Positions 1 to 37,380 are shown, numbered from the stretch's first letter. The stretch: 37,380 nt of DNA from a virus (IMGVR_UViG_3300035034_003439:1-37380); one strand, 5' to 3'. Made by a program: numbers and translations. The notes: generated by a model from the sequence alone, not told the origin.

Positions 1-27
1 AATAGCTAAAATACCTTCTATTTTCAT
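1..27 (-). CDS. Start of an unidentified gene, cut by the window edge
   Basis: An ATG on the minus strand at 27-25 opens a frame reading MKIEGILAI up to the window edge. It lies 4 bases after the stop codon of the phosphoesterase gene, the spacing expected of the next gene in the operon. Nine residues do not identify a family. A gp46/SbcC ATPase would be the expected neighbour of an SbcD-like gene, but these residues do not look like its usual start. Confidence 0.4.
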
Positions 28-31
28 AATT

Positions 32-757
32 CTATTCTTTTACAATTTCCCATCCTTCTGATTCATAATCTTCAAACTCATCTTCATCAATCAATTTTTC
101 TTCCCATCTATCGAATGTTTGATACTCGTGAATATCCCCAAGCATTACCATGTCGAAGTTATTAAACGTGCTGAGACGCATAAGATTATCTCCATGCATC
201 TCGTATCCATTATCACCTCTTGAGCCGTATACAGTTCCGTGATATAGTGCTACATACTTTTTGCCTGGCTCTTTCTTTTCTAAAGTTAGAATCTCATTAT
301 CTTTACAAGAATAAACTCCATACACAAGCTCTTCTCCAATTTCATAAAAACCACTATCAGGAAAATAGTAAACAGCTTTCTCTGAAAAGTCTATATCATC
401 TTTGTTGTCATTTGTAACGACAATTGCCTTCCTTGAACTTGTTTTTTCAAGGAGGTTTGCTAACTTAAATATTGGAGATATAGCATCACCTTGCTCAAGC
501 TGCTGAAGGTTTATATCATGATTACCAAGTATAACATCTGTTGGAGCTATATCGGAAAGCTTTATAAATAACTCAGCTAACAAACTAAAGGAATTTGGCG
601 ACATGTTAATCTTATGATGAACAAGGTCTCCTGCGAGATAAATTCTATCTGGCTTTTGTTTTTTAAGGTCTTCGTAAAGCCTTTCAAATACTTGTCTATA
701 CTCATCGTGTCTTGAACCGAATCTAATTTGTATATCTGCTAAATGAGCTATTTTCAT
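32..757 (-). CDS. SbcD/Mre11/T4 gp47-like metallophosphoesterase, short form
   Basis: The 241-residue protein has the N-terminal half of the SbcD/Mre11 nuclease family, which pairs with an SbcC/gp46 ATPase in DNA end processing and recombination. Visible motifs are HLADIQI (D8), AGDLVHH (D44), GNHD (N79, H80, D81), LYHG (H173) and GDIHEYQ (H210). Two things are odd. Motif I is D-x-Q, where the family normally has D-x-H. After GDIHEYQTF the protein ends in about 25 mostly acidic residues rather than the usual C-terminal segment and capping region; T4 gp47 is about 340 residues. The stop of the primase gene upstream shares base 757 with this start, so the two are translationally coupled. The phosphoesterase fold is clear; full nuclease activity is uncertain. 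Confidence 0.85.
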   Translation of the reverse strand: MKIAHLADIQIRFGSRHDEYRQVFERLYEDLKKQKPDRIYLAGDLVHHKINMSPNSFSLLAELFIKLSDIAPTDVILGNHDINLQQLEQGDAISPIFKLANLLEKTSSRKAIVVTNDNKDDIDFSEKAVYYFPDSGFYEIGEELVYGVYSCKDNEILTLEKKEPGKKYVALYHGTVYGSRGDNGYEMHGDNLMRLSTFNNFDMVMLGDIHEYQTFDRWEEKLIDEDEFEDYESEGWEIVKE

Positions 758-1767
758 TACTTAAGTTTATTTTGAATTTGTGTAGTTAGGTTTAAATTAC
801 CAAAACAGCGTAGAGCCTTTACTACTTCAGCTCTACCATGATCTTCGTAAATCTTTGCAATATCTTTTCCGTAACTTGACAAATCTACGAAAAAAACAGT
901 TAATCCTAAAGAGGAGAGTTGTTGATATGTCTCAGTAGTTTTACTTATAGCATCTGGGTCAAAGCAAATGACCACAGTTGGATTATGCTTTAATAACTGA
1001 TTTATGAGAAGTGGGGATACCTGCTTTCCAAGTACAGGTATGGAGTTAGGAACTTGAAACATATCGAAAACACCTTCTACTAGATATACTGGCAAATCCC
1101 AGTTAATATTGTTTTCATTAAATATTATATCATTCTTATGCACCTCGTCACCTTTAGGCTTCATATAAGGTATTTTAGGGTCCTTCATGTAAGATCGTGC
1201 ATCGTAATAATTAAATCTACCAAGAGAGTTTTTTGAAGGTATTATTATTCTAAGGCTCCTACTTCCATTTTCAGTATATCCTATTTGATATTTATCTATT
1301 ATGTCAAAGCCTAACTTCCTCTGTTTTTTTCCGCTTCCAGTAAAATAATCCCAAGCAATCTTATAAAGATTTGTATTCCTCTTCTTGCCGAGAGGTATAT
1401 ATCCATCTGGAAGGTCGCAAGTAACTAAGTGATGATCAAGCCTGGGCTTAGCGGGTTGTTTGTTAAATTTCTTTAAACTATCTGGAGGTATTATGAGTTT
1501 TATTTTCTCAACATCTTGATGTGTTCCATAATCTCCAACGAGCTTGTATATAAATCCGTAATATTCACACTTCCAGCACTTAAATACGTTTTTTTTAGAA
1601 TTAAACTCAAGATTAAATTTATCAATATCATGCCTGCACTTAGGGGTTGGGCAGTTAAATTGCCACTGATCTTTAGATAAAGCATCAACCTCACTCTTAG
1701 GTTTACCAAGAAAGTTCTTAACTACCTCAACTACCATGTAGCCTTTATTTACCGAGTTGTCATCCAT
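757..1767 (-). CDS. DNA primase, CHC2 zinc finger plus TOPRIM (T4 gp61-like)
   Basis: This 336-residue protein (T4 gp61 is about the same size) would synthesise RNA primers for lagging-strand replication. The zinc-binding domain is at residues 39-67 with C39, C44, H46, C64 and C67 (CPTPKC and FKCWKC). The TOPRIM core is at about 227-300, with VYLVEGVFD carrying the conserved Glu (E231) and VVICFDPDA carrying the metal-binding Asp pair (D270, D272). It sits between the RuvC-like nuclease and the SbcD-like gene in a minus-strand replication block and shares one base with the latter. A TACTTTTG element matching the Bacteroidetes -7 consensus lies just before its ATG. The call is firm for primase; assignment to gp61 rather than another TOPRIM primase rests on size and context. 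Confidence 0.88.
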   Translation of the reverse strand: MDDNSVNKGYMVVEVVKNFLGKPKSEVDALSKDQWQFNCPTPKCRHDIDKFNLEFNSKKNVFKCWKCEYYGFIYKLVGDYGTHQDVEKIKLIIPPDSLKKFNKQPAKPRLDHHLVTCDLPDGYIPLGKKRNTNLYKIAWDYFTGSGKKQRKLGFDIIDKYQIGYTENGSRSLRIIIPSKNSLGRFNYYDARSYMKDPKIPYMKPKGDEVHKNDIIFNENNINWDLPVYLVEGVFDMFQVPNSIPVLGKQVSPLLINQLLKHNPTVVICFDPDAISKTTETYQQLSSLGLTVFFVDLSSYGKDIAKIYEDHGRAEVVKALRCFGNLNLTTQIQNKLK

Positions 1768-1772
1768 ACTTA

Positions 1773-1780
1773 CAAAAGTA
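1773..1780 (-). promoter_or_regulatory. Possible host-type -7 element (TACTTTTG) before the primase gene
   Basis: On the minus strand TACTTTTG matches TAnnTTTG, the -7 box of Bacteroidetes housekeeping promoters. It ends only 5 bases before the ATG, so any transcript would be almost leaderless. It also forms part of the small inverted repeat CTTACTTTTGTAAG. No convincing -33 element was seen. Confidence 0.3.
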
Positions 1781-1795
1781 AGGATTTTTTTTGAA

Positions 1796-2335
1796 TTATC
1801 CTTCTGCTTGCTCCTTCATTAAATTGATATGGCACTTTCCTACTGTGTATGCATCACACATATCATAGTTTTCTGTTGTAAGCTTATGGCTTCTTGGCCC
1901 ATATTTCCAAACAATATGCGGCTCCATATCACGAACAATAGTCCATATTTGATGCTTATTTTCAGCACTCTTTCTCTTGGCTTTATACTCTGGGAAAGCT
2001 GTTTTTCTTGCTGTGTTTACATTGTAGTGTATTGGCTCTACATTAAACATTTCATAAACAGATGCACTAATCATTCCATTAAAGAAGTTGAGGATAGCAA
2101 TTGTGCTTGCGCTGGAGTATTTACCAGCAAACTTTTTTAGAGGCTCCTCAATGACGATGTGATTAATTTCTTTCCCTTCAAGAAAAGAAAGTTTAGTTCT
2201 AAATTCATGAAGTTTTTCAAACAATGTAATTTTGCTCTTAAATTTTATGTAGTTAAGTTCAAGTAGTTTTTCACCAGTTTCGTCAAATAATGCGTAACCA
2301 ATACAACTTGTAGATATATCTAGTGCGAGAATCAT
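1796..2335 (-). CDS. RuvC-like (RNase H fold) Holliday junction resolvase
   Basis: The 179-residue protein has the RuvC active-site layout: LALDIS (D6), VIEEP (E63/E64) and YDMCDAY with two Asp three residues apart (D158, D161), the same Dx2D spacing as bacterial RuvC. It would resolve or debranch recombination intermediates before packaging, the job of gp49 in T4, although gp49 itself is an unrelated fold. A longer frame begins at 2380 but would start inside the terminator hairpin at 2357-2387, and the added residues do not look conserved. The internal ATG at 2335 puts the beta-strand MILALDIS at the N-terminus as in RuvC. It is first in the replication block with the primase and phosphoesterase genes. 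Confidence 0.8.
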   Translation of the reverse strand: MILALDISTSCIGYALFDETGEKLLELNYIKFKSKITLFEKLHEFRTKLSFLEGKEINHIVIEEPLKKFAGKYSSASTIAILNFFNGMISASVYEMFNVEPIHYNVNTARKTAFPEYKAKRKSAENKHQIWTIVRDMEPHIVWKYGPRSHKLTTENYDMCDAYTVGKCHINLMKEQAEG

Positions 2336-2356
2336 AATTTCTATTTTACAAATAGT

Positions 2357-2387
2357 AAAAAAAGCGCCCGATAATATCAAGCGCTTT
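2357..2387 (-). terminator. Rho-independent terminator
   Basis: On the minus strand a 7-bp perfect stem, AAAGCGC pairing with GCGCTTT across a 13-base loop, runs into seven T residues. It lies just after the stop codon of the structural gene ending at 2419 and before the RuvC-like gene. It therefore separates late structural from replication transcription and argues for the start at 2335. Confidence 0.88.
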
Positions 2388-2418
2388 CTTAAGTTTGTTA
2401 TGTTTAGTGTGTTCGTTT

Positions 2419-3555
2419 TTAAACGTCAATATCTAAGTTGAATGTGATCAAGTTAGTATATGTCTTTTCAACTGGCCTATCAAGTTTAGCTACAGCAATA
2501 AGTTCATTTACTTTATTGTAAAGACCTATTTCTGTTACATAAATTGACTCGAACCCGTTTGTTCCATTTTGTAGCTCCTGTAAATTAAATGCAAGGTCCC
2601 AAGAAGGGTTTGTAGAAAAGGTAAACTCAGCAGGAAGCGCAAGGCATACAACAGAGGTTCTAAAGTTAACGTTAATGTCATTGTAAGTTACTTGAGATAC
2701 TGAAGCACCACCAGAAAAGTAAATATCCGTAGTTCCTGATGTAGGGCCAGTATTTGCATTATTAGTGTATAACTCTTGACCATCTGTCCAAGGAACATTA
2801 TCAACGATGTCTGGATGCGTGAGCACCATAAACCCTTTATCAAGTACAACAAACCCAACAGGAACATCATAGTTATATCCCTGGTTGGTATTAGTTGGGT
2901 ATTTTTCTAAAACCTGTACTGCTAGGTTTACTCCAGAGAAAAGCCTTGTATCTGTGTTTATATCTGATGCATAAACATCCGAATAAGCATGCGCTTCTGG
3001 TCTATTTACAAAAGGAGTTACATTCCAGGTATTTCTTGGAGAAAGTATTGTAACACTTACATCTCCATCATTAGTTGTACCAGTTCTTGGTAAATTTATA
3101 GAATCAGAAAATAAAAATGCAATATTATTTCCAAGCAAAGTAGAATCTTGCCACTTTTTAAGTTGACTATAAGTAGATGAAACAATAGTTCTTGTAGAAG
3201 AGCCAGTTGCCCCACTATCTTGAGGTACTATGAAAGTTATACTCCTTCCATCAATTATCTCGTTATATCCACCACCAGCTGATGTTTCTACAGAAGGAAT
3301 TGGCGAAATAACAACCTTGTCAACATTTAGCTGTTGAAGCTCTGGGTTCTGTAGAGAAAGTATAGAGCCCGTAGAAAGTTGAGACTCCTTATGAGGAAGC
3401 CTAAATGACAAAAAGTAATTTGCCTCCTTGCTCGTTAGATTCGTTCTATCACAAAGAGTATAAGTAAGTCCACTACTGTTTAAAACCTTAGTAGTACTAT
3501 CTTCCTGCTTTGTTGATATTAAGCTTGTTATTGGTTTGTATGGTACGTTTGCCAT
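2419..3555 (-). CDS. Tail/baseplate appendage protein with 'TEIGLY' C-terminal module
   Basis: The 378-residue protein is rich in Ser, Thr, Asn and Gly, with no signal peptide or membrane segment, as in phage fibre or baseplate proteins. Its last 40 residues (YVTEIGLYN ... LIAVAKLDRP ... LITFNLDIDV) match the end of the 679-residue protein encoded at 4639-6678 (YITEVGILN ... LVGVGKPTFP ... LAFQLEIDF). Similar 'TEIGLxD' segments occur in P2-type tail fibre proteins, near the part that joins the fibre to the baseplate. The gene is last in a minus-strand set of four and is followed by a strong terminator. The exact role is unknown; a virion appendage is the inference. Confidence 0.65.
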   Translation of the reverse strand: MANVPYKPITSLISTKQEDSTTKVLNSSGLTYTLCDRTNLTSKEANYFLSFRLPHKESQLSTGSILSLQNPELQQLNVDKVVISPIPSVETSAGGGYNEIIDGRSITFIVPQDSGATGSSTRTIVSSTYSQLKKWQDSTLLGNNIAFLFSDSINLPRTGTTNDGDVSVTILSPRNTWNVTPFVNRPEAHAYSDVYASDINTDTRLFSGVNLAVQVLEKYPTNTNQGYNYDVPVGFVVLDKGFMVLTHPDIVDNVPWTDGQELYTNNANTGPTSGTTDIYFSGGASVSQVTYNDINVNFRTSVVCLALPAEFTFSTNPSWDLAFNLQELQNGTNGFESIYVTEIGLYNKVNELIAVAKLDRPVEKTYTNLITFNLDIDV

Positions 3556-3574
3556 TTTATTCTAATTTTATAAT

Positions 3575-4120
3575 TTATATAAGTGGTTGTAGTGGTTGAG
3601 ACCCTAAACCTCCGCCTCCAGTAATTCCAATCAATGTTTTAAACCTAACTGTGTACTGAATTGCGGCAGAAACCTGATTAGTATAAAGTCCATAAACAGT
3701 AAACACAAGGTTTTTTGAAGCTGGTGTAGACTGTGCAGGGAAAAACTGAGGATTATCAGCAATCCAATTGATTAGATCATTTCTATAGTCAGTCGGTATT
3801 CCAGTCTTATAATCATAGTAACCATCACTATAAGATGAGTTCTTCTGAGCAAATGTCACATAAAAATCACTTGAGCCTGGTTGAGGTAAGTGAAACTTTA
3901 GAAAACTAGCTCCCTGTCCTATATTTGTGGTAAGTGGTACTACAACCTTACTTCCACCTATGTTTATTGCGTTAAGCGGTATGTTAAATGAACCATTTGG
4001 TCCAGAAACAGTATGTGGTTCTGAAAATACGTCTCCATTGTTAAGGTTAGTAGTTGTAAACTCAACTAACCGTGCCATTGGAGCTCCTATTGCTGATGGG
4101 TCTTGATTTGCTGTTGCCAT
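3575..4120 (-). CDS. Putative virion appendage protein, unknown family
   Basis: The 181-residue protein is not recognised. It starts MATANQDPSAIGAP and is rich in Thr, Asn, Ser and Gly with alternating hydrophobic residues, suggesting beta structure. It ends in a Gly-rich stretch (GITGGGGLG) and has no membrane segment or catalytic motif. It sits 17-19 bases from each neighbour in the appendage gene set, so co-expression and a structural role are likely. No promoter box of the TATTTATA type lies directly upstream, so it is probably read from the promoters of the genes at 4599 or 6678. Confidence 0.55.
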   Translation of the reverse strand: MATANQDPSAIGAPMARLVEFTTTNLNNGDVFSEPHTVSGPNGSFNIPLNAINIGGSKVVVPLTTNIGQGASFLKFHLPQPGSSDFYVTFAQKNSSYSDGYYDYKTGIPTDYRNDLINWIADNPQFFPAQSTPASKNLVFTVYGLYTNQVSAAIQYTVRFKTLIGITGGGGLGSQPLQPLI

Positions 4121-4137
4121 TTTGTTTTATTTTTTTA

Positions 4138-4599
4138 TTAAAGCGATGGGTTTAGATTGGGTAATAATACTGGTCCTGCGGAACCAACACCACCACTACC
4201 TCCTGGAGGAATTATGTTATTACTTTCTGTTGATGAGATGTCTGGAAGGTCTGGCTCGTTTATCACAAGCAAGTTTCCATCTACATTGGTTGAATATTCA
4301 ACATTAGTTGAAGTATCCTCAAATATATAAGCAACTAAGCTATCTTGCACATAATTTGCTGTAGACTTAAGACATCCTTCCGATTTTCCAGTAATATCTG
4401 GAACTTCACCTGATTCAAGTCTTTCTACTGACGTATAATTAGTGTCAGAATCAGAAAGTGTAAACTTAGTGATCTCAAACAAATCATCGCCAGAGTTGTC
4501 AAATCTTGTATTGTTTTTATTAAACAAATAGTCCCTTCCCGTTTCGGTTAGGTAAGCTGTTGCGTAAATTCCTGTTTCTCCTGAAGGTATATATCCCAT
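4138..4599 (-). CDS. Small tail/baseplate protein with shared N-terminal adaptor module
   Basis: The 153-residue protein begins MGYIPSGE and contains YLTETGRDYL followed by FTLSDSDTNY. The 679-residue neighbour has the same layout (MSYLPKEP, KLTDAGRQLL, VILSDREINY). The shared pattern is LTxxGRxxL, then (T/I)LSDxxxNY about 20-25 residues later. This suggests a common N-terminal domain docking different appendages to one site. The C-terminus is a Gly/Pro-rich tail (IIPPGGSGGVG). A TATTTATA box lies 14 bases before the ATG. Function beyond a virion component is not known. Confidence 0.6.
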   Translation of the reverse strand: MGYIPSGETGIYATAYLTETGRDYLFNKNNTRFDNSGDDLFEITKFTLSDSDTNYTSVERLESGEVPDITGKSEGCLKSTANYVQDSLVAYIFEDTSTNVEYSTNVDGNLLVINEPDLPDISSTESNNIIPPGGSGGVGSAGPVLLPNLNPSL

Positions 4600-4613
4600 T
4601 TCTTATCTTTTAA

Positions 4614-4621
4614 TATAAATA
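4614..4621 (-). promoter_or_regulatory. Candidate phage late promoter box TATTTATA
   Basis: TATTTATA on the minus strand, followed by TTAAAAG, ends 14 bases before the ATG at 4599. Orientation and spacing match the other boxes in this window. Confidence 0.55.
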
Positions 4622-4638
4622 TCTTAATTTAAAAAAAC

Positions 4639-6678
4639 TTAAAAATCTATTTCAAGTTGGAATGCTAAATATCTTGACAGATTCTTTTTAATAGGGAATG
4701 TTGGTTTTCCAACTCCTACTAAAACTCCGTTATTATTAAGTATTCCGACTTCTGTTATGTAAGTGTCCTGATCAAGCTCTGCATCAAAACTTGAGTTCAA
4801 TGAATTATTAAACTCAGAGTCTGGAGCTGTTACTGTCATTACAGACTTATAAGTAGTAGCTAATATAGTTGTTTTCACATTTCCAAAGAAAAACGCCTCA
4901 TTACCAAAAGTAAGGCCATAATCATCTATGTTGTTATTGTCATGGAATGTTGAGTCAAGCGTGTATGTAGACCCGCTATTAATATCCTCTTGAGATATGA
5001 TAAACTGAAATCCTGCTAAATTATTTGGGTCAATCGTGGAACTGCTAGTATCTCCAGTGTATAGACCATTACCAGTTGTTCCAGAAGAAACTTTAACCCA
5101 CCCATCAGTTGGTATGGTATCAAGGTCTACTTTTGGATAATAAGCCAAGTTTACTTTATTAACAAGTAATTGAACTTTATTAGCGTTCCACCCTGTCCCA
5201 GATAAAGATGACATGTTAGCCGAGTTTCTAAGGTAAGGAAATGATGAACTATTAAAGTAAGCTCTTAAATACTGTGGATTTCCAGAAGAGTCTTCAGCTC
5301 CATCAATTCTTTGAATATATTGACACGGTAATGCGTCTGGGTATCCATAAGAAGACCCTGAAGAATATGTGTCATCACTTTCTGTGATATAAGTCACAAA
5401 ATAGCTATAACCACTCTGTAGAACTCCAGTAGCTGTATTTGTATCAAGAGGCGATTTTGGAACGACAGTTGATTCAACAGTTAAAGGCGGGAGTGTGTAC
5501 GATCTATTTGATTTATATGTTAATGCAGTCAATAACTCTGGGTCTGTAATCACCATAATCTTAAGCTTATGATAAACTCTACCTACAATTGTGTCTTTTT
5601 CAGAATTACCATCCCTTAAATATCTATAAGAAGTTTGTGCAATTGAATCAAAATTAGTAGACCCAGCAGAATCTGATAACTTAATACCATAACTTGTAGC
5701 GGAACCAGCATTTCCTGGGTATTTGTGCCACATTACATTTGGTATATCTATCTCGACAGTTCTTTCAACAAGCTGCTCTGCATATGTATTTCCAGTAAAT
5801 TCATTTGTATAGTGAACAACTCCAAGCTGTCTTGTTTCGTCTTTGAATCCAAGATATTGCTTTGTTCCATTATATTCTATAGAACCGTAAGTATTGTATC
5901 CACTAATAGATGAATTTGTACCTTCTACCGAACTTGTTCTTATGATGTTCATATTCCACACCCTTGTATTAACAGTGGATGCCGAACCATAATACTCTTC
6001 AACTCCATTAAATGGATAAGAGTAGGTGTTAATTATTTGAGATGACGTTGTTCCTGTTCCGCCAAAGTTTGGAACCTCTCTATCAAGAGTAACAACTGAA
6101 GTACCTATATCAGCTGTCATAACTCTATACCAAAGATTATTGAAAGATGAACCAGAGTCAATTGATGTTGTTCCTGATGTATAAGTAAATCCACTAGCTT
6201 GAATTGGTTGCCAAGGAATATAGATAAGCTCTCCAGCATTAGGGATATGTCCAGTACCACCACCCGCAATTGTAATCTCATTAGTTCCATCTGGAGTATA
6301 TGTAGAGTAATCTATTGTATTGCTCCCAATGTACTCGCCCATATCAATTGCCCACTCATTTGTGCTACCAGTAAAAAATCCAGTAGAATTTGTAGCAGCG
6401 GTTACGATCTGCTTAGCTGAACCTACAGTTATAGGAAATGCGTTGGACCCATCAAAACTTGTTTGGGCAGAAAACCCTGGCTGAGAATCTTTAGGACTCA
6501 AAACTCTATTACAACAACCTATATCGTAAGTACCAGTCCTATCAATGCCATAGTTAATCTCTCTATCAGAGAGGATGACGTTATTAAACGTAAGCTGTCC
6601 GAGTGACAACAACTGTCTCCCAGCATCAGTAAGCTTAATATTGATGAACGTAGTTGGCTCTTTTGGTAAATAACTCAT
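4639..6678 (-). CDS. Large tail/baseplate appendage protein
   Basis: The 679-residue protein has an N-terminal module (KLTDAGRQLLSLGQLTFNN, then LSDREINY) shared with the 153-residue neighbour. Its C-terminal module (YITEVGILNNNGVLVGVGK ... LEIDF) is shared with the 378-residue protein at 2419-3555. The long middle is Ser/Thr/Gly/Tyr-rich and lacks catalytic motifs, like a beta-rich fibre or receptor-contact region. This protein carries both modules, while its neighbours carry one each, which suggests domain shuffling within the cluster. It is the first gene of the leftward appendage operon, with a TATTTATA box 13 bases upstream of its ATG. The receptor-contact role is an inference. Confidence 0.65.
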   Translation of the reverse strand: MSYLPKEPTTFINIKLTDAGRQLLSLGQLTFNNVILSDREINYGIDRTGTYDIGCCNRVLSPKDSQPGFSAQTSFDGSNAFPITVGSAKQIVTAATNSTGFFTGSTNEWAIDMGEYIGSNTIDYSTYTPDGTNEITIAGGGTGHIPNAGELIYIPWQPIQASGFTYTSGTTSIDSGSSFNNLWYRVMTADIGTSVVTLDREVPNFGGTGTTSSQIINTYSYPFNGVEEYYGSASTVNTRVWNMNIIRTSSVEGTNSSISGYNTYGSIEYNGTKQYLGFKDETRQLGVVHYTNEFTGNTYAEQLVERTVEIDIPNVMWHKYPGNAGSATSYGIKLSDSAGSTNFDSIAQTSYRYLRDGNSEKDTIVGRVYHKLKIMVITDPELLTALTYKSNRSYTLPPLTVESTVVPKSPLDTNTATGVLQSGYSYFVTYITESDDTYSSGSSYGYPDALPCQYIQRIDGAEDSSGNPQYLRAYFNSSSFPYLRNSANMSSLSGTGWNANKVQLLVNKVNLAYYPKVDLDTIPTDGWVKVSSGTTGNGLYTGDTSSSTIDPNNLAGFQFIISQEDINSGSTYTLDSTFHDNNNIDDYGLTFGNEAFFFGNVKTTILATTYKSVMTVTAPDSEFNNSLNSSFDAELDQDTYITEVGILNNNGVLVGVGKPTFPIKKNLSRYLAFQLEIDF

Positions 6679-6691
6679 CTGAATGTTTTCA

Positions 6692-6699
6692 TATAAATA
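6692..6699 (-). promoter_or_regulatory. Candidate phage late promoter box TATTTATA
   Basis: Minus-strand TATTTATA followed by TGAAAAC, 13 bases before the ATG at 6678. Read on the plus strand the same bases are TATAAATA, the T4 late box, but that would leave about a 100-base leader for the rightward gene. Confidence 0.55.
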
Positions 6700-6791
6700 G
6701 ACTGATAAAATTTATTTAATTATCATCCTAAAATAAATAGTTTTAGCATAAAAAGAATTTTCACATTTACATTCGAAAACTTTTTAGTTAA

Positions 6792-6799
6792 TATTTATT
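6792..6799 (+). promoter_or_regulatory. Candidate phage late promoter box TATTTATT
   Basis: Plus-strand TATTTATT followed by TAAAAAG, 12 bases before the ATG at 6812; one base differs from the common box. Confidence 0.45.
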
Positions 6800-6811
6800 T
6801 AAAAAGCGTAT

Positions 6812-9289
6812 ATGTCAACACCCGCACAAACAGCAAATACCATATCTTTAGCATTCAGCCCAGGAGAAGAAATCCTATTCGCCCCTACGGGTTCAGAATC
6901 TATATTTACATTTGGTGATTATAGGGTGGAAAGAGATGGTGGACCAGATATATTAACAGGAACATCTCTTGGCTTACAATTTACACCATTCTCAACGCTT
7001 AATAACTTGGGCTCATCAGGGTTTAGTCCTGACTTTTCAGTTTCGGTACAAAACAATGAGCTTAAGCCAGTAAAACAAGAGCCTTATAGTTATGCTTACT
7101 TTGGTTCTTTTTATACCGAAGTTGCAAAATCTATCAACAACGTTCTTGACACCTTTCCCTACGCAGCACTTGCTTATGATAACATGGATGGCGATACCAT
7201 TATAGACTATAGCCAATCTTACAACAATACAACTGGAGAGAAGTTATCTACATTTAAAGTTCCTGGGAATGTGATCACTAATCAAGGTTTTATAATGTTT
7301 GGCTCTGGCTCTCCAGTTAGCGAAACATCAAGCTTAATGACAAATACCAATAAGTTTGAAATTCAGTTAAGTGGTGCTACCACAGCAAAAACAACTTCTT
7401 ATAAAATAAAATCATACTCATTCACAGGAGGTTCGACAAACTTACTTGAATTTCAAATATATGGACATTTATTTGATGGGGCTGTAGAAAGTTATAGCGG
7501 ACAAACTACAAGTAGGTTGCCACTATACATAAGGCCATCAAGAAAAAGAATGACTGAGTACAACAGGAAGTTGTCAAGAATGCAAAAACAATTACTGGGT
7601 TCTGGGTTGCTAGATATTCCAGATGTTGATGATGAAAGAACTACGTGGACATATAGAGTTCCTTGGCCAAGAACTATTGATGGGTTTAATCCAGATACCA
7701 GGGGTGCTAACTTTGAAACCTATAAAGCAAATATACTATCACTTGCGGAGAATGTTGATACTGACAAGACCAATATCATGCTTAAGACTATGTTGCCAGA
7801 CAACTATCTTGAGTTTGACTCTGAAGATGAGATATATAAAAAACTAACCTCTTCATATGCAAAACAGTTTGATGAGATCAAGCAGTTTATTGATAATATG
7901 TCATACGCACATACTATAAGTTATAACGAGGAGGAGAATGTTCCTGACAAATTTCTTGTAAAACTAAGTAAATTGTTTGGCTGGAAGTTGTCTAGTACAT
8001 TTAACCAAATAGATTTATTTGAGTATCTAGCAAACGACGAAGACCTTGAAGGGAATCAATTTGCATACTATAACATAGAGTTGTGGAAAAGGATTTTGAT
8101 CAACATAAATTGGTTGTATAAAAGGAAGGGTACAAGAGATGCGCTTCAATTTATATTCAAACTAATGGGAGCTCCAGATTGTTTGGTTGTGTTTAATGAG
8201 TTTGTTTATGAGATAGAAAAATCAGTACAGTCAAGCAACAATAATCTACCAGCCCCTGTACTACCTCCAAATAGCGGAAAGGTGAACTCAAGAGGTTATC
8301 CAAATTATCCGTGGAGTAGTTTAGAGTTTCAAGAGGGAGGAGTAGGAAGAGGAACTGGGCAGGCTTATATAAATCAATGGTCTCCTGAGTTTAATCCTTT
8401 TAAGAAGGTTGATAATGTAAAAGTTCAAGTTGGAGATACTGGGTTTACAGGGAGTGAAAATATAATGAACACAAAAGAAGTGTGTGCTACTCTTGACCCA
8501 GCCAACGCAATAGAATGTAATGTATTTGAATGGTATCAATTAAGTGGTACTTGTTGGGTTTGGGGTAGTCTTGCTCCGCCGTTTAGCGCTAACACAGTTC
8601 CTTTTGAATATACCATAGATAATTGTGATTTCGTTGCTCCAGAAAAAATAACTGGAATGACATTAAATGATTATATGGAGTTTATCTATAAGTCTAATAT
8701 TGACCCAAGAAATAGAAAGACTAATGATCAAGGGCATACTTCATTTACATATCCTGAGTTAAAGAAAATTTACTTAAATTATTACTTACTTTCTCAGCCC
8801 AAGTCAAATATGTTGACAATTAAAAAGCTTGAGGCTTTTCTGGATTTAATGGAGGTTAACTTCCAGGACTACTTACTTCAGCTAATACCTGCAACTACAA
8901 TACTTGAGTGTCAGGGCACGACTTATAGAAATACTGTATTTCATAGACAAAGATTTGTATATAAAGAGGGTATAAATAAAGGTTCTGAATTTCAGAACGG
9001 ACTTCCACCTAACTTAAGGCCAGGGCTTACTCCTGTTAAAGTTGGAACGGGGGTTGATGATTTTTATAAAGCTGAGGTTAATCCAATTGTAATTAATTCT
9101 GATGTTAGCCAGGGGATAAGGTCTTCAGTCAATGCGGTAAAAATACAAGGAAATATTAACGTAAACAATTTGGCAGCTGGGGTTAACGGGTTTGACGTTT
9201 CTGGTGTAATTGAAGTGCCTGTTACTCAAATTACTTTAGTGCCAAATTCGGTTCCAATAAATATATCAACTCCAATAAATATTATATAA
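6812..9289 (+). CDS. Large baseplate/tail protein with P2 gpI-like segment
   Basis: The 825-residue protein has a helical middle (about residues 300-460) reminiscent of the P2 gpI tail protein family. That family joins the baseplate periphery to tail fibres. The clearest sign is WLYKRKGTRDALQFIFKLMG at 434-453, where the family typically has a Lys-Gly-Thr-x-x-Ala-Leu stretch before a short helix. The N-terminal 240 residues and the part after 470 are Gly/Ser/Asn/Pro-rich and beta-like. It starts a three-gene rightward block that lies against the otherwise leftward cluster. The ATG follows an A-rich, SD-less leader with a TATTTATT box. Location in the baseplate or fibre attachment region is likely; the exact T4 counterpart is unclear. 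Confidence 0.65.
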   Translation: MSTPAQTANTISLAFSPGEEILFAPTGSESIFTFGDYRVERDGGPDILTGTSLGLQFTPFSTLNNLGSSGFSPDFSVSVQNNELKPVKQEPYSYAYFGSFYTEVAKSINNVLDTFPYAALAYDNMDGDTIIDYSQSYNNTTGEKLSTFKVPGNVITNQGFIMFGSGSPVSETSSLMTNTNKFEIQLSGATTAKTTSYKIKSYSFTGGSTNLLEFQIYGHLFDGAVESYSGQTTSRLPLYIRPSRKRMTEYNRKLSRMQKQLLGSGLLDIPDVDDERTTWTYRVPWPRTIDGFNPDTRGANFETYKANILSLAENVDTDKTNIMLKTMLPDNYLEFDSEDEIYKKLTSSYAKQFDEIKQFIDNMSYAHTISYNEEENVPDKFLVKLSKLFGWKLSSTFNQIDLFEYLANDEDLEGNQFAYYNIELWKRILININWLYKRKGTRDALQFIFKLMGAPDCLVVFNEFVYEIEKSVQSSNNNLPAPVLPPNSGKVNSRGYPNYPWSSLEFQEGGVGRGTGQAYINQWSPEFNPFKKVDNVKVQVGDTGFTGSENIMNTKEVCATLDPANAIECNVFEWYQLSGTCWVWGSLAPPFSANTVPFEYTIDNCDFVAPEKITGMTLNDYMEFIYKSNIDPRNRKTNDQGHTSFTYPELKKIYLNYYLLSQPKSNMLTIKKLEAFLDLMEVNFQDYLLQLIPATTILECQGTTYRNTVFHRQRFVYKEGINKGSEFQNGLPPNLRPGLTPVKVGTGVDDFYKAEVNPIVINSDVSQGIRSSVNAVKIQGNINVNNLAAGVNGFDVSGVIEVPVTQITLVPNSVPINISTPINII

Positions 9290-9299
9290 ATAGCAAAGA

Positions 9300-11009
9300 A
9301 TGATAATAAACGAGTCCATACAGCAAACTACAGGAGATAATGATAGTGTAATTCAGGGGTTTTACCAAAATGTGTTTATACAATACAGTGAAGTCTCTAT
9401 TACGCCAAGCATATTTAATGTTCCTACTTACACAACAGTAGGGGGGACAAGAGATTATTATGGACAGAATCCTCTTGCTATTTTTACAAATCTAGTAAAT
9501 CCTTTTATAAGGTTTAATTTTAGCGCAAACACTGATAGCTTTGGAGAAGATGTTGAGATAATTCATGACATATACAGAGTTGATTGGGATAGTTATAAAT
9601 TAGCTACAGAAAAATTAAAATTAGATGGTGAAGAAAACGTCAGAAAGCAAAACACTACAACAGAAACAATAGAGGAAGTTGATCAAGATGGAAATGTTAC
9701 GACAAAGACCATTACAAGAAATGTGTCAGAGTCTGAAAACATAGTAAGAGCTACAAATGAATATGAAAAAAATGATTTTAACCCAAATTCTAATGACCAA
9801 ATAGTACGCCCTGATCAAGGAGTTGGCGGAGGCAATATGATAGAGCAGATGAGAGCTTCTTATAGAGATACTATTCAAGAGCAGCTATCTGAACCACTAT
9901 TAAGCGTAACGGCAAGTACTACAGGTATAACTACTAATATATACGACTTTATACCAGATCAGTACACAAAGAAAAGTGGAGAAAGAAAAACTGAATTATT
10001 TCAAGACCGCTCTCAATATGTTGTAGATACAAGGTTTAAATTTATTACCAATTCTACTGATCTTAAGGATTTCAAAACAATTAATGAAGATGGGGAGGTT
10101 GTAGAAGCTGAATATGATGCTATTAAAACTGGAATTACCACCACTCCTGAGACTACTATAAATAAAGGAGAATTTGAAGGTCTTTCTTTGGTAAATGCTG
10201 AATACTTTACATACTTTAGAGTTCCAGATAAACCTCAATTTGAATACCCTACTCCAACTGGTCAAATAAACACTTTTACTCCAGAGATATATTGGACAAA
10301 TGGAGAAAATGATATTGATGAATATTTAGTACAGGTTACATACAACACTGGAGACACTGCTTTTACTGGGAGTGTATTTTCATATGTTGTACCAAGAATT
10401 GACGAATTTAAGCAAGAAGCTGTTAACAGAACTAAATCATCTACTTCTGAGTTTGAAACGTCAAAAACAATTAGAAAATATCAACTATATCTAAAATCTA
10501 ACAAATGCCTTCTATATAGAGTTGGTAACGTTAAGACTATAACCAATATATTTGGAGTCAAGCAAAATGTAGTTACTTTTTCTGATTACAAAGAAATATG
10601 TACTCAGCCAGAGCCTATAATAACTGGTGTTTATTCAGAAAATGATAGTCCTTGGATGGAAGGAATATCTGGTCTTGGACGTCCACCTTCTCTTATTGCA
10701 GAAAGCCCTCTTGAAGAGTATGTGCTTAGTGGTGTAGTTTCTGGCTCTACAGTAACTGGAGCTACAATGCAACTTGTATACCCTAATGGAAGCTTTGCAA
10801 CAGAGCCTACGACATCTATAGGTGAATTTGACTTCGGAAGCCTTGAAGCTGGTGCATACACCCTTAATACTACGTATAGAGGTTATGCGGTTGATAGTAG
10901 GAGCATAAATATAACTGGAGATACAGGTGTGTTTATAAATCTTAAGATCAGGTGGGATAATGAATTTGATATATGGGCCGTGAAAGAAAACGATATAATT
11001 AAATATTAA
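9300..11009 (+). CDS. Virion protein with C-terminal carboxypeptidase-regulatory-like domain
   Basis: The 569-residue protein is mostly hydrophilic and beta-rich. Around residues 100-150 there is a Thr/Glu-rich charged stretch (ETIEEVDQDGNVTTKTI). The last about 100 residues have the pattern of a carboxypeptidase-regulatory/transthyretin-like beta-sandwich: YVLSGVVSGSTVTGATMQL, then IGEFDFGSLEAGAYTLNTTY and a final beta-strand pair. Such domains are common add-ons in phage tail proteins and may stabilise the structure or bind glycans. The gene starts 10 bases after the preceding stop and 29 bases before the fibre gene. It is probably a fibre or baseplate-connector protein; no specific family was recognised. 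Confidence 0.6.
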   Translation: MIINESIQQTTGDNDSVIQGFYQNVFIQYSEVSITPSIFNVPTYTTVGGTRDYYGQNPLAIFTNLVNPFIRFNFSANTDSFGEDVEIIHDIYRVDWDSYKLATEKLKLDGEENVRKQNTTTETIEEVDQDGNVTTKTITRNVSESENIVRATNEYEKNDFNPNSNDQIVRPDQGVGGGNMIEQMRASYRDTIQEQLSEPLLSVTASTTGITTNIYDFIPDQYTKKSGERKTELFQDRSQYVVDTRFKFITNSTDLKDFKTINEDGEVVEAEYDAIKTGITTTPETTINKGEFEGLSLVNAEYFTYFRVPDKPQFEYPTPTGQINTFTPEIYWTNGENDIDEYLVQVTYNTGDTAFTGSVFSYVVPRIDEFKQEAVNRTKSSTSEFETSKTIRKYQLYLKSNKCLLYRVGNVKTITNIFGVKQNVVTFSDYKEICTQPEPIITGVYSENDSPWMEGISGLGRPPSLIAESPLEEYVLSGVVSGSTVTGATMQLVYPNGSFATEPTTSIGEFDFGSLEAGAYTLNTTYRGYAVDSRSINITGDTGVFINLKIRWDNEFDIWAVKENDIIKY

Positions 11010-11015
11010 ACTAAC

Positions 11016-11023
11016 TATTTATA
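11016..11023 (+). promoter_or_regulatory. Candidate phage late promoter box TATTTATA
   Basis: Plus-strand TATTTATA followed by ATAAAATA, 15 bases before the ATG at 11039 in the 29-base gap after the preceding stop. It could give the fibre gene its own transcript. Confidence 0.55.
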
Positions 11024-11038
11024 ATAAAATAATCAAAA

Positions 11039-12211
11039 ATGACTGGAGAATTAATACCTACTGGCGTTACCTTTGGAACAGGTAGAAAGTCTATAAACGA
11101 ATCATTTAGCGGAACTGCTAACTTTAACAACGTATCTCTTGATTCGGGTGGTAATTTTTCAGGCGGAACTGGAGGGGGTATTTTATACTCAGGAGGAACT
11201 GATCTTTACAATATATTTGCAACAGAAGATACTAGTGATATTACTCGTGTTCAGTCGGGGGCAAACATAACTACTGGAGGAACAGCTAATGAACCAATCA
11301 TAGGACTTGTAGACTCTCCTTCTATTAATGGGTTATCTGCTTCAGGTACATCTAATTTCACGGGAGCAATCCAATCTGGAGGAACTGATCTTTATAGCAT
11401 ATTTTTAACAACTGCAGATGGAAATGACATCACAAGAGTTCAGCCAGGAACAAACATAACGACTGGAGGAACTGCTAATGACCCAGTTGTGAGCCTTGTC
11501 GATTCACCAGCATTTGATAATATGACATTTTCTGGAGTAGCAAGTGGAGGTGATATATATGCTTCAAACTTAACTGGAGAGACTATATACTCAGGAGCTT
11601 CTGAAATGTCTGACGTAATAAAATCATTATCTGGAACTTCTGGAAACCTTTGGTCAGCATCTACTGGAAGTGGTTCTATAATTCAAAACAACAATACTGG
11701 AAATTTAGCAGAAGGTGATGGCTCTTTTTCATGTGGAAGTGGGAATACCATAACTTCTTTAAACCCTTCAAGATTTTGCGCTATACTAGGAGGTGTAAAT
11801 AATAATATAATATACAATAATACACAGTTTAGCGACTATCCTGCTAATGCAATTGTGGGAGGTATTAATAACTTAATAGGAGGCACTGCATTTTTTGAAT
11901 TTAATTATTCTGCAATAATAGGGGGTGTAAAAAACACAGTTGTTGCAAATAGATCAGTAATATTAGGAGGAACTGGTAATACAATTAATGGGTTTGTAAA
12001 TAATTCTGTAATATTAGGTGGAGAAAACATATCCTTAGGTAGCAGTAATACAGCTGGTATGCAGAGAGGTTACATTGATGAGTTTATAGATTTAAACCCA
12101 CAAACCACTCCTCCATCACCAGCTCAAGGTAGAATGTTCTTTTCTGGAGGCTCTCTTAATAGAATGATGTACAACTCAGGTGGTACTTCTGCTGATTGGG
12201 TTATAATGTAA
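11039..12211 (+). CDS. Tail fibre with tandem modules and YadA-like beta-roll repeats
   Basis: The 390-residue protein is very rich in Gly, Ser, Thr and Asn. Residues 50-95 and 112-156 are two copies of one module (SGGTDLY ... DITRVQ ... NITTGGTAN ... LVDSP) with a 62-residue period. Residues 248-330 carry about five copies of a short motif, (A/S)x(I/V)(I/L/V)GGxxNxI. This is the pattern of the left-handed beta-roll head repeats of YadA-type trimeric adhesins, so the protein is probably a trimeric fibre. The end (SPAQGRMFFSGGSLNRMMY) resembles C-termini of marine phage fibres. It is the last gene of the rightward block, and its stop lies 2 bases from the stop of the convergent minus-strand gene. 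Host receptor binding is inferred. Confidence 0.75.
   Translation: MTGELIPTGVTFGTGRKSINESFSGTANFNNVSLDSGGNFSGGTGGGILYSGGTDLYNIFATEDTSDITRVQSGANITTGGTANEPIIGLVDSPSINGLSASGTSNFTGAIQSGGTDLYSIFLTTADGNDITRVQPGTNITTGGTANDPVVSLVDSPAFDNMTFSGVASGGDIYASNLTGETIYSGASEMSDVIKSLSGTSGNLWSASTGSGSIIQNNNTGNLAEGDGSFSCGSGNTITSLNPSRFCAILGGVNNNIIYNNTQFSDYPANAIVGGINNLIGGTAFFEFNYSAIIGGVKNTVVANRSVILGGTGNTINGFVNNSVILGGENISLGSSNTAGMQRGYIDEFIDLNPQTTPPSPAQGRMFFSGGSLNRMMYNSGGTSADWVIM
11186..11323 (+). repeat. Fibre module repeat, copy 1
   Basis: Codes for residues 50-95 of the fibre protein. The DNA is clearly similar to copy 2, including GGAGGAACTGATCTTTA and ACTGGAGGAAC, so this is a recognisable duplication with an offset of about 186 bases. 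Confidence 0.75.
11372..11506 (+). repeat. Fibre module repeat, copy 2
   Basis: Codes for residues 112-156. It shares the SGGTDLY, DITRVQ and NITTGGTAN blocks with copy 1; differences are concentrated in the short stretch between SGGTDLY and DITRVQ. Confidence 0.75.
11780..12030 (+). repeat. Beta-roll repeats in the fibre gene
   Basis: Codes for about five copies of the GGxxN repeat: CAILGGVNNNI, NAIVGGINNLI, SAIIGGVKNTV, SVILGGTGNTI and SVILGGENISL. Spacing is irregular (about 14-26 residues), with variable loops between strands. Confidence 0.75.
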
Positions 12212-12213
12212 TT

Positions 12214-13089
12214 TTAACTCCCTTGAGAGATGTCAAAAAAGCTTTGAGCATTATTGATGTTAGTTCTTTGCTCTTTAATATCAATTTCACCAGAGCTAAA
12301 TTGCTTCTTTCTTTTAAGTAAATTGTATTGTCTGTAAAGATTTCCATTCTCATCAAATATAGAATAAACACCAGTCTCAAGGTCTCTTGTTGAGTTTCCA
12401 TAAAGAGCATAACTAAGCGTTTTAATACTTTGATCAACCATCTCTACTTCTATCATAACTGGGTCAAAGAAAGTGTTGGATAGGAGTATTTGCTGTCCAG
12501 CCTTACCAAGATCAGGGCTTATTTCACTTGTAAGCAAGCTAACTTCATCTGGAGTAAGAGTTAAGAATAATTGATTCCCGTTTGGGTCGAGTACGTATGT
12601 AGTCGAACTTGCATTAGAGCTGTTGTTGTTTGGGTTTATAGACACAAGATCACTACTCGTTATAATTCTATGAAAATTCCTGATCTTATCTCCATTGTCA
12701 TCAAAATATTCCACTTGATAACCCACAAGACTACCAGAGCTTTGAAATTGTAGTTTAGGTATAATAATTCCTTTTTTAGATATTTGAATTTCTTGATCAT
12801 TGTTTGTGATCACAAAAGAACAATCAACAATTTCAGTTTGAAATGTTTTAGGCCTTATGAGTAATGAGTAAAATCCAAGTCTATTAAATATAGATGCTGG
12901 TAGCCTTAGTTTATATGCACCATCACCGCCCATCATTTTTCTAAACTCATTGTTTGTAACACTATTGAATAGTGGCTTGAATTGGGTGTCACCAAGTGTT
13001 TCTCTATTTGCGGAATAAGCATAAAGCACATCAACGTCATTAAAGTCGACGTCAGCTAATTTAACCATTCCATAAGTACCTACTGCCAT
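12214..13089 (-). CDS. Putative baseplate or tail protein, unknown family
   Basis: The 291-residue protein starts MAVGTYGMVKLADVDFNDVD. It has a mixed beta-rich first half with a segment (GAYKLRLPASIFNRLGFYS) suggesting a folded core. The second half is hydrophilic (YQVEYFDDNGDKIRNFH, YVLDPNGNQLFLTL). No signal peptide, membrane helix or enzymatic motif is seen. It is the last gene of the leftward wedge block and converges with the fibre gene. In T4 gene order a gp8-like wedge protein might be expected nearby, but no gp8 motif was recognised. A TATTTATA box lies 16 bases before the ATG. Confidence 0.55.
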   Translation of the reverse strand: MAVGTYGMVKLADVDFNDVDVLYAYSANRETLGDTQFKPLFNSVTNNEFRKMMGGDGAYKLRLPASIFNRLGFYSLLIRPKTFQTEIVDCSFVITNNDQEIQISKKGIIIPKLQFQSSGSLVGYQVEYFDDNGDKIRNFHRIITSSDLVSINPNNNSSNASSTTYVLDPNGNQLFLTLTPDEVSLLTSEISPDLGKAGQQILLSNTFFDPVMIEVEMVDQSIKTLSYALYGNSTRDLETGVYSIFDENGNLYRQYNLLKRKKQFSSGEIDIKEQRTNINNAQSFFDISQGS

Positions 13090-13105
13090 AATATCTTTTG
13101 TTTAA

Positions 13106-13113
13106 TATAAATA
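13106..13113 (-). promoter_or_regulatory. Candidate phage late promoter box TATTTATA
   Basis: Minus-strand TATTTATA followed by TTAAACAAAAG, 16 bases before the ATG at 13089. The 19 bases of box plus downstream sequence are identical to those before the gp25-like gene at 22435. Confidence 0.65.
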
Positions 13114-13134
13114 TTCTTTAAAAAAAATTAAAGA

Positions 13135-13359
13135 TTATTGAGGTAATCCAATACTTGATTCTATAAAAGTAAATCCAGTACCCCCACTAGTATTATTACC
13201 TTGTCCTGAATCTAATAAAGAAATACTACCTACTGATATTGGAGATTCAGAGTCAAATTGATCTGTTAAAGAGCTGGTGTCTATTGTTGTATTTACATTC
13301 TCATCTGTTTCGAGATTTATATCTACAAATCCTTGTAATATGCTACGTATTCTTGTCAT
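13135..13359 (-). CDS. Small hypothetical structural protein (74 aa)
   Basis: The 74-residue protein MTRIRSILQGFVDINLETDE... is acidic and Ser/Thr/Gly-rich, with no recognised domain. It starts 1 base after the stop of the 304-residue gene upstream, which supports it being a real co-translated gene. A short AT-only inverted repeat (CTTTAA/TTAAAG) follows its stop but is too weak to call a terminator. It is probably a minor virion or assembly protein. Confidence 0.45.
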   Translation of the reverse strand: MTRIRSILQGFVDINLETDENVNTTIDTSSLTDQFDSESPISVGSISLLDSGQGNNTSGGTGFTFIESSIGLPQ

Positions 13360-13360
13360 T

Positions 13361-14275
13361 TTAATTTATTATATTTTGACTTGGCAAACCTGGAAGGCTT
13401 GTTCCACCGCTTGCTGGCCCACTTGTTGAGCCCCCTGTTGTATCCACAGAAGTGTTAGGGGTGTTGTTTACTCCAATTGATGGTTCTGCTGTACCCCCTC
13501 CACCTGAGGATGGCCCAGGATTAAACCCTGGAGGCAATACAACGTCTATAATTTCAAACCCTCCGCCACCTGAATCATCTCCACCTGAATCATCTCCAGA
13601 ATCTATGGGCCCATCTATTAATCCAGGAATTTCTACTTCTGGCAAATCTGGCAAGACTGGGGAATCTGGTATTTCATTAAGAATAGCTTCTATGTTATCA
13701 AAGAAAAATTGTTGTCTACTTATCATGCCAGACCTCCTTGTTATTCTAACTGGTATATAATAACTTTCGTCAGTAGTAAAAGTTGTTAGAGCTGAATAAA
13801 CTCTAAGTATTCTTGAACCTTGGTTTATGCTCTGAGGTATGTTTTCAAGATATTCTCCTGGAGAAACTCCATCATAATCATAAATAGAATTTTCTACAAT
13901 CGTAGTTCCTGATGTATCTACAAGAACTCCTGTTATAGCCTCTGTAGGTGGTGCTTGATTATTTAATACACTTGAATTATAATATTCATTGAATACTTGA
14001 GATATTTTAGCATCACTGCTCCATATTTCAGCAAACTCAACAGTAGTTGTACTTGCTGTTAGGTACGAGAAAAAATCATTGATGATTCTATCATTACCAT
14101 CATCATTCAAAAATCCTCTAATGTTGTATTGATTAACAACTCCGCCACCAAGTCCTTGAACATTGTTTACTTCATACCCATTTATCTCCTGAAGATCAGA
14201 ATCAGTAATTACATCTGGAGTTGTAGAGCCAGTTGAAAATCTAGGGTTAAGTAATATAGTGTGCTTTTGAATCAT
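13361..14275 (-). CDS. Putative baseplate/appendage protein with Gly/Pro-rich tail
   Basis: The 304-residue protein has a folded-looking N-terminal region (1-205) starting MIQKHTILLNPRFSTGSTTP. A low-complexity C-terminal third is rich in Gly, Ser, Pro and Asp (for example DSGDDSGGDDSGGGGFE), resembling a flexible linker or arm. No known family was recognised. The start shares one base with the stop of the 171-residue gene upstream, so translation is coupled. The position in the wedge block points to a virion role. Confidence 0.55.
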   Translation of the reverse strand: MIQKHTILLNPRFSTGSTTPDVITDSDLQEINGYEVNNVQGLGGGVVNQYNIRGFLNDDGNDRIINDFFSYLTASTTTVEFAEIWSSDAKISQVFNEYYNSSVLNNQAPPTEAITGVLVDTSGTTIVENSIYDYDGVSPGEYLENIPQSINQGSRILRVYSALTTFTTDESYYIPVRITRRSGMISRQQFFFDNIEAILNEIPDSPVLPDLPEVEIPGLIDGPIDSGDDSGGDDSGGGGFEIIDVVLPPGFNPGPSSGGGGTAEPSIGVNNTPNTSVDTTGGSTSGPASGGTSLPGLPSQNIIN

Positions 14276-14790
14276 TATCTATTAATATCTATATCAAAGT
14301 AATCTGCCTTTGATATTATGTGATTAGGGTTCAGGGTTAATACATCAAGATCGTCAAGAGTTGTTTCACTAGAGGTGCCCCTATTCCAAGGAAGCTCATT
14401 TATACCAATACTATCAAACCAATCCCTAACATCTGAATCAGAAAAATCAGCGGTTTCAGGTCTTACATCTCTGACTTTATTTATCATAGCAATTGTAAGT
14501 TCATCTCCACGTAAAACTTTATTCTGTTCAATAGAATCAAAGAAAGATAGTTCATGAAAGTAAGGGTTTATCTCCTGCCTTATAATTGGTTTTATCTCAT
14601 CTTCTTTATCTATCTGAACGTACTCATACACTTCATTTGTTCTAGTTAGGAATACAGGTATTTGAAAGTCGAATTCTGGAGCGAACTCTTTCTTTTCTCT
14701 ATCTGTCCAAATAAATTGCCAGCAACCTGGAGCGAACAATTCAGCTTCAACGTATATCTTTAATTGTTGTATGTTATCAATAGGCTCCAT
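14275..14790 (-). CDS. Putative baseplate-associated protein, unknown family
   Basis: The 171-residue acidic protein MEPIDNIQQLKIYVEAELFA has mixed alpha/beta character and no membrane segment or catalytic signature. It lies between the Calx-beta protein gene and the 304-residue gene, with a one-base overlap to the latter. Its TATTTATA box is only 4 bases before the ATG, much closer than in the other genes, so initiation there would give a leaderless mRNA or the box is accidental. No later in-frame ATG looks like a better start. Confidence 0.55.
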   Translation of the reverse strand: MEPIDNIQQLKIYVEAELFAPGCWQFIWTDREKKEFAPEFDFQIPVFLTRTNEVYEYVQIDKEDEIKPIIRQEINPYFHELSFFDSIEQNKVLRGDELTIAMINKVRDVRPETADFSDSDVRDWFDSIGINELPWNRGTSSETTLDDLDVLTLNPNHIISKADYFDIDINR

Positions 14791-14794
14791 ATAT

Positions 14795-14802
14795 TATAAA
14801 TA
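14795..14802 (-). promoter_or_regulatory. TATTTATA box abutting a start codon
   Basis: Minus-strand TATTTATA with only ATAT between it and the ATG at 14790. The sequence matches the late box but the spacing does not, hence low confidence as a functional promoter. Confidence 0.3.
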
Positions 14803-14816
14803 GGAATGATTAAATT

Positions 14817-16862
14817 TTAAGAAAGCACCTTAGACATTTCTATAACGTCCCCGCAAGATATAATCTGAGATGTAAGTTTGTTTGGTCTAAACTGAGGAGT
14901 AAATGATGGTACTTTTTCATTTTTAGCTTGAGCTGTGGCTGCAATTAGAGCAACTCCATTTAAGTAATACCCATTAGAGTCAAGAGCAAATGAATTTGGG
15001 TCACACACATTTGGGTCATTAGAGCTAAAGGAGGGAGCCTCAACATCTCTTATTGGGGTTATTAAGTAATTATCTATTCCTGAACTTGATGCCGCTAATG
15101 ATTGTGATGGTATTACAACATCTTTATACCCTCTTTTCTTAATTACAAACTCATAACTAGCAGTACTTGCATTTGAAGTGTTTGCAAACAACTTAAGCTT
15201 AAGAGGTACTTGATCAGTGATTTGAAGGACTCTTCCATTTGGGTATGTTGGTTTATTTCTATTAAGTTTTAACGCTGTTTCTGAGTTAATTACAAACCGT
15301 CTATCTGGAATCCATCCGTTAATACTATTTGCAGGATGCTTTGCAGTAAGTGTAACTTCAGCGGAATTTCTGCTAATATCAAAAATTCTTTCTAAACCTA
15401 TATTATCAAATCCATTTTGTAATTCGTTTTCAAAATCTTCAGCCGTAAGTCTAATAAGACCAAATTCAACTCCATTTATAAAAAAATCAGAAGTGTATAC
15501 ATCAGGATTAAAAAAACCTTCATCAGCTTCTTTGAAATCAAACACAGCAACCTCCCTTGGTAGGTTGTCATGATCTTCATATTTAGTTTCAATGTCAAGA
15601 GTTATTGTGCTACCAGCTTCAAAAAACTGTTCAGTAAGAGTTAATCCAGGAATTACAGGAAAAATAGTGTTTGCTCCAGTATTTGTAATTTCAAGCTGAA
15701 ATGTATCATTAGGATAAAATCTAAAATTCTGCTGATTTTCATCTAAAGGACCTAGACCTGGCTTAGCGCCAAATGCATTTAGATCAATTCCTGGAACTCT
15801 AGGGGCAAGGCTTTCATCTTGAGTTGATGGGTTAGTAACTGGCGCAATATTTTGAACGATCTTTTGGAATATGTAATTAACATATCTTTTAGGAGTTTGA
15901 TCAAGTATGCTTACTGTAGTTTCTGGTATATTAACAACACCTTGGTTTGTTGTTAAATTATTTGGATTAGTCAAGGCGAGTGTAAAGTATTCAACATTTT
16001 GTTCAACTGAAGAATCAACAAGTGCACTAACATCTATATCTTTATACTGCTGACCAATTGACCAACTAAATGTAACTGGGAGTGTTGTGCCAGGAGTTGT
16101 GAAGTCATCCCCAGGCCCTGCTTCATCATATGTACTTACGGGTGATAAAGATAGTTCGACAGTAATTTGCTTATTACCAAATACACTTGGCTGATCAAGA
16201 AATATCCTAACAGTGGTGTCATTTCCCTCAGAAACAACATATGAAGAAGTTTCAAATGAAACATTTCTAATTTTAACCTCCTCTATCTGGAGGTTTTTTT
16301 TAATCCAATGCTTATTATAGAAAAATGGAAAGTCGTTTTGTATTGTCTCAAACTGTCCATTAAACCCTATATCAACCGTGTCAGTTCCATACTCTATGAA
16401 TTCACCATCTGCACCAAAAAAAACTAGTCTTTGCTCAAATACTTGATCTACGGTGTTTACTCCATTACCCTCAATCTTAATCCAAACAGAATCAGAATCT
16501 TGATAGCTGTTTAACTCAATTATGTATTTACCATCTTGTTTTCCGTATACATTAAAGTCTCCATAGCCTAGCGCACTAGTTGTTGTAAAGTAAATTTGAT
16601 TTGTTAATCCAGAGTCAGAATAAACTCTAACAGGAAGATTTTCGCAATCTACTACAGTTGAATCAATGATTCCATATATCCTGAAACTTCTGGATTCGTT
16701 TCTCTCCTTTCTAAACTGCTCAGAAAGGTCAAAATTATTATCATACTTATCCTTCTTAAGCTGCTTAAACGCACTTTGTAAATTTACGTTAATAAATAAA
16801 TCATCAAGCCCTTTAGCTAAAAAGTCTTCACTACCAAGTACTATTTTTTTCTTATCATCCAT
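14817..16862 (-). CDS. Baseplate-region structural protein with Calx-beta domain
   Basis: The 681-residue protein begins with a charged, probably helical 60-residue segment (LQSAFKQLKKDKYDNNFDLS). It then has a short beta domain with a Tyr/Gly-rich core. Residues about 199-322 fit a Calx-beta repeat: VSFETSSYVVSEGNDTTVRI, an acidic GPGDDF stretch, FSWSIGQQYKDIDV, and a strand containing EQNVEYFTLAL. Calx-beta domains bind calcium in exchangers and are used in cell-surface adhesion proteins. The C-terminal half is beta-rich, with no enzymatic motif. The ATG is 2 bases past the stop of the 1056-residue gene, so it is co-expressed with the wedge. The precise baseplate role is unknown. Confidence 0.65.
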   Translation of the reverse strand: MDDKKKIVLGSEDFLAKGLDDLFINVNLQSAFKQLKKDKYDNNFDLSEQFRKERNESRSFRIYGIIDSTVVDCENLPVRVYSDSGLTNQIYFTTTSALGYGDFNVYGKQDGKYIIELNSYQDSDSVWIKIEGNGVNTVDQVFEQRLVFFGADGEFIEYGTDTVDIGFNGQFETIQNDFPFFYNKHWIKKNLQIEEVKIRNVSFETSSYVVSEGNDTTVRIFLDQPSVFGNKQITVELSLSPVSTYDEAGPGDDFTTPGTTLPVTFSWSIGQQYKDIDVSALVDSSVEQNVEYFTLALTNPNNLTTNQGVVNIPETTVSILDQTPKRYVNYIFQKIVQNIAPVTNPSTQDESLAPRVPGIDLNAFGAKPGLGPLDENQQNFRFYPNDTFQLEITNTGANTIFPVIPGLTLTEQFFEAGSTITLDIETKYEDHDNLPREVAVFDFKEADEGFFNPDVYTSDFFINGVEFGLIRLTAEDFENELQNGFDNIGLERIFDISRNSAEVTLTAKHPANSINGWIPDRRFVINSETALKLNRNKPTYPNGRVLQITDQVPLKLKLFANTSNASTASYEFVIKKRGYKDVVIPSQSLAASSSGIDNYLITPIRDVEAPSFSSNDPNVCDPNSFALDSNGYYLNGVALIAATAQAKNEKVPSFTPQFRPNKLTSQIISCGDVIEMSKVLS

Positions 16863-16864
16863 TA

Positions 16865-19800
16865 TTAAATAATTTCAATAGGTATAGCTTGTACTCCATC
16901 ATTCCAGTTACCACCTCCACATCTTGCGGTGATAGCAGCGCTTTCAAATCTAATAGCAAACAAACCTCCGTTATTATTCGTATTTGGAGTCTTAAATAAA
17001 CACCCATTCATTTTAACAGAATTCTCCCATTTACTAAAAAAAGAATTACCAACTGTTCTATCGTTTCCTGATGTCTCACAACTATCATTGTTAGAATTGT
17101 ATTGAGTCTGCAAGTTTGTATACAATGACACAAGATAGTAACTAGGGGGAGTTGAGTATGCAGCAACAGCTGTAGAACCAAGCGTATAATCATAAAATAC
17201 TGAATGAGAAGCGTTACCCCAAAAACTTCCATCATCTTTTCTATGAGTAATGTTTTTAAATTTCATTGTATAATTAGCAGTGGTATACTTATTTGTGCCA
17301 AAGTCAAAATTGGAATTACCTGGCAACTCTATAACAAGGTTGTCAGCAGCTATTTCTGCAGCATCAAAAGTAAAAGAATCTCCAGGACCAAGCTCTACTG
17401 AAGTTCCTGGCACTAATACACTTATATTACCGTTATTAGTTATTTCTAATTGAAGGAAACTATAGTCTTGAGCTCCGTGAACCCCTCCAACCGCTCTTGA
17501 GAAGCACTCTTCAGTATTATTACCTGAGCCATTCCTTGTAGCGGATTGTATTCTCTGAAGATTACCTCCTATTTGATAGTATATAGACTGAAACCTATAA
17601 ATTGCAGAAGTCGGTATAACCTGAGGTTCTCTTTCATTTTTATCATTAGGGTCAATTAATCTATATAAATCAAGAGAACCTTCAGAGAAAATTGCGTTAT
17701 TATCAAGTGCAAGCGCAAGGTCTCGATCTTCTATGTTATATACATCGTTGATTATATTCTGAACTGTCGTAACGACATTCCCGTTACTTTCGCCAACATC
17801 AAGACTACCTGGTCCAAACGAACTAGAAAGCCCTACCCCTGGCCTTGTAGCTTGAGAGAATATAGTATCTCCCCAAGGTTCGACAGACACTGGGGGCCAA
17901 CCTTCTGGTCTTAGCCAGTATCCATAGCCACACTCAACTCTTTGGAAACTCTCTCCATTCACAACAGATGAAATACCAGGTTGAACTGGAAATCCTGAAT
18001 TTGAGGGTTCATATGTATTTGCATATTTTTCGTTCCAAGCAACTCCAGACTCGTACTTATACATGTAACTTCTTGTAACTTCTTTAGAAAACCTATTTGA
18101 TGGCCAGAAAGAATTTGTAGAACTGAATTGTATTCCATATCCTCCAGTATTTGTATCATTTGTGATAACAGGTTCATTTACTGGTAAGCCCACTAAATCA
18201 CCATCCAAATACTCTGGCTGCTCAAGAAAAGCTTCGTTAGAACTATTGGTTAATCTTGTGGCGTAATTATCTCTATCTCTTGTAAAGTTAAGTTCAGAAG
18301 GTCTTTCTGGTATGCTGTATGGCTCTGGGTAGTTATGATTCCAAGGCCTGTCGTATGGAGGTGTTACAAACTCTCCAGTAGAAGTGTTTAGCTGACTTGA
18401 TAGGTTTCCTCTGTTTTGATGGAAGTGGTCTCTACCTCTCCATGGAGGACTAGAGAATCCCCAGTTTCTTTGAAAACCTGTGGACCTAAATATAGTAGAT
18501 GGCTGATCGTAATATAGTTTCATTTGATAACCCGCAAGCCAAACTCCTTGATGGGTTGGAGAGGTCATAGGAGAGCCATTAGAATCAGTTCTATAACCTT
18601 TTGGGTCATACATATTAGCACGCAGCTTAACTGCTTTAAATCCGTGGTTAAAAAAGCTTGCTCGACTTTTAAGTTGAATGAACTCATTGTTCCACAACAA
18701 AGTTTGATCTTCGTCTTTGTCATATATATCCTGAATCTCTACTATTGGTATATTACTTGTTGGGAAACCTTCTTTTGACATATCCTTGACATCAAGGTTT
18801 AGTGAAGGTGAAAAGTTCAACAACTCTGCAGAACCAAGTAAGTTTCCTTGATAGGCCATGGGTGGAACATAATAAGTTGCCCACTTTCTAAGATCATAAT
18901 TTACAGTTATATTAAGTTCTGTATATCCAGTCTGGGTATTTCCCCAAGATGGCACAACATCAATAGGAAATTGCTTAAATGAGAAGCTTGGTATAGAATC
19001 TACAACCGCATCTGTTCCAGGGGGAAATGGGAAAAAATTAAAAGCTATCTCATCTTTTGTAAGTCCCTGCTTAAATAAATCAACCTCAAAAACAACAACT
19101 TGAGTACCTACTGGTACATCGTAAATGATAAACTCCCCATTTTCATTTGTTGTGGTTACATACTTGTATTGATCTGGGACAGTTGTGAATTGAGATGCTG
19201 ATCTTAGGTATTGATTAGTGTCTGCGCTAAATGATTCAATATTAAAATACTCTGAAGGGTCTGAGTTTTCTCTTATGTTTAAGAAAAGCCTGTCTCCATT
19301 TTCTGCAACAGAAGAAGTCGTGGGATAATCCTCAGAAGAATTAAACACTCCTATTGGAACATTTCTTAATGGTATTTTTATAGGATTACCTTCAATGTCT
19401 CTTATCGTTTGGAGCGCTGTCAACCTACCAAAAACAACTCCTGTATCTGACTCCTGCTGAGGAATACTATTAACAAGGTTGTTGTATATATTTAGGGTGT
19501 CAAGTGTTCCGTGACTCCTATTTAATTTAATATTTACAAAGAAATCATCAATATAGTGATAGTCGGAAAATACATATTCGTAATGCGGCTCTGCAAGCTG
19601 TGTAGTAAACCCTCCAGTTGCTGCAAGAGATGTACTCCCATTAGGGGTTAGTTCAGGCTGATCGTTGTTGGGGTTTTGAAGTAGGTTTTGTATTGACTGA
19701 GTAAGTCCAGACTCTAGTTGATTAACCCTATCTTCTGATACAATGTAATTAAAATCTTCTACATAAGAATATCCTGTGAGATAGTTGTTTGTATAAGATG

Positions 19801-20035
19801 TTAATGGTATGTAATTATTATCGTTGTTTAAGCTCCATAAATTCTCTCCATCAAAAGTCGACACCTTAACTGGTTGATTAAGGGAATTAAATTCTATTAT
19901 CGTAGGGGTGACAAGAAAGTCTACATCTGTATTTACTAAGTTTTCTGCATACAAATCTAAATGAGTACTAAAATACATAAGCGTAGTACCACTTGTAAAT
20001 TCTTTTATTTGTATTTCTTCCCTTTCGAAACTCAT
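16865..20035 (-). CDS. Very large baseplate wedge protein (gp7-sized)
   Basis: The 1056-residue protein follows the gp6-like gene, the position and size of gp7 in T4 (about 1030 residues), which is the main reason for that suggestion. Sequence similarity to gp7 was not recognised by eye. Residues about 199-325 form a carboxypeptidase-regulatory-like beta-sandwich (GVVFGRLTAL ... GNPIKIPLRNVPIGVF ... NENGEFIIYDVPVGTQVVVF) split by an insertion. The rest is Tyr/Asn/Pro/Ser-rich with no membrane segment. Cysteines cluster near the C-terminus (CETSGN, NGCLF, ARCGGG). A terminator with a promoter-like loop lies directly upstream, so this gene may have its own late transcript. Confidence 0.65.
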   Translation of the reverse strand: MSFEREEIQIKEFTSGTTLMYFSTHLDLYAENLVNTDVDFLVTPTIIEFNSLNQPVKVSTFDGENLWSLNNDNNYIPLTSYTNNYLTGYSYVEDFNYIVSEDRVNQLESGLTQSIQNLLQNPNNDQPELTPNGSTSLAATGGFTTQLAEPHYEYVFSDYHYIDDFFVNIKLNRSHGTLDTLNIYNNLVNSIPQQESDTGVVFGRLTALQTIRDIEGNPIKIPLRNVPIGVFNSSEDYPTTSSVAENGDRLFLNIRENSDPSEYFNIESFSADTNQYLRSASQFTTVPDQYKYVTTTNENGEFIIYDVPVGTQVVVFEVDLFKQGLTKDEIAFNFFPFPPGTDAVVDSIPSFSFKQFPIDVVPSWGNTQTGYTELNITVNYDLRKWATYYVPPMAYQGNLLGSAELLNFSPSLNLDVKDMSKEGFPTSNIPIVEIQDIYDKDEDQTLLWNNEFIQLKSRASFFNHGFKAVKLRANMYDPKGYRTDSNGSPMTSPTHQGVWLAGYQMKLYYDQPSTIFRSTGFQRNWGFSSPPWRGRDHFHQNRGNLSSQLNTSTGEFVTPPYDRPWNHNYPEPYSIPERPSELNFTRDRDNYATRLTNSSNEAFLEQPEYLDGDLVGLPVNEPVITNDTNTGGYGIQFSSTNSFWPSNRFSKEVTRSYMYKYESGVAWNEKYANTYEPSNSGFPVQPGISSVVNGESFQRVECGYGYWLRPEGWPPVSVEPWGDTIFSQATRPGVGLSSSFGPGSLDVGESNGNVVTTVQNIINDVYNIEDRDLALALDNNAIFSEGSLDLYRLIDPNDKNEREPQVIPTSAIYRFQSIYYQIGGNLQRIQSATRNGSGNNTEECFSRAVGGVHGAQDYSFLQLEITNNGNISVLVPGTSVELGPGDSFTFDAAEIAADNLVIELPGNSNFDFGTNKYTTANYTMKFKNITHRKDDGSFWGNASHSVFYDYTLGSTAVAAYSTPPSYYLVSLYTNLQTQYNSNNDSCETSGNDRTVGNSFFSKWENSVKMNGCLFKTPNTNNNGGLFAIRFESAAITARCGGGNWNDGVQAIPIEII

Positions 20036-20048
20036 TAAACCTTTATTT

Positions 20049-20056
20049 TAAATATA
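20049..20056 (-). promoter_or_regulatory. Possible late promoter box variant TATATTTA
   Basis: Minus-strand TATATTTA followed by AAATAAAG, 13 bases before the ATG at 20035. The spacing fits the other boxes, but the sequence is a rearranged variant of TATTTATA. Confidence 0.35.
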
Positions 20057-20062
20057 GAAAAA

Positions 20063-20099
20063 GAAAAATCTGAGATAAATAGTTAAACTCAGATTTTTC
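20063..20099 (-). terminator. Strong intrinsic terminator between wedge genes
   Basis: A perfect 12-bp stem (GAAAAATCTGAG with CTCAGATTTTTC) has a 13-base loop. On the minus strand it runs into TTTTTC; on the plus strand it is followed by eight T residues, so it could act in both directions. It lies between the gp6-like gene (ends 20125) and the 1056-residue gene. The minus-strand loop contains TATTTAT. Confidence 0.85.
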
Positions 20100-20124
20100 G
20101 TTTTTTTTAATATGTATCTGAAGC

Positions 20125-22020
20125 TTATATAGCTGAAGATGTGTTAGGAACTCCAGAAGCCGTTCTAATAAGAATGTCTTTTTCTGGAAATCTCACTTGA
20201 AACATTGAGACAGGAGTTCCTTGTATTGCGTTGTCTATATATCCAAATCTAGTTCTAAAAGCTCCTGTGTTTGGATTCTGAGTTCTCTCGAAAGTAGCTT
20301 GCGAATGTCTTGTGTTTGAATACTGGCCACCTTCCATGTTATAAAACCTAATGTCCACAACATTTATAACTCCAGGTATGTCTCTTAGCATGTCTGTAAT
20401 GTGGGATACATAAATATTTTGATTCATCTGCCATTTCTCAACATCAAAAAAGCTAGTTATCTCACTTATAGCCTGAGACTTAACTTCACTCACATTAAAA
20501 GTCTTATCAACAAACATATCAACTTCAACCTGAATGTCCACAACCTTTCCATCATTCACTTCCACAAAATCGTTTACCATTCTATAAGGAACAAGAAATC
20601 TTTGAATATTTTGTTTTATTATACTTGTGGACACATCAAGAATTTTACCTGCACCATCTCTTGTGAGTATATACATCTTAACTTTGTTATCCTCAACCTT
20701 TCCAAACGCTCTAAATGGAGAACCAAATCTACCAGGCATTTGAAATGCTCTAGCAACGTAATCATCAAGAGTAACTGCTCTTTGCTGTGAAGCAAAGTTA
20801 GAGGCTATATAACTTTTAATCTCTTCAACACTTGGAAGCCCAACTCCTCCAATAGCAGGGATTGGGTTGTTGACTCTTGTTGAAGATTCTACATTCTGAA
20901 CCAACTGAGCATTTGCTCCAAGAGATTGACTTCTAATATTAGAAACTTCATTAAGAGTGTTTGAACCTACATTACTAAGAGGTCCTCCTCCTGCTCTATA
21001 TTTAATGAATATAGTAGAGTTAAGTGGAACCTGAACTCCTAGAGCTGTGTTGTTAAGAATCTCAGAAACATCAAGAGCGCTTGAATCGGGGCATTTTGCA
21101 GAGTTTGTCAACCCATCAATATAAGCTTCATATGCATCGTAATCAGCTACTCCACCCCCAAACGTAAGTCTACAAGAACCGTCTGACATAAAATCCTTTT
21201 CAAACCTTTGTTCAACTTCAACGTATCTACCACTTTTAACGCCATTTACATCATTTACTGTATCATCGTCAAGAAATACTTTATCTGTAGGGAGTGCGTC
21301 AACTTCATAAAACTTTAGATCAAAATCATTAAATTCAGCAAAAGTGGGAGTTCTTTGTACTCCGAGGCTATTTAAAACAATTACATCAGTAACTTCAAGC
21401 ACATTCCTATCTGGTAGGTCTACTTGATAGAATGGTTTGGCTTGATTTGCGGGAACTTCTACTTTAAAAATCTTAGTTACACCAGCTTTTATCTTTTCTC
21501 TTTTTATTATTCTATACCTTACAAGGTCCTGATTACCGTTTAGAATTGGCTCAATTGTTCTGTTAGCAAATCCATCAGCACTAAAGTCGCTTGAGAAATC
21601 TATTTCATTAGTTGTTTCAAAACTTTGTCCAGCACCCCTAACTCTCATTCCAGGTCTGTAAACTGGTAGATAACTTTCATCTGGACCATCTGCTGTAGGC
21701 GGAACCTCTATGATCACATCAGCAACAGTTACCGCTGGCCTAACTCCAGGTGGTTTATATCCAAAAGTCTTAGCAAGTCTATACACAGACCTTCTGTCAT
21801 TAACCCCATCAATAAAAAGCTCATTGTATTTCTTGTCAGTAGCATAAGAAAGCAAATCGCCGACATAGGCATTAAGTTCAAGTAATGCCATACCAGGAGA
21901 TGCAACATTAAAATCTTGCCATTGCTCTGGAAAGAATGTTTTCAAATAATTAATGAGATCACCTCTTATAGAATTGAAGTCCCTGCTTAAATAATTTACC
22001 TTAACTGTCTTTTGTGCCAT
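20125..22020 (-). CDS. 6: Baseplate wedge protein, T4 gp6-like (baseplate J family)
   Basis: The 631-residue protein (T4 gp6 is about 660) starts with the conserved gp6 pattern: NYLSRDFNSIRGDLINYLK, then SPGMALLELNAYVGDLLSYA and RRSVYRLAKTFGYKPPG. The C-terminal region (WQMNQNIYVSHITDMLRDIP, then VVDIRFYN) is also typical of baseplate J/gp6 proteins. In T4, gp6 dimers form the ring that joins the wedges around the hub and drive the sheath-contraction switch. The gene is 10 bases downstream of the gp25-like gene and is followed by a strong terminator, so gp25 and gp6 form one short transcription unit. Confidence 0.92.
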   Translation of the reverse strand: MAQKTVKVNYLSRDFNSIRGDLINYLKTFFPEQWQDFNVASPGMALLELNAYVGDLLSYATDKKYNELFIDGVNDRRSVYRLAKTFGYKPPGVRPAVTVADVIIEVPPTADGPDESYLPVYRPGMRVRGAGQSFETTNEIDFSSDFSADGFANRTIEPILNGNQDLVRYRIIKREKIKAGVTKIFKVEVPANQAKPFYQVDLPDRNVLEVTDVIVLNSLGVQRTPTFAEFNDFDLKFYEVDALPTDKVFLDDDTVNDVNGVKSGRYVEVEQRFEKDFMSDGSCRLTFGGGVADYDAYEAYIDGLTNSAKCPDSSALDVSEILNNTALGVQVPLNSTIFIKYRAGGGPLSNVGSNTLNEVSNIRSQSLGANAQLVQNVESSTRVNNPIPAIGGVGLPSVEEIKSYIASNFASQQRAVTLDDYVARAFQMPGRFGSPFRAFGKVEDNKVKMYILTRDGAGKILDVSTSIIKQNIQRFLVPYRMVNDFVEVNDGKVVDIQVEVDMFVDKTFNVSEVKSQAISEITSFFDVEKWQMNQNIYVSHITDMLRDIPGVINVVDIRFYNMEGGQYSNTRHSQATFERTQNPNTGAFRTRFGYIDNAIQGTPVSMFQVRFPEKDILIRTASGVPNTSSAI

Positions 22021-22030
22021 TTTTTAACTA

Positions 22031-22435
22031 TTAAATATTATTGAACGATTCGTTGCTTGGCTCCACTGGGACTACTACATTAACTTCGTCTTGAATGTTT
22101 CCAAGTTCTACTATTTTGTATATTATTTTTACCTCAAGAAGATTTTCTTGTTCTGTAAAAGTAAATATGATGTTATCAACATCAACTTGCGGAATATACT
22201 CACCGATTTTTTCTATCAAATCCTCCCTAAGTCTCGATTCTGATATATCGTCCCAAGGCTCAAATATATAATCCCACAAAGGAGAGTAAAAATTACTTCT
22301 CATAACTCTATTCCTCCTTTTAGTTGTCAAAAGAGAAATCAAGTTTGTCTGTATAGACTCTATTGTAGTGTTGTTAGGGAAAAACACACCACCTTGAGAA
22401 GTCTCTTTAAACGGGAATTTAATACTAATTGCCAT
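22031..22435 (-). CDS. 25: Baseplate wedge protein, T4 gp25-like
   Basis: The 134-residue protein (T4 gp25 is 132) belongs to the gpW/gp25 family, which sits in the wedge core with gp6 and gp7 and contacts the sheath. Diagnostic segments are TTKRRNRVMRSNFYSPLWDY (37-56), followed by IFEPWDD, and the downstream helix LREDLIEKIGEYIPQVDVDN. A TATTTATA box lies 17 bases before the ATG. The gene heads the leftward wedge block, with a terminator upstream blocking antisense transcription from the convergent region. Confidence 0.93.
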   Translation of the reverse strand: MAISIKFPFKETSQGGVFFPNNTTIESIQTNLISLLTTKRRNRVMRSNFYSPLWDYIFEPWDDISESRLREDLIEKIGEYIPQVDVDNIIFTFTEQENLLEVKIIYKIVELGNIQDEVNVVVPVEPSNESFNNI

Positions 22436-22452
22436 ATAACACTTTTGTTTAA

Positions 22453-22460
22453 TATAAATA
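22453..22460 (-). promoter_or_regulatory. Candidate phage late promoter box TATTTATA (leftward)
   Basis: Minus-strand TATTTATA followed by TTAAACAAAAG, 17 bases before the gp25-like ATG. The 19 bases of box plus downstream sequence are identical to those before the gene at 13089. Confidence 0.65.
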
Positions 22461-22465
22461 TGAAG

Positions 22466-22495
22466 ACAAAAAAAATAAAGGCCCGAACAAGGCCT
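22466..22495 (-). terminator. Probable minus-strand terminator
   Basis: A GC stem AGGCC/GGCCT with a 7-base loop is followed on the minus strand by TTTATTTTTTTT. No minus-strand gene ends nearby except the amidohydrolase gene far upstream (24284). The hairpin therefore probably stops antisense read-through across the plus-strand gene before the gp25 promoter. Confidence 0.6.
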
Positions 22496-22513
22496 AAAAA
22501 AGAAATATATGAG

Positions 22514-22521
22514 TATTTATA
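22514..22521 (+). promoter_or_regulatory. Candidate phage late promoter box TATTTATA (rightward)
   Basis: Plus-strand TATTTATA followed by AGAAAACAG, 12 bases before the ATG at 22534. With the leftward box at 22453-22460 it forms a divergent pair, which fixes TATTTATA as the sense orientation on both strands. Confidence 0.65.
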
Positions 22522-22533
22522 AGAAAACAGTCT

Positions 22534-24297
22534 ATGGGAATCTTTAGGATATATCCATCTAAATCAAATACAATAGCAAGCGGAGTTTATCAAAACTTTA
22601 ACTCTGGGCAAAATGCTGTAACTGATCTTTGGTACGGAGGAGGCGGAACTGACACAGCTCTTGAAAGGAGGAGGTCTGTTAGTAGGTTTATTGTCGACTT
22701 TGATCTTACAGAGCTTATTCAGAAGCTTTCAGAGAAAGAAATTAATAGCGATCTTGTAACTTCTTATAGACTTAAAATGAAAAATGCCATTCCAGGAGAT
22801 AGAATACTGGAGCCTGAGTATGAGTTTGATGTTCTTGAAAAGAAAATAGCTGCATCATTTGATCTTATTGCATTCCCTATAAATAAAGACTGGGATGAGG
22901 GAAGAGGTTACGACCTATTTCAAGAGAATTATCTTGTAAAACAAAGAGGGAACCCATTATTTAGCGGTTACTCAAATTGGAACTCAGCTACTCAAACATC
23001 CAACTGGAGTGAGCCTGGTGTTTACACAGACCCAACTGGTTCTACATTTTCAGGTTCGGCCATAGAAAGTGGTATGACCTTTCAAACAGCTTCTAAGCAT
23101 ACAGGATTAAATTCTCCTACTAACTTTGGGTTTATAACTTCAGCATCCACAATATCTGCTACAACAGCTGTATCAGCAACTACTATAGGAAATGATGTAT
23201 TTGTTTCATACAACCCGTTAAGTGGTGCAGTTTCTACACAAGATTGGTATAATTCGATATTATCCACTTCTTTTAGTGGGTTTGGAATTAATGTATCTGG
23301 ATTTAGTGCCACCACATTTATAGGAACAGGCCTAACTCAGTTTTATTTATCTGCGAACACTGCTGTAGATAACATTGACTTCTATTCTACTCAACACTTT
23401 GACATAGGAGATGAGGATATTGATATGGACATTACAGATATTGTTAATGACTGGCTTAGTGGAGGCAGTCAAAACAACGGCATTGGAATAGCTTACAGAA
23501 GGGATTATGAGCTAATGAACACTGATACAAGGTTTATATCATCTTTCTTCACAGAAGACACTAACTCGTCTAATAAGCCGTATATAGAAGTTGTTTATGA
23601 TCAATCTTTTAAAGATGATAGACTTCAGGTTTCAAACAACAGAACATCAAGATTATTCCTATACACATTCAGCGGAAATAATGCTGTAAACTACTCTCCT
23701 ACATCAAATGTAACTGTTGATATACAAACAATGGCGGGAACAAATGTGATTACTGGCCTTACTCCTACTCACCTCGAAAAAGGCGTTTATTACGTTGATG
23801 TGCTAATGAGTGCAGCTACTCGTGGAGAACAGTATAAAGATGTGTGGAAGGATATAACATTTGTTCCTGGAGTGGACCAGCAAGATATAACTCAAATATT
23901 CACAATAAGAGATAATTACTACACCAGTAACGTCCCTCAAGTAAATGAATACTCAATATCTGTTTATGGAATTGGAAATAACTCAATAATATCACTAGAT
24001 GAGACTCACAAAGTGTTTGTTGATCTAAGAGTAAATTACAGTAGTAGAAACCAACCAAAAACTGCATACGATCTTAAGTATAGGATTGTAATGAATTCTC
24101 AGGAAGAAGTAGTTCCGTGGACCTCTATAAACCAAGCTGTAATAAACAGGTGTAAAACAAATTATATTACACTTGAAACTGGGTGGTTACTTCATAACCA
24201 AACATATAGGATAGAGTTTAGAGTAGATGAATTTGGAACAAAAAGAGTTTTGCCAGAAACATTAACATTCAAGACGCTAAGGTCTAGTGAGTTTTAA
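22534..24297 (+). CDS. Virion structural protein, DNRLRE-like
   Basis: The 587-residue protein has two features of the DNRLRE-type beta-sandwich seen in phage and surface proteins. The first is an N-terminal segment ending in RRRSVSRFIVDFDLTEL. The second is a later stretch, MDITDIVNDWLSGG, followed by GIGIAYRRDYE. Between them is a Ser/Thr/Gly-rich insert (about residues 130-280) that looks like a repetitive, exposed beta region. The C-terminal third is again beta-rich. It is alone on the plus strand between two minus-strand structural blocks, has its own TATTTATA box, and overlaps the end of the convergent amidohydrolase gene by 14 bases. A tail or fibre component is likely. Confidence 0.6.
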   Translation: MGIFRIYPSKSNTIASGVYQNFNSGQNAVTDLWYGGGGTDTALERRRSVSRFIVDFDLTELIQKLSEKEINSDLVTSYRLKMKNAIPGDRILEPEYEFDVLEKKIAASFDLIAFPINKDWDEGRGYDLFQENYLVKQRGNPLFSGYSNWNSATQTSNWSEPGVYTDPTGSTFSGSAIESGMTFQTASKHTGLNSPTNFGFITSASTISATTAVSATTIGNDVFVSYNPLSGAVSTQDWYNSILSTSFSGFGINVSGFSATTFIGTGLTQFYLSANTAVDNIDFYSTQHFDIGDEDIDMDITDIVNDWLSGGSQNNGIGIAYRRDYELMNTDTRFISSFFTEDTNSSNKPYIEVVYDQSFKDDRLQVSNNRTSRLFLYTFSGNNAVNYSPTSNVTVDIQTMAGTNVITGLTPTHLEKGVYYVDVLMSAATRGEQYKDVWKDITFVPGVDQQDITQIFTIRDNYYTSNVPQVNEYSISVYGIGNNSIISLDETHKVFVDLRVNYSSRNQPKTAYDLKYRIVMNSQEEVVPWTSINQAVINRCKTNYITLETGWLLHNQTYRIEFRVDEFGTKRVLPETLTFKTLRSSEF

Positions 24298-24766
24298 TAT
24301 GACTTAAGATCATATCCAACCCTTCCATTGAAGCGAGATAAATGTTTCTACCTCTCGTATCGTGGTATCTAAGTTTTTCACAAAAAGTGCCTTCTGGGGT
24401 AGATATAGCAACATATATTGTACCTGGAGGGTTTTTTTCTGTTCCATAACCAGCTACATCTGCGTATCCAGTACTAGCTATTGAGTATTGAGTTCCCATT
24501 AATTCTTTAACTTTATTAGCCATATCACAAGCTACTTCAGCACTTACTTCTGTATACTCCTTAATAAGTTCAGAATCAACTCCTAATACATTTTTCTTAG
24601 CGTTAATGCTATATACCACCGCTGAACCTTCAAAATAATTAGAACTGCCTGGTATAGAAGTTAAGAGTCCGCTAATATAACCAGAAGTACAACTTTCTGC
24701 TGTTGATATTTTAGCACCTCTCTCCTCAAGAGCAGCTTTAATGGAATCAATGATGTTAACGTGCAT
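24284..24766 (-). CDS. pncC: CinA C-terminal/PncC-type nicotinamide-nucleotide amidohydrolase
   Basis: The 160-residue protein matches the stand-alone CinA/PncC domain. This enzyme deamidates nicotinamide mononucleotide to nicotinate mononucleotide in pyridine-nucleotide recycling. Motifs are TAESCTSGYISGLLTSIPGS (22-41, with the presumed catalytic Ser25), YFEGSAVVYSINAKKNVLGV (44-63, with the conserved Tyr-Ser-x-x-Ala-Lys), SIASTGYADVAG and PPGTIYVAIS. The glycine normally after ESCT is Ser here (ESCTSG). A longer frame from a TTG at 24784 is possible, but that TTG lies inside the promoter-like TATATTTG, so the ATG at 24766 is preferred. It is a metabolic gene inside the structural region, with a host-type promoter and a convergent overlap with its neighbour. 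Confidence 0.87.
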   Translation of the reverse strand: MHVNIIDSIKAALEERGAKISTAESCTSGYISGLLTSIPGSSNYFEGSAVVYSINAKKNVLGVDSELIKEYTEVSAEVACDMANKVKELMGTQYSIASTGYADVAGYGTEKNPPGTIYVAISTPEGTFCEKLRYHDTRGRNIYLASMEGLDMILSHIKTH

Positions 24767-24781
24767 AGTTGTTTGTTTTTG

Positions 24782-24789
24782 CAAATATA
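24782..24789 (-). promoter_or_regulatory. Host-type -7 promoter element TATATTTG
   Basis: Minus-strand TATATTTG fits TAnnTTTG of Bacteroidetes promoters exactly and ends 15 bases before the ATG at 24766, giving a leader of roughly 10 bases. A TTTG lies 12 bases further upstream, closer than the usual -33 spacing. Confidence 0.5.
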
Positions 24790-24810
24790 CTATTTTTAGT
24801 GCAAATAATA

Positions 24811-25794
24811 TTAATTAATCCTTATGTGATTAGAAATTATTTTTTGAAGCTCTCCCTCAATAGTATAAGAAGAAAGTTGATCTGACTCTGGTATCGGAAC
24901 TAAAGACTTATGAGGAGTATGTATATGATTTAAAATAACCCTGATCATAATATCTAACAACTTTATTAACTCATCTCCAAAAACAGCTGGATGCAGTGCG
25001 CTCGCAACCCCGTCAAATGACTCAAGATCATCATTTACTTCAAAGTTAGCTATTCCTTCATCACGAAAAACACCTCTTGGTGAGTATAGGTTTATATTGG
25101 TTGAGGTTATATTTGCTTGGGAGTAGTTTGGGATTAGGTCATCATTCTCTTCGTTATCATTCTCTTTTTGTATGAGCTGAAGTTGTGATGGATAATCTTC
25201 ATTAATTTCCGTGGTACCTTTAACGAATTTACCTGCAGTTAAAAATACCTGTCTTGGCTTAAGCATAAGATCGGCATCATCCCTGCCTTGTATTGCTATG
25301 TCTCCTATTTTAGGAAATGTTGTACTAGTAGTAAGTTTACTATCTTTTTGAGCGTTTAAGTTAAAATCAGTATCCTTAAAGACTCTGTGAGCTTCATCAA
25401 AAGCTTGAAATCTTAGCTTAAATGGGGAATTTACTTGAGAGCCTAGATAATATCTTGGAGCTGAATTATCAGAAGGGTTTTCAAGAAATATGTAAACCAT
25501 CTCATCTACAAGCGGTATTATGTGAAAGTGGTTTGGAAACATGGGAACGCAAAATGGTAAATCCTCATCAAGTGTATTTCGATCTCTACCTCCACCAAAA
25601 TTTATAGCACCCTGCTCTCCAAGGTTGTTTGGGTCAATTATACGTGCAATTATCCTCTTCATACCAAGAGGGTCTTCGTTGCTAATTACAATGGCAGGAT
25701 ATATATTTCTTGCCGCTTGGTTACCTTCTGATGAGAGGCTGCCGCCAAGACCTTTGCCTCTAAGCGCTGCTTTTGCTAATTTATCTACTCCCAT
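24811..25794 (-). CDS. Baseplate hub/spike protein with gp5/gpV-like OB domain
   Basis: The 327-residue protein has an OB-fold-like section at about 30-125 (RIIARIIDPNNLG, then LPFCVPMFPNHFHIIPLVDE and YYLGSQVNSP). This is the pattern of the N-terminal domain of T4 gp5 and P2 gpV, which caps the tail tube and carries the membrane-piercing spike. The C-terminus has VILNHIHTPHKSL, similar to the His-rich 'HxHT' segment near the end of many hub/spike proteins. No lysozyme domain or long beta-helix repeats are present, unlike T4 gp5. It is first downstream of the 80-residue coiled-coil gene (1-base gap). Confidence 0.72.
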   Translation of the reverse strand: MGVDKLAKAALRGKGLGGSLSSEGNQAARNIYPAIVISNEDPLGMKRIIARIIDPNNLGEQGAINFGGGRDRNTLDEDLPFCVPMFPNHFHIIPLVDEMVYIFLENPSDNSAPRYYLGSQVNSPFKLRFQAFDEAHRVFKDTDFNLNAQKDSKLTTSTTFPKIGDIAIQGRDDADLMLKPRQVFLTAGKFVKGTTEINEDYPSQLQLIQKENDNEENDDLIPNYSQANITSTNINLYSPRGVFRDEGIANFEVNDDLESFDGVASALHPAVFGDELIKLLDIMIRVILNHIHTPHKSLVPIPESDQLSSYTIEGELQKIISNHIRIN

Positions 25795-25795
25795 A

Positions 25796-26038
25796 TTAAG
25801 ATTTTTTTATTTGTTCAAACAACTTAAGTTGATCTAGTTCAATTTTTTCATATTCAGTAAACAACTCTTCCACAAGAGCTATGCCTTCTGCGTGCTCTTG
25901 GCTAACTTTCTTTTCAGCCTTCTTATCAAGATCATCAAGAATAGATTCAATCAACTCTTTTTTGTAAGTCATTTGATCAGCCAAACCCTGAGCTTCTTTA
26001 ATGAGCTCGCTTTTTGTTTTTTTCTTTTCCTTATCCAT
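25796..26038 (-). CDS. Small coiled-coil protein (80 aa)
   Basis: The 80-residue, highly charged protein (MDKEKKKTKSELIKEAQGLA...) is predicted by eye to be almost entirely helical. Leu/Ile heptad-like spacing runs through ELIESILDDLDKKAEKK and LVEELFTEYEKIELDQLKL. It overlaps the upstream gene stop by one base and ends one base before the hub gene start, so all three are co-translated. It may be a tail-assembly or chaperone-like protein; no family was recognised. Confidence 0.55.
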   Translation of the reverse strand: MDKEKKKTKSELIKEAQGLADQMTYKKELIESILDDLDKKAEKKVSQEHAEGIALVEELFTEYEKIELDQLKLFEQIKKS

Positions 26039-26454
26039 TAACTTGCTATTCCAGATGCAGTGTGAGGTGCTGTGGTGGCTCCTACAGCAACAACAGGACC
26101 ACCTGCGTTAGCACCAGAAGCACTAACAATAGCTCCTGCGTCTGTAGCAATATCAATTCTCATATCACTTTGAATTGCTGATACAATTTCCTCACAAATT
26201 ACTTTAATCAAATTCTCCATAACATTAGGCGTACCACCAGCTAATGGGCCAGTAGGTATTCCAGCCTCCTCAAATCTTGAGGTTATGGAAGATGTTAGGA
26301 TTTGAGCATTAAGACCTGGCCTCGTCTTAGATAGTAATATTTGCTGAATACTTGGCTTAGGCACTGGTGCTCTATCCTCTTTAAGCATAAATAATAAAAA
26401 ATCAGCTACTTCTTCTGATTTCTGTAGTTCTGGGTCTATTCCTATAACTGCCAT
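26038..26454 (-). CDS. Small putative virion protein, Ala/Gly-rich C-terminus
   Basis: The 138-residue protein starts MAVIGIDPELQKSEEVADFL with helical segments. A hydrophobic Ala/Gly/Val-rich C-terminus (IVSASGANAGGPVVAVGATT) is reminiscent of other small tail or baseplate proteins. No enzymatic motif or confident membrane helix is present. It is one base from the coiled-coil gene and 2 bases from the 424-residue gene, within the hub operon. Function unknown. Confidence 0.5.
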   Translation of the reverse strand: MAVIGIDPELQKSEEVADFLLFMLKEDRAPVPKPSIQQILLSKTRPGLNAQILTSSITSRFEEAGIPTGPLAGGTPNVMENLIKVICEEIVSAIQSDMRIDIATDAGAIVSASGANAGGPVVAVGATTAPHTASGIAS

Positions 26455-26456
26455 AA

Positions 26457-27731
26457 TTAATTCGGTATTTGTCCAAGTATGCTAACAAGAGCTGCAGCTG
26501 CTGCAGCATATTTTGCAGCCTTACTTGCTGTGTCACTAACTCCTTTAAATATTTCAAATTTCTGCCTTAACTTCTCCACTCTCCTCCTTTGCTTTTCAAT
26601 AGCTGTTCTCGCAAAGTAATTAGCAACTAATCTTTTAAATTCTTTAACCGCCAAAACAAGCAAAAGCCTTAATAACTCTTTTAATAATGCGTTAGCAAGA
26701 CTTTTGAAGAACGACTGCTTCTCAACTGGGTTTTGTGATGAATCACCTGCTGTATCAGCTATGTCACAATTACTATAAGCTACGCTAGAAGCGTCAATCC
26801 CATTTCCAGCTGGAGTTGATTGTACTACTGAGAAAATAGGGCCAAGAAAAGGGAATAACAATGAAGACATATAGTTCAACATCTTGGTGATCAATATCTC
26901 ATTAAAACTTTTTCCAACAGAGTTAGAGTTTTGTTCATTATTAATATTTTGAGCCTGATTTTTTACATATTCCACTGCCAATTGAAGGCTTTGCGAAGGT
27001 GTAGGCAATTGACTTGATTGACTAAACTGACCACCGCCCTCAAAAAAGAATCCAGGCTCTTCAGGTAAAGTAATTTTTACATCCTGACAACTAACTTCGA
27101 ATACAACTTCTCCCTTTTCAAGCTGCTGCCTTAGAGCAATCCTATTGTACTCTACATTTTCTTCTTTTACTATTGGGTCACTTGATATGCTGAATAAGTT
27201 TACTCCGCAAACCGCTTCCTCTACAAGCCTATCTCTTTCTGATGGGTCACTATTTAAAGATTCAGATGGTCCATTTTTTGGGCCAAATATCATTATAACC
27301 AAATTCTTTGCGATCTGCTGTTTAACAGCCTGCAAGAAAGTTGCAGGAACTACGCCTCTTAAATAAAGCTTATTTGATTCTTTGTAATCACTTTTTTGAT
27401 TTTCTGTAGCATTCGGATTATTTGTATTAGGTAGCTGTATCCCTTTTTCTCCAAGAGAATCAGCAACAGCGTCTAAAACCTTTTCTTCAAGAAATGTTCC
27501 AGCCTGATCAAAAATCTTGTCTAAGAATAAGTTAAACACAATCTCTGGCTCAACACCAAGAGCTCTCAATACCTTAATCAAATAATCATAAGTTGATATT
27601 TGATCTTCTTTTGGGATATTAAGGTTCGTGTCAATATCTATTGACAACAAGCTCTTCATTGACCCTATCTTTGAGGTCAACTCGGCTTGCGCTTCAGTTA
27701 GTGGTGATGATACTGGAATCTGTAATGCCAT
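26457..27731 (-). CDS. Tail/baseplate-associated protein (424 aa), unknown family
   Basis: The 424-residue protein has a helical N-terminal part (SMKSLLSIDIDTNLNIPKED, then YDYLIKVLRALGVEPEIVFN). A Cys-containing middle (EEAVCGVNLFSI, VSCQDVKI, NCDIADTAG) could bind metal. The C-terminus is strongly basic and hydrophobic (LLKELLRLLLVLAVKEFKRL, then KQRRRVEKLRQKF) and ends in an Ala-rich helix. No N-terminal signal peptide is seen. Its position between the hub/spike gene and the 143-residue coiled-coil gene suggests a baseplate hub or tail-tip role; one alternative is a membrane-contacting ejection protein. The start overlaps the upstream stop by one base. Confidence 0.5.
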   Translation of the reverse strand: MALQIPVSSPLTEAQAELTSKIGSMKSLLSIDIDTNLNIPKEDQISTYDYLIKVLRALGVEPEIVFNLFLDKIFDQAGTFLEEKVLDAVADSLGEKGIQLPNTNNPNATENQKSDYKESNKLYLRGVVPATFLQAVKQQIAKNLVIMIFGPKNGPSESLNSDPSERDRLVEEAVCGVNLFSISSDPIVKEENVEYNRIALRQQLEKGEVVFEVSCQDVKITLPEEPGFFFEGGGQFSQSSQLPTPSQSLQLAVEYVKNQAQNINNEQNSNSVGKSFNEILITKMLNYMSSLLFPFLGPIFSVVQSTPAGNGIDASSVAYSNCDIADTAGDSSQNPVEKQSFFKSLANALLKELLRLLLVLAVKEFKRLVANYFARTAIEKQRRRVEKLRQKFEIFKGVSDTASKAAKYAAAAAALVSILGQIPN

Positions 27732-28162
27732 TACTCTTCGTATTTATCTTGTGCGTCTGAATCTGTTAAATCAGTGTCAACATCATCAATATCATCTACA
27801 TCTTCACCACTATCTTTTTTGACAGCATCAATTATAGCCCTTTTATCAAGGTCGTTGAAGTTTACGTCAATTGATGAATCTGCACCTTCTTTATATACAA
27901 TAGTTTTAATTTCTTTTGCAAGTGATGCTATTGAATCTGATGAGTCTGAGGCTTGTTTTAAGAATGATATAGCGTTCTTTCCCATTAGAATAAAGCTTTC
28001 TGCTGTATCCATTTGTTCATCAGCCCTTCTATATCTATCAAGAGCCATCTCTCTTTCCTCAAGTTTATACTTATAAACCTTTTGAATTAACTGCTCATAT
28101 AACTCTTTAGTAGGGTCCATGTTATCGCCCCCTCCAGAGTTTAAGTTTTGATTATCGTCCAT
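27731..28162 (-). CDS. Helical acidic protein, possibly terminase small subunit or assembly factor
   Basis: The 143-residue protein has a long helical centre (KYKLEEREMALDRYRRADEQ, then SFILMGKNAISFLKQASDSS) and a very acidic C-terminus (DVDDIDDVDTDLTDSD). Size and helical content would suit a gp16-like small terminase, but no specific motif was recognised and no large terminase is in the window, so this is only a suggestion. A TATTTATA box inside a palindrome lies 22 bases before the ATG. It is the first gene of the hub operon. Confidence 0.5.
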   Translation of the reverse strand: MDDNQNLNSGGGDNMDPTKELYEQLIQKVYKYKLEEREMALDRYRRADEQMDTAESFILMGKNAISFLKQASDSSDSIASLAKEIKTIVYKEGADSSIDVNFNDLDKRAIIDAVKKDSGEDVDDIDDVDTDLTDSDAQDKYEE

Positions 28163-28184
28163 TGTTAATCTTTTTAATTGTTTC

Positions 28185-28192
28185 TATAAATA
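28185..28192 (-). promoter_or_regulatory. Candidate phage late promoter box TATTTATA inside a palindrome
   Basis: Minus-strand TATTTATA followed by GAAAC, 22 bases before the ATG at 28162. The surrounding TTTCTATTTATAGAAA is a perfect 7-bp inverted repeat with a 2-base centre, so the box could form a small hairpin or present a symmetric site. Confidence 0.55.
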
Positions 28193-28207
28193 GAAATGAG
28201 AAAAAAA

Positions 28208-28579
28208 CTAAGACAAACCAAGTAGAAAATCGTCCTTAATTAGGATGTATATTTTTCTAAATTTATAAAGTGAAAACTGAAATTCTTCTGGTTCAAGCCC
28301 AGAATCTTTAAGTAAGCAGCTCTTAAGTATTATAGGCTCCCAAAAAGAATTGTTTAAGCCAATCTTATCAAAGCCGCATATTAAATCTAGTATCAATTCA
28401 CAAACTTTTTTGTCAGCTTCTTCTTCTTCTTCAGGTATTGCTTGCAACTCTAGTTCAAGAGTATCTATAAGAAAGTTGCAAAAAGAGACGCAATTGCTAT
28501 TATTTATCTCTCCTGATTTATCTTCAAAAAGATTTTCAAGTATAATTAAAAACACCTCTTTTTTAACTTCCGTTTTCAT
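28208..28579 (-). CDS. Small protein sharing the late sigma C-terminal domain; possible late co-activator
   Basis: The 123-residue acidic protein is not a known family by eye. Its residues 95-119 (LEPEEFQFSLYKFRKIY...) align without gaps to residues 263-287 of the adjacent sigma-like protein (LETKDITYSLHRFKILY...). About 8 positions are identical and most of the rest similar. The rest is helical with an acidic run (EEEEEAD). The gene starts 6 bases after the sigma gene stop. In T4 a small protein, gp33, works with the sigma gp55 as late co-activator, and this gene sits where such a partner could be encoded. The function is inferred; no gp33 motif was identified. Confidence 0.55.
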   Translation of the reverse strand: MKTEVKKEVFLIILENLFEDKSGEINNSNCVSFCNFLIDTLELELQAIPEEEEEADKKVCELILDLICGFDKIGLNNSFWEPIILKSCLLKDSGLEPEEFQFSLYKFRKIYILIKDDFLLGLS

Positions 28580-28585
28580 AACTAT

Positions 28586-29500
28586 CTAAAATGTGAAAAA
28601 ATCATCATCATGACCAAAATACTTATCCTTGTGTTTTTTAACGAACTCTCGCTTTTTAACTTTGTATAGAATTTTAAATCTATGTAAAGAATAAGTAATA
28701 TCTTTTGTCTCAAGATTTGTATGCTCTTTTATCAACTTGTACACAGTACTCTTAGAATAAGCTCCTATGATCTCGTGATTCTTGAAAATTTGTACTATAG
28801 CATCAGCGACCTTGGCATCATTCTTAGAAATATCTGGCCTATCTATTTCAGACTCAAATATATCTGTAATATAATTGAATAATGCGTAGGAGCTATCAAG
28901 GTCGGATTCTTCATCAATTTCATATTGATTAGTTTCTTCGGCCTCAGAGCTATGATCTTCATAGTTAAGAGAAGTCTTTATGTGTTTATCCACAGACTTC
29001 TTTTCATTTTGAAGATAATGCTTTGCTACGGTACCATAAAAAGAGAATGACTTGGTGTTCTGATCTGGGTCAAAGTTACAAAACTTCTCTAAAACAAAAG
29101 ACATGCAATCATTATGAAGTGTCCTTACGTCTACTCCAGGTCTGAATAGTCTAAAGCTAAAGATGATATTTTCTACCAACCTTGTAAGCGGCTTATGAAT
29201 CTTAGTTCTAAAAACCTCTTCCTTCTTCGCTATAACCTCAGGTCTTTTGGTATGATCTACCATAGACTGATTAATTGCAACGAAATCTTCATCGACTTCT
29301 AGGACTTTCTTTTTAGGATTCTTCTTGTTTTTTTCTATACTCTTCTGAACTTCTTCCATATGCTTATCAATTTTATATTGATAAAAATTGAAGTCATTCT
29401 TTAAGTATTCCTTAACTGCCTCTTCCGTTTCTTGGGTCCAATATTCTCTCTTTCTCTTTTCTGGTGTACCTTTTTTATGCTTTTTGTGGTTCTTGCTCAT
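28586..29500 (-). CDS. Late-transcription sigma factor, T4 gp55-like
   Basis: The 304-residue protein has a gp55-like layout. It starts with a basic N-terminus and REYWTQETEEAVKEYL (19-34). A sigma region-2-like segment lies at about 98-172, with LVENIIFSFRLFRPG, then LHNDCMSFVLEKFCNFDPD and SFSFYGTVAKHYLQNEKKS. T4 gp55 has the same order (helix with 'R.NF', then '...NFD...' and 'YI.Q..'). An extra domain (228-287) looks helix-turn-helix-like. The end, HDDDFFTF, resembles the sliding-clamp-binding tails of T4 gp43 and gp33. An earlier frame from 29653 is possible but lies wholly inside the upstream glycosyltransferase gene; MSKNHKKHKK at 29500 is the better start, still overlapping that gene by 26 bases. 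It probably directs RNA polymerase to the late boxes listed here. Confidence 0.78.
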   Translation of the reverse strand: MSKNHKKHKKGTPEKRKREYWTQETEEAVKEYLKNDFNFYQYKIDKHMEEVQKSIEKNKKNPKKKVLEVDEDFVAINQSMVDHTKRPEVIAKKEEVFRTKIHKPLTRLVENIIFSFRLFRPGVDVRTLHNDCMSFVLEKFCNFDPDQNTKSFSFYGTVAKHYLQNEKKSVDKHIKTSLNYEDHSSEAEETNQYEIDEESDLDSSYALFNYITDIFESEIDRPDISKNDAKVADAIVQIFKNHEIIGAYSKSTVYKLIKEHTNLETKDITYSLHRFKILYKVKKREFVKKHKDKYFGHDDDFFTF

Positions 29501-30437
29501 AAGTTTTATTTCTATCTTGATCAAAGAAATACTCTTTCTTAGCGAGCTCCATCCAGAAGTGAACTTCATCAGCTGAAAGACCACCTTTTTCTGGTTCGAT
29601 AGTAGATATGTTATTAGGTACTTTAGATGATGCATGATCAAAACTGTCAACATCTTTCATCCTAAAGTCATAACCAGCTCTTGGAACTGTCATAACCTTA
29701 ACATCGTTATAAACCATTCTTAAGAAAAATTCATAGTAATTACTTACTTTAAAACTTTCTTTCATTGGATAGTATCTGCCATCTTTCTCTTCGCTGTATT
29801 CTTGAAGTTCCTCTACTCTGTAAACACCAGAAAGTGGGTTTGCACAATTAAACTTAAGTAATAAGTTCGTATCGAAAGTACCAGCTTCTTCAGAAAATCC
29901 TTCCGCCCAACAGGCATCATTCATTAACCCGATAACTGCACCATTTTTCCAGTTTCTAACAAGAGGTAAGAAGAATCCAGTTTCATCATTCTCTTCCATG
30001 TATACATTAGCCATATTATACCAATTAGCTCCAAGAGCATCATCTACCTCAATGATAGACATAGCTTCGTAATCTCCTTCTACAGCTAAATTAAATATGT
30101 CATTGAATATTTTTGAAAAGTTGCTTTTCTCAGTTTTTACAATATTAATTTTAACGCTTCCTTCAGCCTCAATCTTTTCTTGCAAAGGCTTTCCTTCTTC
30201 ATCAGCTTTAATTGTTGTTATAACTGGTTTCTTAGCAGCCTTAGTCAGCTTCTCTAATTCGTCATTAGAAAGTCCACCATCAAGCACAACGACATCTACT
30301 TGATGTGTTTGGTTTGCCAGACCGAATAGACATCCATTTAAGTCTTCTTCGTTCTTGATCTGGTCCATATAAAACCCAACAAGTATATTATTGTTTGATT
30401 CCTTCAAGTTCTTTGATTCTTTCATCTTTGTATTCAT
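29475..30437 (-). CDS. GT-A-fold glycosyltransferase (family 2-like)
   Basis: The 320-residue protein begins with a strand typical of GT-A enzymes (NNNILVGFYMD), then a VDVVVLDGGLSNDEL segment. An acidic metal-binding motif follows, SIIEVDDALGANWYNMANVY, with D132-D133. It would transfer a sugar from a nucleotide donor, perhaps to virion protein, DNA or a surface glycan; the acceptor cannot be read from sequence. ATGs at 30437 and 30425 are both possible. Starting later would delete the first strand, so the 38-50 base overlap with the upstream glycosyltransferase is real. Its 3' end overlaps the sigma gene by 26 bases. Confidence 0.7.
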   Translation of the reverse strand: MNTKMKESKNLKESNNNILVGFYMDQIKNEEDLNGCLFGLANQTHQVDVVVLDGGLSNDELEKLTKAAKKPVITTIKADEEGKPLQEKIEAEGSVKINIVKTEKSNFSKIFNDIFNLAVEGDYEAMSIIEVDDALGANWYNMANVYMEENDETGFFLPLVRNWKNGAVIGLMNDACWAEGFSEEAGTFDTNLLLKFNCANPLSGVYRVEELQEYSEEKDGRYYPMKESFKVSNYYEFFLRMVYNDVKVMTVPRAGYDFRMKDVDSFDHASSKVPNNISTIEPEKGGLSADEVHFWMELAKKEYFFDQDRNKTYEQEPQKA

Positions 30438-31626
30438 TTAAAATTGAGATAATGTTTTCTTTTTCACCTTCAGTAGTATAATTACTTAAAGTTTCTTCGT
30501 ATTTGTTTTGGATTTCTGGAGAGTCCATTTCCCCATTAAGCCACTTATCAATAGCAAGCCCAAGAACTTCTGCTGTCTGGAATATATCTCCATTATTACA
30601 CCAGAATCCATTCTCTTGATTCATGAACTCCTTTCCTCCGAAAGATGCCCAGCCCACAGTGTGAGTTCCACAAGCCATAGCTTCAAGTGGTGCTGTACCA
30701 AAACCAGCAATATCGTCAGTGTACAGATAAAATGCGCAAGTAGATAATCTTTCCGCAAACTCATCTCTATCCATATTCTCAAGCTCCTGGAATCTAATCC
30801 ACTTAAGGTGTGGATAAAATGCGTAGAACGTCTTGATGATGTTGTAAGTCTTTAGCTTATTCTCTGGCCCTCTTGACGCTGAAAAAGCTACCATAGGCAT
30901 CTTATCAGATTTATTTTGAGGAACCTTGAAGTGGTCTCTATTTATTCCTTGCTTGAAATCTTTGATCTCCAGCCCAGGCATAACAGAACCCAAATACTCT
31001 GTAATTGCATCGGAAGCAGATATTACATCTTTAATTCCGAAGTGTTGCCACTTTTCTCCTGGCTGCATTGAGTTAAGAACATAAAACCAGCTTTGAGCGA
31101 ATACAATTCTTTTACAAGAAACTTGCATTGTTCTTTTCATAAGATCAGGGAAACCTTCTGGAATGATCAAGAAATCCTCTGGCTTAACATTTAAGGGAGT
31201 ACATTTGGTTTTGTTACCCTCAATTTCTTTGAGTTCACCTCCAACTTTTTTAACCACCTCTACATCATCAAAGTATATACTCTTATCTCCAAGTGGACTA
31301 ATATCAATATCAGATATATCAAAATCAAGCCACTTAGGGTCAAACTTATTAAAGATGTTTATTTCTTTACGAAGTTTCATAGAAGCTTCATAAGAAGCTT
31401 TTTGATTTACATTTGGTTCATAAACAATGGTAACATCTTTACCATCATCTTTAAGGTTTCTTGCAGCTTTTAATATCACTCCAATACCACCGCTTGGCGT
31501 ATTCATTGGAGGACAATAGATGTAGACTTTAAAATTGTCTTCTCTAAGATTTTTAATAGCGCTGTCAACTATTTCATTGTGAGTAGGTTGTTTAACTTCC
31601 TCTTTTACTTCAGCATTCTTTTCCAT
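30388..31626 (-). CDS. GT-B-fold glycosyltransferase (family 4-like), variant EX7E motif
   Basis: The 412-residue protein has the Gly-rich N-terminal loop of GT-B enzymes (CPPMNTPSGGIGVILKAARN, 38-57), a middle segment SASRGPENKLKTYNIIKTF, and a C-terminal donor site, DDIAGFGTAPLEAMACG (304-320). In retaining GT4 enzymes this last motif usually reads E-G-F-G-x3-L-E. Here the first Glu is Ala (A307) while the second (E315) is kept. The N-terminal 20 residues are charged and probably a disordered extension. The gene leads an operon with the GT-A enzyme and the late sigma gene. Sugar and acceptor are unknown; activity with the substituted Glu is uncertain. Confidence 0.8.
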   Translation of the reverse strand: MEKNAEVKEEVKQPTHNEIVDSAIKNLREDNFKVYIYCPPMNTPSGGIGVILKAARNLKDDGKDVTIVYEPNVNQKASYEASMKLRKEINIFNKFDPKWLDFDISDIDISPLGDKSIYFDDVEVVKKVGGELKEIEGNKTKCTPLNVKPEDFLIIPEGFPDLMKRTMQVSCKRIVFAQSWFYVLNSMQPGEKWQHFGIKDVISASDAITEYLGSVMPGLEIKDFKQGINRDHFKVPQNKSDKMPMVAFSASRGPENKLKTYNIIKTFYAFYPHLKWIRFQELENMDRDEFAERLSTCAFYLYTDDIAGFGTAPLEAMACGTHTVGWASFGGKEFMNQENGFWCNNGDIFQTAEVLGLAIDKWLNGEMDSPEIQNKYEETLSNYTTEGEKENIISILNEYKDERIKELEGIKQ

Positions 31627-31671
31627 GAAATTATATTTATTTCGTTTAATTTAAAGCATTAAGCGTATCGA

Positions 31672-31679
31672 AATAAATA
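31672..31679 (-). promoter_or_regulatory. Weak candidate promoter box TATTTATT
   Basis: Minus-strand TATTTATT in the 142-base gap after the terminator, 46 bases before the ATG at 31626; this spacing is longer than for the other boxes. Confidence 0.3.
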
Positions 31680-31712
31680 TATGAAGCAGGTTAGATAAAG
31701 TAAATAGTTAAT

Positions 31713-31749
31713 AAAAAAAAAGAGCCGAAACATTATGTTTCAGCTCTTT
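31713..31749 (-). terminator. Rho-independent terminator after the vWA gene
   Basis: On the minus strand AAAGAGCTGAAACA pairs with TGTTTCGGCTCTTT (14 bp including one G-U) around a 3-base loop and is followed by a run of T. It ends the vWA transcript before the glycosyltransferase operon. Confidence 0.9.
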
Positions 31750-31768
31750 ATAATTTATAAAATTAGAA

Positions 31769-32602
31769 TTATGCGTTGCCTTCAGACGTTGCATCATCTT
31801 CTGATTCATCAATTGCATTACCATCAACAACACTTGACATAAATGATTGGTTATCCATATTCATTGAATCAAGAGTAACATTAGAACCACCTGCTGCAGC
31901 CTTAGTGTATAACCTACTGTTAGAGTTTGCTCTTGTTGTGATCGCACTACTCAATGTGCTATAAGCAGCTGCTGTTCCAGCGTTAGTTGAAGTGTAGTTA
32001 ACTACATTTCCAGCTCCAATACCGAAACTTCTAGCTGTAAGTACCGAATCTTGATTAGCTCCCATAAAACTAAATGTCCAAGAACCATCTTCTTCAAGCT
32101 CTTCAATTACTGATTTAATGGATTTTGATGTGTATTCCTTAGAAGCGTTTTCTCCACCATCTGTCATAACAACTACAAGAGCTGTTGAGATGTTGTCACT
32201 TTCCTTGTTTTTCTTAGCAATTGTTGATCTAAGATTAGAAATACCAATACCCATTGCATCATGAAGTGCTGTTGAACCTCTTGGTGGAAACTCTGTTCCA
32301 TCAAAATCATCAATTTTCTTGATTGCTCTGTCCTCGAATACAGTTGTAATCTCGTAGTCAAATACTACAAGCGTAACAAAATACCTTTGTTCTGGGTACT
32401 CCTCTTCGAGTGATCTGATTGTTGCGAGTTGCTCATTAAGCCCCTCGATTGTAGATTTCCAACACGAACTCATTGAACCACTCCTGTCGAGTACCAATAA
32501 GTAATGTGTATCTAAGTTTTTGTCTACTGTTGTGGTCGTAGTCACTGTAGTCTTAGTTACAGTCTTTGTAACTTTACTACCTTTTGCTTTTTTCTTAGCC
32601 AT
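31769..32602 (-). CDS. von Willebrand factor A domain protein
   Basis: The 277-residue protein has a complete metal-ion-dependent adhesion site: DRSGSMSS (D39, S41, S43), GSTALHDAM (T111) and MTDGGEN (D148). This marks a vWA/integrin-I-like fold that binds a partner through a divalent metal. The first 26 residues are a basic, Lys/Thr-rich leader (TKTVTKTTVTTTTTV), and the C-terminus is Asn/Ser/Asp-rich. No signal peptide or membrane helix is visible, so it is probably cytoplasmic or virion-associated. It is flanked by terminators on both sides, i.e. a single-gene transcript. A role in assembly or in handling host proteins is possible; the partner is unknown. Confidence 0.85.
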   Translation of the reverse strand: MAKKKAKGSKVTKTVTKTTVTTTTTVDKNLDTHYLLVLDRSGSMSSCWKSTIEGLNEQLATIRSLEEEYPEQRYFVTLVVFDYEITTVFEDRAIKKIDDFDGTEFPPRGSTALHDAMGIGISNLRSTIAKKNKESDNISTALVVVMTDGGENASKEYTSKSIKSVIEELEEDGSWTFSFMGANQDSVLTARSFGIGAGNVVNYTSTNAGTAAAYSTLSSAITTRANSNSRLYTKAAAGGSNVTLDSMNMDNQSFMSSVVDGNAIDESEDDATSEGNA

Positions 32603-32638
32603 CTTGGTAAGTATTAAATTATTAAATAAAAGAACGAA

Positions 32639-32653
32639 TGGGGACTATCCCCA
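32639..32653 (-). other. Short GC-rich hairpin in the vWA gene leader
   Basis: TGGGGA-TAG-TCCCCA on the minus strand forms a 6-bp stem with a 3-base loop, 36 bases before the ATG at 32602. No T-run follows, so it is not a terminator. It would sit at or near the 5' end of the mRNA and may protect it or affect initiation. Confidence 0.55.
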
Positions 32654-32695
32654 CCATTGTAAATATACATAAAAAATAATCTAAAGAAAAGTAAA

Positions 32696-32717
32696 ATCGA
32701 AGATATTAACCTTCGAT
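32696..32717 (-). terminator. Probable terminator overlapping the end of the HAD-like gene
   Basis: ATCGAAG and CTTCGAT form a 7-bp stem around an 8-base loop containing the TAA stop. On the minus strand it is followed by TTTACTTTTCTTT and on the plus strand by TCTTTTTTT, so it is potentially bidirectional. Confidence 0.6.
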
Positions 32718-33428
32718 CTTTTTTTCCTCAGTAAATATAGTTTCCAAAAATTCAGGAGAAACATCTGTGATTGCGTCAAAAGAGTGATCAACCTTATCCC
32801 ATTGATTAAAACTATGGTTTATTTTGATAACAGTTTTTCCCTTTGGTGCACCTTGAATAACTTCTGGAACACAGTCAATCATAACATCGCAATGGTCCCA
32901 TTTTTCGAAATCCTCATCAACAACTTGGAAGTCTCTGATTCTACAAGCATTTTTAGAAAGAAAGTGAAGCGTTGCTGGTATTGCTGGGCTTTTGACGCTC
33001 GTTATAATCTTTGTTTTGAATAAATTGTTTTTAAGCCCATAAGACTGTATCTTATTCACCGTATCACAAGCTCTTTCAAATTCTTCAGCTTGACCAAATA
33101 CTTGAAATGGGTATTTTTTAAACATAAATTCATTAAGAGCTTCTGATGGTGAAAGAACTGTCTCTCCATCGAGCGCAATTGTTTCGTCAAACTTATAGTG
33201 ATTGGTAAGATCATAAGAATCTACTGGCAGAGAAATAAGTTCCTTCTCACTAAGAGCAATCTTCTTATCAAGTTCTTCCCAGTCTTCATCTGTTCTCTCC
33301 TTCACTGTCATGTCTTTATTCATCTCCACATGATTTGGATTATTAATAAACACTTTTCTGTAGTGCTTATCAAATTGAGCATGCATATCTCTCAATACGC
33401 CATCTATACTTATTCCTAATGTTTTCAT
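32706..33428 (-). CDS. HAD-like (5'-nucleotidase-type) protein with substituted nucleophile
   Basis: The 240-residue protein starts MKTLGISIDGVLRDM, which aligns with HAD motif I (hhhDxDGxL) but has Ser7 where the nucleophilic Asp should be; the second Asp (D9) is retained. A motif II-like strand, TKIITSVKSP (S/T at 143-144), and a motif IV-like CDVMIDCVP (D181, D185) are present, as in phage 5'(3')-deoxyribonucleotidase relatives. Without the first Asp, normal phosphoaspartate chemistry is unlikely, so it may bind nucleotides or regulate instead. The 57-base gap upstream and the terminator downstream suggest a short separate unit. Confidence 0.6.
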   Translation of the reverse strand: MKTLGISIDGVLRDMHAQFDKHYRKVFINNPNHVEMNKDMTVKERTDEDWEELDKKIALSEKELISLPVDSYDLTNHYKFDETIALDGETVLSPSEALNEFMFKKYPFQVFGQAEEFERACDTVNKIQSYGLKNNLFKTKIITSVKSPAIPATLHFLSKNACRIRDFQVVDEDFEKWDHCDVMIDCVPEVIQGAPKGKTVIKINHSFNQWDKVDHSFDAITDVSPEFLETIFTEEKKIEG

Positions 33429-33485
33429 TGTTCTTTTAATTTTCTCATTTCTTATTCACTTATACAAAGATGTACTTTAATCATT

Positions 33486-33725
33486 CTATAAGTCTAAATA
33501 ATATTTTCCGTTATACAAAATACCGCTCACCATTTGTGTATCTGAATATTCTCCATCATGCCCTGTTTCAAGCGCTCCTTCAACTTCTTCTTTACTATCA
33601 AAAGATAGTTTTATATCATTTGTGTAATCCCAGAGCTTACTTATTGAAATCTCGTGAAATGCTGCGTAATCTCCAGACATTGTAACCGCTACCTCAACTT
33701 CTTGAATTGAATTTTCTTTTGACAT
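33486..33725 (-). CDS. Small hypothetical protein (79 aa)
   Basis: An ATG at 33725, 7 bases past the stop of the HTH-phosphoesterase gene, gives a 79-residue protein (MSKENSIQEVEVAVTMSGDY...). The longer frame from 33758 would overlap that gene by 26 bases and adds residues without obvious merit. The product is acidic, with alternating beta-like segments (FHEISISKLWDYTND, YNGKYYLDL) and no recognised family. It is probably co-transcribed with the phosphoesterase gene. Confidence 0.5.
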   Translation of the reverse strand: MSKENSIQEVEVAVTMSGDYAAFHEISISKLWDYTNDIKLSFDSKEEVEGALETGHDGEYSDTQMVSGILYNGKYYLDL

Positions 33726-33732
33726 TTTGTTG

Positions 33733-35364
33733 TTATTTAAAAGTTGTAAATTCTCCATTATGAAAGCTTATTAACTGAGCTTTTCCGTTAGGGTGAATAA
33801 TAGAGTGAGCTTGCATCCATCTGCTTGGCCCTATATTATATCCGAGTCTAAGGTGGGTTGAAGTTCCAACTTGGACTACACCATCCTTACGACAAGGGGA
33901 GTGCGAATGTCCAATAATCATTTTGGTATTTAATTTCCTAAACTGATTAATAGAACCTCTACTTCCACTTGCGCCAATATCACCATGCTGACCAACTTCC
34001 CAGTCATGAATTCTATAACTATCGCTCCTACCAAGAGTGATCATGTCAGGGAACCTTTGGTTAATGAGATAAGGTATTACTCCTTTATTGGCTTTCCTAT
34101 TAAGTATGAGACCAGCATATTCCATATAAACTGGAGCATTCTTCATAGTTTTCTCCTTTCTCCAATCAACATCTCTAAGCCATCTATCAAGGAAGTCATC
34201 GTGATTACTTCTAACTATGATAGTGTTGTACTTTTTGAATTGTTCAAGACCATCAAGCATGTAATCAATCTCAGCCTTAAGATCGTTCTTACCTTTAATC
34301 TCTTTAAAATACTGAGCAAAAGCATCTTTTCTGTCGTGGTGACTTATTGAATGCCCGTCAAAGACATCATGCAAAACAACCGTCTCTGGCTTTAACTTAG
34401 TAAATAAATTATTAAGTGTAGAGTCGATAACTTTAGAATCCTCTTCTCCAAAGTGAATATCACCAAGGACAGCTGCATCAATTTTATTAATCTTCTTTAC
34501 AACGCTCTTACCTTTCCAATCATCATCACTTCCAATGAATTTTAATCCTGGGATTACATCCACCTCATTTGACCCTTTGAATTGCACCTTATACCAAAGA
34601 TCATAGAAATTTCCGTTATCCTCAGCTGTAACAACTCTTGAAAACGCCTGTTCCTTGTCTTTTATTTCAACTACAACAAATCCTAGTGTGTGGTGAAATT
34701 CACCTTTCTTACCCGATTTAGAATCAGTATAATTAGGTACAGTACAAGAGCCTGTAGTCATCATTTTCTTTTCTGGCCTCCCCTCAAGCACTGGAACTAC
34801 TTCTTCCTGACATTTAGGATGACCGAATATACATGATTCAGAACCACTAAAACCCTCCATAGATGTCATTGGCATAACTGCTGTAGGAGGAACTTTTACA
34901 TCACCCACTACAAGGTATGAATCATGAATCCTCTCTCTATTCGCATAAAGATAAGGCAGTGTTCTTTTGTGCCAGAATTCTTCCTCTTCTTGTTGTTGGG
35001 TAAATACTGATGTAGGATTCTTATACCTACCTGCAATGATTATGATCTTTGCGCTGATCTCTTTTGCGTATGCTTCAAGATTTCTTAAGAATGGTTCATG
35101 AACAGGGGTGTTATTTTGAGCCCATGTGATAATAAACTTTTTATACCTCTTATCAGCTTTCTTCTTTTTGGCCTCAATATATTGTATTGGCTCCTTGTCT
35201 GGCTTTCTCTTGATTCCAAGCTTGACAAGCCATTTTCTCACCGTTCGCTCACTTTTCCCAAGATAAGTCTTTAATTCGTTTATTCTATCATCCCAGGGCT
35301 TATCTTTAAGGTAAACCTCCTTGATATACAGAATATCCTCTTCAGTCAATTCTTTGAATTTCAT
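33733..35364 (-). CDS. Helix-turn-helix plus calcineurin-like metallophosphoesterase
   Basis: The 543-residue protein joins a DNA-binding-like N-terminus (residues 5-52, containing YLGKSERTVRKWLVKLGIKR) to a C-terminal phosphoesterase. The phosphoesterase has all metal-ligand motifs: VLGDIHFGE (D302, H304), LHDVFDGHS (D333), RSNHDDF (N387, H388, D389), GQHGD (H460) and IGHSHSP (H486, H488). A middle region (75-290) is not recognised but contains conserved-looking strands (AKIIIIAGRYKNPTSVF, YLVVGDVKVPPTAV). The combination suggests sequence-guided nuclease or phosphatase action on DNA. The pre-early A1 protein of phage T5 is of similar length and, as recalled, phosphoesterase-like; that comparison is unchecked. 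A TACTTTTG element lies upstream. Confidence 0.75.
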   Translation of the reverse strand: MKFKELTEEDILYIKEVYLKDKPWDDRINELKTYLGKSERTVRKWLVKLGIKRKPDKEPIQYIEAKKKKADKRYKKFIITWAQNNTPVHEPFLRNLEAYAKEISAKIIIIAGRYKNPTSVFTQQQEEEEFWHKRTLPYLYANRERIHDSYLVVGDVKVPPTAVMPMTSMEGFSGSESCIFGHPKCQEEVVPVLEGRPEKKMMTTGSCTVPNYTDSKSGKKGEFHHTLGFVVVEIKDKEQAFSRVVTAEDNGNFYDLWYKVQFKGSNEVDVIPGLKFIGSDDDWKGKSVVKKINKIDAAVLGDIHFGEEDSKVIDSTLNNLFTKLKPETVVLHDVFDGHSISHHDRKDAFAQYFKEIKGKNDLKAEIDYMLDGLEQFKKYNTIIVRSNHDDFLDRWLRDVDWRKEKTMKNAPVYMEYAGLILNRKANKGVIPYLINQRFPDMITLGRSDSYRIHDWEVGQHGDIGASGSRGSINQFRKLNTKMIIGHSHSPCRKDGVVQVGTSTHLRLGYNIGPSRWMQAHSIIHPNGKAQLISFHNGEFTTFK

Positions 35365-35399
35365 CTAAAAATATTTTTGTTGTCTCTTTGCAATACCAC

Positions 35400-35407
35400 C
35401 AAAAGTA
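35400..35407 (-). promoter_or_regulatory. Host-type -7 promoter element TACTTTTG
   Basis: Minus-strand TACTTTTG fits TAnnTTTG exactly, 35 bases before the ATG at 35364 in a 103-base gap. A TTTG 26 bases further up is too distant to be a good -33 element. Confidence 0.45.
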
Positions 35408-35467
35408 GTATTGTCTTTTAAGTTGTCTGGACACAAAATAAGGAAATTTTTATAAAACTACCAAATA

Positions 35468-36334
35468 TTATGAAGACTTTATGCTATAAATCCAATCTTT
35501 AAGTGATTTTTCGGGTTTCCAGCCTAATACTTCCTCTGTATCAGAATAGAATTCCTCTGAAGTAAACCTCTCGCCTCTTCTTTCTGGAATCATCTCAATG
35601 TTATCGCTAAACATTTTGGCCAGATCAATTAGTTTAATATTAACTCCAGATCGAAGATGCCACTCTTTATTTTTGTTCATGTGAATAGTTTTCTCTACAC
35701 CAGAAACTACATCATCAATATGAGTAAAATCTCTTGACTGCGTTCCAGGAGAAACTACAGTAATAGGATTCCCCTCTTTCATTTGCCTCTCAAATATTGC
35801 AACAACTGTTGCATAGTCTCCATGCATTATCTGACCTGGGCCATACACATTAAAGAAATAACATATTTCATACTGAAGATCAAACCACTTGTTATAGTTT
35901 TTGATCATCTCAACCATTTTCGCTTTTACCCATGAGTACGGGCTTAGATTTTCATCAGCACCATCATTTCCAAATTTAGAACTACTTGCTGAATATACAA
36001 GTTTAGCATCACTATTTAAACAGTACTTAAGAACTTCTGAAGTTCCATGTAGATTAGACTTCATAACATAGTCTCGATCATCAAAACTCTTAACAATTCT
36101 TGAATACTCTCCGAAGTGAAATACAATATCTGGATTATAATCTCTTGTTGTAATAACTCTGTTAATATCCCAGGTGTTCATCTCAAGAAGAACCATTCCG
36201 TCTGCCTTATTTTCTTTCTTTCCTGTAAAGTAATTATCAATACCCAAAACCTCCCAATCAGGATGAATTTTCTGAATATGTTTGATTAAATTACTACCTA
36301 CAAATCCTGCTGCTCCAGTTACAAGTACTTTCAT
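35468..36334 (-). CDS. NAD-dependent epimerase/dehydratase (GalE-like extended SDR)
   Basis: The 288-residue protein has the Rossmann signature VTGAAGFVGSNL (G7, G10, G13), VYSASSSKFG with the catalytic Ser/Thr region (115-120), the Y-x3-K pair in SPYSWVKAK (Y133, K137), FFNVYGPGQ and a substrate-side RDFTHIDDVV. These fit extended SDR sugar-nucleotide epimerases or dehydratases. The usual 'HLAA' segment reads FHFGEYSRI, a family variant. The substrate is likely a UDP- or GDP-sugar; epimerase versus reductase cannot be settled. It overlaps the gmd stop by one base, so the two enzymes probably act in one pathway. Confidence 0.82.
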   Translation of the reverse strand: MKVLVTGAAGFVGSNLIKHIQKIHPDWEVLGIDNYFTGKKENKADGMVLLEMNTWDINRVITTRDYNPDIVFHFGEYSRIVKSFDDRDYVMKSNLHGTSEVLKYCLNSDAKLVYSASSSKFGNDGADENLSPYSWVKAKMVEMIKNYNKWFDLQYEICYFFNVYGPGQIMHGDYATVVAIFERQMKEGNPITVVSPGTQSRDFTHIDDVVSGVEKTIHMNKNKEWHLRSGVNIKLIDLAKMFSDNIEMIPERRGERFTSEEFYSDTEEVLGWKPEKSLKDWIYSIKSS

Positions 36335-37380
36335 TATTCGTGATCTAAATCATATTTAATCATTCTCTCAACAAGCTCGTCAAGATCAATTTTAGCTTTC
36401 CAGCCAAGCTTTCTACTAGCTTTGCTTGAGTCTCCTATTAGTCTATCAACCTCTGATGGCCTAAAGTACTTCTCATCTACCTCAACCAGTAGTTTGCCGC
36501 TTTCTTTGTCATAGCCTTTTTCATCAACTCCTTCACCTTTCCATTCAATTTCCCAGCCAAGGTGCTTGGCTGCCATCTCAATGAAAGTTCTAACTTTATA
36601 AGTTTTTCCAGTTGCAAGCACATAATCCTCTGGTTTATCTTGCTGAAGCATTCTCCACATACCTTCAACATACTCTTGAGCATGTCCCCAGTCACGCTCA
36701 GCATCCATATTACCGATCTTAAGAACATCACGCTTACCTTTCTTTACCTGAACTAAGTTTGTTGTAATCTTTCTGGTGACAAACGTCTTACCTCTTCTCT
36801 CGCTTTCGTGATTAAATAATATTCCGTTGCATGCAAATAAATCGTATGATTCACGATAGTTCTTAATTATCCAGAAACCATAAAGCTTTGCAACTCCGTA
36901 TGGAGATCGTGGGTGGAATGATGTATTCTCATCATACATACCCTCATTATTCTTATTATACTGCATTCCACCATAAAGCTCAGAGGTTGATGCTTGGTAA
37001 AACTTAGCATTAGGACAGTGAGCTCTCATCGCTTCAAGTATTGTAAGCGTACCCATCGCATCTACATTTGCTGTATAGTGAGGAACTTCAAAAGATACTG
37101 CAACATGCGATTGTGCCGCAAGATTATAAATCTCATCTGGCTGAATTTCTGCAATTAACCTCATTATATTTGTAGGGTCCGTAACGTCTCCATGGTGAAG
37201 GTGAATGCGCTCATGATACATGATGTGCTCGATTCTTTCTGTATTGAATGTTGATGCACGCCTCATTGTTGCATGCACTTCATATCCTTTGTCAAGAAGT
37301 AGTTCTGCCAAGTATGAGCCATCTTGTCCCGTCACTCCAGTTAAAAAACTGACTTTTCGTTTTTTTTCTTTTATATTTCC
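36334..37380 (-). CDS. gmd: GDP-mannose 4,6-dehydratase, 5' end beyond the window
   Basis: The visible 348 residues are a near-complete GDP-mannose 4,6-dehydratase, which makes GDP-4-keto-6-deoxymannose for fucose, rhamnose, perosamine and related sugars. Diagnostic stretches are LTGVTGQDGSYLAELLLDKG, MRRASTFNTERIEH, STSELYGGMQ, SPYGVAKLYGFW (Tyr-x3-Lys), NHESERRG and RDWGHAQEYVEGM. A GTG start at 37335 would cut the first Gly of the NAD-binding motif. The frame is open upstream to 37380 (GNIKEKKRKVSFLTG) with no ATG, so the true start lies outside the window. The downstream epimerase gene overlaps by one base. Confidence 0.93.
   Translation of the reverse strand, partial: GNIKEKKRKVSFLTGVTGQDGSYLAELLLDKGYEVHATMRRASTFNTERIEHIMYHERIHLHHGDVTDPTNIMRLIAEIQPDEIYNLAAQSHVAVSFEVPHYTANVDAMGTLTILEAMRAHCPNAKFYQASTSELYGGMQYNKNNEGMYDENTSFHPRSPYGVAKLYGFWIIKNYRESYDLFACNGILFNHESERRGKTFVTRKITTNLVQVKKGKRDVLKIGNMDAERDWGHAQEYVEGMWRMLQQDKPEDYVLATGKTYKVRTFIEMAAKHLGWEIEWKGEGVDEKGYDKESGKLLVEVDEKYFRPSEVDRLIGDSSKASRKLGWKAKIDLDELVERMIKYDLDHE

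Follow-up and report, generated by a model that had tools for sequence, protein, structure and literature searches.

The window, the whole 37,380-base virus record analysed here, comes from a bacterial virus that is a distant relative of phage T4. Its left end encodes SbcD, primase and RuvC, and it also carries a block of structural genes and, at the right end, a putative sigma factor gene and sugar genes. An 8-bp box, TATTTATA, recurs shortly before start codons. The features discussed below are:

4614-4621, minus strand: box TATTTATA, 14 nt upstream of 4599; orthologues of 70, 64 and 46% identity keep the box
6692-6699, minus strand: box TATTTATA, 13 nt upstream of 6678; orthologues of 81, 71 and 52% identity keep the box
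6792-6799, plus strand: one-base variant TATTTATT, 12 nt upstream of 6812; the G001 orthologue has the exact TATTTATA
11016-11023, plus strand: box TATTTATA, 15 nt upstream of 11039
13106-13113, minus strand: box TATTTATA, 16 nt upstream of 13089; orthologues of 88 to 64% identity keep the box
14795-14802, minus strand: box TATTTATA, 4 nt upstream of 14790; leaderless mRNA predicted
20125-22020, minus strand: gp6-like baseplate wedge gene, the query used to find relatives
22031-22435, minus strand: gp25-like baseplate wedge gene
22453-22460, minus strand: box TATTTATA, 17 nt upstream of the gp25-like gene (22435)
22514-22521, plus strand: box TATTTATA, 12 nt upstream of 22534, divergent from the putative gp25 promoter
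28185-28192, minus strand: box TATTTATA, 22 nt upstream of 28162
28208-28579, minus strand: gene for a 123-aa protein related to the C-terminal domain of the putative sigma factor
28586-29500, minus strand: gene for a probable diverged gp55-like sigma factor, 304 aa; a longer ORF begins at 29653

Box positions in the window

Thirteen exact copies of TATTTATA occur on the two strands of the window, against 5.2 +/- 2.4 expected, and eight of them lie in sense orientation upstream of start codons, at 4, 12, 13, 14, 15, 16, 17 and 22 nt, before genes on both strands. The positional probability of finding at least eight of 13 there is about 3e-12, and 5,000 dinucleotide-preserving shuffles of the upstream regions contain the box 0.32 times on average and four times at most. 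The reverse complement is present once in the same zones, and the remaining five copies are inside coding sequence, where their number equals the chance expectation. All counts refer to exact matches of the 8-mer. A simple ORF caller supplied the start codons wherever a record was not annotated, and gene classes were taken from annotation and homology.

The repeated box before start codons is thus confirmed, and is stronger than first described. The original prediction had listed boxes before 4599, 6678, 11039, 13089, 22435, 22534 and 28162, all with exactly the right spacing, and the variant before 6812, but it overlooked the copy before 14790. It also gave 19 identical bases for the copies upstream of 13089 and 22435, which in fact share 20. 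The common sense orientation on both strands that it described is borne out, as is clustering at start codons rather than an even spread over coding and non-coding sequence.

Boxed genes account for 8 of the 22 genes in the structural block and 0 of the 12 elsewhere in the window (p = 0.018); neither the replication genes on the left nor the sigma and sugar genes on the right have a box. The exact box is also absent from some structural genes or operons. A GC hairpin with a T tract (minus strand, 22479-22495) separates the putative divergent promoters of gene 22534 and the gp25-like gene and lies immediately upstream of the gp25 box. A CinA-like gene within the structural block (24284-24766, minus strand) has a box of the host type, TATATTTG, 15 nt upstream of 24766.

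Conservation in related phages

Searching with the gp6-like gene found relatives with 87 to 35% identity; among cultured phages, the Microcystis phage Mel-JY01 and the Flavobacterium phage immuto come closest. In all closer relatives with full flanks TATTTATA is sense-upstream of starts, and it is among the leading 8-mers in unbiased scans of the relatives; the same scan of T4, as a control, recovers the T4 late promoter TATAAATA. Orthologues with as little as about 37% protein identity still have the box upstream. Upstream of the gp25 orthologues, which range from 82 to about 37% (36-39%) identity, the eight letters of the box are constant and the flanks have diverged. Gene 14790 has the arrangement of box, 4 nt and ATG in seven sequences of 77 to 50% identity, in which the spacer letters vary and the protein N-termini align at the constant 4-nt spacing.

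In immuto the box precedes the terminase, portal, tail sheath, tail tube and tape-measure genes, in agreement with the predicted late-type promoter before structural genes; several other immuto boxes precede genes without a known class. Immuto also has a repeated upstream motif, TTCGTATATTTAGGTATCAA, of about 10 copies that is distinct from the box. The 187-kb relative G001 has 22 of its 24 boxed genes at 28-135 kb, and a second motif, TTTCTTTATATG..., stands before 38 genes, none of them in this region and most of them short genes at 135-171 kb. The partition between box and second motif has p = 8e-15. This second motif, of the approximate form GTTTCTTTATATGTTTATAACCAATAAAA and missing from the structural region, is probably an early promoter.

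The form of the box varies among more distant phages. It is CTATTTA(T/A) in G002 and TATTTAAA, again sense-upstream, in the Rhodothermus phage RM378. At most of 11 sites in RM378, TATTTAAA is followed by exactly 5 nt and the ATG, which suggests leaderless or nearly leaderless genes. Mel-JY01 has TATTTATA mostly 27-52 nt upstream of starts (14 sense versus 2 antisense), so that a 40-nt upstream zone shows no boxes and a 70-nt zone reveals them; their enrichment in the structural half is no more than suggestive (p = 0.07). LR756508 encodes a homologue of the putative sigma factor, but the 50 kb of it that were scanned have no box upstream of start codons.

A further set of 61 dereplicated loci (1.02 Mb) was picked by the sigma protein alone; these share ancestry and are not fully independent. 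Of their 273 TATTTATA copies, 122 are sense-upstream. The corresponding figure for the reverse complement is 35 of 273, and 8-mers of the same composition have a median of 16. The one-base-shifted word ATATTTAT, which belongs to the same motif, scores slightly higher (145). TATAAATA shows no comparable enrichment in sense orientation, and the box does not match the TATAAATA consensus.

Shine-Dalgarno signals are rare in the window, G001-G003 and immuto (3-6%), suggesting that their hosts lack such signals and are probably Bacteroidota; the window's own host may be one as well. Mel-JY01 uses Shine-Dalgarno sites (28%).

Architecture of the putative promoter

The box is an 8-bp AT element in sense orientation, and an AAA follows it at a fixed 2 nt in divergent phages. 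The AAA is more strongly anchored to the box than to the ATG, most clearly in G002, and at the pooled leadered sites of all these phages A makes up 89% of the fourth and 87% of the fifth nucleotide past the box. The distance between box and ATG, 3 to 34 nt, has a bimodal distribution: of 286 sites, 64 have 3-4 nt, 14 have 5-9 nt and 174 have 10-20 nt. In the short-spacing class the A of the ATG coincides with the fourth or fifth nucleotide past the box. Together, the bimodal spacing and the position of the AAA point to a transcription start 4-5 nt past the box, a distance deduced from these two features, and to some late mRNAs being leaderless. On the simplest reading, a gene has either no leader at all or one of about 5 nt or more. 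T4 has Shine-Dalgarno sites at 55% of starts, and its TATAAATA is found at 14-28 nt and never at 3-4 nt.

No consistent -35 motif appears in the box-anchored profiles, which contain only T-rich stretches in some phages. In the window clade and G001 such a stretch precedes the box by 7-14 nt; immuto and G002 lack it.

The putative sigma factor

The original prediction suggested a gp55-like sigma of altered specificity, and a gene that probably encodes such a protein lies within the window itself (28586-29500). Homologues are found in immuto, Mel-JY01, LR756508, G002 and RM378, and the immuto homologue, gp118, is annotated as hypothetical. Single-sequence searches of PHROG, Pfam and PDB with the window protein gave no useful match, so an alignment-based approach was needed. 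Pfam Sigma70_r2 matches 45 of the 72 family members (best 4e-5), and a protein with sigma region 2 is encoded in the window and in its relatives. The PHROG late-sigma (gp55) model has the sigma homologue as its sole match in immuto (E 0.008), and a profile comparison of the family with T4 gp55 aligns region 2 weakly (14% probability). Over roughly 100 residues the predicted model of the window protein (pLDDT 85.8) agrees with sigma domain 2 structures to about 3 A, and its top fold matches are almost all sigma factors. By all available signs, from sequence and from the model, the protein is gp55-like and likely a member of the gp55 family.

The VIA alignments extend into the C-terminal part of sigma factors, but with an rmsd of 15-20 A, and a sigma-4 domain is not claimed. 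In the window clade the protein ends in an acidic-aromatic DDDFFTF, a possible counterpart of the C-terminal motif by which gp55 binds the sliding clamp; it is absent in G001. The 123-aa protein encoded just downstream of the sigma gene was considered as a free sigma-4 or gp33-like subunit, but no structure of either kind was a good match to its model; among the relatives checked it is clearly recognised only in the closest clade. Late transcription in T4 also involves the gp45 sliding clamp and the coactivator gp33 and depends on replication. A PF02916 search recognised no sliding clamp in these phages, and it is uninformative because it also missed the clamp of the cyanophage S-PM2 control.

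Alternative explanations

The box could instead be a promoter for the primary sigma factor of the host, whose -7 box in Bacteroidota is TAnnTTTG (PMC9723704). Its position is similar, its letters match in part (TA..T.T.), and the window also has host-type boxes, upstream of 1767 and 24766. However, TATTTATA lacks the TTTG end and has no consistent -33 element, the two boxes never precede the same gene in the window or G001, and TATTTATA is also present in Mel-JY01, which infects a cyanobacterium. We regard recognition by the host factor as unlikely. A role in translation initiation, as an AU-rich site for the ribosome or S1, would suit Bacteroidota, which use A/U-rich upstream signals in place of Shine-Dalgarno sites, and such sites are rare here. 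A ribosome-binding element is nevertheless hard to reconcile with the wide, bimodal spacing, with an AAA that tracks the box and not the ATG, and with the concentration of G001 boxes in the structural region; in Mel-JY01, moreover, the box lies upstream of the Shine-Dalgarno sites. This makes a translational role very improbable.

Since TATTTATA is the reverse complement of TATAAATA, the boxes might also be true T4-type promoters that face away from the genes, antisense or divergent. Yet their orientation tracks the gene on both strands, even between tandem genes on the same strand, the conserved AAA is on the gene side, and the spacing is tied to the ATG of that gene, so that outward-facing promoters are scarcely credible. 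There is next to no chance that the box is a base-composition effect of AT-rich intergenic DNA. Such DNA does increase the expected count, but the eight copies observed are twice the maximum in any shuffle, the same-composition words fall far below TATTTATA in the sigma-selected loci, and conservation of the box across divergent orthologues already refutes this explanation.

Proposed mechanism

The favoured interpretation, with a probability of roughly 0.8, is that TATTTATA is a -10-only late promoter read by the diverged gp55-like sigma factor encoded at 28586-29500. The promoter consensus would be TATTTATA-N2-AAA(A), lacking any conserved -35 element, and the phage-encoded sigma factor together with the host RNA polymerase would read the box in the sense direction. 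Transcription would begin at an A 4-5 nt past the box, so that the mRNA would be leaderless where the ATG is 3-4 nt past the box, as in gene 14790, or would otherwise have a short leader without a Shine-Dalgarno site. The boxed genes would be transcribed late in infection. The original prediction of a late-type promoter and a gp55-like sigma agrees with this mechanism, but it did not recognise that the AAA is anchored to the box, that some genes would be leaderless, or that the box is widely conserved in phages, a Flavobacterium isolate among them.

A broader proposal, to which we give slightly less than even odds, is that late transcription follows a separate branch in many T4-related phages, most of which infect hosts that lack Shine-Dalgarno initiation. 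The promoters of this large group would be TATTTATA-N2-AAA, its gp55-like sigma would carry an additional C-terminal domain (duplicated in some lineages as a separate small protein), the -9 pocket would be changed to match the -9 base, and some of the late genes would give leaderless mRNAs. If so, late genes and the late sigma could readily be called in hundreds of uncultured T4-related phages, and the group would be a natural experiment on how a minimal sigma changes its -10 specificity, with two bases altered, two pocket-held adenines kept and one shallow-pocket histidine lost. The leaderless late mRNAs predicted from the bimodal spacing are directly testable in the cultured phage immuto.

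Comparison with known promoters

The original prediction regarded the box as a T4 late promoter of reversed sense, but TATTTATA and TATAAATA have the same orientation and differ only in the two central bases (TAT[TT]ATA versus TAT[AA]ATA). That one is the reverse complement of the other is a by-product of this central change. In T4 numbering, where TATAAATA occupies -13 to -6, the window box has TT in place of AA at -10/-9 and retains A-12 and A-8. Both promoters consist of an 8-bp -10-like element without a -35 element, have AT-rich DNA downstream, and precede structural genes on both strands, and both phages have a sigma with a region-2 domain. Those of the window type differ in the fixed AAA at +3 to +5 past the box and in the leaderless class.

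T4 gp55 has deep pockets for A-12 and A-8 (Tyr97, Thr99), and its pocket for A-9 (Asn13, His95) is shallow (PMC7892883). The window sigma exceeds T4 gp55 in size, having an additional helical domain at the C-terminus, and does not keep His95, whose equivalent is Ser153 or Phe/Tyr152 in two plausible alignment registers. The Tyr97 equivalent is aromatic, and that of Thr99 is Thr157 or Gly156. Ser153 is invariant in an alignment of 14 members that were not selected by that pattern. We hypothesize that the changed -9 pocket pairs with the changed -9 base.

Among the papers searched, none describes a TATTTATA late promoter for any phage. Bacteroidota sigma-A promoters also combine a -10-region box with short leaders and no Shine-Dalgarno site, but their box has other letters and precedes other genes in the window. 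Immuto has the same sigma family and TATTTATA sense-upstream; RM378 shares the sigma family and differs in that TATTTAAA ends in AAA and is nearly fixed 5 nt before the ATG. Drift of the late consensus is known in the T4 family, with CTAAATA in Aeh1 and A/T at -13 in RB49, KVP40 and S-PM2 (PMC1524935, PMC2988020). Those variants change -13/-12, whereas TATTTATA changes -10/-9.
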